Shown here one piece after another: positions 1-64,000 of a stretch of DNA of 64,000 nucleotides. The stretch's first letter is position 1. Each line of letters begins with the position of its first letter. Location of the stretch: the NCBI RefSeq assembly GCF_001889405.1, contig NZ_CP017921.1:1874057-1938056 (forward strand). Reading direction: 5' to 3'. The position numbers were made by a program, and so were the translations under genes. Below the pieces are notes generated by a model. The model was not told the origin of the DNA. It ran no database searches and worked only from the letters and a program-made list of their open reading frames with translations. Source of the DNA: Methanohalophilus halophilus (GTDB lineage Archaea; Halobacteriota; Methanosarcinia; Methanosarcinales; Methanosarcinaceae).

Positions 1-960
1 TGTCTGGTGCCGGCATTTTTCCTGGCTGGAGCTATAGCATCCCTTTTTTCCAAAGAATCTGTACTAAAATTCTTTGGCAATGAAACCCCAAAATACATTT
101 CCTACCCCATCGCTGCAGTTTCAGGCTGCCTGCTTGCAGTATGCAGCTGTACTGTACTGCCGCTTTTTGCAGGAATCTATCGCAGGGGCGCAGGAATCGG
201 GCCTGCAACCACCTTCCTGTTCTCGGCACCAGCAATAAATATCCTGGCAATTGTCTACACAGCAAAAATCCTGGGATATGACCTGGGAGTGGCAAGAGCT
301 GTAATTGCAATCCTTCTGTCAATTGCTATTGGACTTACAATGGCGGCCCTCTTCGAGCGCCACAGGGAAAAAAAGGAAGGAATCAAGACTTTTGGTGATG
401 AAAGGCATGCTCACAGTGCATATCTTTTCCTCCTCCTTCTGGCAATCCTCATTATCCCGGAGATACTCACAGAATGGATTCCGCTTCTAGCCGTGGAAAC
501 TATGCTTGTTTTGCTAACGGTGTTCCTCTCATTCAACTGGTTCAGTAAGGATGAATTGAAAGACTGGATGGCAGAGACATGGTTCCTGATAAAGCAAATA
601 ACACCTCTCCTTTTGATTGGAGTTTTCTTTGCCGGTATCATGGTGGAACTGCTACCGGCACATTATGTAGCTGCAGTGGTTGGAGGTGCCTCATTCGGTG
701 CAAGTTTCATAGCATCGATTGCCGCAGCACTGATGTATTTCTCCACCCTGACAGAAGTACCTATAATCAGCGCCCTTACAGAACTTGGAATGGGAAGAGG
801 TCCGGCCCTGGCAATGTTGCTTGCAGGCCCCGCCCTGAGTCTTCCGAATATGATAGTTATAAGCAGGATAATGGGAGTGAAAAAAGCTTCCGTTTACATA
901 GCTTTGGTAGTAACAGTCGCATCAATAGCCGGCCTTATATTCGGCCTTTATTTTGTATAA
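1..960 (+). CDS. DUF318/ArsP-like permease, 5' end outside window
   Basis: Polytopic membrane permease of the DUF318 (ArsP/YraQ) family. The frame is open to the left edge, so the start lies outside the window; the GTG at 7 is probably internal. About 319 residues are visible. Two homologous halves can be seen. The first has the hallmark CSC motif (about residue 46 counted from base 7) followed by a Ser-Ala-Pro-Ala-Ile-Asn segment, and the second has a Leu-Ala-Gly-Pro-Ala-Leu-Ser-Leu-Pro-Asn segment near the C-terminus. About eight hydrophobic helices are apparent. Characterised ArsP members export trivalent organoarsenicals, but most members have no known substrate. The thiol-redox and DGC-domain genes downstream suggest a role in metal, metalloid or thiol handling (inference). 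Confidence 0.85.
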   Translation, partial: CLVPAFFLAGAIASLFSKESVLKFFGNETPKYISYPIAAVSGCLLAVCSCTVLPLFAGIYRRGAGIGPATTFLFSAPAINILAIVYTAKILGYDLGVARAVIAILLSIAIGLTMAALFERHREKKEGIKTFGDERHAHSAYLFLLLLAILIIPEILTEWIPLLAVETMLVLLTVFLSFNWFSKDELKDWMAETWFLIKQITPLLLIGVFFAGIMVELLPAHYVAAVVGGASFGASFIASIAAALMYFSTLTEVPIISALTELGMGRGPALAMLLAGPALSLPNMIVISRIMGVKKASVYIALVVTVASIAGLIFGLYFV

Positions 961-972
961 AGAGGTAAAAAC

Positions 973-1712
<740 letters not shown>

Positions 1713-1737
1713 TAGGAAAATGACAGGAGAAACTCAA

Positions 1738-1968
1738 ATGAAAATAGAAATTCTTGGAACCGGATGTGCAAAGTGCAAGAAGACCCTTGAAGTAGTCGAA
1801 AGAGCAGTAAAGGAAGCAGGAATCGAAGCCGATATCACAAAAGTTGAAGATATAAACAGTATTATGGATTACGGTGTAATGATAACACCCGGTGTTGTGG
1901 TCGATGGCGATGTAAAGATTGCAGGCAAGATTCCTTCGGTAGATGACGTGAAGGAATGGCTACAATAA
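1738..1968 (+). CDS. Thioredoxin-fold small redox protein (redox-active disulfide protein 2 family)
   Basis: A 76-residue single-domain thioredoxin-fold protein with an N-terminal active-site CxxC (Cys-Ala-Lys-Cys, about residues 10-13) and a cis-proline region (Thr-Pro-Gly-Val-Val-Val). It matches the archaeal small redox protein family TIGR00412. The start at 1738 is chosen over the in-frame ATG at 1720 because AGGAGA lies 10 bases upstream and homologues begin with Met-Lys-Ile. It lies between the permease and DGC genes, a combination I recognise from other archaea and bacteria, where it probably handles a thiol-bound ligand (inference). Confidence 0.88.
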   Translation: MKIEILGTGCAKCKKTLEVVERAVKEAGIEADITKVEDINSIMDYGVMITPGVVVDGDVKIAGKIPSVDDVKEWLQ

Positions 1969-1981
1969 CCAGAGGGAAAAT

Positions 1982-2344
1982 ATGACCGATAATAACTGTT
2001 GTTGTTCCTCAGTAGTGGGTATATTCCCCTGTTCAGGAGGTTCCAACGTAGGCCAACTGGCAAATCAGGCAGCAATAGAAATGACCAAAAATGGCAAAGG
2101 GAACATGATGTGTACAGTCGGCATTGGTGGCCGTATTGCAGGCCTTATGAAATCAGCAGAAGGAGCTGATGAGGTCGTGGCTATTGATGGCTGCCCGCTT
2201 AACTGTGCTAAGAAAACCCTGGAAAATGCCGGTATCGATGTCAGCAAGCATATAATCATAACCGAGCTTGGCATTAAAAAGAACAAGGATCTGGATCTCA
2301 AACAGGAACAGGTCAATGAAGTCCTTGAAAAAATCAATTTTTAA
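1982..2344 (+). CDS. DGC-domain putative zinc-binding protein
   Basis: A 120-residue protein of the DGC-domain family (putative zinc-binding, PF08859), named for the Asp-Gly-Cys motif seen here within DGCPLNCA (around residues 69-76). An N-terminal Cys-Cys-Cys run (residues 6-8) and FPCSGGSNVG (from about 15) add more potential metal or thiol ligands. The biochemical role of the family is not established. GAGG precedes the ATG, and the gene starts 13 bases after the thioredoxin-like gene, so the run from the permease to here reads as one operon. Confidence 0.85.
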   Translation: MTDNNCCCSSVVGIFPCSGGSNVGQLANQAAIEMTKNGKGNMMCTVGIGGRIAGLMKSAEGADEVVAIDGCPLNCAKKTLENAGIDVSKHIIITELGIKKNKDLDLKQEQVNEVLEKINF

Positions 2345-2391
2345 AGTCAAAATTATTTAATGAAAGGGGTTTAATCTTCCATATTTTTTGC

Positions 2392-2928
2392 TCAGTCACT
2401 GTCCATCTTACGATAGCCTTCAACAAGCTCCAGATTCACACTGGAAACTTTGTTTTTAAAATCCATAAGGTCCTGATCGACAGATTGCAATTCTGTGACA
2501 TCTTTTTCACTCAGTACAGTGCGACCTACAGGCACACTTTTGGATGCCGGTAGACGGACACCCTGTACTGTAGCATTATGAAGTACCACCACATCATCTT
2601 CGAGGACACTGTCAAATACTACCGCACCAAAACCTATGAAACATCTTTTACCCAACTGGCACGGTCCATGCACGATACACCCATGAGCAAGTGAGGTATC
2701 TTCAGCGATAACCACTTTCGACCCTTCAACCCCGTGAAGAACCACATTGTCCTGAATATTGCATCCTTTTCCGATAACAATAGATGCGCCCGGTTCATCT
2801 GCCCGTATTACAGCATTTGGTGCTACAAGGACATCTGCCTGAATCTTTACATTTCCCATTACAACGGCGCTGTCAGCAATCCAGGCACTATCATTTATTT
2901 GTGGTTTGTCTCCCGCTGGGTTTTTCAT
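2392..2928 (-). CDS. Gamma-class carbonic anhydrase-like hexapeptide-repeat protein
   Basis: A 178-residue left-handed beta-helix protein of the gamma carbonic anhydrase/CamH group. Hexapeptide repeats fill residues 10-135. Histidines in the positions expected for the trimeric metal site are visible in VVLHGVEG (about 64) and in LAHGCIVHG (about 83 and 88). The protein lacks the N-terminal signal and acidic loop of secreted Cam, so it resembles cytosolic CamH. Its start is supported by GGAG 8 bases upstream. It may interconvert CO2 and bicarbonate, but many homologues have no demonstrated activity. It is divergent from larB. Confidence 0.85.
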   Translation of the reverse strand: MKNPAGDKPQINDSAWIADSAVVMGNVKIQADVLVAPNAVIRADEPGASIVIGKGCNIQDNVVLHGVEGSKVVIAEDTSLAHGCIVHGPCQLGKRCFIGFGAVVFDSVLEDDVVVLHNATVQGVRLPASKSVPVGRTVLSEKDVTELQSVDQDLMDFKNKVSSVNLELVEGYRKMDSD

Positions 2929-2997
2929 GATTATTTCTCCTGTTGTCCCTATAAGGGATAATTACAACTATAATAGATAGCCAAATATATGAATTAT

Positions 2998-3012
2998 ATT
3001 GTAATATACAAT
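2998..3012. promoter_or_regulatory. Inverted repeat at the larB promoter
   Basis: ATTGTA-ATA-TACAAT is a perfect 6+3+6 inverted repeat lying 25 bases upstream of the larB ATG and just after an AT-rich TATA-like stretch. The position suits a repressor site. No regulator can be assigned from sequence. Confidence 0.4.
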
Positions 3013-3037
3013 TCATTACAGGATAGCGAGGTCAGCA

Positions 3038-3853
3038 ATGAATCTCAAAAATCTTCTTCAAAAATACAAAAACGGTGAAATCGGGGTTGATGATACTCAT
3101 GCCTGCATCCAATCCCTGGGTTATGTTCCGGTATGTGATGTCGCCAACATCGATACCTTCAGGAAACACAGGACAGGCATAATGGAAGCAGTACTTGCAG
3201 AAGGAAAGACACCGGAAGATATTCTGGGAATTGCAAAAACCCAGATTGAGGCAACGGGTCGTGTCCTTATAACCCGCCTTAATGAAGATCAAGCTTCATG
3301 TCTGGAAAATGAATTTGGCAGTGAACGGATAGATTGGGGAATCCACCACAGGACTGCAGCTGTGCATGACGGGACACCCATTGGAAAGACCGGAGGTGTT
3401 GTGGCTATAATTTCAGCCGGTACCGCTGATATCAATGTTGCAGAAGAGGCACGGATGACGGCAGCAGAGATGGGATGTGAGACTGTGAAGATATACGATG
3501 TGGGTGTTGCCGGCCTTCACAGGTTGTTTAACGAAGTAAAGAACCTCGAATCTGACAGACCGGACGCTGTAGTGGTTGCAGCCGGCAGGGAAGGTACATT
3601 GCCAACAGTGGTATCGAGCCTTTTTGATGTACCTGTAATAGGTCTGCCCGTATCCACCGGATATGGAATAGGTGCAAAGGGTGAAGCTGCCCTATATTCG
3701 ATGCTACAATCATGCTCAGTTCTGTCTGTTGTAAACATAGATGCAGGTTTTGTTGCCGGAGCATTCGCAGGCAGGATCGCCAATACTGTTGCCGCTGCAA
3801 GAAAACAGACTGATTCAATGGTTATTGAGAATCAACAAGGCCGGTCATCATGA
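3038..3853 (+). CDS. larB: LarB: pyridinium-3,5-biscarboxylate nucleotide synthase
   Basis: A 271-residue LarB of the AIR carboxylase/NCAIR mutase-like family. LarB carboxylates nicotinate adenine dinucleotide and hydrolyses it, the first step of nickel-pincer nucleotide cofactor synthesis. Visible family features are the GREGTLP segment (about residues 184-190), the GLPVSTGYG glycine-rich loop with GAKGEAAL, and the C-terminal NIDAGFVAGAFAGRIAN. GAGGT precedes the ATG. The TGA overlaps the larC ATG (ATGA), so the pair is translationally coupled. No LarE (sulfur insertase) or LarA-type racemase is in the window. Confidence 0.93.
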   Translation: MNLKNLLQKYKNGEIGVDDTHACIQSLGYVPVCDVANIDTFRKHRTGIMEAVLAEGKTPEDILGIAKTQIEATGRVLITRLNEDQASCLENEFGSERIDWGIHHRTAAVHDGTPIGKTGGVVAIISAGTADINVAEEARMTAAEMGCETVKIYDVGVAGLHRLFNEVKNLESDRPDAVVVAAGREGTLPTVVSSLFDVPVIGLPVSTGYGIGAKGEAALYSMLQSCSVLSVVNIDAGFVAGAFAGRIANTVAAARKQTDSMVIENQQGRSS

Positions 3854-5034
3854 AAACTCTACTATTCGATCCTTTCTCCGGTGCTGCCGGAGATATGATT
3901 ATGGGTTCATTGATTTCACTCGGGGCCGATGGAAACAAAATAAAAGAGATTCTCGAATCAATACTTGATATCTCAATGCTTTTTGAAAAAAACGTCAAAA
4001 TGGGAATTGAATCTGTTAATGTCAAATTTAATATACCTGACTTTGAGAATGCCCGCAGTTACCAGGAAATCGAGAATTTCATAAAGGGATGTGGCCTTGC
4101 TTCAGATACAGAAAACGATGCTATCCGTGTTTTCGGTATCCTTGCAAATGCTGAATCAAAGGTTCATGGAAAACCAATTGAAGAATTACATTTTCATGAA
4201 GTGGGACAAACCGATGCTCTTGCAGATATCATCGGCTCATGCATTGCAATGCATCAGCTGGGCGCCAGAGAAGTGCTTTGCCTGCCTATAAATGCAGGAA
4301 CAGGGACGGTTAACACATCTCACGGGATTATGCCGATACCTGCCCCTGCAACCCTTGAAATATTAAAAACATCTGGACTGGAATTTTATGGCAAAGGAAA
4401 CACGGAACTCCTAACACCCACAGGAGCTGCCCTTTTGGCCCATTTTGCAAAAACCACCCTGACTATTCCTGCCGGAAAGGTTCAGGATACGGGATACGGG
4501 GCAGGAGATATGGACACTGATTGGCCTAATGTGCTGCGTACTTTTATGATAGAAACGGGCAAAGCACTATTCAGGGATGAAGTGGAGGTTCTTGAAACAA
4601 ATGTCGACGATGTAACAGGGGAAGTATTGGGAAATCTTTTTGACCGGTTACTGGAAAATGGTGCTAAAGACGTATCCATAATACCTGCAACAATGAAAAA
4701 GGGAAGAGCAGGACACATCATCAAAGTTGTAACCCACTCACATCATGGTGAGGAACTTGCGAGGATAATCATGGAAGAGACCGGAAGTCTGGGTATTCGG
4801 ACTATCCCCACAAAACACCGGTATATAGCAGATCGCAAGATGGGAACAGTGGAACTTGAAATTAACGATACAGTCTATCAAATTGCAATCAAGATAGCCT
4901 ACACACCAGACAGTGGCATATTACACATCTCAGCAGAATATGATGATTGTAAAGAGGTCTCAAAAATCACCGGAATTGCGGTCAGGGAAATTATAAGAAA
5001 AGCCCAAACAAAGGCCAGGGATAAATATGAATGA
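3850..5034 (+). CDS. larC: LarC: nickel insertase for the pincer cofactor
   Basis: A 394-residue LarC, the CTP-dependent cyclometallase that inserts nickel into the pincer nucleotide. The N-terminal DPFSGAAGDM motif (residues 7-16), the HFHEVG histidine cluster (about 116-121), the GAGDMDTDWPNVLR stretch (about 217-230) and ETNVDDVTGE (about 249-258) are characteristic. It is full length and in one piece, with no frameshift between the LarC1 and LarC2 parts as occurs in some bacteria. It overlaps larB by four bases. Confidence 0.93.
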   Translation: MKTLLFDPFSGAAGDMIMGSLISLGADGNKIKEILESILDISMLFEKNVKMGIESVNVKFNIPDFENARSYQEIENFIKGCGLASDTENDAIRVFGILANAESKVHGKPIEELHFHEVGQTDALADIIGSCIAMHQLGAREVLCLPINAGTGTVNTSHGIMPIPAPATLEILKTSGLEFYGKGNTELLTPTGAALLAHFAKTTLTIPAGKVQDTGYGAGDMDTDWPNVLRTFMIETGKALFRDEVEVLETNVDDVTGEVLGNLFDRLLENGAKDVSIIPATMKKGRAGHIIKVVTHSHHGEELARIIMEETGSLGIRTIPTKHRYIADRKMGTVELEINDTVYQIAIKIAYTPDSGILHISAEYDDCKEVSKITGIAVREIIRKAQTKARDKYE

Positions 5035-5077
5035 AAATTGGCTTTCATTACCCTTAAAATGAGTGGGCCGATGTAAA

Positions 5078-5218
5078 TTAAATTTCGTCTTCTTCATTTG
5101 GCAGGCGACTTCCCTCATAATAATCCTGCTGCTTTGCTATTTTATTGAACTTTTTGCAGGCACGAACCCATAAACAAAGAGGTCTCTCACTGTTTTTCTT
5201 ACATGTTTTAAGAGCCAT
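5078..5218 (-). CDS. Small basic protein, 46 aa, unknown
   Basis: A short reading frame of 46 residues preceded by GGAGGTAG seven bases before the ATG, a near-perfect ribosome-binding site. The N-terminal half is basic with three cysteines (Cys-Lys-Lys at 6, Pro-Leu-Cys at 15, Ala-Cys-Lys at 21); the C-terminus is acidic (Asn-Glu-Glu-Asp-Glu-Ile). I do not recognise a family. It lies between the end of larC and the end of the pcc1 operon with its own start, so it is probably an independent small gene. Confidence 0.6.
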   Translation of the reverse strand: MALKTCKKNSERPLCLWVRACKKFNKIAKQQDYYEGSRLPNEEDEI

Positions 5219-5309
5219 AAACTACCTCCAGATTAAATTTGAACAAGACTGGATTTAAAGCTTTTCACCGAATATGGATATTCAAAGTATGCATAAAACA
5301 GGATGGAAA

Positions 5310-5552
5310 TTAATTTGGTGATGTCAGAGTGACCATTTCAGATGCTACTTTGATAAGCCTATACCAGGTATTCAATGTGGATCTCATCGATATTAGGTCA
5401 TCTGATGTAACTCTCATTATCAACTGATAGTCCTTGACATCTATTTCTATGGATGAACGATCGGTAACCAATCTATCCAGTTCTGGTTTTACAGACAGGT
5501 ACAATTTGAGGGCATCCGGAGTTTCAATGATTGTTTCTGAAGATGAAGTCAT
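5310..5552 (-). CDS. pcc1: KEOPS complex subunit Pcc1
   Basis: An 80-residue protein matching the archaeal Pcc1 family, the dimerising subunit of the KEOPS complex that makes t6A37 in ANN-decoding tRNAs. Features are the central beta segment (Ile-Glu-Ile-Asp-Val-Lys), the Asp-Asp-Leu-(Ile)-Ser-Met-Arg-Ser-Thr-Leu-Asn-Thr-Trp helix (residues about 51-63) and the short length. It starts two bases after the stop of the Brix-like gene and is the last member of the superoperon, as in many euryarchaea. Confidence 0.85.
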   Translation of the reverse strand: MTSSSETIIETPDALKLYLSVKPELDRLVTDRSSIEIDVKDYQLIMRVTSDDLISMRSTLNTWYRLIKVASEMVTLTSPN

Positions 5553-5554
5553 AC

Positions 5555-6007
5555 TTAATCAGCCGTTGTCTTGAACCCTTTTACCTTTAGATTGAATAAA
5601 TTATTGCCATTACAATAAAAGCTCATTAAGTCATCGGTTACCTGAATCAAACACCTGGATTTATTATCACTCTCAGGTAATAAACCACCTAGCAATCCTG
5701 CTAGTCCGCCCCCACCTTTAATGGGTGGCATACTGTTCTTTAAAGAAGATTTTTTGGGTTTGTCATGGAATACAACATTCATCCATATGGATAATTGTTG
5801 TTGCCCTTCACTATCAAAAAATGTCAGACTGGCAGGGTTGCCATGATATTGCCCTACAATAAGCAGGGTTTCAGCGTCCATACCATACAGTATGTCCTGT
5901 AAACCACTTTTGCCCCTTGTGACATACTCGCAGTTAAAAAAAGATGCAAGATACTTACAAAGGGTCCGGGTTGGAGGCGAAGGAGAGCGTGATGAGGAAA
6001 TTAACAT
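5555..6007 (-). CDS. Brix-domain ribosome biogenesis protein (Imp4-like)
   Basis: A 150-residue archaeal Brix-domain protein related to eukaryotic Imp4. The N-terminal Ser-Ser-Arg-Ser-Pro-Ser-Pro-Pro-Thr-Arg-Thr-Leu-Cys-Lys segment, which resembles rRNA-binding Imp4 N-termini, is diagnostic. A Gly-rich insertion near residues 97-107 is probably a flexible loop. In archaea the family is predicted to help pre-rRNA folding. GAGAGG sits directly before the ATG, four bases after rpoP ends, which fits a tight operon. Confidence 0.82.
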   Translation of the reverse strand: MLISSSRSPSPPTRTLCKYLASFFNCEYVTRGKSGLQDILYGMDAETLLIVGQYHGNPASLTFFDSEGQQQLSIWMNVVFHDKPKKSSLKNSMPPIKGGGGLAGLLGGLLPESDNKSRCLIQVTDDLMSFYCNGNNLFNLKVKGFKTTAD

Positions 6008-6011
6008 CCTC

Positions 6012-6149
6012 TCACTCTGCTTTCAATGTCTTTATTGTGGTAGGCCTTCCTTTTACAAGAATACGATTCCCACAATAAGGACAGCGGATTCCGGTGTATT
6101 GGTAGTCAATTTCAACTGCTCTCTTACACCGGGTACATTTATAATCCAT
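6012..6149 (-). CDS. rpoP: DNA-directed RNA polymerase subunit P (Rpb12 homologue)
   Basis: A 45-residue RNA polymerase subunit P/Rpo12. The zinc ribbon is visible as Cys-x2-Cys (CTRC, residues 5-8) and Cys-x2-Cys (CPYC, 23-26), followed by the basic Gly-Arg-Pro-Thr-Thr-Ile-Lys tail that contacts the core enzyme. Its position between rpl37ae and the Brix gene is the conserved archaeal order. Confidence 0.93.
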
Positions 6150-6154
6150 ATCTA

Positions 6155-6442
6155 TTACTCAACCTGTTCAACTGCTTTCTTAACGGTTCTGGATATCGTT
6201 TTGCCCACAGAAGTGGATGGGGTGTATGTACCACCTGCAAAGGTATGGCCACATTTCTTGCATTCCCAGATACCTGTACCAAGCCTTTTTACAGTAGGCC
6301 TGTCACATTTAACACAGGTATGTGGCATATGTGTCCGTTCTTCGATATCTCCAACAAGTTTACGATCCTTACGACCGTATCTGGTACCGTATCTTCCTGC
6401 TGAACGGGAAACCCTTCCCTTTTTTGAATACTTTTTTGCCAT
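6155..6442 (-). CDS. rpl37ae: 50S ribosomal protein L37Ae (eL43)
   Basis: A 95-residue ribosomal protein eL43. It has the lysine- and arginine-rich N-terminus with Gly-Arg-Tyr-Gly-x-Arg-Tyr-Gly, then a C4 zinc ribbon: CVKC (about 43-46) and CKKC (about 61-64). It is part of the large subunit near the 23S rRNA E-site region. It lies between rrp42 and rpoP in the superoperon. Confidence 0.95.
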
Positions 6443-6485
6443 GATAATTGTCTCCTTGGATGGTATGATCTAAAAACCCTGTTAC

Positions 6486-7271
6486 TCATATTTCCAATAA
6501 ATACTTTTCTCGTATAATCTCGCCTTTTTCCTTCGCGATCTGACTTGCCTTAACAACTTGTGCCGGTGACAAACTACCTGAACCACTTTTTTGCATTGAA
6601 CAAATGGAACCGTCCTGATTAGAGGATATGGTAATTCTTGTTTCACATACTGATTCTTCACCATAAGTGGGATCTAACACCATTTCATCACCAATCTTGA
6701 CCAGTGATATACCAACAGGCATTTCACGCACAGGCATGGGATAATCTTCACCTTTTCCTTCTCTTTCAGAAGGTACTGTTGTGGTCATAAGAGCAGCGAT
6801 TGCACCCAGGGATGCGGCATCAAGTATATTTCCGGAATTATTCAGAACATGGACATCAATGAAAACCATCCATACCTCTTCGCCTTCCGTAATACAGAGC
6901 TTATTTATATCAATTGCGCCAGATTCCCTTATGCCCCTATCTACAATCCTGGCCATCTCGATAGCTTTCTCTCTTGGAGGACCTGCTTCAAAGTCAGGTG
7001 AAGCAATCGGATTAAGTTCCATACTGGTTATGATAACTCCTTGTGCAGGACTATCGGGGAAAGGAGTACCAACCTGCATTTTGACACCCACCATTACCTG
7101 GGTATCCCCATACTGCACCATTGCAGAACCTTCTGCCTTATCGATGACACCTGTTTCAAGAGCAATATCCCTTAGCTCATCGAATTGGCGACCGTCTTCA
7201 CGTTCACCCTTGAGCATAAGGTTGTAAATATAATCCCTTTTCAGTCTGGAAATAACCTCACTGCCGCTCAT
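6486..7271 (-). CDS. rrp42: Exosome complex subunit Rrp42
   Basis: RNase PH-fold subunit of the archaeal exosome. Rrp42 is the catalytically inactive partner that forms the hexameric ring with Rrp41 and helps bind RNA. About 261 residues, beginning Met-Ser-Gly-Ser-Glu-Val. This start is preferred over the ATG at 7286 because GAGGGTGAA lies just upstream and homologues begin there. The gene overlaps the end of rrp41, so the two are probably translated in a coupled way, fitting their 1:1 stoichiometry. Confidence 0.94.
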
Positions 7272-8151
7272 CTTCTTCACCCTCATCCTCTTCGGTTAAA
7301 TCATTTTCATCCGCGTTTTCTGCTTCAGATTCTTCATTGTCGAATGAGTCATCCCTTTCTTCTTCCTCTTCTTCGTCTTCTTCTGATTCAGGGACTTCTT
7401 CTGGACTTTCCTCTTCAGCTTCTTCGCCTTCTTCGTCCTCATTCCCATATCTGGAAACAAGGGCTTCACGCTGAATTTCAAGAATTTGTTGACAGCCTTT
7501 TTTAACCATTTCCAGGCCTTCTTCGAGTTCTTCAGGAGTAAGGTGTCCATCCATCTGGAGAAGGGTTATTTCCCCATCCTGGGTCATTGCGACAGGAAGA
7601 TCAGCCTGACCATAATTATCTTCTGGTTTGTTGAGATCAAGAACAAGCTGACCATCAACTTTACCGACTGCACAGGCTGAAACAAGCCCTTTCATGGGTA
7701 TGCCAGCATCTGCAAGAGCAAGTGTTGCTGCATTGATAGCAGCAGTCCTGGTCCCTGCATCGGCCTGTAATACTTCTGCGAATACATCTATTACAGCACC
7801 AGGATAATATTGTGTCATCACAACAGGTTCAAAAGCTTCTCCACTGACTTTGGATATCTCAGTACTTCTTCTGCTTGGACCCGGTCTTATCCTGTCTTCC
7901 ACAGAAAAAGAGGCCATATTATACTTGTAACGCACAAGTACTTCGTTGGGTTTCTGCATCCTTCTCGGGTGCAGTTCACGGGGACCATAAACTGCTGCAA
8001 GCACCTTATTATTTCCCCATTCAAGGTAACATGAGCCATCAGCTCTTGAAAGCACACCCATCTCTACTTTCATGGGTCGGATCTCATCAACACGCCTTCC
8101 ATCAAGGCGGAGACCCTCATCATCAATAAAACGTTCCGGTTTATCACTCAT
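7258..8151 (-). CDS. rrp41: Exosome complex exonuclease Rrp41 with long acidic tail
   Basis: A 297-residue Rrp41, the phosphorolytic 3'-5' exoribonuclease (and polyadenylating) subunit of the exosome. The RNase PH core covers roughly residues 1-240, including RPGPSRRS (about 87-94), the [11 protein letters not shown] stretch (about 128-138) and VAMTQDGEI containing the catalytic Asp region. After residue 240 comes about 55 residues of almost pure Glu/Asp/Ser, an acidic tail that is absent or much shorter in most homologues I know. The tail is encoded by a purine-rich run and overlaps the rrp42 start. Confidence 0.94.
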
Positions 8152-8200
8152 TACAAGTTCTCCAAAATCCTGCTCAGTATATTAAATATTAAAAGGCCGC

Positions 8201-8968
8201 TCAATTTTCATCTTCGTCACTAAGCAGCACATCTACTTTTCGGCAAGCGTCTTCTGTGTAGTCCTTCTTACTACTGGTAAATGGTACAGGTTTTTCCTTT
8301 TCCTCAATTTCATCGGATTCTTCATAACGCAGGAAAGCACTAATATGATTGGTTAATCCTGATATGTGAGATTTGTTTTCGATTATCTCTATGGCCTGTG
8401 TCAGCCTGTTCATATCTTCATCTTTACCCTTTAACCATATCCTTCCGTTTTGTCCTATGAAGATATCACAATTGGATTCCTTTTTGAGCATTGAAACCAT
8501 GGATCCATTATGCCCGATGATACGTGGAACCTTCGTAGTGGATACATCTATAATCCTGCCTTCATCCAGACGGCGAAGACCTCGATCCTTCATTGAAAGT
8601 TCCACTTTCATGGAAGTATTAACATCTTTTATACGCAAAATCGCACAATCCCCGATGCCTATTTCCTTTCGCATCATTGAACTATCCACTCTTTTGGGAT
8701 ATTCAGATACATGAAGAAGTCCATCATACGGGGAGCCGATATCAAATATCCAGTTTGACGAAGTAACTTCTATTACATAACCGATCACATAATCTCTGGG
8801 GGAAGGTATGTACTTACCTGAAAAAGGAACAACTGTTACACGATTTTTATCATTGGCTACCCCGTAGAACAGTGAGTATACTTTGCCTTCATGCACATAC
8901 GTACCTGTTCCAGCTTGCTTTTCATTTTCGGAAAGCATCTGACCGGGATAAACGATTTTGCGTTTCAT
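8201..8968 (-). CDS. rrp4: Exosome RNA-binding cap protein Rrp4
   Basis: A 255-residue Rrp4, the RNA-binding cap of the archaeal exosome. It has an N-terminal beta domain (residues 1-60), an S1 domain (about 62-135, with Asp-Gly-Leu-Leu-His-Val-Ser) and a KH domain with the loop Ile-Ile-Gly-His-Asn-Gly-Ser (about 150-156). A charged C-terminal tail rich in Glu/Lys extends to the end. It provides substrate entry and preference for A-rich RNA. It lies between SBDS and rrp41 in the superoperon. Confidence 0.94.
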   Translation of the reverse strand: MKRKIVYPGQMLSENEKQAGTGTYVHEGKVYSLFYGVANDKNRVTVVPFSGKYIPSPRDYVIGYVIEVTSSNWIFDIGSPYDGLLHVSEYPKRVDSSMMRKEIGIGDCAILRIKDVNTSMKVELSMKDRGLRRLDEGRIIDVSTTKVPRIIGHNGSMVSMLKKESNCDIFIGQNGRIWLKGKDEDMNRLTQAIEIIENKSHISGLTNHISAFLRYEESDEIEEKEKPVPFTSSKKDYTEDACRKVDVLLSDEDEN

Positions 8969-8980
8969 CCTGAAATCTCC

Positions 8981-9673
8981 TTATAAGAGCTCAGTCTCAG
9001 CATCGCCTTTTGTGAGCCGGTTAATAAGACCATAAAAATCATTCTGCAATCCTGCGGGCATCCTGACTACAGCTGTCCAGGAACCGTCATTTTCCCATTT
9101 ATCTCTTACAAGGGTTCCGAAATTTGCTATTTCACCGTAAGATTTAGCTGCATATGAAGGAGGAACCTGTACCTTAATATCAACCTCTTCAAACCTGATA
9201 GGAATAATTGGACGAATTGCTTTCATCACAATTTTTACCTGTTCATCAACGCTTTTGAGAGGATCAATGTGTACTTTTGCTTCTTCCATTGCAGTTTTAA
9301 TACGGGCCGGTGGATGAGGTGCACGCGTTTGCGGATTAAGAGCATTATGAGCAATAATGCTTACAACCTGCTTTGTCTTTTCTTCAAGGAAATGTTTTCT
9401 CTGTTCCTGGGTAAGCTGGAGTTCTCCATGCATTATGATGTTGCCTGCAACCTCATACACGTCATCCGTACCAAAACTGTTAATGATATCGGATTCTGCT
9501 GCATGGTCTCCTTTCTTTGCATCGGAGAATATATCTTCAACCGCAAGAATTGTTTCCAGCTTTACATCATTTCCTTGCCTGTACTCAAGAGCGCCATCCG
9601 GGTCAACCAGCACTTCAAAGTGGTTACTACCTTTCTTAAGACGGGCAATCAAAGCTTCATCAAGAGAGACCAT
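8981..9673 (-). CDS. Ribosome maturation protein SBDS/Sdo1
   Basis: A 230-residue homologue of SBDS/Sdo1. The N-terminal FYSH domain (about 1-90) contains Leu-Val-Asp-Pro-Asp-Gly-Ala, followed by the helical domain with His-Pro-Pro-Ala-Arg-Ile (about 122-127) and a ferredoxin-like C-terminal domain. In eukaryotes SBDS works with EFL1 to release eIF6 from the 60S subunit; archaeal versions bind rRNA and are thought to act in large-subunit maturation. It lies between psmA and rrp4. Confidence 0.93.
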   Translation of the reverse strand: MVSLDEALIARLKKGSNHFEVLVDPDGALEYRQGNDVKLETILAVEDIFSDAKKGDHAAESDIINSFGTDDVYEVAGNIIMHGELQLTQEQRKHFLEEKTKQVVSIIAHNALNPQTRAPHPPARIKTAMEEAKVHIDPLKSVDEQVKIVMKAIRPIIPIRFEEVDIKVQVPPSYAAKSYGEIANFGTLVRDKWENDGSWTAVVRMPAGLQNDFYGLINRLTKGDAETELL

Positions 9674-9696
9674 AATTTTTCACACCTGTACTGGAT

Positions 9697-10467
9697 TTAC
9701 TGTTCTGCTTCTTCATCTTCTGCTTCTTCGGTTTCATCTTTGTGGTTTTCAAGGATCCTCTCCACATAGGATTCAACCTGCTGACTGGAATATTTGGAGA
9801 ACATCTTATCTTCCACATTCACCACACCGACTTCCAGAGTGGATGCATCCAGTTTCATATCTGAAGCATTGTAAAGGGCTTCCATACCAAGCATAATCGC
9901 TTCATCCAGATTCATTCCTTCCTTGTATTTTTCTTCGAAAACTTCCATGAAGGCGTTTCTACCTGCACCAATCGCCGTTGCCTTATACTCAAGTAGTGCT
10001 CCGCTTGGATCTGTTTCAAAAAGTTTTGGTGTGGAGCCATCAACACCTGCTATTAAAAGAGCTGTTCCATAAGGGCGTACGCCTCCGTACTGAGTGTAGG
10101 TCTGCTTGTGATCACAAATCTTCTTTGAGAGCACATCAACGCTTATAGGCTCATCATAGGAGACAACATTAACCTGTGCTTCTACTCTGGCACGATCTAC
10201 AAGAGCACGTGCATCAGCTACAAGTCCTGAAGTAGCTACCCCGATATGTTCATCAATCTGGAATATCTTTTCAATGGATTCAGCTTCAATCAAATGACTG
10301 GTAATTCTTTTGTCCACCAGGAGGACTACACCGTCACGGGCTTTGATTCCAGCAGCTGTGGTTCCTCTCTTTACTGCCTCACGGGCGTATTCTACCTGAA
10401 ATAATCTGCCATCAGGACTAAAAACCGTGATCGCTCTATCATAACCCATTTGTGGTGCCATCTGCAT
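9697..10467 (-). CDS. psmA: Proteasome subunit alpha
   Basis: A 256-residue 20S proteasome alpha subunit. The alpha-type N-terminus ([16 protein letters not shown]) forms the gate and the H0 helix that docks the regulatory ATPase. There is no N-terminal threonine nucleophile, as expected. The C-terminus is acidic (Glu-Asp-Glu-Glu-Ala-Glu-Gln). GGAGAT lies upstream of the ATG at 10467; a second ATG two codons in is possible. The matching beta subunit is at 56656-57288. Confidence 0.95.
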
Positions 10468-10538
10468 TTCGTATCTATCTCCTATTAATTCTTATGCACG
10501 TGGTATCGATAACAACGTATAATATAGTTTCTATCCAT

Positions 10539-10913
10539 TTATATGTGTTTGTCATTAGGGACGCTATATGGATCCCTTTTTTCAATGTACTTTTCGGTTG
10601 CCGATCGCACAGTACCTGCAATTCCAAGCACATTTACAATTGCAGGATACCCACCTACTATTGTAATTGTAGCAAGTACAGCCCGGGTCAGATCTTCTGA
10701 ACCTCGCTTACAGCGAAGTATACCCATATTATCATCAAAATCCAGTAGCCTGATACCGGCCTGACTTGAACCAAAATCTCCAATTAATGCAGCGGAATTG
10801 GAAAATATCTCATTGAGGAAATCATCCCGTGAAACCCGGACCTCACAGATTAATTCCAGTGCAAGGTACCTTTTCGGGTCCCGAAGAGTGGGAGGTAGGA
10901 CTTTCATTAACAA
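10539..10913 (-). CDS. rnp2: Ribonuclease P protein component 2 (Pop5)
   Basis: A 124-residue Pop5-like RNase P subunit, which pairs with Rpp30 to support the catalytic domain of the RNase P RNA in tRNA 5' maturation. The N-terminal Met-Lys-Val-Leu-Pro-Pro-Thr-Leu-Arg-Asp-x-Lys-Arg-Tyr segment is characteristic. Its start overlaps the end of the Rpp30 gene by a few bases, so the two partner proteins are coupled. Confidence 0.88.
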   Translation of the reverse strand: MLMKVLPPTLRDPKRYLALELICEVRVSRDDFLNEIFSNSAALIGDFGSSQAGIRLLDFDDNMGILRCKRGSEDLTRAVLATITIVGGYPAIVNVLGIAGTVRSATEKYIEKRDPYSVPNDKHI

Positions 10914-11620
10914 AGCTCCTGACTATTGTATTGAATAATGCGAACCCCTTGCGGGGTTGAGGAATTTCTTCTGTTGCGTTTAATAATCCCTTCAGGAATA
11001 GTACTCAAAGCTGCATTTGCTTCATTCTTTTCCATACCGAACAATCCGGCAAGCGCAATCATTTCCCCGGGAGCCCGTATGTCATAGCAGGACATAGCAT
11101 TGCTCGTCAGTACTGTAGAAACATTGTATTTTCTTGCAAGTTGTAAATTTTTCCTGAAATGGGCCAGAGCATGTACCCGCCTTCCCCCTCTCTGTTTGAT
11201 TATGGCATCAAGGTTGAATGCGATCGCCACTTCATTATCGTGGGCTGATTTTGCAAGGACATGATTAAAACCATTGTCTCTGCCGGTGGGAAGATTAGTC
11301 AGGATATCTACATTTGGATTTTCTACTGCACTGCGATTTATGGATTCGCTGCCTCCGTGGACCACAAGGACATCTACTTTCTTGCGAAACTTCCCAACGA
11401 GACCATGGAGTTTTGAAGAATTACGGACTTCTATCTGCACTCCCTGAATCAGTTCTATATCTTCATGAGAAGTATCAGATGATGGTTCTTTATCAATATG
11501 ATTCGTTATGCCAATTCCTGAATATCCAAGATGGTTTGCAATTGAGAGCATCTGGTTTACAGAACTTGAACCATCAGGAAGCACATGGATATTCAAATCA
11601 TAGTAATCAGATCTGCTCAA
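10907..11620 (-). CDS. rnp3: Ribonuclease P protein component 3 (Rpp30)
   Basis: A TIM-barrel-like RNase P subunit of about 237 residues. It has the DLNIHVLPDG N-terminal motif, then GIGITNH, a Leu-Val-His-Gly-Gly-Ser motif and a C-terminal Ile-Arg-Ala-Pro-Gly-Glu segment. I favour the TTG start at 11620, because TGGAGG lies six bases upstream and this gives the short N-terminus seen in relatives. An ATG at 11641 is also in frame. It overlaps the end of the upstream COG1325 gene and the start of pop5. Confidence 0.86.
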   Translation of the reverse strand: MSRSDYYDLNIHVLPDGSSSVNQMLSIANHLGYSGIGITNHIDKEPSSDTSHEDIELIQGVQIEVRNSSKLHGLVGKFRKKVDVLVVHGGSESINRSAVENPNVDILTNLPTGRDNGFNHVLAKSAHDNEVAIAFNLDAIIKQRGGRRVHALAHFRKNLQLARKYNVSTVLTSNAMSCYDIRAPGEMIALAGLFGMEKNEANAALSTIPEGIIKRNRRNSSTPQGVRIIQYNSQELC

Positions 11621-12062
11621 AAAAATCCTCCAGCATTTCAAGGGCTTTATTCCTGTCTTTAGGATAAGTGGCGATTTTTATTTTGACAGCAATCGCATCG
11701 GAAGATGATTCCGTAACCAGTTTTCCTGAATATGCATCCTGCTTGCTAAATCGCAGATGCAGCATCAGCTGATCATCGAGCCGCTCATCCAGTTGCCGGA
11801 CAAGTTCATCTCTTTGGGATTTAGATAATTCCGAAACCAGACGATCCATAAAAGCAGAAGTTTCAGCCTTGCGCTTAAAATCCAGACTATACAAAACCAT
11901 CGGGTTACCGTAATGTCCATCCACAACCAGAGAATTTATCTGCTTATCGATATCCGGTGAGTTACGGATGATATCCGGTAAAAGAAATTTCAGGGACGAG
12001 ATTACTCTGTCCCTGTCTTCGGTTGCATGCGCAGTTACGCGCAATGTTATATAGTGAATCAC
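11607..12062 (-). CDS. COG1325/PF01877 RNA-binding protein (exosome-linked, dsRBD-like fold)
   Basis: A 151-residue protein of the archaeal RNA-binding family PF01877/COG1325, predicted from genome context to assist the exosome or RNase P. It has the characteristic Gly-His-Tyr-Gly-Asn-Pro (about residues 48-53) and a C-terminal Asp-Ala-Ile-Ala-Val-Lys-Ile-Lys-Ile strand. It overlaps the end of rpl15e by four bases (ATGA arrangement), so it is translationally coupled. The direct biochemical role is not established. Confidence 0.82.
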
Positions 12063-12649
12063 TTGCCCTGGTTATTGTTGGACCGGACACTCGGCCTGGT
12101 TTTCTCCGTACCGGTTCCTTTACTGCGCATACCACGACTCTTTCTTCCTGCGCTTGTTTTTCCACGGAAAGTACGTCCCCGGCTGGAACTGTCACATATC
12201 CATTTAAGGTCCTTGTCTTTAACAATGGCAGGATGGAATGGATCCACAAGTATTGCTTCAAACCATTTATTCTTTCCATCTTCCCCTACCCAGTAAGAGT
12301 TGAGTACTTCCATGTTAGGATGGCGGCGTGAAGCCCTTTCCTCAGCAATTCTCTGGAGACTCTTTTCTCCTGTGATCTTGTTTTTACCCATATGCTGGGT
12401 CCTTCTTCCACGCATATAACGGGAATTACGTCTGCTTCCACGATGTACCTTTACACGTACGACTGTGATTCCCTGTTTTGCCTTATAGCCAAGGGAACGT
12501 GCACGGTCTACACGGGTAGGTCTTTTCACGCGGGTTACTGAGCCTTCACGTCTCCATTCCTGAAGTCTTTCCCATCTGAGATCCTTTACATAAGAATCAT
12601 CAGGCCTTTTCCATGCGTCTCTTACATAACTGTAAAATGATTTTGACAT
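12059..12649 (-). CDS. rpl15e: 50S ribosomal protein L15e
   Basis: A 196-residue eL15. It shows Phe-Tyr-Ser-Tyr-Val at the N-terminus, the very basic central segment ([14 protein letters not shown]) and the Leu-Asn-Ser-Tyr-Trp-Val-Gly-Glu-Asp motif. The start at 12649 (Met-Ser-Lys-Ser) is preferred to 12667, with a GGTGAAAT element just upstream. It is the first gene of the minus-strand superoperon, with a TTTAAA promoter element further upstream near 12757. Confidence 0.94.
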
Positions 12650-12701
12650 TATTTCACCTTGTTTCATTCATTGACGGTTCAGCCATTAAGGCCACACTCC
12701 A

Positions 12702-12717
12702 ACGGGATTCTTCCCGT
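12702..12717. repeat. Short inverted repeat in the rpl15e leader
   Basis: ACGGGA-TTCT-TCCCGT forms a perfect 6-bp stem in the leader upstream of rpl15e. It could be an RNA hairpin at the 5' end of the superoperon transcript. Its function is unknown. Confidence 0.4.
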
Positions 12718-12787
12718 AGATGAAACACGCCGCTAATACGACGGCAATATGATTTAAAGGTTTGTGTTACAACAGAAAAGAAAAACG

Positions 12788-12987
12788 TGGGGCTGGTGAG
12801 ATTCGAACTCACGATCGACGGGTCTCTCCGAACAACTGCACTTAGCAGCTTTGACTGTTCTTATGAACACATATCAGTGCTCCAACGGTTCCTCACTGGC
12901 AAACCCCGTCGGGCAAGCCTCAGTAGACCCGTTGTTCATCATTTATCCGCTGGAGCCCGTCGCCATTCCTGGCTAGGCCACAGCCCC
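12788..12987 (-). tRNA. tRNA-Trp (CCA) with 126-nt intron
   Basis: Exon 1 is 12950-12987 and exon 2 is 12788-12823. The acceptor stem GGGGCTG/CAGCCCC, D arm, anticodon stem ACGGG/CCCGT, 5-base variable region and T arm GTGAG-TTCGAAT-CTCAC all pair perfectly, with discriminator A. The spliced anticodon loop reads CTCCAGA, anticodon CCA (Trp). The intron lies at the canonical position 37/38. A bulge-helix-bulge for the splicing endonuclease can be drawn from the CTCC/GGAG helix with AGC and AGA bulges. CCA is not encoded. Confidence 0.95.
12824..12949 (-). ncRNA. Box C/D guide RNA within the tRNA-Trp intron
   Basis: The intron holds box C (ATGATGA), D' (CTGA), a C'-like element (GTGAGGA) and D (CTGA). 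The guide upstream of D contains TTGGAGC, pairing with the anticodon loop so that the fifth base from box D faces C34. The guide upstream of D' contains CGGGTCT, pairing with exon 2 so that the fifth base faces C39. In other euryarchaea the tRNA-Trp intron is known to direct 2'-O-methylation of exactly positions 34 and 39, so the arrangement here is the conserved one. Confidence 0.93.
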
Positions 12988-13090
12988 GCAAAACACGTTG
13001 CATGAAACGTGTAAGCATCCACCCAATACACCTCATATATAATATATTTACCGGTGCAGGGACGGACAATCAAATAAATATGTAGTGAAT

Positions 13091-14155
13091 TTACTCATAA
13101 TCTTCCAGCAGATCTGCCAGATCAATGCAAATCTTCTCCACCTGTGCCGTCATTTCCTGACGGGAGTGACCCAGCAAACGTCCCATATAAAACGCCCCGC
13201 CTGCACCAACTCCTTCTTTCACATAGCCCTTTTCGTACTGCTGGAGGCCTACAAGTTTAGATTTGCCAAATCCGAGATCTTCAGCAAACATTTCTACTCC
13301 AATCTGTTTTGCCAAATCACGGAAATTTGCAGTTTCATCATTTGCCACATAGCTCGTAGTAACAATGGAAAGATTATCAGTATCCATTCCCATATGTTTT
13401 ATAATACTGAATACGGCAGCCATCTGTGTTCCACCTGCAAGAATTACACGTGTACCACTACCTATACCGGAAACAAGTCCAGCAACCGCAGGCATCATGG
13501 GATCACCCACACAACGTACAGCTTCAAGTGGATCCTGCCTGAGTTTTCCATGAGTGATACCTGAAGATTCAAGAGCTTGCTTTACAACCTGTGCTTTCAG
13601 TCCTATAGGATTCACTGAAGCACTACTGCTCACTTTTCCATCATATCCCAGAGCATTAAGAACTGCCTGAGCAGTTGTCGTCCCACCGGGAATACTCTCC
13701 CCAATAACTATGAAATCTGACTTCGCCTTAAGGTTTTTACCCGTTTCTTCTGCACGTTTGAAAACAGTGTACGGATCATCTACTGCAATTTTATTGCGTA
13801 TATCCGCCCCTGCAGGCACTTCAAGGTCTATCATCGGGACTTTAGGGGTGAACTTCATACCTGCACGCACAAACACATGAGGAACTCCCGTAGTAACCAG
13901 AACGGCACGTGTAGTGAGCCCAGGCGTAGGGGTGTTAAAGGGAGGAGTCATAGGCAATACGGGAACACTTATGATATTCCCCGTTTCCAGCAATTCAGCA
14001 TCTCCCGCAGGAGTATAATCTGTAAATTTGGCACTCTTTCCTGCGGCTGAAAGACCCTCTATATATGCAGTTTCGGTATTGGAAAGCACGCATACGAAAA
14101 GAGGATTTTCGGGTACATCTTTATGTCCAGATCGGAATGAATCCATGATAACCAC
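13091..14155 (-). CDS. CobT-like phosphoribosyltransferase homologue (UPF0284)
   Basis: A 354-residue member of the archaeal UPF0284/TIGR00303 family, related to nicotinate-nucleotide-dimethylbenzimidazole phosphoribosyltransferase (CobT). Visible are Ile-Gly-Glu-Ser-Ile-Pro-Gly-Gly-Thr-Thr-Thr (about residues 151-161, phosphate-binding), the Gly-Asp-Pro-Met-Met-Pro segment and Leu-Ala-Gly-Gly-Thr-Gln-Met. It may attach the lower-ligand base in corrinoid synthesis, important in methylotrophic methanogens, but activity has not been shown for the family. Confidence 0.82.
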   Translation of the reverse strand: MVIMDSFRSGHKDVPENPLFVCVLSNTETAYIEGLSAAGKSAKFTDYTPAGDAELLETGNIISVPVLPMTPPFNTPTPGLTTRAVLVTTGVPHVFVRAGMKFTPKVPMIDLEVPAGADIRNKIAVDDPYTVFKRAEETGKNLKAKSDFIVIGESIPGGTTTAQAVLNALGYDGKVSSSASVNPIGLKAQVVKQALESSGITHGKLRQDPLEAVRCVGDPMMPAVAGLVSGIGSGTRVILAGGTQMAAVFSIIKHMGMDTDNLSIVTTSYVANDETANFRDLAKQIGVEMFAEDLGFGKSKLVGLQQYEKGYVKEGVGAGGAFYMGRLLGHSRQEMTAQVEKICIDLADLLEDYE

Positions 14156-14173
14156 TGCTTTATTTAATGAAAT

Positions 14174-15610
14174 TCAATATGTTCTTGCAATATAAATGGA
14201 ATTGGCTGCCTCTTCACCACACAGAGGGCATTTTTTACCCTTACAGTCAGGTTGTTCTCCCGGTATTCCGAGTATCCCCGCTCCAATGACATCTTCCATC
14301 TCTTTACCGCAATCTTCTTTTCCACACCAGTATGTCTGAACAATTCCATGAGCCAGTTTATCTTTGATCTCTTCCAGACCCTCACAAAGGAAAATATGTT
14401 CCCGTAACTGGGCCTCAGCCTGTGAATACAGGTTTTTATGTACATCTGCGAAGGTGTCCTTTATCGTTGAAGCTATATCTTCAAGTGGAATCTGTTCTTT
14501 TTCGCCGGTGTCCCTTCTTGCCATCATCGCTGCCTTATTTTTCAGGTCACGGGGTCCAATTTCCAGCCTGATAGGCACACCCTGCATCTCCCATTTGTAG
14601 TATTTGGCACCCGGGCGCTTATCGCTATCATCAGTCTTGACATTAATACCGGCATCCTTGAGCTCTTCTGCTACCTTTTCACAGGCTGCAAGAACTTCCT
14701 CGGGTTTTTTGAATATGATAGGAATGATAACAACCTGGACGGGTGCGACCTCAGGTGGAAGTACAAGTCCCTTGTCATCCCCATGGGTAGAAATCAGCGC
14801 TGCAAGACAGCGTTCGGAAACGCCATAACAGGTCTGGTGAGCATATACCTGCTCTCCTTCAGAGTCTTCATAGGTTATTTCAAAAGTCTTTGCAAAATTG
14901 TCGCCCAAATGATGGGCAGTACCCACCTGAAGCGTTCTTCCGTCAGGCATCAGTGAATCAACAGCAATCGTATAATCCGCACCCGGAAACTTGTCCCATT
15001 CAGGTCTTTTGGAAGACAGTATCGGTATCGCAAGCCTGCGGTAGAATTCAGTATAGATCCTGATTGCCTCATCTACCTGCCAGGCGGCTTCATCCCATGT
15101 AGCATGAACCGTATGCGCTTCCTTGAAAGAAGTGATCTCCCGAAGGCGTATAAGGGGACGCGTGTGTTTTGTTTCATAACGGAATGTATTGACAATCTGA
15201 TACAGGCGCAAGGGGAGGTCTGCATGAGAGCGCACCCAGAGTTTATACATAGGATATATGGCTGTTTCACTTGTGGGCCGCAATGCAAGATTTACTTCAA
15301 GGGGAGATGTGCCTCCATGGGTCACCCAGTAGACCTCATCCTCAAATCCCTTAATGTGCTGTGCCTCTTTCATAAACTCGGCTTCAGGGATAAGCAGAGG
15401 GAACATTGTTTCTTCATGGTCCCTATCAAGAAGTTCCCTCATAATAGAATATGATTTTTTTCTGATAGTAAAACCGAAGGGATGCCATACATAGAGACCC
15501 TTTACAGGGTAACGTACATCCATTATCTTTGCAATTTGGAGTAATTCATTATACCATTCACTGAAATTGTTTTTTGATGGCAGTGATGCTTCTTTTTCCT
15601 GTTCGCCCAT
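14174..15610 (-). CDS. proS: Prolyl-tRNA synthetase, archaeal type
   Basis: About 478 residues, class II aminoacyl-tRNA synthetase charging tRNA-Pro. Motif 2 is visible as Phe-Arg-Tyr-Glu-Thr followed by Arg-Pro-Leu-Ile-Arg. The C-terminal zinc domain contains Trp-Cys-Gly-Lys-Glu-Asp-Cys and Cys-Pro-Leu-Cys, and the protein ends in the conserved terminal tyrosine of the archaeal/eukaryotic type. The start at 15610 (Met-Gly-Glu-Gln) is preferred over 15661 because GGTGA precedes it and the extra N-terminus overlaps the upstream gene. Confidence 0.94.
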
Positions 15611-15660
15611 AAAGTCACCAGAAATTGTTTTTAAAAATCCTGCGAAGATAAATAGACCCA

Positions 15661-16311
15661 TTATTTATAGTCATTTCCAAGAGGTTGGATATTTTCAGAA
15701 GAGTCAACCTTAAGATCAGCGGAATCAGCATCCAGGATTACCATCCCTGTCTTAAGTGCTGATGCCTCCTCCGAAGTAAGATTGATGCATGATGCCCTCT
15801 CAGATATAATAGTGCTGTTACCCAGTGGATCTTCCATTATGACGGTAAGATTAGCCTTGCTGGAAAGCGTATCATTTAACCTTTCCAGAATTTTATTTCC
15901 GGCAGCCTCTTTTTCCGGGTCATCTTCCGACCATTTAATTGCAGTTTCCACTACGTCCCTGACCCTACAGAGCAATCCTTCAATATTTGTCACATAGGAA
16001 TCAGAAACACTCCCGGGTTCTACAACAATACCAAGTTCAGGAATTCTTATAGTTCCCGATATTGAGCGGATAACCCTGCAGTTAAGGTCTTCTTCCTTTT
16101 CTATTTTCAATTCACAACGTATCGGCTCTTTCTGAGTCAGGATCATAGTGTCTGTAAAACGAAAACCACAGCCACACCGACTCGTTACATACATAACTTC
16201 ACCAAAAAAAGGTATATCGTCGCTCTGCCAGTGTATAACCATTTCATTGTGGCAAAGGGGACATGTGGTTTGGGTATCAAACCCCTCTTTCTTTTCGTTT
16301 TCAGAGTTCAA
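15661..16311 (-). CDS. ZPR1 zinc-finger domain protein
   Basis: A 216-residue archaeal ZPR1-related protein with a single zinc-finger plus A/B domain unit. The zinc finger has Cys-Pro-Leu-Cys near residue 17 and Cys-Gly-Cys-Gly-Phe-Arg near 45. The Glu-Pro-Gly-Ser-Val segment and Thr-Asn-Ile-Glu-Gly-Leu-Leu are family hallmarks. Eukaryotic ZPR1 binds eEF1A and is a chaperone for its folding; the archaeal role is presumably similar but unproven. Its start overlaps the sepF stop. Confidence 0.88.
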
Positions 16312-16685
16312 TATCTCCCACCAATTACCTTGGACCTGTCTATTTTTACGCCGGTTGGTGTTACCAATACCTGATCTTCTTTAATCCCTGCGATATCACC
16401 GTGGACATCGATTATAACTTCCTTGAGATCTTTCAAAGCACGATCCAACATCAGTTTATCAGCCTTTATATTGGAAATATCAATCATAAGGATATTACCG
16501 TCATATATTTCCTTTTTAAGGGACGGTAATTCATTAAGATTGGTAAGTTCAGCAACCCTTACATAAGTTTCAGCAGGTTCCTCATCCATTACCTCTTCAT
16601 ATTTACCAAGATCAAGTTCAGTGTACTCCTCTGCAGAAGACGTAGCTTTAGTTCCACTTCCGAACAATTTGTCCATGAATGCCAT
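16308..16685 (-). CDS. sepF: SepF cell division protein (FtsZ membrane anchor)
   Basis: About 125 residues, archaeal SepF. The N-terminus Met-Ala-Phe-Met-Asp-Lys-Leu-Phe-Gly is a short amphipathic membrane-targeting helix. A linker follows, then a SepF core (from about residue 43) containing Asp-Gly-Asn-Ile-Leu-Met-Ile-Asp-Ile-Ser and Thr-Pro-Thr-Gly-Val. In haloarchaea and methanogens SepF is the membrane anchor of FtsZ. The ATG at 16685 has AAGGTG six bases upstream; the GTG at 16694 lies in that site and is rejected. Confidence 0.9.
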   Translation of the reverse strand: MAFMDKLFGSGTKATSSAEEYTELDLGKYEEVMDEEPAETYVRVAELTNLNELPSLKKEIYDGNILMIDISNIKADKLMLDRALKDLKEVIIDVHGDIAGIKEDQVLVTPTGVKIDRSKVIGGRY

Positions 16686-16762
16686 AGTCCGCACCTTTTA
16701 TTTTGAATTAAATAACGATAATGTCCTTATAACGTTCATTATATTTTAAAGATATCTTTGCC

Positions 16763-17245
16763 TTAAAGTTCCAGATTCCAGAATTCATCCCCCACATAAT
16801 GCAGGGATTCGACTGCTTTACCTGAATCTGCAACCATCTGGGTTCCCGGAACAAGGGCTTTTCCAATAGCCAGTGGTTTATTATGAGCTTGCTCTTTTAT
16901 AACGACAATGTCCCCTTCTTTGATAACAGGATCTGCCGAAACAATACCCGGACTCATTATATCAGCGCCGTTAATTACAAATTTAACGGCACCCTGGTCC
17001 ACAACTACCACATATTCATTTATACCATATTCAAGCACACCCCTAACTGTAGGGTGCCAATCTTCCTCATATTTGAAGAATAATATTTTACCCTCTACAA
17101 TGAGGACTTCCATATCATCTGCCCGGGCACTTTCTATTTTACTATCTTCAAGACGGCTAATCTTGCCAAACTTTTCTTCCATTCCTTCAAAAAGTTTTTT
17201 CCTATCGGATTTCCTCAATTGTACCCTTGATTTAACCTTCAACAT
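16763..17245 (-). CDS. PUA-domain RNA-binding protein (Tma20/MCT-1-like)
   Basis: A 160-residue protein with an N-terminal pre-PUA domain (residues 1-75) and a C-terminal PUA domain (about 78-153, with Gly-Ala-Asp-Ile-Met-Ser-Pro-Gly-Ile). The arrangement matches archaeal relatives of Tma20/MCT-1, which in eukaryotes act with density-regulated protein in ribosome recycling and reinitiation. A function in translation is inferred. It has its own promoter region shared divergently with the FAD oxidoreductase. Confidence 0.82.
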   Translation of the reverse strand: MLKVKSRVQLRKSDRKKLFEGMEEKFGKISRLEDSKIESARADDMEVLIVEGKILFFKYEEDWHPTVRGVLEYGINEYVVVVDQGAVKFVINGADIMSPGIVSADPVIKEGDIVVIKEQAHNKPLAIGKALVPGTQMVADSGKAVESLHYVGDEFWNLEL

Positions 17246-17334
17246 ATCACCCGGACGGACAATCTGATTGTATTAGAATAAAAGCTGTCATAAGGATTTA
17301 AACCTTTATGCCTAAACCGGTTTGTTCACTTTGC

Positions 17335-17365
17335 CTAAATTATTTAAACCCATTGTCGTATTTAG
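17335..17365 (+). promoter_or_regulatory. Promoter element shared with ileS (copy 1)
   Basis: A 31-base element with a TTTAAA TATA box at 17343-17348 and a mirrored CTAAAT...ATTTAG at its ends. It is 29/31 identical to the segment at 18983-19013 upstream of ileS. It would start transcription near 17370 and leave a leader of about 85 bases before the FAD oxidoreductase gene. Confidence 0.6.
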
Positions 17366-17455
17366 TGAAAAATACATCTGTCAATCTTGATTATCCATTA
17401 CACATATGAATCTACAGAACAATCTGAATTTTCAGGGTCTTTAAAGGAGAATATT

Positions 17456-18901
17456 ATGAATAAATATGATGCCATTGTAATTGGTGCAGGAGCAACAGGC
17501 CTGCTTGCCGCACTAACACTTTCAAAACACGGAAAGAAAGTACTGGTACTTGAAAAAAATCGCCATGTTGGAGGAAACTGTAACAGTTACGATGTTGATG
17601 GTTTCCAGGTCGATACAGGACCCCATGCTATAACCCATCTGGAAGCAGGCCCTCTAAAAAGATTGATGGAAAATTACTTTGACTATCTTCCTATTTTTGA
17701 GGATTACGGAAATTATTTTGTCAGAACTGAACGCAATTTTCTAAAAGTACCTTCTAATCTCAAGGAATTTGCTGTATTCGATGCACTGCCCCGCAAAGAC
17801 AGGTTACTTATTGCACAGACCCTCACCAAAGAATTGACATTTTCTACCTTCGGGGTCGACCTTTCAAAAAAATCTGTATATGATGCACTGCCAAAGACAC
17901 TATCCACTGATTCATATAATTTTGTTGATGCTATTTCTCATTTCCTTTCCGGCAAGTCAATGAAGGAAACCTCGGTGCACAGAATATTAACAGGGAGCAG
18001 TTTTGTCAGGGACAGTATTACACAGGCACAATTTGCCAGTATTGTATCAAAACCTGACAGACCACCGGTTGAGTCTATCCTCCAATCCATCATCCCTGCA
18101 AATTACCATAATCAACTACAACTTCGGTTTAACAGTGTATCAAGCCAATTTTCATCCCTTGGAAGACTTGCAACAAACAAGGCAAATTATTCCCAGGGAT
18201 ATCCAAGAAAGGGCCTCAAAGCACTGCTCAATGCAATCCTGTATTCTTTACCTGATTCAGTTGACATAAAGACTGAGAGTGAGGCTAAAAAGATACTTGT
18301 TGAAAAAGATCAGGTAACAGGAGTGGAAAGCGATGAAATCTATCTTGCAGACATAGTCATACACACCGGTTTTGTAAAACACTTACCCGAATTAGTGCAA
18401 GATTTACCCCGCAAATATATCGAGGATTTGGATGGAATTGTTAATAGTAAGAGCCTGACTGTATGGCTGGGTCTTGATGAGACAAGGAAGGAATTCAATT
18501 ACAGAGGTTCTGAAATATGGTTTAAGGATAATGCCTATTGGGCAATGCCAATAAGTAACTATGACCCAACCCTTGCCCCGCCAGGGAAACAACTTGTAGG
18601 TTTTGCTTTTGCAATAGATGACTCTTCTCCTGAGAAAAAAGAGATGAAAAAAGCCCATGAGACCATATACAAAGCTGTTCCAGACATTCAGGATCATGTG
18701 GAAATGCAACATGACCAGGTAACCATTCCTGAAAAAGCTGCGGTTACCATAAATGGCCATTTTGCAGGAATAAGAACGCCCATAAGGAATCTTTATGTGG
18801 CGGGTACTGACACCGATAGTCGCAGTATGGGAATCACACGTGCAGCATATTCCATAATTGAAATGCTAAGAGTATTAAATGAAGATTCAAACCTGCATTG
18901 A
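17456..18901 (+). CDS. FAD-dependent oxidoreductase, phytoene desaturase-like
   Basis: A 481-residue flavoprotein of the CrtI/carotenoid isomerase-like superfamily. The N-terminal dinucleotide-binding motif Gly-Ala-Gly-Ala-Thr-Gly (about residues 10-15) is followed by Glu-Lys-Asn and Val-Gly-Gly-Asn-Cys. The C-terminal FAD motif includes Tyr-Val-Ala-Gly-Thr-Asp-Thr-Asp-Ser-Arg-Ser-Met-Gly. Such proteins desaturate, saturate or isomerise isoprenoid chains; in methanogens a role in lipid or quinone-like isoprenoid saturation is possible. GGAGA precedes the ATG at 17456. Confidence 0.85.
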   Translation: MNKYDAIVIGAGATGLLAALTLSKHGKKVLVLEKNRHVGGNCNSYDVDGFQVDTGPHAITHLEAGPLKRLMENYFDYLPIFEDYGNYFVRTERNFLKVPSNLKEFAVFDALPRKDRLLIAQTLTKELTFSTFGVDLSKKSVYDALPKTLSTDSYNFVDAISHFLSGKSMKETSVHRILTGSSFVRDSITQAQFASIVSKPDRPPVESILQSIIPANYHNQLQLRFNSVSSQFSSLGRLATNKANYSQGYPRKGLKALLNAILYSLPDSVDIKTESEAKKILVEKDQVTGVESDEIYLADIVIHTGFVKHLPELVQDLPRKYIEDLDGIVNSKSLTVWLGLDETRKEFNYRGSEIWFKDNAYWAMPISNYDPTLAPPGKQLVGFAFAIDDSSPEKKEMKKAHETIYKAVPDIQDHVEMQHDQVTIPEKAAVTINGHFAGIRTPIRNLYVAGTDTDSRSMGITRAAYSIIEMLRVLNEDSNLH

Positions 18902-18982
18902 ACACGTGTATTATGTTCTTAAAAGTTGGATTCCAGCAACCATTTTGGCATTCAGTATAAAAGATTCACGAATTATTTAAAG

Positions 18983-19013
18983 CTAAATTATTTAAACCCA
19001 TCGTAGTATTTAG
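18983..19013 (+). promoter_or_regulatory. Promoter element of ileS (copy 2)
   Basis: The near-identical partner of the element at 17335-17365, differing at two positions. It carries the TTTAAA box at 18991-18996 and mirrored ends CTAAAT/ATTTAG. Transcription would start near 19020, leaving a leader of about 35 bases before ileS. Confidence 0.6.
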
Positions 19014-19052
19014 GATAATCAGAATATCAGCTGTTCATGGAGATTACTTATT

Positions 19053-22000
19053 ATGATCAAGGAAGTTACCGATCAATATAGTGCACAAAAAATCGAGGAA
19101 AAAGTCCACAGATTCTGGGAGGATAACCAGGCCTACATGAAAGTAAGAGAACATCGCCGTGGAGAAAAGCGATTTTTCTTTGTGGACGGTCCGCCATACA
19201 CGACCGGACATATACATCTGGGCACCGCCTGGAACAAAATTATCAAAGACTCCATACTTCGTTACAAATCCATGAATGGGCATGATATTATAGACCGGGC
19301 CGGTTGGGACATGCACGGCCTCCCCATAGAAGTAAAGGTTGAGGGTGTTCTGGGTTTTGAATCAAAAAAAGATATTGAAAGTTATGGTGTCGAAAAATTT
19401 GTTGATAAATGTAAGGAATTTGCCCTGAAACAAAAGGACGCCATGACAGACCAGTTCCGCACCCTTGGTACATGGTTGGACTGGGAAGATCCTTACATGA
19501 CCCTTAAGGATGAATACATAGAAGCTGCCTGGTGGACCCTCAAACAGGCTTACGAAAAAGACCTGCTTGAAGTGGGTAAACGGGTCGTGAACTGGTGTCC
19601 CCGCTGTGAGACAGCAATTGCAGATTCTGAAGTTGAGTATGAAGATCGTACCGATCCTTCCATTTTCGTCAAATTTGCAGTAAAAGATGAAAACGACACA
19701 TATATTGTCATATGGACGACCACCCCCTGGACTATCCCGGCAAATATGGGTGTGGCTGTAAATCCTGATTTTGAATATGCAAAGGTAAGGGCCGTGAAAG
19801 AGGAAAAGGAAGAAATACTCATAATGGCCTCCGATCTTGTGGAAAGTGTACTTAAAAAAGGACGATACACAGATTATGAAATCCTTGAAACAATGTCAGG
19901 TGAAGATGTTGCCGGCATGGAATACAACCATCCACTTGTAGAAAACATACCAGAACAGGCCGAATTCGATCACCGTGTTTACCTTGCCGATTTTGTAATT
20001 GCTGAAAATACAGGTTGTGTCCACATTGCACCCGGACATGGAGTTGATGACTTTGATGTAGGAAAAGCAAATGATATTCCTGTTTTTTGCCCTGTTGGTC
20101 CAAACGGTCACTATACCAATGAAGCCGGCAAGTATGAAGGTATGAACATCCGGGATGCCAACAAAGTTGTGATGGAAGACCTTGATGCAAAAGGCCTCCT
20201 GCCTTTTGAAGAATCCATCTCACACCGCTATGGCCATTGCTGGAGATGTAAGACACCTATCATCTATCTTGCCACAAAACAGTGGTTTATCAAGATTGGT
20301 GACCTGAAGGAAGATATGCTTGCAGAAATTAAGAAGGTTGACTGGCATCCTGACTGGGCCGGTTCTGCAAGATTCAGGGACTGGATCGAAGGGGCCAGGG
20401 ATTGGTGCATATCCAGGCAACGCTACTGGGGAATCCCCCTGCCTGTATGGAGATGTGAGGTATGTGAATCTCTCAAGGTCGTGGGAACCCGCAAGGAACT
20501 GCAGGAAATTGCCGATGTTGATCCAAACACCGAACTTCACAGGCCCTATGTGGACGATATCAAATTAACATGTGACTGCGGCGGCCGTATGTCAAGGATA
20601 GAGGATGTTTTTGATGTATGGTTTGACTCCGCGGTGGCATCCTGGGCCACACTGAACTATCCTCACCGGGAAGACCAGTTCAAAGAATGGTGGCCTGCAG
20701 ATTTCATAACTGAAGGACATGACCAGACCAGAGGGTGGTTCTATTCCCAGCTCGGTGCCAGCATGGTGGCCTTTGGACAAGCTCCTTACAAGAGTGTGCT
20801 GATGCACGGTTTTACACTGGATAGCACAGGAAAGAAAATGTCCAAGAGTCTGGGTAATGTGGTACAGCCCCATGAAGTCATCGAAAAATACGGCGCCGAT
20901 TCCCTGCGTTGCTATGTGCTTTCTTCAAGTGCTCCCTGGGACGACCTGAAATTTAACCAGGATGAACTTGCAACGATCCACCGGACAATAAACATTCTCT
21001 GGAATGTCTATCGTTTCCCTCTTCCCTACATGGCCCTGGATGAATTTGATCCACAGGAAATTTCTTTTGAAGCAGTTGAACCATACCTGCGCAAAGAAGA
21101 CCGCTGGATATTATCCAGGATGCAATCCGTAATAGAAGAAATGGACAGGTCAATGGAGCAATACCTCCTGCACCGTGCTATCAGGACCATCAATGAATTT
21201 GTATTGGAGGATCTTTCCAGGTGGTACATCCAGCTAATTAGACCTCGTACCTGGAATGAGGCGGATGATCCGGACAAACTGGCAGTTTACAGGGTTCTTT
21301 ATGATGTATTTGTAACCCTCTGCAAAGTAATCGCCCCGTTCATGCCCCACCTGGCCGAGGAAATGTATGCTAATATTGTGAAAAACGTTGATCCTGATGC
21401 ATCTTTGACTGTCCACATGTGTAACTGGCCAACAGTGGATGAATCCCTCAAGGATACCGACCTTGAAGAAAAAATGACTGCAGTGCGTGCCATGGTTGAA
21501 GCCGCATCCAATGCACGCCAGAAAGTCAAAAGAAAACTACGCTGGCCGGTCAGCCGTATAGTCATTGAACCTGAAAACAGGCAGGTCTACGATGCTGTAA
21601 TGGATCTGCGTTTTGTCCTTATGGATCAGACAAACGCTAAGGACATAGATCTTGTGGAAGTTAATCACAGCTGGGATGAACTTGGCGTAGAGGCCTCCCC
21701 AAATCACAGCGCTATAGGCCCGGTCTTCAAACAGGATGCAGGCAAAGTCATCCAATATATCCAGAAAGCCGATGCAAATGAATTGAAAAAAGGACTTGCA
21801 AATGGAGAAATGGATATATCCCTCGACGGTGAATCTGCAACCTTAACCCCGGAAATGGTCAAGTTTGAGGACAAAGTACCTTCAATGGTTGCTGTGGCAG
21901 ATTTCAGCGGAGGGAGAATCTATGTGGATGCAAACCTGACCAGAGATATCGAATCCGAAGGTTTTGCCCGTGAAGTGATCCGCAGGATACAGGATATGCG

Positions 22001-22232
22001 AAAGGAACTCGACCTGGAAGTGGATGAGAACATCCTTGCACATATCCGTATAGATGACGAAAGAATCGTCGACCTGGTGCTGGACAGGGAAAACTACATC
22101 GCAAAAGAGGTCAGATCACAGGTTCAGGTAATTGGCTTTGATGTGGATGCTACAGGCACTCTGGTAAAAGACTGGAATGTGGAAGGCATAGATGTGCATA
22201 TTGGAATATCCCCTGCTAACAGAGGAATTTGA
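19053..22232 (+). CDS. ileS: Isoleucyl-tRNA synthetase
   Basis: A 1059-residue class I aminoacyl-tRNA synthetase. The HIGH-type signature is Gly-His-Ile-His-Leu-Gly-Thr-Ala (about residues 50-57) and the KMSKS loop is Lys-Lys-Met-Ser-Lys-Ser-Leu-Gly-Asn. The editing (CP1) domain contains Trp-Thr-Thr-Thr-Pro-Trp-Thr and Gly-His-Gly-Val-Asp-Asp-Phe. The length and the C-terminal extension fit the archaeal/eukaryotic-type IleRS. The TGA touches the ATG of mptE, so the two are co-transcribed. Confidence 0.96.
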
Positions 22233-22859
22233 ATGGAATATGACAAATGGGAACCAATATACAAAAAAATAGTAGAAGATTTCGGTTTTTCCGAAGATGC
22301 TGATGCAAATGCTGCACAGCTTCTTTCAAATCTTCTCATCGGGCCTGTAAAAGCGGACCTAAAAGATCTTACTGATATAATCAAGGGCAAAGATACATTA
22401 ATTTGTGGTAATGCGCCCACACTGAAAAAAGATCTTGAGCAGGTAAACCCTTCAGACCATGCAATCATTGCTGCCGATGGAGCAACCTCAGTCCTGCTTG
22501 AGCAAGGCCTTATTCCGGCCGTGATTGTAACTGATCTTGATGGCGATGTTGAAAAAGAGATCGAAGCAAACAAGAAAGGAGCCATAATGGTAGTGCATGC
22601 CCATGGAGACAATACAGGCAAGATTCTTTCTTTTGTACCTCTTTTGACCAATATTATCGGTACATCTCAGACAAAACCACCACACGGCCTATTCAATTTT
22701 GGAGGCTTTACAGACGGCGATAGGTGTGTTTTCATGGCTCATCAACTGGGGGCAACTTCCATGACCCTGGTTGGTTTTGATTTTGATGATGACAATGTCG
22801 ATGAACTCAAAAAGAAAAAGCTTAACTGGGCACGTCGGCTTATTGAAGGATTTGCATAA
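22233..22859 (+). CDS. mptE: 6-hydroxymethylpterin diphosphokinase MptE-like
   Basis: A 208-residue member of PF01973. The core has Leu-Ile-Cys-Gly-Asn-Ala-Pro-Thr-Leu (about residues 54-62), Ala-Asp-Gly-Ala-Thr, Val-Thr-Asp-Leu-Asp-Gly-Asp, His-Ala-His-Gly-Asp-Asn and Phe-Thr-Asp-Gly-Asp-Arg, which together form the ATP/Mg and pterin site. In Methanocaldococcus MptE makes 6-hydroxymethyl-7,8-dihydropterin diphosphate for methanopterin, the C1 carrier of methanogenesis. It starts immediately after the ileS stop codon. Confidence 0.88.
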   Translation: MEYDKWEPIYKKIVEDFGFSEDADANAAQLLSNLLIGPVKADLKDLTDIIKGKDTLICGNAPTLKKDLEQVNPSDHAIIAADGATSVLLEQGLIPAVIVTDLDGDVEKEIEANKKGAIMVVHAHGDNTGKILSFVPLLTNIIGTSQTKPPHGLFNFGGFTDGDRCVFMAHQLGATSMTLVGFDFDDDNVDELKKKKLNWARRLIEGFA

Positions 22860-22917
22860 GAATGCCGCTCCAGATAACCTATATATAACTTCGTATTAAT
22901 TTATATCTAGAACTTCA

Positions 22918-24009
22918 ATGCAAACTCTGGTAATCTGTATAGACCGGGACAACGACCTTGGGGACAAAGCAGGGGTCCAAACGCCAATTATAGGCAGAGA
23001 GGCTCACGTAGATGCTGCTGTCAGGCTTGCGTCTGCGGATCCGGAAGATTCAGACATCAATACACTGTTTGGCGGGATCCGTGTTTATGACGAGCTGAAA
23101 GGAAAAGGGACCGATGTGGAACTGGTCTCTTTTGCAGGTGACCGGAATGTAGGTGTTATTTCCGACCAGCGCATATCACGCCAGCTTGATGATGTACTTT
23201 CCCGTTATAATCCACAAGAGGCTATTTTTGTTTCCGATGGAGCTGAAGATGAAACCCTTTTACCCATCGTTCAATCAAGAATAAAAATCGATTCGGTAAA
23301 AAGGATAGTCGTCAAACAAAGTGCAAATCTTGAAAGTACATATTACATTCTAAAACATGCATTCAACGACCCCAAGATTTCCCAGACATTTTTTGTCCCC
23401 CTAGGACTTGCAGCTCTTATCTATGCCATATTCCTCCTGGCCCGATATCCAGAAGGAGCAATTATTGGAATCTCCGCTGCTATTGGCATATATATGTTAT
23501 ACAGGGGATTCAACCTGGACGAATCGTTTGTAATTGCCAGGGAAAAGATGAAACAAGCTTTCTATGCGGGCCAGATGACCTTTGTAACCTATATGGCCGC
23601 AGGGTTGCTTATAATAATCGCAACCATAATAGGAGCTCTTGAATTATGGGGCTACTATACAACAGGAGGTGGCTGGTATTATGGCCTGGTTACTCTTGTG
23701 ACCGTTTTCATAAACAAATCCGTATGGTGGTATGTTTCAGCCTTCCTTTTTGCGATTGCAGGAAAGATAATTGATCTTAAAATGGAAAAACATTTTTGCT
23801 GGAGAAAACTATCCCCTGCCCTGTTTGTGATTGCAATAGGTTTTCTCTTATGGGGCTCCAGTGAATACATTTTATCAATAAGTTCCCTACCTTCCGAATC
23901 CACAGCAGGTAGTTTCAGCTTACAATATTTCATTTACTCGGTAGTGTTATCCATAATTTCAGCCCTTGCGGGTGTAAAGTTATCCATTACAGGTAATCGA
24001 GAGAAATGA
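22918..24009 (+). CDS. DUF373 family membrane protein
   Basis: A 363-residue DUF373 protein. The soluble N-terminal half (1-155) has Cys-Ile-Asp-Arg-Asp-Asn-Asp-Leu-Gly and Val-Ser-Asp-Gly-Ala-Glu-Asp-Glu, typical of the family. The C-terminal half has about six hydrophobic helices. The function is unknown. A TATA-like element lies close upstream of the ATG with no clear ribosome-binding site, so the message may be leaderless. It overlaps the next gene by four bases. Confidence 0.85.
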   Translation: MQTLVICIDRDNDLGDKAGVQTPIIGREAHVDAAVRLASADPEDSDINTLFGGIRVYDELKGKGTDVELVSFAGDRNVGVISDQRISRQLDDVLSRYNPQEAIFVSDGAEDETLLPIVQSRIKIDSVKRIVVKQSANLESTYYILKHAFNDPKISQTFFVPLGLAALIYAIFLLARYPEGAIIGISAAIGIYMLYRGFNLDESFVIAREKMKQAFYAGQMTFVTYMAAGLLIIIATIIGALELWGYYTTGGGWYYGLVTLVTVFINKSVWWYVSAFLFAIAGKIIDLKMEKHFCWRKLSPALFVIAIGFLLWGSSEYILSISSLPSESTAGSFSLQYFIYSVVLSIISALAGVKLSITGNREK

Positions 24010-24782
24010 AAATGGACAGGGAGATTTCTTTTGCCATAATTGGAGGTGTGGGCTTCCTCAAAAATAATGGTTATGAAAAAATGACCATTTCAAGTACCTA
24101 CGGGAATGTGGAGTGTTTTATTGGTAAAACCAGTGGTATGAATTTTGCCTTAATACCCAGACATTCTATATCAGGCCCGCATATCCCTCCTCACATGATT
24201 AACTATCGTGCCATAATATGTGCGGTGAAAAAGCTTGGTGTCAAACAGGTAATAGCCACAAATTCTGTAGGTTCCATGAAAGGCCACCTTACAGGCTCAT
24301 TTTTTATCCCTGATGATTTCATTGATTTTACAAAGGGGCGCGAGTCCACATATTATCATGACCAGACCGTACATGTGGACATGAACCAACCCTATTGTCC
24401 AAGACTCAGACAATCCCTCATGAGTGCTGTGCAGGAAATCAGGGAAGACTTCTTTGAAGGAACATACGTATGTACTGAAGGACCACGTTTTGAGACTAAA
24501 GCAGAGATAAAAATGATGGCTTCATTTGGGGATGTTGTAGGTATGACCGGCCTGCCGGAAGTTATACTTGCCCGTGAAACGAAAATCTGTTATGCCTCAA
24601 TATGTACAGTTACCAACCCTGCATGTGGCATGGGCAATGAAAGATTGACAGCAGATGAAGTGGTTGGCGTACTTAAAAACCGGGAAAAAGTACTGTTTGA
24701 TCTTATTATTAACACATTCCTTTGTATGGATGACAAAAGGACATGTATATGCAGGCTGGCAAAAGATCAGGCATGCCTTTAA
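24006..24782 (+). CDS. S-methylthioadenosine/S-methylthioinosine phosphorylase family protein
   Basis: A 258-residue purine phosphorylase of the MTAP/MTIP branch. The N-terminal phosphate-binding Gly-Gly-Val-Gly-Phe, the Pro-Arg-His region, Asn-Ser-Val-Gly-Ser-Met (about 80-85), Thr-Glu-Gly-Pro-Arg-Phe-Glu-Thr (about 158-165) and Gly-Met-Thr-Gly-Leu-Pro-Glu are all visible. It would split methylthioadenosine or its deaminated form for methionine salvage; the preferred base cannot be read from sequence. A C-terminal Cys-Ile-Cys cluster is unusual. Confidence 0.86.
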   Translation: MKMDREISFAIIGGVGFLKNNGYEKMTISSTYGNVECFIGKTSGMNFALIPRHSISGPHIPPHMINYRAIICAVKKLGVKQVIATNSVGSMKGHLTGSFFIPDDFIDFTKGRESTYYHDQTVHVDMNQPYCPRLRQSLMSAVQEIREDFFEGTYVCTEGPRFETKAEIKMMASFGDVVGMTGLPEVILARETKICYASICTVTNPACGMGNERLTADEVVGVLKNREKVLFDLIINTFLCMDDKRTCICRLAKDQACL

Positions 24783-24784
24783 GA

Positions 24785-25609
24785 TCAGACAACATCCTTT
24801 GATGTATCAATGTGGACCCCATCTGCCACATTGAACTTGATAACATCAGAAGTAGGTACCATACCTCTTATTTTCGGGATTGAGAGCTTGTTTATTATTT
24901 GATCCGATGATCTTTCAATGATTACGTCAAATATCACATCTGCAGAATTGAAGAGATCACTTTCAAGTGCTTCAGGACTACTTCTTTTAAGGCTGTAAAG
25001 ATAGGTTTGTGAAACCATCTGTTTTGTTGTTTCATAAAGCATGTTTAATAGACGTTTGATCAGGCCTGTATTGACATTAAGATTGGTATAAAAGGAAAAA
25101 GTATCAAATATTACATTCACCTCATCGCCTTCCGCATCCAGAGCAATATTCTGTAGATTGTATTCTGTGAATTCGATTATCTTCGAATCAACAAACTCAT
25201 TGCCCACACTGCTAACCATTTCTCCGGTTTGCGTAAAGTAGTATTCTCCATAAACATCAACAAAAATAATATTGGATGGATCAAAGCCTAGGTTTACTAT
25301 GTCTTGATGGATATATTTAGGACGCCGACCTGTGGCAAAATAGTAAGTTTTCCTTGTCTGAGAAAACTGGTACAGGAAAACTTCGGACATCGACAGAGGA
25401 TCTGCAGAAAAATAGATCAATGAACTTGACGGTAGACCCCCACTGAGACTGTCATCAAGTAAGGATATACCCGTGGGCATAACAATGGATTTTGATTCAG
25501 CAGCAGATGCACTTCCTGAATACTTATTTGAATTGCCCAAAACATTCTTGTTTTTTGGCGGTTGTGTCATTTGCTGAACTTCAAGATATCCATTATTGTT
25601 ATTCTGCAT
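24785..25609 (-). CDS. RAD55/KaiC-like RecA-fold protein lacking the Walker A motif
   Basis: A 274-residue RecA-superfamily protein of the archaeal RAD55/KaiC-like group. After a low-complexity N-terminus (about 1-45), the Gly-Gly-Leu-Pro region is followed by Ser-Ala-Asp-Pro-Leu-Ser-Met-Ser-Glu, where family members have a Gly-x-Pro-Gly-x-Gly-Lys-Thr P-loop. The Walker B-like strand Val-Asn-Val-Ile-Phe-Asp-Thr-Phe-Ser is kept. It is therefore unlikely to bind ATP in the usual way and may be a regulatory or structural paralog. It is divergent from the helicase gene. Confidence 0.75.
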   Translation of the reverse strand: MQNNNNGYLEVQQMTQPPKNKNVLGNSNKYSGSASAAESKSIVMPTGISLLDDSLSGGLPSSSLIYFSADPLSMSEVFLYQFSQTRKTYYFATGRRPKYIHQDIVNLGFDPSNIIFVDVYGEYYFTQTGEMVSSVGNEFVDSKIIEFTEYNLQNIALDAEGDEVNVIFDTFSFYTNLNVNTGLIKRLLNMLYETTKQMVSQTYLYSLKRSSPEALESDLFNSADVIFDVIIERSSDQIINKLSIPKIRGMVPTSDVIKFNVADGVHIDTSKDVV

Positions 25610-25805
25610 ATCCTACCCTTCACTACTAACTATTACTATATGGAGCATATTTATAAAACTTTACGCCAAAATATATTGAATAATATTTGATCAAAGATAT
25701 AATATTATACGAAGAAGACGCTTACTTTATAAAAGGGAAATACGTCTATCACAGAATATGACCCTCTGGACTCTTCTCTATCCTTTAAAAGGTAAGGTCA
25801 CAGTA

Positions 25806-28241
25806 ATGCTGATTAAAGACCGAAAAAAAACTCCTGCAATAGTAGGTGAACTAACCCTGCGAAGTACCAGCGCAGGACCGCGACCCTTACGATTTCTGGT
25901 ATCAAAAGATAAGAAGCAGGATTACCGTTCCCCTGAGGAATTTATCGAACTACTCAGACGTTCGGAGAGAATATTGATTACCAGGCAGGGAGATGCCAAA
26001 AACCACAAAAAAATCATTGAAATGCTCGGAGGCTTCCACCTTACCGGTGAAATGGTAGATGTGTGTCGTTTCTGTCTGCTCAATAAGGAATTCAATTTTG
26101 TGAACAAGAAATCTATTTCTAATCAGGGAGAACGCATCTGTGAAACGTGTGCACAGGAAGAACTGAAACGAGCGCTGCGTAATTCCCAATGCCATTATTC
26201 GGACGAGGCCATACAGCGCATATTTGATGTCTTGAACAAGACAAAAGACCTTGACCGCACAATCGGCATGCTAAATCCTGAAGAGATTGATTCGGAAGTT
26301 ACAAGATACGACACAATTGCTTCCAAAGAAGACCAGAACCCATATCCAATAAGTAAACTTCCAATATCCGACCAATTCAAGAAATCATTATTAAAAAAAT
26401 CTAAAACCCTATTACCTGTACAGAGTATTGCTGTACGCAAGGGTTTACTAAAAGGAAATAATCTTCTTGTGACCTCGGCAACCGCTACCGGTAAAACATT
26501 GATCGGGGAGATGGCAGGTATTGAGAATATCCTGAAAAAAAGAGGCAAGATGCTTTATCTTGTGCCGCTGGTTGCTCTGGCAAACCAGAAATATAGCCAG
26601 TTCACTGGAAAGTATAAAGGTTTTGGACTCCAGACTTCAATACGCATAGGAAGTTCGCGTATAAAAACGCGCAAGACGGAGAAAATGTCCCGTTCTCTTG
26701 ATACAGATATTATTGTCGGAACCTACGAGGGAATCGACCACATTATGCGTTCTTCCAAAGCAGATATGCTGGGTCAAATTGGCACAGTGGTCATAGATGA
26801 AGTCCATATGCTGGAAGATGAAGAACGCGGGCACCGTCTTGATGGTGTTATTGCACGTCTCAAATATGCAGCACCAGGGGCACAGTTCATTTATCTTTCT
26901 GCAACAGTCGGAAGTCCCCACGCCCTTGCAAAACATCTGGATGCTGAACTTGTGGAGTACGAACATCGTCCGGTCCCGATTGAAAGGCACCTTATATTTT
27001 GTCCCCAGCAAAGCAAATTGAGAATAATGACCCGTCTGATACGTGAAGAATACAATCAGGTTTCTTCAAAAGGTCATAAGGGGCAGACCATCGTCTTTAC
27101 AAATTCACGTAGAAACTGTCATCGTCTTGCAAATGCCCTGCCAATCCCGGCATCTGCTTATCATGCGGGACTGGCCAATCCGGAACGTAAGAAAGTTGAA
27201 GACAGATTTGCCTGCGGAAAGCTTCCTGTAGTAGTGACAACAGCAGCTCTGGCAGCAGGTGTTGATTTCCCTGCCTCGCAGGTGATATTTGAATCCCTTG
27301 CAATGGGAATTGACTGGATAAACCTGCAGGAATTCTTGCAAATGCTTGGAAGAGCAGGAAGACCGGACTATCATGACAGAGGCGTGGTAGTTTTGCTTGC
27401 AAGTCCGGATAAGACATACGGGGGCGGACAGGCTGTGACAGAAGATGAGATGGCGGTGAAACTGCTCAAAGGCCAGATGGAAGAAATGAACCTGAAATAT
27501 GGCCAGGAAGAACAGGAAGAGGAAGTCCTGGCTTCGGTTGCAGTCACAAATTCAAAAGCCGACCTGAACTATATATGCAGCAAGATGGTGGAGGATATTG
27601 ATCTTAACTCCATTGTAAATAAACTGAAAAAATACCGATTCCTGACACAGAAAGGCGATGGTATCAAATTGACCCGAATGGGCAGTATTGCAGCCCGACA
27701 TTTCCTCTCTGCTTCACGTGCGTTTCTTATCCGGGATGCGGTACGTGCAGGCCAGGACCCGATTGAGATTGCAGCCAATCTAGAGTTTTTCGATGCGGTT
27801 TACTTTAAGTTTGCACCCCAGATATCAGCAGCGTTGAACGTGAATATGCCATCACGGGTATTTCAGGGAGCTGCTCTGGATATTGTATTTGAGGGGGATA
27901 ACCTGTCCCAGCTGGAAGAGAAGATCAGAGATCAACTCTTCGAATTTGCTACTGATTTTTTGACATGTGGATGTAAAGAGAGCCCGTATTGTGGATGTGC
28001 TGAAAAGAATTTTTCCGAAATGATTATCAGAATGCGTGCCAGTGGTCGCGATCCCGAGAAGATTGCAGCCAGGCTGAACGAAAAGTATGGTATCAGTGCT
28101 TATGTTGGTGATCTTTATGGTTATCTTGATGGAGTTATCCGCAACCTTGATGCTATTGAAATGATGGCAAGTGCCCATTCAAAACCGGATATCGCAAAAC
28201 AGGCAAAGGATCTGAAAAAGAGTGTGGAAGCCGGCCGATGA
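25806..28241 (+). CDS. DEAD/DEAH-box superfamily 2 helicase with zinc finger
   Basis: About 811 residues. The N-terminal region carries a treble-clef-like Cys-x2-Cys (CRFC) and Cys-x2-Cys (CETC) pair (about residues 87-115). The helicase core has Walker A Ala-Thr-Ala-Thr-Gly-Lys-Thr (about 225-231), motif II Asp-Glu-Val-His, Ser-Ala-Thr (motif III), Phe-Thr-Asn-Ser-Arg-Arg and Gln-Met-Leu-Gly-Arg-Ala-Gly-Arg-Pro (motif VI), resembling Hel308/Ski2-like helicases. A cysteine cluster (Cys-Gly-Cys, Tyr-Cys-Gly-Cys) lies near residue 720. A start at 25758 is also possible. The role is probably in DNA repair or RNA processing. Confidence 0.85.
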   Translation: MLIKDRKKTPAIVGELTLRSTSAGPRPLRFLVSKDKKQDYRSPEEFIELLRRSERILITRQGDAKNHKKIIEMLGGFHLTGEMVDVCRFCLLNKEFNFVNKKSISNQGERICETCAQEELKRALRNSQCHYSDEAIQRIFDVLNKTKDLDRTIGMLNPEEIDSEVTRYDTIASKEDQNPYPISKLPISDQFKKSLLKKSKTLLPVQSIAVRKGLLKGNNLLVTSATATGKTLIGEMAGIENILKKRGKMLYLVPLVALANQKYSQFTGKYKGFGLQTSIRIGSSRIKTRKTEKMSRSLDTDIIVGTYEGIDHIMRSSKADMLGQIGTVVIDEVHMLEDEERGHRLDGVIARLKYAAPGAQFIYLSATVGSPHALAKHLDAELVEYEHRPVPIERHLIFCPQQSKLRIMTRLIREEYNQVSSKGHKGQTIVFTNSRRNCHRLANALPIPASAYHAGLANPERKKVEDRFACGKLPVVVTTAALAAGVDFPASQVIFESLAMGIDWINLQEFLQMLGRAGRPDYHDRGVVVLLASPDKTYGGGQAVTEDEMAVKLLKGQMEEMNLKYGQEEQEEEVLASVAVTNSKADLNYICSKMVEDIDLNSIVNKLKKYRFLTQKGDGIKLTRMGSIAARHFLSASRAFLIRDAVRAGQDPIEIAANLEFFDAVYFKFAPQISAALNVNMPSRVFQGAALDIVFEGDNLSQLEEKIRDQLFEFATDFLTCGCKESPYCGCAEKNFSEMIIRMRASGRDPEKIAARLNEKYGISAYVGDLYGYLDGVIRNLDAIEMMASAHSKPDIAKQAKDLKKSVEAGR

Positions 28242-28270
28242 AATGCAAAACATATTAAGGCATAAGGTTT

Positions 28271-28669
28271 ATGAAATCTGGAAACGAGGACAAGGTTATG
28301 GCTGAGGAAAAAAAAGAAGGGCAATCCCAAAAAAAGAATATGAAAATCAAGTTGCATAAACCAGAGCATTTCAATCAGGTCTACGCCATCGGGGCAATGG
28401 GTGGCCACAGTCCCTATGATTTCAGGATATGTTTTTATAATGATACCCCTCGAGGAGTATCAAATGACAATGAACAGGTAATCGAGCGTAACCTCGAATC
28501 AGAAGTAATCCTGTCACCTCTGGCCGCACTGGAACTCTCCAGATGGCTCGACCAACACATCAGGGAATATGAAGCTGCTTTTGGCCCGATTTCCAGAAAG
28601 AGTGCGCAGAATACTTCTACTAAAAAACCGGTAGATGATGACAGTTCACATCTGCAGGGGTATATCTGA
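28271..28669 (+). CDS. DUF3467-like protein
   Basis: A 132-residue protein with a charged N-terminus (1-35) and a compact core containing Ala-Ile-Gly-Ala-Met-Gly-Gly-His-Ser-Pro-Tyr-Asp-Phe-Arg and Leu-Ser-Pro-Leu-Ala-Ala-Leu-Glu-Leu-Ser-Arg-Trp-Leu. This resembles the DUF3467 family, of unknown function. A second start at 28298 (Met-Ala-Glu-Glu) has a better-spaced GAGG and may be the real one. It follows the helicase by 29 bases. Confidence 0.65.
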   Translation: MKSGNEDKVMAEEKKEGQSQKKNMKIKLHKPEHFNQVYAIGAMGGHSPYDFRICFYNDTPRGVSNDNEQVIERNLESEVILSPLAALELSRWLDQHIREYEAAFGPISRKSAQNTSTKKPVDDDSSHLQGYI

Positions 28670-28798
28670 ACAGGGAGCAAATATATTTAAACCTGCAGGA
28701 TTATGATCGTTAGGCATAAATAGGGGAGACTACAGTTTATATTCGCGTATTTTAACTTAATCTATATTTAAAAATGATATTTGTGTGAGGATTTTATT

Positions 28799-29026
28799 TT
28801 GTTCCCGAATAAGAAGGTACAGAAACTTGTTGGATCCAGAATTCAGGTTGAAATGAAAGGTGACCACAGTTTACTTGATGGTATTCTGAAAAGCGCCGAT
28901 GATTATATGAATCTCCATCTGGAGGACACCTTTGAGATGGTTGAAGAGGAGCGTCAGCGTTCATTGGGCTCTGTAGTATTGAGAGGAAACAACATTATCT
29001 TAATAGTACCGGCTGAAAAACAATAA
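28799..29026 (+). CDS. Sm-like (LSm) RNA-binding protein
   Basis: A 75-residue archaeal Sm-like protein. The Sm1 motif spans about residues 6-45 (Val-Gly-Ser-Arg-Ile-Gln-Val-Glu-Met-Lys-Gly, then Met-Asn-Leu-His-Leu-Glu-Asp) and the Sm2 motif is Val-Leu-Arg-Gly-Asn-Asn-Ile (about 59-65). It forms heptameric rings that bind U-rich RNA and takes part in tRNA and small RNA metabolism. I place the start at TTG 28799, with GAGG eight bases upstream; a TTG at 28781 is possible. It is followed closely by a regulator gene. Confidence 0.88.
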   Translation: MFPNKKVQKLVGSRIQVEMKGDHSLLDGILKSADDYMNLHLEDTFEMVEEERQRSLGSVVLRGNNIILIVPAEKQ

Positions 29027-29040
29027 TTAGCGGGTTATTC

Positions 29041-29385
29041 ATGGGAATTGAAGAAGAGGCATTAAGTCTAATTCGCAAACATCCAGAGGGTGTTTATCAG
29101 AATGAGCTATGGAAGGATCTCGACATTGATAGTCGTAAGTGCTCCCGTCTGATTTCCCGCATGATGAAAGAAGGAAAGATCATCAGGGAACCAGCTGTAG
29201 CCAACGGGTCACGCACCTATCTTATTAAAGCGACAACACCGGATGAGAAAACCTATGAACTCATGCTTGCAGCAGGCATGTTCTCTCCGTGCACAGGTTG
29301 CAGGCTTGCGTGCCACCCCGAACATTGCGAATCTCTTACTGAATGGATATTAAGGCTTATTAAAGAAAAACAAAATCAGGCCTGA
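29041..29385 (+). CDS. Winged-helix regulator with C-terminal cysteine cluster
   Basis: A 114-residue protein. Residues 1-60 form a MarR/Lrp-like winged helix (Glu-Glu-Glu-Ala-Leu-Ser-Leu-Ile-Arg-Lys, then the recognition helix Ser-Arg-Lys-Cys-Ser-Arg-Leu-Ile-Ser-Arg-Met). The C-terminal part has Cys-Thr-Gly-Cys-Arg-Leu-Ala-Cys-His-Pro-Glu-His-Cys (about 82-94), four cysteines placed as for a metal ion or Fe-S cluster. A metal- or redox-sensing transcription factor is inferred. It starts 14 bases after the LSm gene. Confidence 0.72.
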   Translation: MGIEEEALSLIRKHPEGVYQNELWKDLDIDSRKCSRLISRMMKEGKIIREPAVANGSRTYLIKATTPDEKTYELMLAAGMFSPCTGCRLACHPEHCESLTEWILRLIKEKQNQA

Positions 29386-29444
29386 CAAAAACTATATATA
29401 CTAGTAACGTATAGTAGGGTCGCTTTTAGATAGCGGCCAACTGT

Positions 29445-29519
29445 GCTCCGATAGTGTAGTCCGGCCAATCATTCCGGCCTTTCGAGCCGAAGACTCGGGT
29501 TCGAATCCCGATCGGAGCA
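29445..29519 (+). tRNA. tRNA-Glu (UUC)
   Basis: A 75-base cloverleaf: acceptor GCTCCGA/TCGGAGC with discriminator A, T arm TCGGG-TTCGAAT-CCCGA, anticodon loop CTTTCGA giving anticodon TTC (Glu). The outermost pair of the anticodon stem (27-43) appears as C-A, a mismatch. CCA is not encoded. Upstream is a TATA-like TATATA near 29395 and a GGTCGC/GCGGCC hairpin; downstream is a T-run (CTTTTTTA) typical of archaeal termination. Confidence 0.95.
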
Positions 29520-29912
29520 CTCAAACTTTTTTATAAGAGTTTTATATAAAGTTATAGATTTGACACTCTACCTATGCAAGAAAGGCTACAATAATATAAT
29601 TTAATATTATTAAAAAAACTTCTTATATGTCGCATATGTAACTACGAACTAATGCAAGATAGTCCATATGTGCAAAAATGGCCTATTCCCTTGAATCCTA
29701 CTTTTTGACCCATTTTTACCAAAACTGAAAGTTTCGCAAAAAATCAACAACCATATGTGATGAATTCCAACATCTACCCAAACTCCTTCATTCCTATCAA
29801 GGGCATTCATGGTTTTTATAAGAGAAACTACAACTTATACTGGGGATACATATGCCATCCATTCTGGCATAAAGCATCATTGTTCCATCAGCTAAACGAG
29901 AGGGGTTGAACA
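29520..29912. other. 393-base gap between tRNA-Glu and the first kinase gene
   Basis: AT-rich, with no convincing reading frame. It contains the tRNA terminator T-run, two copies of CCATATGTG (29664-29672 and 29751-29759) and further CATATG words, and presumably the promoter of the kinase operon. Confidence 0.6.
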
Positions 29913-30857
29913 GTGGCATCAGAAAGGTATGTAGGAACACTTAATCCGGGCAATATTTTCAGGGACTGGCTGGTCCATGTAGCCGGAGATAGAATTCAGA
30001 ATTCGGATTGCCTGGTGGATGTATTCAAAATGGAGCCTGCCTCCCACACAATTTGCAGATGTAACTTTAAAGATGAAGGATTCAGCTTAGTATGTAAATT
30101 CTTTGCAGAACCTACAGGGAATATAACCCAGTACGATCCATACATGGCAATGCTATATGAATATGAGAATCTCAAAAAAGTTGACAATTTTATCAATGTA
30201 ACAAGACCACTTGCAGTAAACAGCGATTTCAATTGTGTTCTTGTAACGGAATACATCTGTGGAACACCGTTATCCTGGTATTTTGATCATGAAGAAGATC
30301 TTTATGGCCATCTCGAAGCGGTTGCCTGCTTGCTTCAGAAACTCCATCAAAACACCCGCACATATTATGAAAAGAAATATGAATTCGCAATGTTCCACAA
30401 AACACTGGATTACCTGAAGCTGCCTCTTCCTATAAGAGAAGAATATAATCGCCTGCTTGGAATCTGGTGGCATGGGCCCCTTCTTGACATTGACCACGGA
30501 TGCATAACCCATCATGACCCAAACCCGACAAACTACCTCTTTACAGAAGATAAAATCTATGCAATCGACTTTGAACTTTCATATCGTAATTCTAACTTTA
30601 TACATGATCTTGGCATCCTGTGTGCAGAAATCAAGAACCAATTTTCCTTAAAAGGTTCATACAGCAGGGCCGAGTCTTACATAGAACACTTTCTTAGAAA
30701 ATATAGCAGGGACGGAAATGAATTTCACAATATTACACATACCCTACCCTTTTACATGAGTTATGGATTTCTGAGGATCTCGAGGTTGAAATGGACCGAT
30801 GATCATCGCAACTATCTTCTAAAGGAGGCAATGGATTGTTTGAAAGCGGGAGAATAA
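29913..30857 (+). CDS. APH/choline kinase-fold phosphotransferase, copy 1
   Basis: A 314-residue protein kinase-like small-molecule phosphotransferase. The catalytic loop is His-His-Asp-Pro-Asn-Pro-Thr-Asn-Tyr (about residues 199-207, the HxDxxxxN Brenner motif) and the metal-binding motif is Ala-Ile-Asp-Phe-Glu (about 218-222). It starts with GTG preceded by GAGAGGGG. It is clearly paralogous to the gene at 32390 along its full length. The substrate is unknown; the surrounding glycogen and sugar-nucleotide genes make a sugar or sugar alcohol plausible. A HAD phosphatase gene overlaps its end. Confidence 0.8.
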   Translation: MASERYVGTLNPGNIFRDWLVHVAGDRIQNSDCLVDVFKMEPASHTICRCNFKDEGFSLVCKFFAEPTGNITQYDPYMAMLYEYENLKKVDNFINVTRPLAVNSDFNCVLVTEYICGTPLSWYFDHEEDLYGHLEAVACLLQKLHQNTRTYYEKKYEFAMFHKTLDYLKLPLPIREEYNRLLGIWWHGPLLDIDHGCITHHDPNPTNYLFTEDKIYAIDFELSYRNSNFIHDLGILCAEIKNQFSLKGSYSRAESYIEHFLRKYSRDGNEFHNITHTLPFYMSYGFLRISRLKWTDDHRNYLLKEAMDCLKAGE

Positions 30858-31504
30858 AGGGATTGATCTTTGATTGTTACAAAACCCTGATAGATATCGA
30901 CACTGATGAAGATGATGAAAGAACTTATGAGATGCTAAGTGTCTGGCTAAGATACAATGGGGTAAAAATCAAACCTGAAGTATTGAGGGATGAATACAAA
31001 AAAAGGATTCTTGAAAAAATGGATGTTTCGGGCGAGGAGTACCCAGAGGTGAAAGTAGAAGAGATATTTTCCGATATATGCTATGACTACAAACTCTGGA
31101 CAATTGATGAGGAAATGGTTGGGATTGCAGCAGCACGCGTTTTCAGGGCATCTTCCATCAGGAGGTTTGAAGTATATCCCGAAAGTGTCAAGTTACTTGA
31201 AATGTGTACCCACATATCTAAAAAATGCATAATATCCAATGGGCAGAGGGTTTTTTCAGAAATTGAACTTCGCTATCTTGGCCTTTATGATGAATTTGAT
31301 TTTGTGATGTTCTCATCAGATTTTGGATACAAGAAACCCGATAAACGCCTTTTCATGACAGCCCTCAACAAGTTTGGACTTGAGCCGGGAGAAGTGTTAT
31401 CCATAGGAGATACTTTTGAGAACGATATAATCCCGCCCAGAGAAATCGGGATGGAGGCTTTGGAAATAGAAGAAGCCTGGAAATTCTGTGACATATTTAC
31501 TTGA
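30836..31504 (+). CDS. HAD-family hydrolase, copy 1
   Basis: A 222-residue haloacid dehalogenase-fold phosphatase. Motif I is Phe-Asp-Cys-Tyr-Lys-Thr-Leu, where the second acidic residue of typical phosphatases is Tyr, as in the haloacid dehalogenase-like branch. Motif II is Ser-Asn-Gly, motif III lysine is in Gly-Tyr-Lys-Lys-Pro-Asp, and motif IV is Ile-Gly-Asp-Thr-Phe-Glu-Asn-Asp. It starts with TTG behind GGAGG and overlaps the kinase by 22 bases. It is paralogous to 35294-35950. Kinase and phosphatase may act on the same pathway. Confidence 0.82.
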   Translation: MFESGRIKGLIFDCYKTLIDIDTDEDDERTYEMLSVWLRYNGVKIKPEVLRDEYKKRILEKMDVSGEEYPEVKVEEIFSDICYDYKLWTIDEEMVGIAAARVFRASSIRRFEVYPESVKLLEMCTHISKKCIISNGQRVFSEIELRYLGLYDEFDFVMFSSDFGYKKPDKRLFMTALNKFGLEPGEVLSIGDTFENDIIPPREIGMEALEIEEAWKFCDIFT

Positions 31505-31577
31505 AAACCCGGAATACTATAGGAGTTTGGCTATTTGAATTATATTGAAAAACTAGAAAATAAAAGGAGGATATAAG

Positions 31578-31991
31578 ATGGATATCTACAGGAGAAGAAG
31601 GGGAGCTGCAATTGTAGATACAAATGGGGGTATAATAGTTGTTTCACGTGGAGGAGAATGGTTTACACTCCCGGGAGGAAAAGCCAAGAATCGTGAATCA
31701 AGGTCTCAGGCAGCAATGCGGGAACTGAAAGAAGAAACTGATCTTAATGCGCATGATGCCAAATTTCTTTTCAAGCATCTGGGAGGCGTGCATAAATCTG
31801 GTAAAGGCTACTATTTCCAAAACCACAATAAAGTCTTTCTTGTAGAAGCAAAAGGAAAGCCAAGACCAAAAAATGAAATCAACTATGTTGATTACTACAC
31901 TCCGGATTCCGATGTTCAGATATCTTCGACAACACAGGGCATGCTGAAGAAATATTATGAATTCAAGAGATCAAAATGGGATACTCACTGA
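31578..31991 (+). CDS. NUDIX hydrolase
   Basis: A 137-residue NUDIX protein. The NUDIX box runs from Gly-Gly-Lys-Ala-Lys-Asn-Arg-Glu-Ser through Ala-Met-Arg-Glu-Leu-Lys-Glu-Glu-Thr (about residues 34-53), with the Arg-Glu-Leu-x-Glu-Glu core intact, so it should be active. Such enzymes hydrolyse nucleoside diphosphates linked to another moiety; in this cluster an NDP-sugar is a reasonable guess. AGGAGG lies ahead of the ATG. Confidence 0.88.
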   Translation: MDIYRRRRGAAIVDTNGGIIVVSRGGEWFTLPGGKAKNRESRSQAAMRELKEETDLNAHDAKFLFKHLGGVHKSGKGYYFQNHNKVFLVEAKGKPRPKNEINYVDYYTPDSDVQISSTTQGMLKKYYEFKRSKWDTH

Positions 31992-32076
31992 AAATAATTG
32001 AAAACATCTAAATAAGTATTTCTTAGGACAATCTTTATGTTGGTCTATGAAGTGTAAAGGATTGGGGGGGTATAAA

Positions 32077-32331
32077 ATGGTAACATTATTAGGACATGGT
32101 CTGACGAGCAGTGTAAGATATATGCTGGAATCTATGCCAGAGGGTTTTTCCCTAGCCATGAGGGTCTACATGTTGACTCATGAAAGTAATCTGCTTTTTC
32201 ACGGTGTAACAAATTGTGACCAATCACCGGATGGTTATTGGCTGGCGGTTGCCTACTATCAGGATGGGAAACAAGAAGTCCACGTTTTCAGACAGGAAGA
32301 CATCGGGGACATAAGAGTATTTTATGAATGA
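32077..32331 (+). CDS. Small protein, 84 aa, unknown
   Basis: An 84-residue protein lying between the NUDIX gene and the second kinase. The start at 32077 is preferred because GGGGGG lies eight bases upstream. The sequence is compact, with an aromatic C-terminal half (Tyr-Trp-Leu-Ala-Val-Ala-Tyr-Tyr). No membrane segment or metal motif is visible. I do not recognise a family. Confidence 0.6.
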   Translation: MVTLLGHGLTSSVRYMLESMPEGFSLAMRVYMLTHESNLLFHGVTNCDQSPDGYWLAVAYYQDGKQEVHVFRQEDIGDIRVFYE

Positions 32332-32389
32332 ACGCAAGGTAATTACTTTTTTATTTTAATCATTTTGTTTTTGCTTGCAGGTATGTTTG

Positions 32390-33343
32390 ATGTCAGGAAC
32401 ATATGTGAAAAAATTGAAACCCGGTGACCCTTTCAGGGACTGGCTTGTCTACATGCTCAAAGACAGGATTCAGAATAAAAAATGTGTAGTTCGTGTTTTC
32501 CAGTTTTCAGGATCCCACATGGTCCGCAGGTATGAGTTTGAAGGAGAAGGTTTCAGTGTAATGGCCAAGTTTTTTAACAGGCCAATGGGACTAATCAAGA
32601 AATATGATCCAGATAAGGCAATGGTCAATGAATACAAGAAACTCAAAAGAATCAAGCATATAATAGATATATCACGACCTATTGCCATAAACAGGAATTT
32701 TGATTGTGTACTTGTCACAGAATATGTTTCCGGCAGACCGTTATACTGGTACTTCCATCACGAAAATCATCTCTATGACAGCCTGACAGCTGTAGCCCAT
32801 CTTTTAAGAAAACTGCATGATAATACAAAGACCTATTATGATAGAGAAAGAGAATTCAGGATGCTCAAAAAAAACCTGGATCATCTGGGGCTTGACCGTT
32901 CTACAAGAAAAAGGTATAAAAAACTGCTTGACAGTTGGTGGGATTCTCCGTTCCTTGATTTTGGATATGGCTGCATGATCCATCATGATGCAACTCCGGC
33001 AAATTACCTTATTCACAGGGGAAGGAGTTATGCCATAGATTTCGAGCTCTCGGTTCGTCATGGTAATCCCGTACATGACCTTGGCATCCTTTCTGCCGAA
33101 CTCAAGAATTATTTTGCATTAAAGGGGAACGACCAACAAGCTGAACCCTATATAGGCCACTTTTTATGGAATTACAGTAAAAATAAGAAAGAATTTGACC
33201 AAATCACACGCATACTTCCCTTTTACATGAGCTATGGATTGTTGAGGATCGCAAGAGGAAATATGCATCATGGCCACAAGGATTATCTCTTAAAAGAAGC
33301 CGAAAGTTGCCTTTTGACTATTAAGAGACACTCCTGTAACTAA
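32390..33343 (+). CDS. APH/choline kinase-fold phosphotransferase, copy 2
   Basis: About 317 residues, the paralog of 29913-30857. It keeps the Brenner motif His-His-Asp-Ala-Thr-Pro-Ala-Asn-Tyr (about 204-212) and the metal-binding Ile-Asp-Phe-Glu. Both copies share the N-terminal Phe-Arg-Asp-Trp-Leu-Val and the C-terminal Leu-Pro-Phe-Tyr-Met-Ser-Tyr-Gly. The start at 32390 (Met-Ser-Gly-Thr-Tyr) aligns with the other copy and has AGGT upstream. Unlike copy 1, no HAD gene overlaps it; the second HAD gene is 2 kb away. Confidence 0.8.
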   Translation: MSGTYVKKLKPGDPFRDWLVYMLKDRIQNKKCVVRVFQFSGSHMVRRYEFEGEGFSVMAKFFNRPMGLIKKYDPDKAMVNEYKKLKRIKHIIDISRPIAINRNFDCVLVTEYVSGRPLYWYFHHENHLYDSLTAVAHLLRKLHDNTKTYYDREREFRMLKKNLDHLGLDRSTRKRYKKLLDSWWDSPFLDFGYGCMIHHDATPANYLIHRGRSYAIDFELSVRHGNPVHDLGILSAELKNYFALKGNDQQAEPYIGHFLWNYSKNKKEFDQITRILPFYMSYGLLRIARGNMHHGHKDYLLKEAESCLLTIKRHSCN

Positions 33344-33416
33344 TTGATATAATCCCGCCATGTAACTTATAAAGTATTATGGGATTATTCGATAGAATTA
33401 GATTTTGTAAATCCGA

Positions 33417-33632
33417 TTACCTGAGACTTATGGACCATTTGTTTATACTTTTATGTATACTGATCTTATTTTCCCTTGCAAGCCACCCTAATGCCATCAT
33501 GTATGTATTGTTATCGTAGCCGTTCTCCAGAAGATGGTTCTTCAGGTGAGTCATATTGCAGTCTCCCTTCTTAAGCTCATGATAAACAACTCCTGCAGCT
33601 TGTCCTATTTTAGTTCTTCTCTCTTCAGCCAC
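33417..33632 (-). CDS. Winged-helix protein, DUF2582-like
   Basis: A 71-residue single-domain winged-helix protein resembling PF10771 (DUF2582). It has Ile-Gly-Gln-Ala-Ala-Gly-x-Val-Tyr-His and a short wing ending in Trp-Ser-Ile-Ser-Leu-Arg. It starts with GTG behind GGGGGGGAG, 24 bases downstream of the GT4 gene on the same strand, so the two are probably co-transcribed. It may regulate the cluster (inference). Confidence 0.75.
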   Translation of the reverse strand: MAEERRTKIGQAAGVVYHELKKGDCNMTHLKNHLLENGYDNNTYMMALGWLARENKISIHKSINKWSISLR

Positions 33633-33656
33633 ACTCTCCCCCCCTTATGGTTAAAC

Positions 33657-34832
33657 TTAGATTTCCATCGCTCTCCTATAAGTATCAAGAGTATGCTTTG
33701 CAATATTATTCCAATTATACTTCGTCTTGGCCAATTTATTGCCATTGATTCCCATCTGTTTAGTATAAGGACCGTTGAGCCCATCCAGTGCATAATTAAT
33801 TCCCCATGCTACTGACCCTGAATGCCTATAACTGAGAATTCCATTAGAGAAGTTATCAATCAAATTTATGGCATCCGTAGCTACTACAGGCCTGCATGCA
33901 TCCCATGCCTCCAGTACAACTATACCAAAAGGCTCGTTGCGGCTGGGAACACATGCCATTTCGGCTGTATTCATCCAATCTGTCAATACATCTGTTGGGG
34001 CATAGCCTAGAAAATGACAAGAATCTTTTATCCCCATATCATATGCCATCCGCTCACAGTGTGTTCTCATATCACCTTCACCAATAAATACAAAATTAGT
34101 ATCTCTTTCATTGTCAAGTACATGGGGGATAGCATCAACAAGCATATCCGGACCCTTCTGGTAACTCATACGTCCTGTGAAGAGTACTACCGGTGAAGAA
34201 GGATCAATCCCATGTCTTGTTTTGACTTCATCAGGATCGACATCCTTTTCCATCTTTCCGGGATAGATACCGTTTGGCACTAAGGATATTTTATAATCAG
34301 GTACCTTGTAAAGATTTTGGATCTCTTTTTTGAACTGTTCCTGAGTAGCAATTACCTGCGAGGCTTCATACCCACCTTTCCATTCCCTGTGCGATATCTC
34401 ATCTGAACCCCGCCAATTGCCAGGGTAATTTCCATTCCTCCCCCATTCGGTGCTGTGATATGTGAGGACGAAGGGAGATTCATATTTTTTCTTAATCCTG
34501 CATAAAACATTGACTGGATGCCAGTCATGACCATGCAGGATGTCGAAATCACCATAATGATTCTTGAAAGATTTGAACCTGTCGTACATTGAATCACACA
34601 TACTGTTCATCTGGTGAACAATATCTCCGGAACTATCATGATCAACACGCTGGTAATGAACACCATTTATCTCATCATAATCCCTGTAACAGCCTTTACG
34701 CGTGAATACCTGCACTTCATGCCCCATTGAAGCAAGAGTTTCTGCAAGTTCTGTCACATGTGCCGCGATTCCTCCTACTTTTATGGAGTGAAGGCTCTCC
34801 CAGGCAAACATACCAATTCTTAAAGTTTCCAC
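33657..34832 (-). CDS. GT4-family glycosyltransferase, copy 1
   Basis: About 391 residues, GT-B fold family 4 glycosyltransferase related to archaeal glycogen/starch synthase-like proteins. The N-terminal acceptor domain begins with Gly-Met-Phe-Ala-Trp-Glu-Ser-Leu-His and the Gly-Gly-Ile-Ala loop. The C-terminal domain has Gly-Arg-Met-Ser-Tyr-Gln-Lys-Gly-Pro-Asp and the Glu-x7-Glu motif (Glu-Pro-Phe-Gly-Ile-Val-Val-Leu-Glu). I place the start at GTG 34832 behind AAAGGGAG, matching the layout of the paralog at 39016; an ATG at 34859 is also in frame. Confidence 0.85.
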   Translation of the reverse strand: METLRIGMFAWESLHSIKVGGIAAHVTELAETLASMGHEVQVFTRKGCYRDYDEINGVHYQRVDHDSSGDIVHQMNSMCDSMYDRFKSFKNHYGDFDILHGHDWHPVNVLCRIKKKYESPFVLTYHSTEWGRNGNYPGNWRGSDEISHREWKGGYEASQVIATQEQFKKEIQNLYKVPDYKISLVPNGIYPGKMEKDVDPDEVKTRHGIDPSSPVVLFTGRMSYQKGPDMLVDAIPHVLDNERDTNFVFIGEGDMRTHCERMAYDMGIKDSCHFLGYAPTDVLTDWMNTAEMACVPSRNEPFGIVVLEAWDACRPVVATDAINLIDNFSNGILSYRHSGSVAWGINYALDGLNGPYTKQMGINGNKLAKTKYNWNNIAKHTLDTYRRAMEI

Positions 34833-35293
34833 TATTCCCACTCCCTTTGTATTCCCCATTTTACCAATAAAGGTATTTTATGCGATATTGTATTAACAAC
34901 ATTATTAAAGCTTTTGAGAGAAAAAATCTAATTTTATTACAATCTATATATATTAAGACCTATAACAAATAATTGTATTGTATGCAAATATACTAATTGA
35001 GCCTTCCAGTTTAACATATTCAAAGATTCACTTTATGTTTGTGTCAATAAATCAATGAATATATAATTGCCAGATAATGTTTTCACATTTGGAAGGTTAC
35101 AGGCTAATTCTGTAAATATATTTCTTCTCTAAACAAATAATAAATTTCATTAAGTCCTCCCATCTCGCCATATTTCTCAAAACCACAAACCATCCAAATA
35201 TATAAACCTATGTATTTAATATATAATATGGCGACAATCTATATATGTATGTTTACCGTCTCAATCACTAAAAAGGTATGGTGATTATTGAAT
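34833..35293. other. Divergent intergenic region, about 460 bases
   Basis: Very AT-rich, without a convincing gene. It holds TATA-like sequences for both directions: TAATATATATAG near 34950 for the minus-strand GT4 gene and TAATATATAATATGG near 35220 for the plus-strand HAD gene. No clear inverted repeat was noticed. Confidence 0.6.
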
Positions 35294-35950
35294 ATGCTAC
35301 AAAATGGCGAGATAAGAGGATTGGTATTTGATTGCTATAAGACTTTAATTGACATAAAAACAAAGGAAGAAAGCCATAGTACAAATGAAGCGGTAAGTAA
35401 CTGGTTGCGTTACCAGGGAGTAAGTATTTCTGCACAGGATTTCCGGGATGAATATGTGGCCAAGGTCATGTACCGAATCAACCATTCGGAACACGAGCAC
35501 CCTGAAATAAGGGTAGAAGAGATTTTTTCAGAAATCTGCAGGGAAAATGCCATATGGGAAATCGATGACTATTGGCTTGGGATTGAAACCGCGAAAGTAT
35601 TCAGAAATGCGTCAGTAAGACGTATGAGAGCTTATCCTGAAAGTATCCGGTTACTTGAAAAATATAGGCATATGCCAAAATGTATTGTTTCCAATGGACA
35701 GAGAGTTTTCTCCGAACAGGAATTGAAATACCTCGGACTATTCGACCATTTTGATCATGTGATATTCTCTTCAGACTATGGATACAAAAAACCAGACACA
35801 CGTCTCTTCCATGAAGCACTTAATAGATTGGGATGTGCACCAGGGGAAGTCGTGTCCATAGGAGATACTCCAAGAAACGATATCCATGCACCTCAGAGCA
35901 TAGGAATGAAAGCCATTCATGTACATGATGCATGGAAACACCACAGTTAA
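35294..35950 (+). CDS. HAD-family hydrolase, copy 2
   Basis: About 218 residues, the paralog of 30836-31504. Motifs are Phe-Asp-Cys-Tyr-Lys-Thr-Leu (I, with Tyr at the second acidic position), Val-Ser-Asn-Gly (II), Gly-Tyr-Lys-Lys-Pro-Asp (III) and Ile-Gly-Asp-Thr-Pro-Arg-Asn-Asp (IV). The ATG at 35294 aligns exactly with the start of the other copy; a TTG at 35288 behind GGTGATTA is an alternative. The substrate is unknown. It opens the plus-strand run that continues to the debranching enzyme. Confidence 0.82.
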   Translation: MLQNGEIRGLVFDCYKTLIDIKTKEESHSTNEAVSNWLRYQGVSISAQDFRDEYVAKVMYRINHSEHEHPEIRVEEIFSEICRENAIWEIDDYWLGIETAKVFRNASVRRMRAYPESIRLLEKYRHMPKCIVSNGQRVFSEQELKYLGLFDHFDHVIFSSDYGYKKPDTRLFHEALNRLGCAPGEVVSIGDTPRNDIHAPQSIGMKAIHVHDAWKHHS

Positions 35951-36131
35951 AGACTCAGATAGTCGTCTTTCAGGGAAAACCGTCCTTTTTTAATCAGTGC
36001 TGATGATATCAAAACAGCACTCTTTTTTGAAGTATTCCCAAGCTCAAGACCTTGCCATAAAATTATGCCATCATATTACAGAAAAAATTTATTCAGAAAG
36101 ACTGATTATTATCAGAATGGGGTGTGGATGC

Positions 36132-37937
36132 TTGATTGAACACAAGTACATAATAATTGCCGGCGAAGAAGCCGGCCCAAAATCCAATAAAATGGGGGGT
36201 ATCTGGAACGTAATCGATGCCGAAATGAAAACACTGGCTGCAATGCTTGAAGATGGCACGATAGATGAGGAATCCATACCCAGGATATTTGTAGCAGGTC
36301 CATATTTTGACCATAGCGGTGTTGACTGGAACAAGAGCTTGAATCGGATTACAGACCTGAAAGAATTGGATAGTTATGAACCTGACGAGGTAATTAAAAA
36401 CGTCTTTTCAAAACTAGTGGAAGAAGGAATTGAACTCGTTGCCAGATCACAAAAAATCAAAAATATAGAAATTATATTCCTTGCTTTTAAGACCAGTGAC
36501 TATTGCAGAAAAACCATCCAGTATAAAGGAAGACCTACCTGCCTCGAAAATAAGATTAAAGCAGAGGCTTATGACCTGATACAACTTGATTCCAGAACCT
36601 ATGAAAATATGGCTAATGGTAATGAATATACTCATTATCTCAATTTATCCTATGCCATTTCTGAATTTGTACGCAACCTTGTTTGCATAAAAGAAAAAAA
36701 CTTTCAGAAAAAGACTAACAGGGAAGCATCGGAATTTGTAACATCCGTTATGCCAACACGATATGTTTCATTACATTGTCATGAATTCGGACTCTTTTAT
36801 GCCATCGCCAGACTCGAAAAGCTTTGTGTCAGGGTAAATTCAGTTGCTACATGTCATGCAACAATACCTGGCAGGGCGGCAGGACACCGCTCCATCCAAA
36901 AGATAAGGGAAAACGACAATTCACTGGATCCAAATACACCTATAAACATGGCAGAGCTGGAATCCCTATCATCATATGCCGATGTTGTGACTGCAGTGGG
37001 CGATTCCACGCGAAAAGAATTGAAGCTGTTTTATGGCATTGATTCAATAGTGGTACGTAACGGTATCGAACTTGATGCAGAAAAAGAGGAAATTTCATGG
37101 GACAAAAAGAACCGGTGCAGGAAACAGATACAGGATTTCCTCGCAAATAGACTGCATGAAGTACATGATGGTGTCCCTCTTGTTCCTGAAAAAATAATTC
37201 CTATATTTAGTTTATCACGCATTGAAATAGATAACAAAGGTTATCCTGATCTACTTGACTCACTGGTCCTTCTCGACAGAATGATAAGGATGAAAATTGA
37301 ATCCTTACGCCTCGATGAAGATTACAGAATCGTTTGTTTCATTGTAGCTGCCCACGGCCCAAAGAACAATTTACCAAATCATTTTCCCATAGACCTCCCT
37401 GAGGAAATACTGATTGGTTCTGAACTACGTCTGCAAAGCATGATTATGGAAAAAGGACTTGAAGCAGAGCGACTTCTTGGTGGTGATCGGCATGTGGGTG
37501 CAGTATTTTATCCACAATGGCTGTCAAGCAATGATGGTGGCCTGAATATGACAGTAGACGAACTCATGGCAGGCTGCATTGCGGGCATTTTCCCTTCCAG
37601 ATACGAACCTTTCCTGCTGACCGGACTGGAGGCAGGCAAAGAGGCAACCCCCAGTATTGTCAGTAAAGTATGTGGTTTCAGTGACGCCCTTAAAACCCTC
37701 AAGCGTCTGGTTATGGGTATGGGCGGGGTCATCGTAGTTGACAATATCAATCTGCCTTACATCGAGACCCTAGCGGATTACGCACTTACCATGGAATATT
37801 TCATTGAAACCTATACAGATGACCTGCTCAAATATAATCTCCTGTGCAGGGAAGCCAGTCTCCTTGCCCACGATATGAACTGGCAAAAGCCTGTAAAGGA
37901 CTATTATGAAATCCTGACCGGCGATAAAATCGAATAA
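36132..37937 (+). CDS. Glycogen synthase-like glycosyltransferase (eukaryotic GYS/GT3-like)
   Basis: About 601 residues. The N-terminal donor-binding region reads Ala-Gly-Glu-Glu-Ala-Gly-Pro-Lys-Ser-Asn-Lys-Met-Gly-Gly-Ile-Trp, and the C-terminal domain has Tyr-Glu-Pro-Phe-Leu-Leu-Thr-Gly-Leu-Glu, the Glu-x7-Glu signature. It resembles archaeal proteins annotated as glycogen synthase and would extend alpha-1,4-glucan chains from a nucleotide sugar. Starts are uncertain: TTG 36132 (behind GGTG), ATG 36117, or as far up as 35997. The short N-terminus fits relatives best. Confidence 0.8.
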   Translation: MIEHKYIIIAGEEAGPKSNKMGGIWNVIDAEMKTLAAMLEDGTIDEESIPRIFVAGPYFDHSGVDWNKSLNRITDLKELDSYEPDEVIKNVFSKLVEEGIELVARSQKIKNIEIIFLAFKTSDYCRKTIQYKGRPTCLENKIKAEAYDLIQLDSRTYENMANGNEYTHYLNLSYAISEFVRNLVCIKEKNFQKKTNREASEFVTSVMPTRYVSLHCHEFGLFYAIARLEKLCVRVNSVATCHATIPGRAAGHRSIQKIRENDNSLDPNTPINMAELESLSSYADVVTAVGDSTRKELKLFYGIDSIVVRNGIELDAEKEEISWDKKNRCRKQIQDFLANRLHEVHDGVPLVPEKIIPIFSLSRIEIDNKGYPDLLDSLVLLDRMIRMKIESLRLDEDYRIVCFIVAAHGPKNNLPNHFPIDLPEEILIGSELRLQSMIMEKGLEAERLLGGDRHVGAVFYPQWLSSNDGGLNMTVDELMAGCIAGIFPSRYEPFLLTGLEAGKEATPSIVSKVCGFSDALKTLKRLVMGMGGVIVVDNINLPYIETLADYALTMEYFIETYTDDLLKYNLLCREASLLAHDMNWQKPVKDYYEILTGDKIE

Positions 37938-38017
37938 AATTTACTATACGATTTTGTCAACCGCTGATTAAAAATATATAGGATTAGACATCAATTGAAA
38001 TATGGGGTAGCGGGTAT

Positions 38018-38998
38018 ATGTCGCAGATACGCAAGCACTATTTTATGGATGAATATTGCATAATAGCACCAAGGAGAAATAAACGTCCTTCTGATTATGC
38101 AGACAGCATTTTTGAAAAAAAGACTTCAGAATGTGTATTCTGTGAAGGTTATGAAGACAATACACCTCCGGCCACTGCTGTTTATAAGAATGAAGAAATT
38201 TTACAGGACACAGATAACTCCAGAATAAAGAACTGGGGTATAAGGTGTTTTCCTAACCGTTATCCTGCACTTTCCTCAAAATCTGAAAGACCTTCAGATA
38301 CAATATCTACAACAATGGAGGGTTATGGATTCCATGAAGTAATTGTAGAAACACCTAAGCATTCTCATAAGGTTTCTAATTTTTCAGATGATGAAATAAT
38401 GCTTTTCATGAAAGCCTACCAGGACCGTGTAACCTATTATCAATCACTGGAAAAAATAGCTTATGTTTCTCTTTTTAAAAATGAGGGGCAAAAAGCAGGT
38501 GCTTCTATTGCACACGCCCATTCCCAATTAATAGCATTGCCATTTATCCCCCCGGAGCTTAAGAGGGAAGTTGAAGTAATCAAGGCTTCTGAAACCTGCC
38601 CTTACTGCAATATCATAGTGGAAGAATGTGGAGGTCCACGTTTATTATACCATAACGAGGAATTCATAGTTATTGCCCCTTATTTTTCAAAGGTTCCCTA
38701 TGAATTATGGATCCTTCCCCAAAGACACATAAATCACATCTCAGATTTCACCGAAGATATGCTGGGACTTTTGGGAGATGCGATTATTTTTTCCCTTTCA
38801 TCAATAAATAATATTTTAAAAGAAGTGCCCTATAATTACATGTTCTACCAGCTTCAGGATGACCCCAAATACCACTTCAACCTGAGGATACAACCGGTAA
38901 CATCGATTGCAGCTGGTTTTGAAAAAAATACAGGGATCTACATCAATACCATGCCACCTGAAAATGCCGTACAGCAACTAAAAAATAATATAAGTTGA
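38018..38998 (+). CDS. Galactose-1-phosphate uridylyltransferase-like protein
   Basis: A 326-residue HIT-superfamily nucleotidyltransferase of the GalT branch. Zinc-ligand pairs Cys-Val-Phe-Cys (about 39-42) and Cys-Pro-Tyr-Cys are visible, and the catalytic motif is Ala-His-Ala-His-Ser-Gln (GalT uses His-Pro-His-Pro-Gln). A second histidine region is Pro-Gln-Arg-His-Ile. It would exchange a nucleotide between NDP-sugar and sugar-1-phosphate, which could link the cluster's kinases to its glycosyltransferases. It overlaps or abuts the following GT4 gene. Confidence 0.85.
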   Translation: MSQIRKHYFMDEYCIIAPRRNKRPSDYADSIFEKKTSECVFCEGYEDNTPPATAVYKNEEILQDTDNSRIKNWGIRCFPNRYPALSSKSERPSDTISTTMEGYGFHEVIVETPKHSHKVSNFSDDEIMLFMKAYQDRVTYYQSLEKIAYVSLFKNEGQKAGASIAHAHSQLIALPFIPPELKREVEVIKASETCPYCNIIVEECGGPRLLYHNEEFIVIAPYFSKVPYELWILPQRHINHISDFTEDMLGLLGDAIIFSLSSINNILKEVPYNYMFYQLQDDPKYHFNLRIQPVTSIAAGFEKNTGIYINTMPPENAVQQLKNNIS

Positions 38999-39015
38999 TA
39001 GGAAGGAGTATATTG

Positions 39016-40185
39016 GTGGCACTTTTAAAAATCGGTATGTTTGCCTGGGAAAGCCTGCACTCAGTAAAGGTTGGAGGTTTGGCCCCTCATGTTTCAGAGC
39101 TGTCCGAAAATCTTGTTGATCTGGGCCATTCCGTCCACATTTTTACACGTAATAATGATCTTGAGCAACATGAAAAGATAAACGGTGTTCATTACCATCG
39201 TGTTGATCATGATAGTTCCGGGGATATTGTCCACCAGATGGACAGTATGTGCAATAGCATGTATTCCATGTTCCAGGAAGTATCAGGTAGTTACGGAGAT
39301 TTCGATGTCATCCATATACACGACTGGCATCCAGTCAATGTTTTATGCAGGATTAAGAGAAAATATGGCCTACCCTCCATAATCACCTACCACAGCACTG
39401 AATGGGGCAGGAATGGAAATGTATACAGTGGAGGGTATCATTTTGAAGAGATATCGCACAGGGAATGGAAAGGCGGGTATGAAGCCTCACATGTGATTGT
39501 AACGTCTTTGAACTTCAAAAAAGAGATTCAACATCTTTACCAGATCCCCGACTATAAGATATCGGTCATCCCTAATGGCATATCACAGGGAAGAATAAAA
39601 AAGGAAGTTGACCAGGGAAAGATCAAAACGAATTTTGGGTTTCATCCCTTTGCACCTGTGGTTCTTTTTGTAGGACGTATGAGTTACCAGAAGGGGCCGG
39701 ATATGCTTGTGGAGGCAATCCCAAAAATCCTTGAAAGACACTGGAATGTGAGGTTTATGTTTATTGGAGAGGGTGAGATGCGCCCATACTGCGAATCTTC
39801 TGCTAAAGAACACGGTGTTTCAGACTATTGTATCTTTTCGGGATATGCCAGTGATGAAATTCGTAGGGACTGGATCAATGCCTGTGACATCATGTGTGTC
39901 CCCAGCCGCAATGAGCCTTTTGGTATAGTTGTACTGGAGGCATGGGATGCTTGCAAAAACATCGTAGCCACAAAAGCTGTGGATATCATAGACAATTTTG
40001 AAAACGGTGTGCTTGTGCAACAGAACCCGGATTCAATAGCGTGGGGAATAAACTATGTGCTGGATAATGTACATGATGATATAATGGGACGTATGGGACA
40101 CGACTTAATCAATAGTAAATATGAGTGGAAGAATATTGCTAAACAAACAACAGAAATCTATGACAATGTGGTAGAGAAAGAATAA
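39016..40185 (+). CDS. GT4-family glycosyltransferase, copy 2
   Basis: About 389 residues, paralogous to the minus-strand gene at 33657-34832 over its full length. It shares Gly-Met-Phe-Ala-Trp-Glu-Ser-Leu-His-Ser, Val-Asp-His-Asp-Ser-Ser-Gly-Asp-Ile-Val, Gly-Arg-Met-Ser-Tyr-Gln-Lys-Gly-Pro-Asp and the Glu-x7-Glu motif. Start at GTG 39016 behind GGAAGGAG; ATG 38995 would overlap galT. The acceptor and donor are unknown, but a glucan or sugar-lipid product fits the neighbours. Confidence 0.85.
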   Translation: MALLKIGMFAWESLHSVKVGGLAPHVSELSENLVDLGHSVHIFTRNNDLEQHEKINGVHYHRVDHDSSGDIVHQMDSMCNSMYSMFQEVSGSYGDFDVIHIHDWHPVNVLCRIKRKYGLPSIITYHSTEWGRNGNVYSGGYHFEEISHREWKGGYEASHVIVTSLNFKKEIQHLYQIPDYKISVIPNGISQGRIKKEVDQGKIKTNFGFHPFAPVVLFVGRMSYQKGPDMLVEAIPKILERHWNVRFMFIGEGEMRPYCESSAKEHGVSDYCIFSGYASDEIRRDWINACDIMCVPSRNEPFGIVVLEAWDACKNIVATKAVDIIDNFENGVLVQQNPDSIAWGINYVLDNVHDDIMGRMGHDLINSKYEWKNIAKQTTEIYDNVVEKE

Positions 40186-40230
40186 TAAAGTAATATATGA
40201 GTACTGCTATGCAAATAAGGGATTTGGGGG

Positions 40231-41370
40231 ATGAGTGAAATGAAAGCAGTATGTCTTTGCTGTGAGGTACATGTACCTTACGATGTGAAATGGTACTGGC
40301 CGGAAGAAGGTTACTCTAAAGTGGAATTCGAAAACTATTTTGACCAATATAAAATTTATTCCAGGTTCGAGAAGTTCGTCCCGCACATTCTTTCGATTAA
40401 CGAAGCATTGCTGGAATCGATGGACAGGGGAGCTTCATATACATTTGATATCTCAGGTATTTTCCTTGACCAGTGCAGATTACATCCTGCAGTAATTGAT
40501 TCCTTCCGTGACCTCAAAAACAGAGGAGCTGAGTTAGCATGTTCTCCATATTTCCATTCAGTTGCATCCCTTTTCCCTGATAAAATGGAACTCAGGGAAC
40601 AGGTTAAGATGCATAGGATGAAACTAAAAGAATTGTTCAAATATGAACCTAAAACTTTCATCAATTCTGAATTGCTTCTTGCAAAAGATATTTCTCCAAT
40701 AATCAGTCAAATGGGGTTTAAATGCTACATCTCTGAAGGCTCTGAAAACCTTTTGGGTAAAAAGGAACCAGTATACGTTTATGTAAACGATATGCCAACC
40801 CTACTGCGTCATATTGATCTCAGTGAAGATATTGAGGACCGGTTCTCTGATACGGAATGGGTGTGCTATCCACTAATCGCCGATAAATTTGCATCATGGA
40901 TAGCAAATATGGATGGTGATGTCGTAACTCTCTTTTTCAATTATGGTTCTCTAATAAAACATCATAAAAAGCAAGACAATATTATTCGCTTTCTCATAGA
41001 ACTTCCAAAAAGTCTGCAAAAACACGGGATAGAGATGATATTGCCAGAGACAGCAGTCGATACTTTTGGACATGAACCTCTGGAAACACTTAAGACAAAT
41101 GCTACCTCTCGCTATGGTTTACATAATCTGGTGGGCAATCATATACAGCACCTGTATCTCTATGAGTTAATTGATATCGGAAAAATGCTTCATGAAATCA
41201 GGGATTCACCTGGTTACCACGACCTTGTCTACGTATATCGTTGTCTCCAGCAAAGTGAAATCTTGCTGGAAATGGGACCAGAGAATACTCATCTGGGTGC
41301 TGAACGGGCAGTAAACGTTTTTTCCGTAATATCGGACCTCAAGCGTGCAATACTGGAGGAGAAAAAATGA
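40231..41370 (+). CDS. GH57-like protein, probably catalytically inactive
   Basis: A 379-residue homologue of the neighbouring GH57 alpha-amylase with degraded motifs. Motif 1 is His-Val-Pro (residues 14-16) instead of His-Gln-Pro. Motif 2 is Ser-Pro-Tyr-Phe-His-Ser. The nucleophile region Asn-Ser-Glu-Leu-Leu keeps Glu147. Motif 4 is Phe-Phe-Asn-Tyr-Gly-Ser-Leu-Ile, with Asn237 in place of the acid/base Asp and the Glu-Thr-Phe-Gly-Glu-His segment lost. The conserved C-terminal Ser-Asp-His is replaced by Gln-Ser-Glu. It is probably a binding or regulatory partner of the active enzyme, whose ATG overlaps its stop. Confidence 0.8.
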   Translation: MSEMKAVCLCCEVHVPYDVKWYWPEEGYSKVEFENYFDQYKIYSRFEKFVPHILSINEALLESMDRGASYTFDISGIFLDQCRLHPAVIDSFRDLKNRGAELACSPYFHSVASLFPDKMELREQVKMHRMKLKELFKYEPKTFINSELLLAKDISPIISQMGFKCYISEGSENLLGKKEPVYVYVNDMPTLLRHIDLSEDIEDRFSDTEWVCYPLIADKFASWIANMDGDVVTLFFNYGSLIKHHKKQDNIIRFLIELPKSLQKHGIEMILPETAVDTFGHEPLETLKTNATSRYGLHNLVGNHIQHLYLYELIDIGKMLHEIRDSPGYHDLVYVYRCLQQSEILLEMGPENTHLGAERAVNVFSVISDLKRAILEEKK

Positions 41371-42572
41371 AAGCAGTATGCATGTATTTCGAACTTCATC
41401 AACCCTATCGCCTTAAATGGTTCTGGCCAGATCATTCAGAAGGATTCGAAAGATATTTCGATACTGCGATAAACAGGGAAATATTCGAAAAGGTGGCTGA
41501 CAAGTGCTACCTTCCGGCTACAAAAACCATGCTTCAGCTTATCGAACAGTATGAAGGGGATTTCCGCTTTAGTATTTCAGTTACCGGTACACTGTTGAGC
41601 CAGTGCAAAAAATGGAATCCGAAGGTCATAGAACTCTTTCAGGCACTGGCTGATACCGGATGCGTTGAATTTTTGGATGAAACGAATTATCATTCCCTGG
41701 CAGGGCTTTTTGATGACAAGAGCGAATTTATTGAACAGGTTCGTGAGCACCACAAATTGATTTCAGAAACACTGGGTGCAAAACCACTTTTTTTCAGGAA
41801 TACAGAACTGCTCTACAACAACAGTATTGCAAAGACTGTCTCTGAGATGGGATATAGCGGCATACTCATAGAAGGAGTTGATGGGCTTGTAGATACTCCC
41901 AACTATGTCTATAATTCAAAGAATTGTGACCTGAAGGTGTTATTGCGTAATTACAAGATGAGTGATGATATAGGATACCGCTTTTCAGCACGCTGGTGGA
42001 GCGAATACCCTTTAACTGCCAGTAAATGGGCAGATTGGGCCACACATCAGGAAGGAGAAATTCTCAACATCTTCATGGACTATGAAACCTTTGGGGAACA
42101 CCAATGGACAGAAACAGGCATATTTGACTTTCTTCGCGAGCTTCCCGGAGAAGTTTTGGAAAGAAACCTCACATTCCAGACACCTTCAGAAATTATAGGG
42201 AAGTACGACCCTGTGGGCGAAATAGATGTGAAGGATCTCAGTACTATTTCATGGGCAGATATTGAAAGAGATACCAGTGCCTGGTTGGGTAATGATATGC
42301 AAAGGCGGTGTTTCGAGGAGGTCAAATTACTCGAACCCTACGTGAAAAAAACAGGCGACAAAGAACTCATAAAAATATGGAAGCATCTCCTGACATCGGA
42401 CCATTATTATTACATATGTACAAAATGGCTCGGAGATGGTGATGTACATTCTTATTTCAGTATTCATACCTCCCCATATGAAGCAGCCATCAATTTCATG
42501 GCAATAATCAATGACTTCAAATCACAGGTTTTCAAAAACCTTGCCGCCAAGGATAAAAATATCTACACGTAA
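41367..42572 (+). CDS. GH57 alpha-amylase-type glycoside hydrolase
   Basis: A 401-residue GH57 enzyme with all five motifs: His-Gln-Pro (residues 11-13), Glu-Thr-Asn-Tyr-His-Ser, Arg-Asn-Thr-Glu-Leu (nucleophile Glu147), Met-Asp-Tyr-Glu-Thr-Phe-Gly-Glu-His (acid/base Asp238) and Thr-Ser-Asp-His near the C-terminus. It should cleave or transfer alpha-1,4-glucan. There is no signal peptide, so it acts in the cytosol, probably on stored glycogen. It is translationally coupled to the degenerate paralog upstream. Confidence 0.9.
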   Translation: MKAVCMYFELHQPYRLKWFWPDHSEGFERYFDTAINREIFEKVADKCYLPATKTMLQLIEQYEGDFRFSISVTGTLLSQCKKWNPKVIELFQALADTGCVEFLDETNYHSLAGLFDDKSEFIEQVREHHKLISETLGAKPLFFRNTELLYNNSIAKTVSEMGYSGILIEGVDGLVDTPNYVYNSKNCDLKVLLRNYKMSDDIGYRFSARWWSEYPLTASKWADWATHQEGEILNIFMDYETFGEHQWTETGIFDFLRELPGEVLERNLTFQTPSEIIGKYDPVGEIDVKDLSTISWADIERDTSAWLGNDMQRRCFEEVKLLEPYVKKTGDKELIKIWKHLLTSDHYYYICTKWLGDGDVHSYFSIHTSPYEAAINFMAIINDFKSQVFKNLAAKDKNIYT

Positions 42573-42605
42573 GACATATATTCACTCTTTGGAGGAGGAA
42601 TTTGA

Positions 42606-44567
42606 TTGATAAGGCAACCCAATGTCATGGTCGGTAATGAGAAATTACTGGTAACAATGGGCAAGAAAGGGGAATTGGTCACTTTCTTTTATCCTGCCAG
42701 AGATTGGGCACAGCATTTAGTGGATTCACAGGCTTGTATTTATGCCGAAGGGAAGCTTATCTGGTCAAATAATCATGAATGGGCAGTAAAACAGGAATAT
42801 TTAGAAGAAGCAAATATAGTAAATACCGAACTTAAACATCCTACAGATATAAGGATGTCCATTCTGGATTTTGTCCATCCTTCTCTTCCGGTCCTTATCC
42901 GAAAATATGAGATATGCTCCCACAAGAAGTTCCACGGAAAGTTCTTTTATTATTCCAATCTGCGTGTGGGAGATACTCATGAAAAAAATTCTGCATTCTG
43001 TGATGAAAAAGCCAACTTACTGGTGCAGTACAGGCATTCCTGCCATCTGGGAATAACTTCAGTACCCAGGTTCACCCAGTGGCAAGTTGGTAAATCTTCA
43101 GACAGGGTTTGGTGGACCAACGCGAAATATGACATGGAAGACGGACAGCTACAGAACAATCCTGAAGATATTGGAAAACTAAACAATGCAATAGGATGGA
43201 ATCTCGATCTGGAACCTGGAGAGAAAAAAACGATTACGGTATTCCTGGGGGCTGCTTCGGGGAGAAACACACTGTATAAAAGGATGCGTTTTATTTCCAG
43301 TATCCCTATTGAGAAAATGCTGGATAAAACCAAAGAACACTGGTTAAAATGGCTATCAAGAAAAAAGGCAGTACAACTGCCAGAACTTGAAAACCAGCCG
43401 AATTTCCGTAAATCCCTCTATGACATGTACGACAGGGCTTTGCTCTGCCTGAACCTTTTAAGTGATGATGCCAACGGCTCTTTTGTTGCAGCCCCGGAAT
43501 TCGATCACGATTTTGAAATGTGTGGAGGTTATGGTTTTTGCTGGAACCGGGACTCTGCAGAAGTGGTCACTGCCCTGTTGGATGCCTCTTATCCGGATTA
43601 TTGTGCCAGGTTCTTTAAGTGGTGCAAAAGAACCCAGCTTACCGATGGTTCATGGTTCCAGAGATACTGGCTGGATGGAAAGGAAGCACCTTCATGGGGT
43701 AATTTTAAGAGTTCAACCCAGATTGATGAAACGGGATCAACTCTGTTTGCAATCGAAAAATATTATCATATCCTCGAAGGTGTCGAAAAACTCGAATTTT
43801 TGGATGATATGTGGGTCACTGTATTGAGTGGAGCTGAATACCTGATGAAAAGAACTCCAAGCGGGCTACATGAACCCTGCCGAGGATTGTGGGAGACATA
43901 CAAAGGTATTTTCAGTTACACCAATGCATCCATTTATGGAGGCTTAAAGGGAGCTGCCATAATGGCAAAGGATTATGGCGAACCTGAACTTGCCGAGCGT
44001 TGGGATGAGCGTGCCGCACTTATAAAAAAGACCACTATCGAGAAAATGTGGTTAAATGACGGCTATTTTGGAAGGGGAATCATAGACGATGCCCTTGATG
44101 CCACTATGGATGCAAGTATAATCGGCGCTTTTGTCCCTTTTGGGATGCTATCAACTGAAGACCAGAAGGAAAGAGAAATGATCATCTCAATGATCTATAA
44201 GGTAGCCGAAAAACTGAAAGTACCCGTCAATGGATATTTTGGAATCAAACGATTCGAAGATGACAATTACATAGGAGGTAATCCATGGGTTGTCACAACA
44301 CTATGGTTATCCAGGGCAATGCTGACACTTGCAGTTTCGGGACATGTCAAAGCAGAAGAAAGGACCAGACTTATGGATTCGGGCCTTGAATACATAAAAT
44401 GGTCTATAAGAGGCACCACCTGCACCGGTCTATTACCCGAACAAGTAGATAAACATACGGGAAAACCTGCCTGGGCTATCCCCCTAAGCTGGAGCTGTGC
44501 CCTGATGATTACCAACATTCTACTGCTGAACGAATCAATAAATGACGAAACAACTAATGTTGGATAA
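42606..44567 (+). CDS. GH15 glucoamylase-type glycoside hydrolase
   Basis: A 653-residue GH15 family protein. The N-terminal beta-sandwich (1-270) leads into an (alpha/alpha)6 barrel with Cys-Trp-Asn-Arg-Asp-Ser-Ala (substrate-binding Trp/Arg/Asp), Leu-Trp-Glu-Thr-Tyr-Lys-Gly (general acid Glu region) and a C-terminal Leu-Leu-Pro-Glu-Gln-Val (base Glu region). It would release glucose from alpha-glucan ends. It starts at TTG 42606 behind GGAGGAGG. No signal peptide. It overlaps the region of the debranching gene's possible starts. Confidence 0.9.
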   Translation: MIRQPNVMVGNEKLLVTMGKKGELVTFFYPARDWAQHLVDSQACIYAEGKLIWSNNHEWAVKQEYLEEANIVNTELKHPTDIRMSILDFVHPSLPVLIRKYEICSHKKFHGKFFYYSNLRVGDTHEKNSAFCDEKANLLVQYRHSCHLGITSVPRFTQWQVGKSSDRVWWTNAKYDMEDGQLQNNPEDIGKLNNAIGWNLDLEPGEKKTITVFLGAASGRNTLYKRMRFISSIPIEKMLDKTKEHWLKWLSRKKAVQLPELENQPNFRKSLYDMYDRALLCLNLLSDDANGSFVAAPEFDHDFEMCGGYGFCWNRDSAEVVTALLDASYPDYCARFFKWCKRTQLTDGSWFQRYWLDGKEAPSWGNFKSSTQIDETGSTLFAIEKYYHILEGVEKLEFLDDMWVTVLSGAEYLMKRTPSGLHEPCRGLWETYKGIFSYTNASIYGGLKGAAIMAKDYGEPELAERWDERAALIKKTTIEKMWLNDGYFGRGIIDDALDATMDASIIGAFVPFGMLSTEDQKEREMIISMIYKVAEKLKVPVNGYFGIKRFEDDNYIGGNPWVVTTLWLSRAMLTLAVSGHVKAEERTRLMDSGLEYIKWSIRGTTCTGLLPEQVDKHTGKPAWAIPLSWSCALMITNILLLNESINDETTNVG

Positions 44568-44577
44568 GGTAGCTTAT

Positions 44578-46536
44578 ATGCCACTCATTCCCGAACATGA
44601 ACAAAGTTACAAAAATGGAATATCCAGAGAATGGATTGTCACCAACGGTCTGGGTGGCTATGCCTCATCCACTATAATAGGTGCAAATACAAGGAAATAT
44701 CATGGCCTTCTGGTGGCTTCCCTCAATTCACCTGTGGAACGCAAAGTTATACTGTCTAACCTCGATGAGGAACTGGAAGTCAGAGGAAAGACATACCGTC
44801 TTGCCACTCATAAATACCCAAAAACAATCCATCCTGAAGGATTCCTGTATCTGGAAAACTACTCCACTGATCCAGTGCCCACCTTTGACTATTCTACTGG
44901 GGGAGTGAAACTGAAAAAGCAGGTCTTCATGTTACATGGCCTGAATACCACTATAATAAGATATCACATAAGCGCTGAAACAAGTAATACCATTTTCAGG
45001 ATTTTTCCTCTTGTAACCTACCGGGACTTCCATCATGTAAAACGCTCAAAAAATTTCCAATTCAGGCAGTCAACAAGAGATGGAAAGCTTGTAATCAGGA
45101 ATGGGGAGGAAAAATTTGAAATGTTTTGCAAGATGGAGTACAACCCGAAATCTTACTGGTATTACAATTTTGAATACGATATGGACAGGAAGAGAGGTCT
45201 GGCCTTTCAGGAAGACCTATTTAATCCTGGCTATTTTGAAACCCCTGTACATTGTTCAGGAAATATTTTTGATTTTGTTGTATCCACTCCTGAAATTCCC
45301 TCAAATATCGATGTTGAGGAAGAATTCCAGAAAGAACTTTCGAGAAGAAGGGGACTTTGTTCCCCGGTTGGTACTGCTAATCCTTTCGTAAAGAAACTTG
45401 TTCTATCTGCCGATTCTTTTATTGTGGAAAGAAAATCTACCTCATCCGAGTCGGTAATTGCAGGCTATCACTGGTTTGCTGACTGGGGCCGGGATGCGAT
45501 GATCTCCCTTGAAGGGCTTACACTTGTTACAGGCAGATATGACAAAGCCCGTCAGATACTTTCAACTTTTTCAAAATATTGCTTCAAGGGTTTGATTCCC
45601 AACTATTTCCCGGATAGACAAGATGGTGATGCAGGTTATAATACAGTTGATGCTTCTTTATGGTTTGTCCATGCAGTTGGAAGATATTTTGCCTACACAA
45701 AAGATCAGGCTTTTGTCAGCAATATCTGGCCTGTAATTTCTGACATTATTGAAAATTACAGGAAAGGAACTATAAACAATATTCATATGGATTCTGACGG
45801 GTTGATTACCCATGGACCTCAGCTTACGTGGATGGATGCAAAAATTGGTAGTTTAAATGTGACTCCCCGGGAAGGTAAAGCCTGTGAAATTAATGCTTTA
45901 TGGTACAATGCTCTCTGTACAGTTACCTGGCTTGCAAAATCAATTGATGTTCCCTCTTCAGACTATAAGCAGTTAGCTCATCAAATAAAGGAAAACTTTG
46001 CCAAAAAATACTGGAACGCCGACAAATTATGCCTTTATGATTGTATTTTCCCAGAGAATCCAGAAATAAAAGATGCATCTGTAAGACCAAACCAGATATT
46101 TGCAATTTCCCTGCCATTTCCCGTACTTTCTGAAGATAAAGCATTCTATGTACTCCAAAAAGTAGCAGAGGATTTATTCACACCTTATGGCCTGCGCACC
46201 CTTTCAAAGGCTGACAGTAAATATGTGGGAAAATATGAAGGAGATGCAGTAAGTAGGGATAAGGCCTATCATAATGGGACAGTGTGGCCATGGCTGTTTG
46301 GTTTTTTCATCAGTGGTTATTTGAAAGTACATGGAAACTCTGAGAATAACAGACAATATTGCCGCACTCTTTTACTTCGATTTACCGGGCATTTTAATGA
46401 AGCAGGTATTGGTACCGTGTCTGAAGTTTTTGATGGCGACCCTCCACATAATCCCGGTGGTTGTATTTCACAGGCATGGAGTGTAGCGGAAATATTACGG
46501 GCATATGCGGAAGTTATGACGGGAACTCCTCCCTGA
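44578..46536 (+). CDS. Glycogen debranching enzyme (amylo-alpha-1,6-glucosidase type)
   Basis: About 652 residues. The N-terminal domain begins with Glu-Trp-Ile-Val-Thr-Asn-Gly-Leu-Gly-Gly-Tyr-Ala-Ser-Ser, the family signature. The C-terminal (alpha/alpha)6 domain has Trp-Phe-Ala-Asp-Trp-Gly-Arg-Asp and Thr-Trp-Met-Asp-Ala-Lys, where the catalytic Asp residues lie, and His-Asn-Gly-Thr-Val-Trp-Pro-Trp. It would hydrolyse alpha-1,6 branch points. The start at 44578 has AGGT seven bases upstream and gives the usual N-terminal length; ATG 44542 would overlap the GH15 gene. Confidence 0.9.
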   Translation: MPLIPEHEQSYKNGISREWIVTNGLGGYASSTIIGANTRKYHGLLVASLNSPVERKVILSNLDEELEVRGKTYRLATHKYPKTIHPEGFLYLENYSTDPVPTFDYSTGGVKLKKQVFMLHGLNTTIIRYHISAETSNTIFRIFPLVTYRDFHHVKRSKNFQFRQSTRDGKLVIRNGEEKFEMFCKMEYNPKSYWYYNFEYDMDRKRGLAFQEDLFNPGYFETPVHCSGNIFDFVVSTPEIPSNIDVEEEFQKELSRRRGLCSPVGTANPFVKKLVLSADSFIVERKSTSSESVIAGYHWFADWGRDAMISLEGLTLVTGRYDKARQILSTFSKYCFKGLIPNYFPDRQDGDAGYNTVDASLWFVHAVGRYFAYTKDQAFVSNIWPVISDIIENYRKGTINNIHMDSDGLITHGPQLTWMDAKIGSLNVTPREGKACEINALWYNALCTVTWLAKSIDVPSSDYKQLAHQIKENFAKKYWNADKLCLYDCIFPENPEIKDASVRPNQIFAISLPFPVLSEDKAFYVLQKVAEDLFTPYGLRTLSKADSKYVGKYEGDAVSRDKAYHNGTVWPWLFGFFISGYLKVHGNSENNRQYCRTLLLRFTGHFNEAGIGTVSEVFDGDPPHNPGGCISQAWSVAEILRAYAEVMTGTPP

Positions 46537-46699
46537 AAACGAATATAACTAAGAAAGAATCCAAGTATTAAAGAAGTGATAATATTTTTAATTGGAAAAA
46601 TTATAACTTACCAAAAAGAAAATCTCTGCATATTTCATACAGAAATTAAAAGTTTGATAACTGCAATTGAAGTCACTTCTAAATTAAATAAAAGCAAAA

Positions 46700-46972
46700 T
46701 TATGTTTCTATAACTTCCATATATTTTATGACCTTTGTTCCCTTCAAATCCCCTTTAAGTAATTCCACCCCTTGCATCTTCAGTATTTTTGGCACGTTTC
46801 CTGAAAGGGATTTCATGTAAGAAGGCGGAATCTGGGCTGCTTTGAGATTTGGACAATTTTTGAGTATTTCCAGGATATCTATGTCACTTGGCCTGAACGA
46901 AAAGTGGATGAATTTTTCATCTTCGCCCAGTCTGTTAATTTCATTTCTTGAATTCAACATTCTTATTTTCAA
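46700..46972 (-). CDS. DUF1699 family protein
   Basis: About 90 residues, matching the methanogen-specific DUF1699 family: Met-Leu-Asn-Ser-Arg-Asn-Glu-Ile near the start, Phe-Ile-His-Phe-Ser-Phe-Arg-Pro-Ser-Asp and Gly-Val-Glu-Leu-Leu-Lys-Gly-Asp. Its function is unknown. The TTG at 46972 with GGGGGTA upstream is favoured; the hydrophobic extension from 47041 is probably not translated. Confidence 0.75.
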   Translation of the reverse strand: MKIRMLNSRNEINRLGEDEKFIHFSFRPSDIDILEILKNCPNLKAAQIPPSYMKSLSGNVPKILKMQGVELLKGDLKGTKVIKYMEVIET

Positions 46973-47092
46973 ATAATATACCCCCATATACAATTTTACA
47001 GCATAGATTATAAACTTTATTATTGTAATTTTTGGAAACAAAAGTACTTTTTATGAATAATTGTATTGAAAAACCAGTAAAAAATAGTTAGC

Positions 47093-47115
47093 ATTACCGT
47101 CAATAAGACGGTAAT
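47093..47115 (-). terminator. Hairpin terminator of the winged-helix gene
   Basis: ATTACCGTC-AATAA-GACGGTAAT is a perfect 9-bp stem. Read on the minus strand it lies 46 bases past the winged-helix stop and is followed by TATTTTTT, as in an intrinsic-type terminator. Confidence 0.65.
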
Positions 47116-47160
47116 AGTTAATAAATCCAATAATTGTAAATTTTTGTATCTAAATTTATT

Positions 47161-47409
47161 TCAACAGGTTGGTGCTTCTAACACCTCTCTGACATCACTC
47201 ATTTTCTGGAGATAACCTGCTCCCAGATTAGTAATTAAGTAACGATTTGATGCCTTTGTGATAAGTCCCTGATCTATAAGGGCTTCAAGGTAATTATCAG
47301 CACGATTAAAATTCAGGTTTGCCTTATAAACGATAGAAGTTTTTGTTGCTTCTGTTCTCTGTACAACTTTAAGTATGTCTATCATAATTTCGAGTTTACC
47401 ACGTCTCAT
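47161..47409 (-). CDS. Small winged-helix regulator
   Basis: An 82-residue winged-helix protein resembling archaeal HTH_45-type regulators. It has Ile-Asp-Ile-Leu-Lys-Val-Val, the Thr-Lys-Thr-Ser-Ile-Val-Tyr-Lys-Ala-Asn-Leu-Asn-Phe recognition region and a wing with Tyr-Leu-Ile-Thr. The ATG at 47409 follows GGTGGTAC. The target is unknown. It is divergent from the aldo/keto reductase gene, which may be one of its targets. Confidence 0.8.
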   Translation of the reverse strand: MRRGKLEIMIDILKVVQRTEATKTSIVYKANLNFNRADNYLEALIDQGLITKASNRYLITNLGAGYLQKMSDVREVLEAPTC

Positions 47410-47606
47410 GTGTACCACCACTAGCAATCCATAATGAATATGAATTTGCTTGCAATATACTATCTGTGCAAAATTACTATAAATAACTTGTGAATTCTTA
47501 CAAATGTCATACTCATCATTAGTATGAACTATAGGTTAGTAAGAGTCTTCAGAACTTAATCGTCAGAATACCAAAGCTTATTATCAACGAAATACCACAT
47601 TTGAGC

Positions 47607-48743
47607 ATGTTATACCGTACACTTGGAAAAACAGGTGAGAAAGTTTCATCCCTTGGGCTGGGTTGTATGCGGCTGCCCATAATAGACGGCGATCCCGGAC
47701 ACATTGATGAGCAAAGAGCTTGCGAGATAATTCACTATGCCATTGACCAGGGCATAAATTATCTTGATACCGCATATCCCTACCATGAAGGTAAAAGTGA
47801 ACCCCTACTGGCTAAAGCGTTGCAGAATGGTTACAGAGATAAAGTAAATCTCGCCACCAAAATGCCGTCATGGAACATTGAAAGCCGGGAAGACATGGAT
47901 CGCTACTTTGATGAACAACTTGAAAGACTTAGTACGGATTACGTTGATTTTTATCTAATTCATACACTAAACCGGGATTTTTGGCCAAAACTTGTGGAAC
48001 TTGGCCTATATGATTTCCTTGACCAAATTAAAAAAGATGGCAGAGCCCGTTATGTAGGATTTTCTTTTCACGATGAGATCTCTTTGTTCAAGGAAATCGT
48101 TGATGCCTACCCATGGGATGTCTGTCAGATCCAGTACAACTACCTTGACATCGATTATCAGGCAGGCCACGAAGGTTTACTATATGCAGCATCGCAAAAC
48201 CTTGGAGTAATAATTATGGAGCCTTTGAGGGGAGGCTGCCTGGCCGATATGGTACCAGACGATATTATGAATATCTGGGACAAAAGTGAAGTCAAACGCA
48301 CACCAGCAGAATGGGGATTGCGCTATATATGGGACCTTGCGCAGGTAAGTATGGTCTTAAGCGGTATGAGCAATCTCGAGCAATTGAAGGAAAATCTAGA
48401 AACAGCAAATAAGGCATTGCCACATTCCCTGACTGAAAGAGATCACGCATTGATAGGCAAGGTACGGGAAATCTATCGCGACAAACTTGTTGTTGATTGC
48501 ACAGGTTGCAGATATTGCCTGCCATGTCCTGCAGGTGTGCAGATTCCCCTAAACTTCAAATATCTCAATAATGCTATGCTTTATGAAAATATAGAAGATG
48601 CAAGCAGGGCTTATGCGTCCCACGTAGGAGACCAGCGAAAGGCATCCAACTGCATAGATTGTGGACAATGTGCAGAGCGCTGTCCCCAGGAAATACCCAT
48701 ACCTGAAATGCTTGCAGAAGTCACAAGGTTACTGGAAAAATAA
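47607..48743 (+). CDS. Aldo/keto reductase with C-terminal 4Fe-4S domain
   Basis: About 378 residues. Residues 1-280 form the aldo/keto reductase TIM barrel with Asp-Thr-Ala-Tyr-Pro-Tyr (catalytic Asp/Tyr), Lys in Ala-Thr-Lys-Met and His in Leu-Ile-His-Thr. The C-terminal part has Cys-Thr-Gly-Cys-Arg-Tyr-Cys-Leu-Pro-Cys and Cys-Ile-Asp-Cys-Gly-Gln-Cys-Ala-Glu-Arg-Cys-Pro, ferredoxin-type cluster motifs. Such fusions are common in anaerobes; the electron donor could be ferredoxin rather than NADPH. TTG 47601 is an alternative start. Confidence 0.9.
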   Translation: MLYRTLGKTGEKVSSLGLGCMRLPIIDGDPGHIDEQRACEIIHYAIDQGINYLDTAYPYHEGKSEPLLAKALQNGYRDKVNLATKMPSWNIESREDMDRYFDEQLERLSTDYVDFYLIHTLNRDFWPKLVELGLYDFLDQIKKDGRARYVGFSFHDEISLFKEIVDAYPWDVCQIQYNYLDIDYQAGHEGLLYAASQNLGVIIMEPLRGGCLADMVPDDIMNIWDKSEVKRTPAEWGLRYIWDLAQVSMVLSGMSNLEQLKENLETANKALPHSLTERDHALIGKVREIYRDKLVVDCTGCRYCLPCPAGVQIPLNFKYLNNAMLYENIEDASRAYASHVGDQRKASNCIDCGQCAERCPQEIPIPEMLAEVTRLLEK

Positions 48744-48874
48744 GTTCTATTCTTTTTTGGGCCGGGGCAAACTTGATATAAAAGTTGCGTACCTGTTGCT
48801 TTTCTTTCCTGGTAATTATTATACAGTTGTCAGGAATACATCAGCAAAAGAGGCGAATTGAAAGGTAATAGATA

Positions 48875-50224
48875 ATGCCCCATGAACGCAACATAATGCT
48901 GGCACAGGAGAACATTGGCAGCCTGATCGTAAAACTGGCAGCCCCGGCTATAGTCGGTCTTGTAGTCCAGGCCCTATATAATCTGGTTGATACTATTTTC
49001 ATCGGCCGCGGCCTTGGCGAAGATAGTGTTCTGGGGATTGCCGGTCTTTCAGTGGCATTCCCGGTACAAATGCTGATGTTGGCAATTGCGCTTGGTGTGG
49101 GAGTTGGGGGAGCATCAATTATCTCCAGGTCCCTGGGTAGCAAAAAGCAGCAGGTTGCAGAAAAGACTGTGGGCAACATGGCCACCATGGTAACAGTTGC
49201 AAGCCTGCTATTCACGGTTGTAGGCTTGGTATTTATGGAAGAGTTGCTCACCCTCTTTGGTGCCTCTGCTGAAGTGATGCCCTACGCTGCAGACTATACA
49301 TATTACATCCTCCTTGGAACGGTCTTTTTCACCTTTTCAGCTGCCATGAACAACTCAATCCGTGCCGAAGGAAACACATCATTTGCAATGCTTATCATGG
49401 TCATATCCAGTGTTGCCAACATTTTGCTCGACCCTCTTTTTATATTTGAATTTGGAATGGGCGTAAAAGGTGCAGCTATTGCAACAGTGATCTCGCAGAT
49501 AATAGGCACTATAATGGTATTCTATTATTACGCCTCCGGAAAAGCCACAGTTCCATTCAGTTTAACCTCCCTGCGCCCTGACATGTCAATAGTAAACGAA
49601 TCAACATACATCGGTATGTCAGAATTTCTTTTTAATGTGGTGGAAAGCGGTCTTTTCCTCATTTTTAACCAGAGCTTACTCTACTATGGCGGCGATGTTG
49701 CAATTGCTGTATTTGGCATTATAATCAAGGTATTCATGCTAACCCTGATGCCGGTTATAGGTATTAAACAGGGGATCCAACCAATCTTTGGTTTCAACTA
49801 CGGGGCAAACCAGATGCAGCGCGTGAAGAGGACGATTTCCCTTTCTACCTACCTGGCCACAGGGCTCAGTCTGATCTTTGCAATAGTCGTTTTTATCATA
49901 CCCGAGCAAATCATAGGTGTTTTCAGCAATGACCCGGTTCTTATAGGGATGGGCGTGCCCGCAATCAAGATATGTTACATAATGATGCCCTTTATAGGAG
50001 CACAGATTGTAGCAACAGCCCTTCTACAATCACTGGGTAAATCCAAGGAATCCCTGTTTGTGACTCTTTCACGACAGTTGATCTTCCTGCCACCCTTATT
50101 GATCATACTCCCCATGTTTTTCGGCCTGACCGGTATATGGTTATCTCTGCCAGTTTCAGATTTTCTTGCATTCATGGTGGCTGTAATCTTCCTGCACAGG
50201 GAATCAAAAAAATTGGATGTTTGA
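48875..50224 (+). CDS. MATE-family efflux transporter
   Basis: A 449-residue membrane protein with about twelve hydrophobic helices in two homologous halves. The first half contains Leu-Tyr-Asn-Leu-Val-Asp-Thr-Ile-Phe-Ile-Gly and the Glu-Gly-Asn-Thr motif; the second has Gly-Ile-Lys-Gln-Gly-Ile-Gln-Pro-Ile and Phe-Asn-Tyr-Gly-Ala. It belongs to the MATE/MOP superfamily, exporting cationic compounds using an ion gradient. The substrate is unknown. Confidence 0.92.
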   Translation: MPHERNIMLAQENIGSLIVKLAAPAIVGLVVQALYNLVDTIFIGRGLGEDSVLGIAGLSVAFPVQMLMLAIALGVGVGGASIISRSLGSKKQQVAEKTVGNMATMVTVASLLFTVVGLVFMEELLTLFGASAEVMPYAADYTYYILLGTVFFTFSAAMNNSIRAEGNTSFAMLIMVISSVANILLDPLFIFEFGMGVKGAAIATVISQIIGTIMVFYYYASGKATVPFSLTSLRPDMSIVNESTYIGMSEFLFNVVESGLFLIFNQSLLYYGGDVAIAVFGIIIKVFMLTLMPVIGIKQGIQPIFGFNYGANQMQRVKRTISLSTYLATGLSLIFAIVVFIIPEQIIGVFSNDPVLIGMGVPAIKICYIMMPFIGAQIVATALLQSLGKSKESLFVTLSRQLIFLPPLLIILPMFFGLTGIWLSLPVSDFLAFMVAVIFLHRESKKLDV

Positions 50225-50317
50225 CCTCTTGTTGCAGTATCCATATTTATTGGAAAACCAACTATATATGAAAAACAAAGACCACGATTAGATTATGCTT
50301 TTATAGGGAAGGATACA

Positions 50318-50344
50318 ATGAAAGAACAATCCAGAGTGGTCTAA
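50318..50344 (+). CDS. Putative 8-residue leader peptide upstream of the IMPACT gene
   Basis: Met-Lys-Glu-Gln-Ser-Arg-Val-Val-stop. AAGGA lies five bases before the ATG, and the TAA overlaps the ATG of the next gene (TAATG). A TATATA element near 50262 would start transcription upstream of it. This looks like a short upstream ORF that couples or controls translation of the IMPACT gene; it could also simply provide a ribosome entry site. Confidence 0.45.
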   Translation: MKEQSRVV

Positions 50345-50943
50345 TGTCTCTTATAAAAACGATACATAGCAATGGATCAGCGATAAAAGAATTTAAAAAA
50401 TCCAGATTCATAGGCAATGCATTTCCAGTTACAGATGAAATTGAAGCAAAGACTTTTGTGGAAGAGATCCAACAAAGATATCCCGACGCAAACCATAATG
50501 TATTTGCATATCGTCTCACGGGTGACGGAAACCTGATTATGAAATATGATGATGACGGAGAACCTTCGGGAAGCTCTGGCAAACCTGTTTTCAAAGTCCT
50601 TGAATTGAAGGGACTTGATAATGTTGTAGTGATAGTAACCCGTTATTTTGGTGGAATCAAACTTGGCTTTGGAGGACTATCCCGTGCTTACAAACAAACC
50701 GCTATTGAGGCCATAGATGACGGCGGTATTGTTGAGAAGAGACCCACACAGGAAATGAAAATTGTAGTGGACTACGGCAATATGCAATTTGTAAAACATA
50801 TGCTTGGAAATTGTGCCATAATCCTGGATGAACACTATTCTGACGTGGTGGAAATAGTAGTTGCTGTTGCAGAAGACAAAATTGATGAATTGGAAAAACT
50901 GATTAATGAGAAAATTCCAGACACTCAGATAACCCGGTTTTAA
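50344..50943 (+). CDS. IMPACT/YigZ family protein
   Basis: A 199-residue protein of the IMPACT/UPF0029 family. The N-terminal domain has Lys-Lys-Ser-Arg-Phe-Ile-Gly, Asp-Gly-Glu-Pro-Ser-Gly-Ser-Ser-Gly-Lys-Pro and Thr-Arg-Tyr-Phe-Gly-Gly-Ile-Lys-Leu-Gly, all hallmarks; the C-terminal domain is the YigZ ferredoxin-like part. Eukaryotic IMPACT modulates Gcn2; the prokaryotic function is not settled. The ATG overlaps the stop of a tiny leader ORF. Confidence 0.88.
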   Translation: MSLIKTIHSNGSAIKEFKKSRFIGNAFPVTDEIEAKTFVEEIQQRYPDANHNVFAYRLTGDGNLIMKYDDDGEPSGSSGKPVFKVLELKGLDNVVVIVTRYFGGIKLGFGGLSRAYKQTAIEAIDDGGIVEKRPTQEMKIVVDYGNMQFVKHMLGNCAIILDEHYSDVVEIVVAVAEDKIDELEKLINEKIPDTQITRF

Positions 50944-50965
50944 AATAAAAAAGAGTATCCGGTTA

Positions 50966-51304
50966 TTAGCCAGATACCATAACTTCTTCGTCCCTTACAT
51001 TTGCTACCATCTCAACGGGAGAGACGAATATTTTCCCGTCTCCTGCTTTACCTGTCTTGCCTGCTTTTTTTATAGTAGACATTACTCTCAGCACATCATT
51101 TTCATCCAGGACCATATCAATCTGTACCTTGGGGATAAGGTCAACTTCTGTTTTCTTACCTCTGTACTGGAGATGAATGCCTTTTTGGGCCCCTCTTCCC
51201 TTAACGTCCGTAATGGTCATGGCAATGAATCCTTTTTCTTCAAGAGCCTCTTTTACATTCTCTAGCTTTTCCGGCCTTATTATTGCAGTAATCTTCTTTT
51301 TCAT
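50966..51304 (-). CDS. glnK: PII nitrogen regulatory protein (GlnK type)
   Basis: A 112-residue PII signal protein. The N-terminus Lys-Lys-Ile-Thr-Ala-Ile-Ile-Arg-Pro-Glu-Lys, the T-loop with Tyr in Leu-Gln-Tyr-Arg-Gly, and Lys-Ala-Gly-Lys-x-Gly-Asp-Gly-Lys-Ile-Phe are typical. It binds ATP/ADP and 2-oxoglutarate and, under ammonium, plugs the Amt channel. It lies nine bases downstream of amt on the same strand, a conserved pairing. Confidence 0.93.
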   Translation of the reverse strand: MKKKITAIIRPEKLENVKEALEEKGFIAMTITDVKGRGAQKGIHLQYRGKKTEVDLIPKVQIDMVLDENDVLRVMSTIKKAGKTGKAGDGKIFVSPVEMVANVRDEEVMVSG

Positions 51305-51313
51305 AGTTAGACC

Positions 51314-52510
51314 TCACATACTTGTTGACTCGCCGTGCTGTGCAATATCGAGACCAACATACTCTTCTTCCTCTGAAACACGCAACCCAATTGTCATGTC
51401 TATTATTTTTGCAATAGCAAAAGTTGCTACGAAGGCGTACAAAATTACAGCTACTACATCTGCCATCTGAATTAGCAACTGAGCAGGGTTTCCATAAAGC
51501 AGTCCATTCACTCCGCCAATTGTTGCGGATGCAAAAATCCCTGTAGCAACTGCTCCCCAGGCACCCCCGAGACCGTGTACTGCCCACGCATCCAGACTTT
51601 CATCAAGATTCATGCGCATACGCAGGATAAGGCCGCCATAGCAGACAAGCCCTGCAAAAAGGCCAATTGGAATTGCTGCAATTGGTTCTACAAACCCACA
51701 TGCAGGAGTTATTGCAACAAGACCTGCAATTGCTCCACTGATCAATCCTAAAGAGCTGGGCTTACCAAATACCCATGATGCGACCATCCAGGAAAGGGCA
51801 CCCGAAGCAGCGGCAATGTTGGTTGCCACAAGCGCATTTACTGCAACACCATCTGCTGCAAGTGCGCTACCAGCATTAAAAGCGAACCATCCAAACCAGA
51901 GCAAGGCACCCCCCAGCAAGGTCGTGGGTATGTTGGAAGGCTCCAGAGAATATTTACCGAAACCTGTACGGTTGCCAATCACAAGTGCCAGTGCAAGAGC
52001 AGCAAAACCGGAACTAATGTGTACAACAGTCCCTCCTGCAAAATCAAGAGCTCCAAAACTTGCAGCCCAACCACCACCCCAGGCCCAGTGAGCCAGTGGA
52101 TCGTAGATAAGAGTGGTCCAGAGTACACCGAAAACGATGAATGAACTAAGCTTTATCCTTTCGGCCACACCAGAAGTTACAATTGTGAGTGTAACACCTG
52201 CAAAGACGAGCTGGAATACCATGAAAAGGAGGTCTGGTATTCCATCCCCTCCCGTTCCAATCCCTTCAAGGAAGAGGTAGTCAAGACCACCGATCAAACC
52301 CGCAATATCACTTCCAAAGGCAAGTGAATATCCGACAGTAACCCATTGAATCGTGACTATTGCAAAAGCCACAAAGGCCAGGGTTATCATCGAAATCAAA
52401 TTTTTAGATCGAACCATACCGCCATAAAAAAGACCCACAGCAGGAGCCATTAACATCACCATAGCAGTGCAAATTATGATAAAAGCTGTATCGCCCGTGT
52501 CAATTGGCAT
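51314..52510 (-). CDS. amt: Ammonium transporter Amt
   Basis: A 398-residue Amt/Rh family channel with about eleven membrane helices. Family signatures [13 protein letters not shown] (first pore histidine) and [10 protein letters not shown] (second) are visible. The N-terminus Asp-Thr-Gly-Asp-Thr-Ala is the usual start of the mature chain. It imports ammonium under nitrogen limitation and is regulated by the glnK product and probably by NrpR at the operator 150 bases upstream. Confidence 0.95.
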
Positions 52511-52657
52511 ATCAGCTCACCTCTAAGTCAGGCAAATCAGATTTTGCATCATGTCCTTTTAAAATTGATTTTGTTTCTATGCATGTATTGCTTGTTTTTT
52601 TTGATTTTTGATTGTTCATTTCCTTCACCCAATCGATGTTGCACATACTATGCAACC

Positions 52658-52671
52658 AGTAACCTTTTACC
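52658..52671 (-). promoter_or_regulatory. Putative NrpR operator of amt-glnK
   Basis: AGTA-N6-TACC (minus strand GGTA-N6-TACT), one base from the GGTA-N6-TACC consensus of NrpR, the nitrogen repressor of Methanosarcina. It sits just downstream of the TATATAATATT promoter box on the minus strand (52674-52684), where a repressor would block initiation. Confidence 0.6.
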
Positions 52672-52673
52672 GA

Positions 52674-52684
52674 GTATATAATAT
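52674..52684 (-). promoter_or_regulatory. TATA box of amt-glnK
   Basis: The AT-rich TATATAATATT on the plus strand (AATATTATATA on the minus strand) is about 165 bases upstream of amt. Transcription would start near 52650, just beyond the operator, giving a leader of about 140 bases. Confidence 0.55.
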
Positions 52685-52920
52685 TTAAAACTAACGCTAA
52701 ACAAACAAATAAAAAATGATCTTACAAAAAACAAATCACTAAAATAATAGCAGAAAAGCCACTTTAAATTAAAAGCAGTAAGAGACAAAAATATTACCAA
52801 TCAGTCTTGAAAACTAAAAAAGAAACGAATGCATCCAAAATAAAGGAAATGCAATCTCTTATTTGAAGAATAATAATTAAACCAACTTCCTCTATAATAG
52901 ATTTACAACCAGCATTTGGC

Positions 52921-52946
52921 AAACAATCCAGCACCCTGGATTGTTT
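52921..52946. terminator. Isolated 11-bp perfect hairpin
   Basis: AAACAATCCAG-CACC-CTGGATTGTTT pairs over 11 bases with a 4-base loop; on the plus strand a T-run and AT-rich sequence follow. It looks like a terminator, but no gene ends nearby. It may end an unrecognised small RNA or be a regulatory palindrome. Confidence 0.45.
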
Positions 52947-52970
52947 TATAATATCCACATAATATTTTTA

Positions 52971-53048
52971 CTGCTATGTGTACATGCATACGATGCTATC
53001 ATCGTAGATGAATAGCAGGATGAGTAGGCAAAGGCGTATACGCCTGCT
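52971..53048 (+). ncRNA. Candidate structured RNA or leader element
   Basis: Nested pairings: CTGCTAT (52971) with ATAGCAG (53012) encloses TACGATG-CTAT-CATCGTA (52989-53006); then follows the 14-base palindrome AGGCGTATACGCCT (53032-53045). An alternative pairing AGCAGG (53014) with CCTGCT (53043) would exclude the first stem. A TATA-like TTTATAATA lies at 52946-52954, about 25 bases upstream, and a T-rich tract follows at 53078-53099. It could be a free small RNA or part of the leader of the regulator at 53241. Confidence 0.45.
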
Positions 53049-53166
53049 GGAATCAGACGCAGAGACAAATATTCAAAATTTTTCTTATTGAATTTTTTCA
53101 TGAATCCCGATTTGACGAAAAATATATAAACCATGTGTAATATAGTAACTTATATAGAAGTGGTGG

Positions 53167-53215
53167 TATCGAAGAAAAAAATATTCCAATTACCTTTGGG
53201 TATGACTCTTCGATA
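53167..53215 (+). promoter_or_regulatory. Hairpin leader of the winged-helix regulator
   Basis: TATCGAAGA (53167-53175) and TCTTCGATA (53207-53215) form a perfect 9-bp stem in the leader, between the TATATAA box near 53124 and the AGGAAGG ribosome-binding site at about 53226. It could affect translation of the downstream gene or be a protein-binding site. Confidence 0.45.
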
Positions 53216-53240
53216 AATGATATGAAAGGAAGGATTAAAG

Positions 53241-53609
53241 ATGTACATGACAAGAATAAACGAGTCAGATGAAGAGATGATAGAAGCATTTAGAGGCCTT
53301 GGAGTTTCAAGAAACCTGGCAACTACTATTGCTTACTTAAAAAATGTTGACGAAGCTTCATCTCTGGATATTGAGATGAATACAGGATTGCGACAACCTG
53401 AAGTAAGTGTTGCAATGCGCTCTATGAGAAAGAATAACTGGATAGAGGAAAGCAGCAAAAAACTAAACGGCAAAGGGAGGCCTACAAAGATTTACAGTCT
53501 TGCAGCTCCTCTCAACAAGATCGTCAGACATTTTGAAGAGAAAGTGAAAGAAGAGAACGATGCAAGGCTCACCCTCGTCAAGAGGCTGAGATCGCTTTCC
53601 AAAGACTAA
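53241..53609 (+). CDS. Winged-helix transcriptional regulator
   Basis: A 122-residue protein with an N-terminal helix (Glu-Glu-Met-Ile-Glu-Ala-Phe-Arg-Gly-Leu-Gly-Val-Ser), a winged helix (residues about 25-85) with the recognition helix Arg-Gln-Pro-Glu-Val-Ser-Val-Ala-Met-Arg-Ser-Met and the wing Lys-Gly-Arg-Pro-Thr-Lys-Ile-Tyr. A C-terminal helix (about 90-120) probably mediates dimerisation. I recognise it as a regulator type conserved in methanogens, of unknown target. It has a structured leader and a strong terminator. Confidence 0.8.
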   Translation: MYMTRINESDEEMIEAFRGLGVSRNLATTIAYLKNVDEASSLDIEMNTGLRQPEVSVAMRSMRKNNWIEESSKKLNGKGRPTKIYSLAAPLNKIVRHFEEKVKEENDARLTLVKRLRSLSKD

Positions 53610-53630
53610 TTTTTATATTTAATAGAGAGG

Positions 53631-53664
53631 CAACCGGCCCATATAAGTGGCCGGTTGGCCCTTT
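53631..53664 (+). terminator. GC-rich hairpin terminator of the regulator
   Basis: CAACCGGCC-N9-GGCCGGTTG is a perfect 9-bp GC-rich stem (53631-53657), followed by GCCCTTTT. It lies 22 bases after the stop codon. Confidence 0.75.
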
Positions 53665-53778
53665 TAGAATTAATAATGTTTCTTGATATTTGTCAAGAAT
53701 GTTCAACTACTTTTCACAGGTCATCCTGAAATGCAAAAAACAGACTGCAAAAGGGATAACCGTACACAATAAAAGTTT

Positions 53779-53904
53779 TTATTCCGGAACTTCATCACCT
53801 TCCGATTTAAGGTCATTCAGATTTTCCTGAATGAGTTTTTCCTCAAGGTTTTCATTTTTTTTCGCACCCTTTCTCTCTGTATCCCTTTTGTTGAATTTAG
53901 ACAT
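53779..53904 (-). CDS. Small highly charged protein, 41 aa
   Basis: Met-Ser-Lys-Phe-Asn-Lys-Arg-Asp then a basic stretch, followed by an acidic helix (Asn-Leu-Glu-Glu-Lys-Leu-Ile-Gln-Glu-Asn-Leu-Asn-Asp). GGTGA precedes the ATG. It is too short to assign; the pattern suggests a single amphipathic helix. It is divergent from the HAD gene. Confidence 0.55.
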   Translation of the reverse strand: MSKFNKRDTERKGAKKNENLEEKLIQENLNDLKSEGDEVPE

Positions 53905-53987
53905 GCGAATTCACCATAATAACATGTGACCTGTATCGTTATAATCTTTTCGAACAAACTTTTAATAAGCTAAAATAGTACTCAACC

Positions 53988-54659
53988 GTGATGGATAAAA
54001 CTGCAATACCTGAAAACTTAGAGGCAATCATATCAGATGTCGATGGAGTGCTTGTAGATTCGATGTCATTCCATGCACAAGCCTGGAAAACTTCCTTCAA
54101 AGAAGCAGGGATAGATATAGAAAAAGAAGAAATATACATTCTCGAAGGGTCCAACCACATAGGAATTATAGAAAAAATATTTGAAAAGCAAGGAAAGGTG
54201 CCTACTGAAGAGGATATGGAGCAGATACATGAAAGGAAAAAAGAACTTTTTTTCAAAAACCAGAAGGCGTATGTATTTGATGGAATGGATGAAATTTTCA
54301 AATCCCTTCAAACAAAGTTCAAACTTGCAGTAGTCTCAGGATCCGACCGTGCCATTGTAGAAACGCTGATGAGTAAGTTCTACCCCAAAATATTCAATAC
54401 AATTATTGCAGGAACAGATGTAGAGAAGGGAAAACCAGATCCCGAACCTTATTTGACTGCTGTGGAAAGGCTTGCAGTACAAAAAGATAAATGCATTGTC
54501 CTGGAAAATGCACCATTGGGAGTTGAAGCCGCAAAGAATGCAGGATTGTTTTGCATTGCAGTTCCAACCTATGTCAGCGCTGATCTTCTCAACAAGGCAG
54601 ATATTGTTGTAAGAGACCACAGGGAACTTGTGAAGTACCTCTGCAGCCTCCTTGATTAA
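53988..54659 (+). CDS. HAD phosphatase, beta-phosphoglucomutase-like
   Basis: A 223-residue HAD subfamily IA enzyme. Motif I is Asp-Val-Asp-Gly-Val-Leu-Val-Asp-Ser (about residues 17-25), motif II is Val-Ser-Gly-Ser, motif III lies in Lys-Gly-Lys-Pro-Asp-Pro-Glu-Pro-Tyr, and motif IV is Leu-Glu-Asn-Ala-Pro-Leu-Gly-Val. It resembles beta-phosphoglucomutase and sugar-phosphate phosphatases. GTG 53988 or ATG 53991 may start translation; a TATA element about 27 bases upstream suggests a leaderless message. Confidence 0.88.
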   Translation: MMDKTAIPENLEAIISDVDGVLVDSMSFHAQAWKTSFKEAGIDIEKEEIYILEGSNHIGIIEKIFEKQGKVPTEEDMEQIHERKKELFFKNQKAYVFDGMDEIFKSLQTKFKLAVVSGSDRAIVETLMSKFYPKIFNTIIAGTDVEKGKPDPEPYLTAVERLAVQKDKCIVLENAPLGVEAAKNAGLFCIAVPTYVSADLLNKADIVVRDHRELVKYLCSLLD

Positions 54660-54663
54660 AGCT

Positions 54664-56577
54664 TTATACCAGTCTTATAGTTTCCAGATTGGTAAGAGCT
54701 CTTGTTTCGATTTTCTTTCTTTTATGGACAGAACTTGCAAGATCTATGCACGAGCGTTCATCACCGTGCTCGGTAAAAACACGTTCTGGCTGTGGTTTCA
54801 TGCGTTTGAAATATTCCATGAGCTGTCTGCGGTCAGAATGGCCGGAGAAACCATCCACAATTTCAACATCCATGTTCATTCGCACGGTTTCTGAACCCTT
54901 GCCTCCGGAAGACAAGGGAATTTCCTTCCAGCCTTTCTGAATGCGACGACCCATAGTTCCATCGGCCTGATAACCAACAAACACTAAAGTATTCCTTTCA
55001 TTCGGTGCAAAGGCTTTGAAATATTCCATTATCGGCCCACCACTCATCATACCGGAAGTCGACAGGATCACACATGGATGTGGATTTTCAATGATATTCC
55101 TCCTTAGCTCATTGGAATCCACGGGTTTGAAACATTCAGATAAGAATGGATTCTGTCCTTTCTGGAAAATCAGGCGCCTCAGGTCATTATTTAGATATTC
55201 CGGATAGGTAGCGTGAATGGCGGTTGCCTCCCATATCATACCATCGAGATAAACCGGGACCTCATCGATAATTCCTTTCCTGATAGCTTCTTCTATGACA
55301 ATCATAACTTCCTGGCTTCTTCCCACAGCAAATGCAGGGATAAGCACAACACCCTGTCGGTCTATAGTTTCCTTGATAATTCTTTGCAGGTTCTTTTCGG
55401 CATCTTTCAATGCAGGCTGCATAGAATTAGAGGCCCCATAAGTTGATTCCGTAATAACGGTCTCGACCCGGGGGAACTTGTTTACTGCAGGATTGAAAAG
55501 ACGTGTCGGCCCATACTTGAAGTCACCGGTTATTACCACATTATGCAAACCATCACCTATATGGAAATGGGAAACTGCAGATCCAATGATATGGCCTGCA
55601 TTGTGGAACGTAAGCTTGATGTCAGGGGCAATATCAGTCACTTCTTCATATTCCAGTACGATGCTGTGCTTTAGTGCATTACGTACATCCGCAGATTCGT
55701 ATGGGATCCGTTTTCCATCTTTGGCGGCCACGTCAATAAAGTCCAGTTCAAGCAGAACCATCAGGTCCCTGGTGGGATGAGTACAATAAATTGGCCCATC
55801 ATAACCATATTTATAGAGAAGAGGTACAAGACCCTGATGATCAAGATGTGCATGAGTAATAACTACCGCATCAATCTGATTTAGTGGCTGTACTTCAGGA
55901 ATGTAAAGATAAGGAGTCATATCATCGTCAGAACCTACATTGACACCACAATCGATCATAATCTTGGATTCCGGAGTGGAGAGCAGGAAACAACTCCTAC
56001 CCACTTCACGGCAGCCACCAAGGGACGTAAGACGTACCCAGTGATCCTTGGAAGTACATTCCCTGTGAATTTTCCTTCCGATTGTTTTAAGGATATCCTT
56101 TCTATCTGAATGGTTCTTTTTCATGAATTCCCGTATATTTTTCACGGTACGGGATTTTATCGGCGGAGTCCTGACAACTTTAGGGGTCCAGCCTACCTTC
56201 TTGGTTATTTCACGAAGGGTTTCCCCATGCTTGCCTATTACAAGACCGGGTTTTTCCGCCTCAATTATCACTTCCCCGACATCCGGAGCAAAATCATAAT
56301 TTGTAACTCCTGAATCCTCGGGAACAGTTTGATTAATAAGCTCGATAGATTCTTCCGGTCCCAAAAGTACCTTTGGATCAGGACGGACAACTATTCTGGT
56401 CCTTAAATTTTTGGCCAGGGTCCGTACGATATTTCCATTATCAGCAAACTTTCGGGGTTCTTCTGTATATACCACAAGCTGAGGACCCTCAAATTCTACA
56501 TTTGAAATTGTAGTGCCAGCCGGAAGATTCTTCTCGATTTTTTTCTTTAATCCTTCTAGGATATCTTCTATGACCAT
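54664..56577 (-). CDS. aCPSF1: beta-CASP ribonuclease with KH domains
   Basis: A 637-residue archaeal CPSF homologue. Two N-terminal KH domains (about 1-145) precede a metallo-beta-lactamase domain with His-Ala-His-Leu-Asp-His (about residues 242-247) and a beta-CASP domain with the C-terminal Ser-Gly-His-Ser-Asp motif. In methanogens aCPSF1 cleaves RNA at U-rich sites and is the general factor for transcription termination. It is convergent with the HAD gene. Widely conserved in archaea. Confidence 0.95.
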   Translation of the reverse strand: MVIEDILEGLKKKIEKNLPAGTTISNVEFEGPQLVVYTEEPRKFADNGNIVRTLAKNLRTRIVVRPDPKVLLGPEESIELINQTVPEDSGVTNYDFAPDVGEVIIEAEKPGLVIGKHGETLREITKKVGWTPKVVRTPPIKSRTVKNIREFMKKNHSDRKDILKTIGRKIHRECTSKDHWVRLTSLGGCREVGRSCFLLSTPESKIMIDCGVNVGSDDDMTPYLYIPEVQPLNQIDAVVITHAHLDHQGLVPLLYKYGYDGPIYCTHPTRDLMVLLELDFIDVAAKDGKRIPYESADVRNALKHSIVLEYEEVTDIAPDIKLTFHNAGHIIGSAVSHFHIGDGLHNVVITGDFKYGPTRLFNPAVNKFPRVETVITESTYGASNSMQPALKDAEKNLQRIIKETIDRQGVVLIPAFAVGRSQEVMIVIEEAIRKGIIDEVPVYLDGMIWEATAIHATYPEYLNNDLRRLIFQKGQNPFLSECFKPVDSNELRRNIIENPHPCVILSTSGMMSGGPIMEYFKAFAPNERNTLVFVGYQADGTMGRRIQKGWKEIPLSSGGKGSETVRMNMDVEIVDGFSGHSDRRQLMEYFKRMKPQPERVFTEHGDERSCIDLASSVHKRKKIETRALTNLETIRLV

Positions 56578-56655
56578 TAAAAATGCCTTCCTGTATTATA
56601 AAAAAGTAGAAAATATGGGAAAGAGTATTTTAAAAAATAAGATAAATAAGGTAGC

Positions 56656-57288
56656 TTAGTTCAGGTTTTCAAGAATTTTGTCCACCTCTCCAGTCTCAAT
56701 CCTTTTATAGCTATCCGCGGTTATTTTGACAACATCGATACCATTTCCAGAAGCTGAATCTCTTTTCATGGCATTGTAAAGAGCACGGATTGCAAGTTCC
56801 ATACCCTCTTCGACATTGATACCTTCATGATAGCGGTCTTCAAGAACACCATAAGCCATCGGTGAACCAGAGCCTGTAGCAACGGCCTTTGTCTCCTCAA
56901 TATTTCCACCCATCGCATCGAGTGAAAAGATAGCAGGTCCATTCTTATCTACGCCACCTATCAGGAGTTGTACCATTAGAGGGAAATAGCGTTGCCCACC
57001 AAGGATATTGGAGAGTAAAGTTGTGAGGCCTTTGATGGTTATTGATTCCTGTCTCCTCATTTTATAGAGTTTGGATTCCACACTAATCATCCGCACAAGT
57101 TGCTGGGCATCACCTACCGAGCCAGCAGTGGTCATCCCGACCAGGTCATCGATCTGGTAAATCTTCTTTGCGGTTTTGCTGGCTATGAAGTTGCCCATAG
57201 TTGCCCTTTTTTCAGTGGCAAGAACAACTCCATCACTGCAAACTATGCCTACAGTGGTTGTGCCTTTTAAATGCTTGTCATTATCCAT
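56656..57288 (-). CDS. psmB: Proteasome subunit beta
   Basis: A 210-residue 20S proteasome beta subunit. The nine-residue propeptide ends in Lys-Gly and the mature chain starts Thr10-Thr-Thr-Val-Gly, giving the N-terminal threonine nucleophile. The conserved catalytic Asp/Lys region (Thr-Glu-Lys-Arg-Ala-Thr-Met-Gly) and Gly-Ser-Gly-Ser-Pro-Met-Ala-Tyr-Gly are present. It pairs with psmA at 9697-10467; here it is upstream of aCPSF1, with a 78-base gap. Confidence 0.95.
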
Positions 57289-57569
57289 CAGTATACCTCA
57301 GCAAAAAACGAGAAATCAATTTGTAAAAACACACCTATGGTATAGGGTAATACAGTAGATGATTGGCAATTTAGATATATAAGGGTTTCTGTTGAAAGGA
57401 GAATCCTTTTACCCACCCGTGCAAAGTTGTAATTTACAAATAAAATGCATATTTATTCTGAGTGATTTCTATATATTTATGGTGAAAATAAACATACATA
57501 ACAATAAATTATTACTAATATCTAAATTAGAGAGAATTACTTATACAAAAAGAGATTTCTGCATATTAG

Positions 57570-58598
57570 ATGGAAACCAGGAAAATCCAGGTAACGGGAA
57601 AATCAACATATATAATGACACTGCCCAAAAAATGGGCAACAAGGTCCAACCTGTATGCAGGCTCACAGGTAAAGCTTAACCTGCAGGACAATGGAGCCCT
57701 CCTAATTACTCCCACCTCAATTAGTGAAGAGAAGGGTAAAAAGACCTTACACCTTAATGGCGATATCCAAAGATTCAAACGAGACCTCATTGCCACATAC
57801 ATATTGGGCAATCACGATATAATGGAAGTAAGGAGCGACCATATTCCTAAAGAAACCTACAATGAAGTGGTTGATTTCTGCCATGATTTTGTGGGTCTTG
57901 AAATTATCGATTCAAATGAGACCTGCTTGATAATCCAGGACCTTCTTGACGGTGATGAATTCACCCTCGAGAAGGGGTTGCAAAGAATGTTTGCCATCAC
58001 ATCAACGATGATAGATGACCTGGCATATGCACTAAAGAACAATGACAGGGATACAATAGAATATGTTATGATCCGCAATGCAGATACAGACCGGATGCAT
58101 ATGCTTATTTCAAAACAATTTATAGATCGCCTGCGCCTCAATAAAATTTCTGATTACGACCATCTGAACCTGATACAGGCTTTCTATTATCGGCTTGCCG
58201 GGGACCAAATTAGACACATAGCCCAGCATACTAGAAAAATTGCTTCCTATATTATGAGGAACCCTATAGATAAAGAAAAATTGACGATTATTAATAAGTT
58301 TTTAATACAATCAAATTCATACCTGAGAAGAAGTTATGAAGCATTCAAATATATTAACAAAGAAGAAGCAAATAATATCTTAAAAGAATATAATGAACAA
58401 ATTGACACTACAGAATATTGTTATTTGAAAGGTGTGAATACTCAATATATCTTAAAAGAATATAAAGATCAAATTGACACTATAAACCACCTACATGAAG
58501 AAGGGGTACCAATAAACATCCCGCTGGACAGTATAAAAAGGATAAATGCTTATGCAGCAAACCTTTCCGAACTTACAATCGATCTATCACAATTATAA
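57570..58598 (+). CDS. PhoU-family phosphate regulator with AbrB-like N-terminus
   Basis: A 342-residue protein. Residues 1-50 form an AbrB/SpoVT-like DNA-binding domain (Val-Thr-Gly-Lys-Ser-Thr-Tyr-Ile-Met-Thr-Leu-Pro-Lys-Lys-Trp), and two PhoU helical domains follow. In haloarchaea and methanogens such PhoU proteins regulate phosphate uptake genes. Near the C-terminus two copies of a 24-residue segment (Ile-Leu-Lys-Glu-Tyr-x-x-Gln-Ile-Asp-Thr) occur in tandem. A TATA element about 30 bases upstream with no ribosome-binding site suggests a leaderless message. Confidence 0.88.
   Translation: METRKIQVTGKSTYIMTLPKKWATRSNLYAGSQVKLNLQDNGALLITPTSISEEKGKKTLHLNGDIQRFKRDLIATYILGNHDIMEVRSDHIPKETYNEVVDFCHDFVGLEIIDSNETCLIIQDLLDGDEFTLEKGLQRMFAITSTMIDDLAYALKNNDRDTIEYVMIRNADTDRMHMLISKQFIDRLRLNKISDYDHLNLIQAFYYRLAGDQIRHIAQHTRKIASYIMRNPIDKEKLTIINKFLIQSNSYLRRSYEAFKYINKEEANNILKEYNEQIDTTEYCYLKGVNTQYILKEYKDQIDTINHLHEEGVPINIPLDSIKRINAYAANLSELTIDLSQL
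58375..58518 (+). repeat. Tandem 72-bp duplication inside the PhoU-like gene
   Basis: Two adjacent 72-base units (24 codons) beginning at 58375 and 58447. The first 36 bases of the two differ at two positions; the remainder has diverged. The repeat keeps the frame and adds one helical segment. Confidence 0.85.
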
Positions 58599-58995
58599 AT
58601 TATTACCCCTCATACTTAGTTTTGCTGTTCTGATTGATTATTTCTTTACCTTCTATTTTGCTCCGGACCTTTCAACCATAATGAAATACGAGTACAGCCC
58701 GACGCTGCTTTTTGCGCTGCGCAATGATATCTTCATACCCTACATGATGGCCACATTTACATTTTACTACATCGGAGGATACCTAATTTTGAAAAACCTT
58801 GAAGATAGCGAGATCTATTCAATAGGCGTATATATTCTGCTAATGATGAGCCTTACTCATATCCTGGGCGGCCTTTCATGGTATGTACTCAATCCTATTT
58901 ACTCCAATATGGTATTCACAATGTCCAGAATTTCAATAGTAGTTGCAATTGGAGCATTTATCCACACACTGATAACAAATCCCAATTCAACCTGA
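58546..58995 (+). CDS. Integral membrane protein, 149 aa, unknown
   Basis: A small membrane protein with four hydrophobic helices (about residues 20-38, 60-80, 90-110 and 122-142). The start lies inside the end of the PhoU-like gene: AAGGAT precedes ATG 58546 and ATG 58552, and no start exists downstream of the overlap. I do not recognise the family. Being translationally coupled to the phosphate regulator, it may sense or signal membrane state in phosphate uptake (inference). Confidence 0.75.
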   Translation: MLMQQTFPNLQSIYHNYKLLPLILSFAVLIDYFFTFYFAPDLSTIMKYEYSPTLLFALRNDIFIPYMMATFTFYYIGGYLILKNLEDSEIYSIGVYILLMMSLTHILGGLSWYVLNPIYSNMVFTMSRISIVVAIGAFIHTLITNPNST

Positions 58996-59078
58996 ATATA
59001 CACTACTATATATTTCCAAAATAGCCTTTTATTTCATTTGTATAAACATTATATCTGAAAATAGCCACATAAGTAATT

Positions 59079-59258
59079 ATGAGCAAGATGAACGGGTTGT
59101 TCGTAGCATCAATGTTGGCAGCATATTCCCTCTTTTCGACCTGTCTATACTCACCGTCTGGTGAAATGGGTTATCTGGATGGTCCACTCCTTGCAGGAGT
59201 TGGTATTCTGCTTTTGCTGTACCTGATATATAAAAAGCAATATGGGAATACTATATGA
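59079..59258 (+). CDS. Small membrane protein, 59 aa
   Basis: A 59-residue protein with two hydrophobic segments (about residues 6-20 and 35-49) separated by a polar loop with Ser-Pro-Ser-Gly-Glu, ending in a basic tail (Tyr-Lys-Lys-Gln-Tyr). No strong ribosome-binding site is seen. I do not recognise a family; the hydropathy pattern and intact frame between two membrane-related genes support it. Confidence 0.5.
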   Translation: MSKMNGLFVASMLAAYSLFSTCLYSPSGEMGYLDGPLLAGVGILLLLYLIYKKQYGNTI

Positions 59259-59285
59259 TTTCCCGATAAGTGGAGAATCATTTTC

Positions 59286-61295
59286 ATGAAAACGCCACCT
59301 ACTCACAAAGCCCACCCAGTTGCTACTCTAATACTCTGCTTGCTTTTATTTGTCTTCTTTTCCACAGGCACATGTTTTGCAGATACTGATGACGAGATAG
59401 ATGAATACATCGAATGGAAAAACGACGGGTCAACCACAATAAAGTGGGGAAAAACAGACACCATAAATGTTGATGATACAGAATATATCATTAAGGTGGT
59501 TGATTTTGACACCAAACAAGACCCTACATCTACCTCAATATCCATCGCAAACAAAGCTACCGGAGAGGTAAAAGATTATGCCCTCCTCCTGGACAATGAG
59601 GATTATCGTTCATTTGAATGGAATCATGAAATAAAAGTCGAGCTCAAGGATATCAAAGTTGATTCGAAAGAGGTCCCATCTGCTACTTTCAAATATTACA
59701 GGGCAGAAAAATATGAACCGCAGATCGAGATTGAGATAGAGGTCAGTTCTGAAACAATAGACGATATAAAGATCTCAGAGGACGAATTTGCCCCGGATGA
59801 AGAAAAAACGATATATTTCACCATCAAAAATAGCGGTGATGCCCGGGCTGAAGATTGCGAGATGTGGATAAATACCGGCGGCATGGAGATTACGGATTAC
59901 CGGGGTGTGGAAGATGATGAAGAAAACATCCATAAAAGATTTGGATGGATGGAGCCGGATGAAGAGGAAAGTTTCAATTTCACGGTAGTTGCAGACAAGT
60001 GGGACGAAAAGACACCTCCTGAAGATTTCAATTATAATATCAGTGCATTGGTTACATATAATGGCTTTTTCTACGATGATTACAACACCACAGAGAATAT
60101 AATCCTCAAATGTTCTGAAGAATATGTAAAGCCTGACCTGAGAGTTGTCCAAAAACTAGGGACACGTTCCCTTAATTATCCGGATAAATGTGATGACCAT
60201 CGTGGCGAAATTGATACAAGTCCCTGGCATATGGAAATGGGAACAGTTACCGACCTCTGGGATTATGTGATCTTAAAAGGAGGCGTCTACAATCTCGGCA
60301 ATTATGAAGTAGACAATATAAATGTGGAGTTCCAGAAGATCCCGACTGGATTAATTGCTACAGACAATTCTACTTCTGGAACCCATTCCCGAATTGCTGC
60401 TGGTGAAAAGTACATTTTCAGCCACAAACTAATGCCGCTTAAACCGGGAACCTATGATATAGGCAAATTGGTCGTAAGCACAGAGTTTTTCGGAGAAGAA
60501 CTGGAATGGAATACACCCACTTCAAAGATCATCGTACACGGCCCCTACATCAATCTGGACAAGGCATTGACCTACAATAAGGATGCAAATGAATACACCG
60601 TGCAACTCCATGCAGAAAATGTGGGGGACAGACCGGCATGGGCTAATATTTCAGATATTGTACCCCAGAAATATGACTATGTGAATAAGAGCCTTGAAGA
60701 TAGCATCGAGGGAAGTGACCTACTGAATGAATGGGAAGTTTCGACCTCTGCTACTTCAAACAATTCCACCCTGCTTAATGTCAAAGGTGTATTATTGCCC
60801 CCATCGGAATCCAAAAAAATCTCTTACACGATAAAAGCAGCCGAAGAGATCGATGAATTGCCCTATGCAGAACTTGAATTCAGGGCACGGAACAATTACT
60901 GGGGCAAGGTGCGTACAAATTTCTATATGGCAGGGGAAGAGATCGAGCAGTGGTGGAATCCTGTCAAAGGTAACTGGGAGAATGACACCGAGGAAGTTAT
61001 TGTAGAAGAAAAACCGTCTTCAAAGGATGAAGAAGATAATTTTGCAAACAAGAATGATACCCAGGTAATTCCCGAAAAAAATGATAATTATACGGTAAAT
61101 AAGAACCTGACTTTGCCCAAGGAAGGCGAATCAGGTATTACGGGCAAACTGAACCTTTTTCCAAAGGAAATCTCCTTTTTCGTTGATGACTACGGGATCA
61201 TGGTTTTTGCCGGAGTGTGCTTTATCGCATTTGGCCTTATATTCAATACGAAATTCTATCTTGGAAAATTGATGAAGAAAAAGAAGAAAAGATAA
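59286..61295 (+). CDS. Secreted, membrane-anchored surface protein (COG1361-like)
   Basis: A 669-residue protein. A signal peptide spans about residues 12-32 (hydrophobic, ending Cys-Phe-Ala), followed by a long acidic beta-rich ectodomain with repeated CARDB-like modules (for example Thr-Ile-Lys-Asn-Ser-Gly-Asp-Ala-Arg-Ala and Gly-Asp-Arg-Pro-Ala-Trp). A single C-terminal helix near 640-660 and a Lys-rich tail follow. Such COG1361/S-layer-related proteins sit on the cell surface with the ectodomain outside. Neighbouring phosphate transport genes suggest but do not prove a functional link. Confidence 0.82.
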   Translation: MKTPPTHKAHPVATLILCLLLFVFFSTGTCFADTDDEIDEYIEWKNDGSTTIKWGKTDTINVDDTEYIIKVVDFDTKQDPTSTSISIANKATGEVKDYALLLDNEDYRSFEWNHEIKVELKDIKVDSKEVPSATFKYYRAEKYEPQIEIEIEVSSETIDDIKISEDEFAPDEEKTIYFTIKNSGDARAEDCEMWINTGGMEITDYRGVEDDEENIHKRFGWMEPDEEESFNFTVVADKWDEKTPPEDFNYNISALVTYNGFFYDDYNTTENIILKCSEEYVKPDLRVVQKLGTRSLNYPDKCDDHRGEIDTSPWHMEMGTVTDLWDYVILKGGVYNLGNYEVDNINVEFQKIPTGLIATDNSTSGTHSRIAAGEKYIFSHKLMPLKPGTYDIGKLVVSTEFFGEELEWNTPTSKIIVHGPYINLDKALTYNKDANEYTVQLHAENVGDRPAWANISDIVPQKYDYVNKSLEDSIEGSDLLNEWEVSTSATSNNSTLLNVKGVLLPPSESKKISYTIKAAEEIDELPYAELEFRARNNYWGKVRTNFYMAGEEIEQWWNPVKGNWENDTEEVIVEEKPSSKDEEDNFANKNDTQVIPEKNDNYTVNKNLTLPKEGESGITGKLNLFPKEISFFVDDYGIMVFAGVCFIAFGLIFNTKFYLGKLMKKKKKR

Positions 61296-61470
61296 GTACA
61301 GAACATATTCATCCTTTTTGTTTTCTTTTCCCTCTTCTTTTTCAAAATCAAGTTTTAATCTTCATGCTTCCTTTTTTAACCTAAATTACATGTTACAGAA
61401 TATCTGATATACTATATATTCAAATGCTATGTCTATACTTTTTAGCGTTTATAGATATCCTTTGTACAAA

Positions 61471-61480
61471 TGCTATATAC
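61471..61480 (+). promoter_or_regulatory. TATA box of pstS
   Basis: GCTATATACT lies about 25 bases upstream of the first arm of the pstS leader hairpin, so transcription would start close to 61498. The word CAAATGCTAT just before it is repeated near 61420, a possible activator or repressor site for phosphate control. Confidence 0.55.
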
Positions 61481-61497
61481 TGACATTTCTTATTGTA

Positions 61498-61544
61498 GGT
61501 CGAGCACCGAACCCCCGTAAGTGCGGTGCATCTGGTGCTCGACC
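61498..61544 (+). promoter_or_regulatory. Stem-loop at the 5' end of the pstS transcript
   Basis: GGTCGAGCACC (61498-61508) and GGTGCTCGACC (61534-61544) form a perfect 11-bp stem with a 25-base loop that may itself fold (CCG...CGG). Given the TATA box position, the transcript probably begins at this stem. It could stabilise the message or respond to a ligand or protein. Confidence 0.7.
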
Positions 61545-61570
61545 AACTACCATAGGTGGATTAAACAAAC

Positions 61571-62659
61571 ATGGAATTAAAGAACATATTCAACAACGAA
61601 GAGGCGGTTTCACCAATCGTCGCAACACTCGTACTCGTTGTAGTCGCCATCGCTGGCGCTGCAGCAGTAGGCGGAATTATGGACAACCTTTCCAACGACG
61701 TAGGATCTGACACCACAGGTGCTACAGACGACATCGCAACAGCCAACGAACTCCTTCTCAGAGGCAGTACCTCCGTACAGCCAGTCTCAGAACTCCTCGC
61801 TGACAAATATATGAGACAGCACCCTAACATGAAGGTAACCGTAATGGGAACCGGATCCGGTGACGGTGTATCTTCCACAGGTCTCGACCTCTGTGACATC
61901 GGTGCTGCCTCCAGGCCAGTCAAAGACAGTGAACTCGCAGTCTACCCCGAAATCAGGTCACACCAGATCGGTGCAAGTGCAGTAGCCATTATTTCTAACG
62001 TTGATGTTAATGGCACAGGTCTCAATTTCACCGATGTATATGCAGTAGAGAAACTTTATAATTCCACAGATGAGGATGGCAAAGCACACATCGACATTAG
62101 CAGTGACGCTCTTAACATAACTGCAGCTGAGATAAATGAAGGAGATGGTACAGGAGCAAATACTATTAACGTCACAGTCTACCAGAGATCTGAACCTAGT
62201 GGTACTGAAGAAACCGTATCAAAATACCTTTCAAAATACGGATCAACTGAAAGCAAGGATGCTGAATTCATCAACGATGAATCAAATGCAAAAGGTGCAA
62301 AGGGTAATGCAGGCGTACTTGCAGCCGTAGAGGATGACGCAAACGGTATCGGCTTTGTCGACTGGGGATTTGCTCAGCAAGGATTAAATGATGAAGCAGT
62401 AGTAGTCAATGGTATAAACTGCCAGCCACTTGCTACTTCAACAGCAGACATATCAGATGCAGATGACGAATTTAAACTTGCTCTTGAAGGCGAAAGTGAC
62501 TACCCACAAGCCATGACAAGACCACTTAACTACCTCACCCTCGGAAACCCAACTCCTGAACAGCAGGACTTCATCGACTTTGCTCTGGCAAGCTCCGGTG
62601 AGACACAGGAATGCTTCACAGAAGCCGGTTTCTGGTCCATGTACACTCTTAATGAGTAA
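61571..62659 (+). CDS. pstS: Phosphate-binding protein PstS with type IV pilin-like N-terminus
   Basis: A 362-residue phosphate-binding protein. The N-terminus (Asn-Glu-Glu-Ala-Val-Ser-Pro-Ile-Val-Ala-Thr-Leu followed by a hydrophobic stretch to about residue 36) is an archaeal type IV pilin N-domain, an unusual way to be exported and anchored. The binding domain has Leu-Arg-Gly-Ser-Thr-Ser-Val (about 62-68), Gly-Thr-Gly-Ser-Gly-Asp-Gly and Ser-Gly-Thr (phosphate-contacting). A region of about 60 acidic residues in the middle looks lineage-specific. A hairpin and T-run separate it from pstC. Confidence 0.85.
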   Translation: MELKNIFNNEEAVSPIVATLVLVVVAIAGAAAVGGIMDNLSNDVGSDTTGATDDIATANELLLRGSTSVQPVSELLADKYMRQHPNMKVTVMGTGSGDGVSSTGLDLCDIGAASRPVKDSELAVYPEIRSHQIGASAVAIISNVDVNGTGLNFTDVYAVEKLYNSTDEDGKAHIDISSDALNITAAEINEGDGTGANTINVTVYQRSEPSGTEETVSKYLSKYGSTESKDAEFINDESNAKGAKGNAGVLAAVEDDANGIGFVDWGFAQQGLNDEAVVVNGINCQPLATSTADISDADDEFKLALEGESDYPQAMTRPLNYLTLGNPTPEQQDFIDFALASSGETQECFTEAGFWSMYTLNE

Positions 62660-62681
62660 TAAATACTGCCCAAATAATGAT

Positions 62682-62713
62682 GATTTGTGCGTCGGCACAA
62701 ATCTTCTTTTTTA
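62682..62713 (+). terminator. Hairpin plus T-run between pstS and pstC
   Basis: GATTTGTGC-GTCG-GCACAAATC is a perfect 9-bp stem followed by TTCTTTTTT. It probably terminates part of the transcription after pstS, giving more PstS than transporter subunits. Confidence 0.75.
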
Positions 62714-62738
62714 ATTAAAAAACGTCTGAGAAAAAAAT

Positions 62739-63692
62739 ATGGAATTCAAATCACTCTTCACAACATCATTTTTTGCAGACATTCAAAAAAGCAGAGATGA
62801 AACAGATCTTCCACACGTTACATTCCTTTTATGCGGTATTCTAACAGCATTGATTACCATATTTTTCATAGGTTTTATCTTTCAAAATGCATATCCTACC
62901 TTTGAAAACCAGGGACTTATCAATTTCCTTACAGGGAACAAATGGAGTTACACAGATGGTGTCTACGGAGTCAGAATATTTCTCCTAGGCACCATCATAA
63001 TTACATTCCTCACTATGATCATGGCCGTACCTTTAGGCATTTTTACAGCAATTTATCTAGCAGAATATGCTTCTGAAAAAACAGCCAACATGATTCGCCC
63101 GTTTGTCGAACTGCTTGTTGGAATTCCTTCTGTTGTATATGGAATATTCGGTTTCCTGATTCTTTCAAATTTATTTAGAGAATATATTGAACCTGCTATC
63201 AGTAATAATCTGGGATTTATATCTATATTTTATGATACATCACCTACAAGTGGGACAAGTATCCTGCTTGCCTCAACGATCCTTACGATAATGATACTGC
63301 CAACTATCGTATCAATTTCAGAATATGCCATGCGCAGTGTGCCTAAAGAATATAGCCAGGGTTCATTTGCAATGGGGACGACTCACTGGGAAACAATACG
63401 AAATATAGTATTACCAACTGCTTCCGGAGGTATTTACTCATCCATTATACTCGGCATGATGAGAGCAATGGGAGAAACCATGGCAGTTGTGATGGTAGTT
63501 GGCATACTCACCAAAGTCCCCAATTCCATTTTCAGTGGCGGATATCCCATGACATCTAAAATACTCAATGACATAGGTTATCATGTGGCGATACCCGAGC
63601 ATAAAAGTGCCCTATGTGCTGTTGCAGCAGTCCTCTTTGCATTAGAGATATTGTTTGTAGCCATAGCAAGGAAAATGGGAGGGAACAAATGA
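62739..63692 (+). CDS. pstC: Phosphate ABC transporter permease PstC
   Basis: A 317-residue ABC importer membrane subunit with about six helices. The EAA-type loop is visible (Ser-Gln-Gly-Ser-Phe-Ala-Met-Gly-Thr-Thr-His-Trp-Glu-Thr-Ile), as is Val-Pro-Leu-Gly-Ile-Phe-Thr-Ala-Ile-Tyr-Leu-Ala-Glu-Tyr. It forms the channel with PstA. Its stop overlaps the pstA start (ATGA). Confidence 0.94.
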   Translation: MEFKSLFTTSFFADIQKSRDETDLPHVTFLLCGILTALITIFFIGFIFQNAYPTFENQGLINFLTGNKWSYTDGVYGVRIFLLGTIIITFLTMIMAVPLGIFTAIYLAEYASEKTANMIRPFVELLVGIPSVVYGIFGFLILSNLFREYIEPAISNNLGFISIFYDTSPTSGTSILLASTILTIMILPTIVSISEYAMRSVPKEYSQGSFAMGTTHWETIRNIVLPTASGGIYSSIILGMMRAMGETMAVVMVVGILTKVPNSIFSGGYPMTSKILNDIGYHVAIPEHKSALCAVAAVLFALEILFVAIARKMGGNK

Positions 63693-64000
63693 ACGAGGAA
63701 AAGAGAGTACATATCGGACTTATCCCTTACCTGAATGGTAAGAAGAAAAGACTACGCATGAACAGACGTGGACTAAAGGATTACTTCTTTGCTGGTATCT
63801 CATATCTGGCAATTACAATCACGTTGCTGTGTTTGATAGGGATACTGTCCAAGATTGCAATGGCAGGCATACCTTATATAACACCTGAGTTTCTGCTTAC
63901 TTCTGAAGCCGGTTTTGATGGGTTTGGAGGTGCTATCGGAAATGCTATTATAGGCAGTATATATCTCTCCTTGGGATCCACATTACTCGCAACCCCTCTT
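63689..64000 (+). CDS. pstA: Phosphate ABC transporter permease PstA, 3' end outside window
   Basis: The first 104 codons of the second permease. Following a basic cytosolic N-terminus, a hydrophobic helix and Gly-Gly-Ala-Ile-Gly-Asn-Ala-Ile-Ile-Gly-Ser lead into the membrane core typical of PstA. The ATG overlaps the pstC stop. The reading frame is open at the right edge, so the remainder, and probably pstB, lie outside. Confidence 0.88.
   Translation, partial: MNEEKRVHIGLIPYLNGKKKRLRMNRRGLKDYFFAGISYLAITITLLCLIGILSKIAMAGIPYITPEFLLTSEAGFDGFGGAIGNAIIGSIYLSLGSTLLATPL

Follow-up and report, generated by a model that had tools for sequence, protein, structure and literature searches.

Two diverged copies of a kinase–HAD gene pair in a putative storage-glucan locus of Methanohalophilus halophilus

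The glycogen clusters of methanogens, including those of Methanosarcinales, combine a GT3 glycogen synthase (GYS), GT4 glycosyltransferases, GH57 and GH15 enzymes and a glycogen debranching enzyme (GDE), and have been reviewed in a paper that calls archaeal glycogen metabolism and its regulation mainly unexplored (PMC11046441). Glycogen genes have also been noted in M. mahii and M. halophilus (PMC6491703). The locus described here, within a window of 64,000 nucleotides of the genome of M. halophilus, a salt-loving methanogen, resembles those clusters in core gene content and order and differs from them by two copies of a two-gene unit (K-H) encoding an APH-fold kinase (K) and a HAD-fold partner (H), by a NUDIX gene and by a second, antisense GT4 gene. 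Another glycogen route also involves an APH-like kinase, maltokinase (cf. PMC2885305). The likeness of the present locus to that TreS-Mak-GlgE route lies in an APH-like kinase beside alpha-glucan genes, but K has no maltokinase family match, and GlgE and TreS are absent among the cluster genes.

We read the region, with a probability of about 0.5, as a storage alpha-glucan (glycogen) locus to which K-H was added in two diverged copies. No paper on the K-H pair was found in the open-access literature. The pair recurs beside glycogen genes in several archaea and bacteria that are only distantly related, and so may be a new, testable part of storage-sugar metabolism; it is also a concrete candidate, open to assay, for a step or a control that is missing from storage-glucan metabolism. 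Three readings of the first-pass annotation are corrected below: that the HAD proteins are phosphatases, that the GalT-like protein is GalT and that the cluster forms one unit.

Gene content of the locus

Gene identities were assigned from open reading frames and their Pfam and NCBIfam profile matches, with curated Pfam cut-offs exceeded, and every gene named in the first-pass annotation was recovered as a reading frame with such support. The core consists of seven plus-strand genes: GYS, a GT3-like glycogen synthase (35997..37937; PF05693, Glycogen_syn, 47.6 bits, cut-off 27); a GalT-like protein (38018..38998; GalP_UDP_transf/HIT-like); the core glycosyltransferase GT4b (38995..40185; PF00534); GH57a (40231..41370; PF03065, 165 bits); GH57b (41367..42572; PF03065, 274 bits); a GH15 glucoamylase/oligosaccharide amylase (42606..44567; PF00723; TIGR01577 at 764 bits, slightly under the cut-off of 820.7); and an archaeal GDE with GDE_N and GDE_C/gde_arch regions (44542..46536; PF06202, PF12439; TIGR01561 at 646 bits, above cut-off). 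The combination of a GT3/GT5 synthase, GT4, GH57 and a debranching enzyme in one locus is that of a methanogen glycogen cluster. Glucan synthesis would be carried out by GYS and GT4, and breakdown would be hydrolytic, by GH57, GH15 and GDE. A second GYS copy, 82% identical, is present elsewhere in the M. halophilus genome, and GYS homologues occur in 91/186 genomes of the order.

The same seven genes, in the order GYS–GalT–GT4–GH57–GH57–GH15–GDE, form the whole cluster of a sister Methanohalophilus genome (G106), which has neither K nor H there. They also form the core of the M. mahii locus, whose one GT4 is the GT4b orthologue, and GT4b is kept in both clusters; M. mahii has a single K and a single H. 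The core of the region is thus an ordinary methanogen glycogen cluster, and K-H is accessory to it.

Upstream of this core lie K1 (29913..30857, plus strand; PF01636, 29.4 bits against a cut-off of 23.2), H1 (30836..31504, plus strand; PF00702/PF13419), the NUDIX gene (31578..31991, plus strand; PF00293), for which tblastn gave no match in the M. mahii region, K2 (32375..33343, plus strand; PF01636, 38.8 bits), GT4a (33657..34859, minus strand; PF00534/PF13439) and H2 (35288..35950, plus strand; PF00702). Because GT4a is antisense, the region is not one operon. The overlap claimed earlier between kinase and HAD genes is real: H1 starts inside the end of K1, overlapping it by 22 nt, and this is not a chance feature since the same spacing is found in 14 other Methanosarcinaceae loci.

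Identities within the duplicated pairs are 53% for K1/K2, 56% for H1/H2, 59% for GT4a/GT4b and 29% for GH57a/GH57b. Two GH57 genes were present in 11/11 Methanosarcinaceae genomes tested and the doubling of K and H is variable, so the duplicate pairs are of unequal age. K2 shares 70% identity with the only K of M. mahii and H1 85% with its only H; H2 is 62-68% identical to a second HAD subtype of Methanosarcina.

Among solved structures in the PDB, the GalT-like protein matches 1z84 best (At5g18200; E 9.6e-47, full length), which we take to be the plant ADP-glucose phosphorylase of Arabidopsis (PDB 1Z84/1ZWJ), with E. coli GalT at E 7e-15. Both NCBIfam equivalog models for GalT scored below cut-off (84.1 bits where 448 is required, and 74.1 where 102.1 is), and the plain GalT assignment is not supported. 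Compared by sequence alone, the protein and At5g18200 share full-length similarity and the HxHSQ active-site motif (here HAHSQ), and the motif together with this closest solved relative indicates an enzyme that is probably of the NDP(ADP)-glucose phosphorylase type.

The kinase and its HAD-fold partner

Residues K65, E86, H203, D205, N210 and D222 of K are invariant (alignments A1 and A3) and correspond to the catalytic Lys, Glu, HxD and Asn and the metal-binding Asp of APH-fold kinases; the HxDxxPxN motif is found in 138/148 K sequences. The AlphaFold2 (AF2) model of K2 (pLDDT 92.5) has as its fold matches APH, methylthioribose and ethanolamine small-molecule kinases. K has the same fold and all the catalytic residues of APH(3')-Ia, methylthioribose kinase and choline/ethanolamine kinase, but it is only 12-17% identical to APH-fold small-molecule kinases and forms its own family, marked by the motifs FRDWLV (in archaea) and AEPYIxHFLW. 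K, with the active site of its APH fold intact, is accordingly predicted to phosphorylate small molecules with ATP. Its substrate would most probably be a sugar, or a malto-oligosaccharide, that is formed or set free in glucan turnover. K is unlikely to be the only glucokinase, and need not be the glucokinase of this genome, because the M. halophilus genome contains two tandem ADP-dependent PFK/GK genes.

Motif I of H is DCYKT in both window copies, and among 152 H sequences it is DxY in 121, DxN in 17 and DxD in none, with 12 unread and 2 misread. The second Asp of canonical HAD phosphatases is therefore missing from all 138 sequences read, in disagreement with the earlier view of these proteins as ordinary phosphatases. 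The nucleophile Asp and motifs II and III are kept, as is the motif IV acid in archaea: acidic motif IV (GDT/GDS/GDN) is found in 120/152 H sequences, including both window copies (GDT), and GND in 21, mostly bacterial, with 11 unread. The H2 model (AF2, pLDDT 89.9) has the fold of HAD subfamily IA proteins with DxY in motif I (L-2-haloacid dehalogenase type), with which H also shares DxYxT in motif I, SN/SD in motif II and KP in motif III. Haloacid dehalogenases are not known to have an acidic motif IV, whereas archaeal H has one (GDTxxND) and many bacterial H have GND. The replacement of the catalytic second Asp by Tyr or Asn points to H as a slow or specialised phosphoryl hydrolase or transferase, or else as a protein that binds the phosphorylated product to hold or sense it. 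H is read as the translation-coupled partner of K.

Distribution and possible function of the pair

Within the order, K is present in 62/186 and H in 61/186 genomes, in the same eight genera and as an adjacent pair, and further examples of the pair come from Chloroflexi, Deltaproteobacteria, Lentisphaerae, Nitrospirota and ANME-1. K-H is an ancient two-gene unit, usually overlapping, of euryarchaea and several bacterial phyla. A contig search with K2 as a single sequence gave no match, and matches were found with the K alignment. An in-frame TAA that recurs in some K matches within the order was taken as a normal stop at the match end.

K-H has alpha-glucan genes as neighbours in no fewer than five lineages: Methanohalophilus, one Methanolobus, a Methanofollis-like genus, ANME-1 (GDE, GH57, GH15 or GlgP) and Nitrospirota (GlgP and a GT4/5). 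The linkage holds in 7/7 genomes of the Methanofollis-like genus, where K-H is last in a same-strand operon, GH57-GT4-GT4/5-GDE-K-H, in which GDE and K overlap by 11 nt; two genomes of this genus have the arrangement GH57-GT4-K-H. In a rough chance estimate, with about 5 of 18-25 lineages glucan-linked and an assumed 1-3% for each, the Poisson P is 1e-6 to 1e-3. Presence of K and of GYS within the family is associated (57/5/31/19, Fisher P 1.3e-4, not corrected for phylogeny), and GH57 is present in every archaeal K-bearing genome tested. The view that K-H is scattered and hence irrelevant to glycogen was dropped in the light of the Methanofollis-like, ANME-1 and Nitrospirota loci.

The first-pass annotation had joined the kinase and HAD genes to glycogen metabolism, and named their scattering in relatives as a finding that would speak against this. 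Their link to glycogen genes stands, in that it recurs across lineages, but not their place as an integral part of the methanogen cluster, from which they are absent in G106. The scattering it named is in part what is found: most K-H loci of Methanosarcina, Methanolobus and Methanoculleus are remote from glycogen genes, but the Methanofollis-like, ANME-1 and Nitrospirota loci show the linkage, more often than expected by chance.

Taken from sequence and neighbourhood, a role of K-H in storage-glucan metabolism is likely. Against it stand the unlinked majority of loci in those three genera, the full core without K-H in G106, the Deltaproteobacterial K-H, for which GH57 and GDE were looked for and not found, the other recurrent neighbours and the ADP-dependent PFK/GK genes. 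These recurrent neighbours are carotenoid-type genes (G128, G147), polyprenyl synthetase (Methanoculleus) and uroporphyrinogen-III-synthase-like (hemD-like) genes in Methanosarcinaceae, which are putative and named by sequence reading; K-H also lies near valS-like genes, a GHMP kinase with a GmhB-like HAD, and PhoU. Such varied contexts, with the Deltaproteobacterial and G106 cases, would fit a general mobile metabolite kinase/HAD unit whose function has nothing to do with glycogen, acting for example on an isoprenoid or some other small molecule and hitchhiking by position in glycogen clusters; the alpha-glucan linkage, independent across five or more lineages, and the K/GDE overlap in one of them argue against this, and we regard it as possible but somewhat doubtful. 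The earlier scheme, in which the kinases phosphorylate sugars, GYS and GT4 build the polymer and GH57, GH15 and GDE degrade it, is possible. In a rival reading the two proteins would have independent, conventional activities, K being of maltokinase or glucokinase type and H a sugar-phosphate phosphatase, giving a futile or scavenging cycle; the APH-like nature of maltokinase and the retention of motifs II, III and IV by archaeal H agree with this, but no maltokinase or glucokinase model was among the NCBIfam matches of K and no maltokinase structure among its PDB matches, and DxD is missing from every H sequence read. We consider this reading very unlikely.

K and H might alternatively be a protein kinase/phosphatase-like switch on glycogen enzymes, analogous to the eukaryotic control of phosphorylase and synthase, as hinted at by weak AMPK/DAPK profile matches over the N-lobe, a Bud32/KEOPS match of 34.5 bits, far under its cut-off of 125, and the glycogen phosphorylase adjoining K-H in Nitrospirota. 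Small-molecule APH enzymes lead the fold matches, H lacks the phosphatase motif and no glycogen phosphorylase was found in the M. halophilus genome, so control of that enzyme is rejected for this species and such a switch appears quite unlikely. A more speculative form of the storage-glucan role, which we consider unlikely, is that K-H forms a two-part system, not described before, for the control or salvage of storage glucans in archaea and several bacterial phyla, in which H, without the phosphatase acid/base, would hold, sense or transfer the phosphoryl group of a dedicated sugar or oligosaccharide kinase. If true, this would couple glucan turnover to a phosphorylated signal or intermediate outside textbook glycogen metabolism.

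The diverged segment

Identity profiles against M. mahii DNA (500 bp and 100 bp) delimit a diverged segment of about 16 kb (29500..45450, no strand assigned), which has 69–84% identity or no match and is flanked by DNA of 90–97% identity. The region had no match in the plasmid collection. At the 3' end of the segment identity to M. mahii breaks sharply inside GDE, which suggests that the segment is the product of recombinational replacement.

Core and accessory genes of the glycogen cluster

All genes named by the first-pass annotation in the glycogen cluster (29913-46536) were borne out by reading frames and family matches. The window (G000:C1:1874057-1938056) lies in a complete genome of 2,022,959 bases, and glycogen genes within Methanohalophilus have been reported only from M. 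mahii and M. halophilus (PMC6491703). The M. mahii locus runs in one direction, as a HAD-fold gene (H), an APH-fold kinase gene (K), a GT3-like glycogen synthase (GYS), GalT-like, GT4, GH57, GH57, GH15 and debranching enzyme (GDE), with K and H in one copy each. Window H1 and K2 are 85% and 70% identical to these copies, and the locus contains no orthologues of K1, NUDIX, H2 or the minus-strand GT4a. A third Methanohalophilus genome (G106) has the seven core genes, GYS to GDE, and its cluster lacks K, H and NUDIX. These gene contents mark the core as a methanogen glycogen cluster of the usual kind, with the adjacent K and H genes (K-H) as an accessory.

The paired genes differ in age. The two GH57 proteins are 29% identical to each other, and two GH57 genes are present in 11 of 11 Methanosarcinaceae genomes tested. 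H2 is closer to the second HAD subtype of Methanosarcina (62-68% identity) than to H1 (56%), and the split in H is therefore older than the genus.

Distribution and gene neighbourhoods of K-H

K and H form a unit separate from the glycogen core. Of the order's 186 genomes, 62 carry K and 61 carry H, in the same eight genera. K mostly lies upstream of H, and at 15 loci, the window's among them, the two genes overlap by exactly 22 nt. In an alignment-based scan, distant K genes (~30% identical) from Deltaproteobacteria, Lentisphaerae, Nitrospirota, Chloroflexi and ANME-1 almost all had H adjacent. Tandem K genes (n=2) without H beside them occur in a Methanotrichaceae MAG (L118, 10-12 kb), K copies without adjacent H in Methanosarcina (L059, L063, L065, L068 and L069), and fragmentary K copies containing stops in some Methanosarcina MAGs.

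GYS occurs in 91 genomes of the order and is mostly located elsewhere. Scattering of K and H away from glycogen genes in relatives, which the first-pass annotation had set against its proposal, is found at most of the Methanosarcinaceae K loci fetched: those of the window, M. mahii and a single Methanolobus (G128) are the only ones within glycogen clusters. The co-occurrence with GT4 and GH57 genes that it proposed to look for was recovered in part. In a Methanofollis-like genus (g70), K-H comes last (3') in a run of genes on one strand in 7/7 genomes, comprising in L158 GH57 (3862-5295), GT4 (ending at 6413), a GT4/5-type gene (ending at 7651), GDE (7648-9333), K (9323-10267) and H (ending at 10920), and in L155 and L160 GH57-GT4-K-H. 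ANME-1 loci have GDE immediately upstream of K-H and also carry glycogen phosphorylase (L170, L171) or GH57 and GH15 (L153), Nitrospirota loci have glycogen phosphorylase and GT4/5 adjoining K-H (L147, L148), and a Methanothrix MAG has GT4 ~30 nt upstream of K. Eight archaeal genomes (G281, G338, G419, G467, G537, G312, G388 and G440) have a single-copy GDE gene as the immediate neighbour of K. The probability of five linked lineages by chance is roughly between 1e-6 and 1e-3, based on our own lineage count and an assumed 1-3% per lineage, and across the family the presence of K is associated with that of GYS (Fisher P 1.3e-4, without phylogenetic correction). The glucan link is, however, not exclusive, as K-H is distant from GH57 in Methanoculleus-like genomes (g35, 11 tested) and is present in Deltaproteobacteria (G196, G197) in which searches found neither GH57 nor GDE.

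Other neighbours were also observed. K-H lies beside phytoene synthase-, phytoene desaturase-, UbiA- and carotenoid-type membrane protein-like genes in L054 (G128) and L052 (G147), a block located in G128 within the glycogen cluster. In Chloroflexi (L142-L145, L149), K-H has a sugar-activation context of the heptose type: a GmhB-like HAD flanks it and, at most loci, the second gene upstream encodes a GHMP kinase.

Possible role of K and H

The K model (AlphaFold2, pLDDT 92.5) best matches aminoglycoside, methylthioribose and ethanolamine kinases in the PDB (12-17% identity), and all catalytic residues are invariant in alignments. H (pLDDT 89.9) has a HAD subfamily IA fold and retains the Asp nucleophile and motifs II and III, with acidic motif IV kept in archaea. 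A canonical phosphatase label for the HADs is inapt, since motif I across 152 sequences reads DxY in 121 and DxN in 17 but never DxD (with 12 unread and 2 misread).

The GalT-like protein, which carries an HxHSQ motif, matches At5g18200 (1Z84; E 9.6e-47), an ADP-glucose phosphorylase, better than E. coli GalT (E 7e-15). The window's genome has no glycogen phosphorylase and encodes two tandem ADP-dependent PFK/GK family genes ~40 nt apart (G000:C1:1094089-1096782); the glucan is therefore probably broken down by hydrolysis, and K may not be needed to phosphorylate glucose. The favoured reading, at about even odds (probability roughly 0.5), is that K is a kinase acting on a small molecule during storage-glucan turnover, with H, an altered HAD, as its coupled partner. 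The link of K-H to glucans is firmer than the substrate class of K.

A diverged segment and a second GYS

DNA identity to M. mahii is 91-96% up to ~29,500, falls to 69-84% or no match until ~45,450, and there rises abruptly to 97% inside the GDE gene, followed by 90-93%. A second, solitary GYS outside the window (G000:C1:1865012-1866829; L037 10028-11833) shares 94% identity with the GYS of the M. mahii cluster and 82% with the window GYS, which is itself 81% identical to that M. mahii gene. The simplest reading of these identities would be that most of the cluster was replaced via recombination with a diverged donor, the native GYS surviving elsewhere. An unassigned 94-residue ORF (32047-32331) lies between the NUDIX gene and K2.
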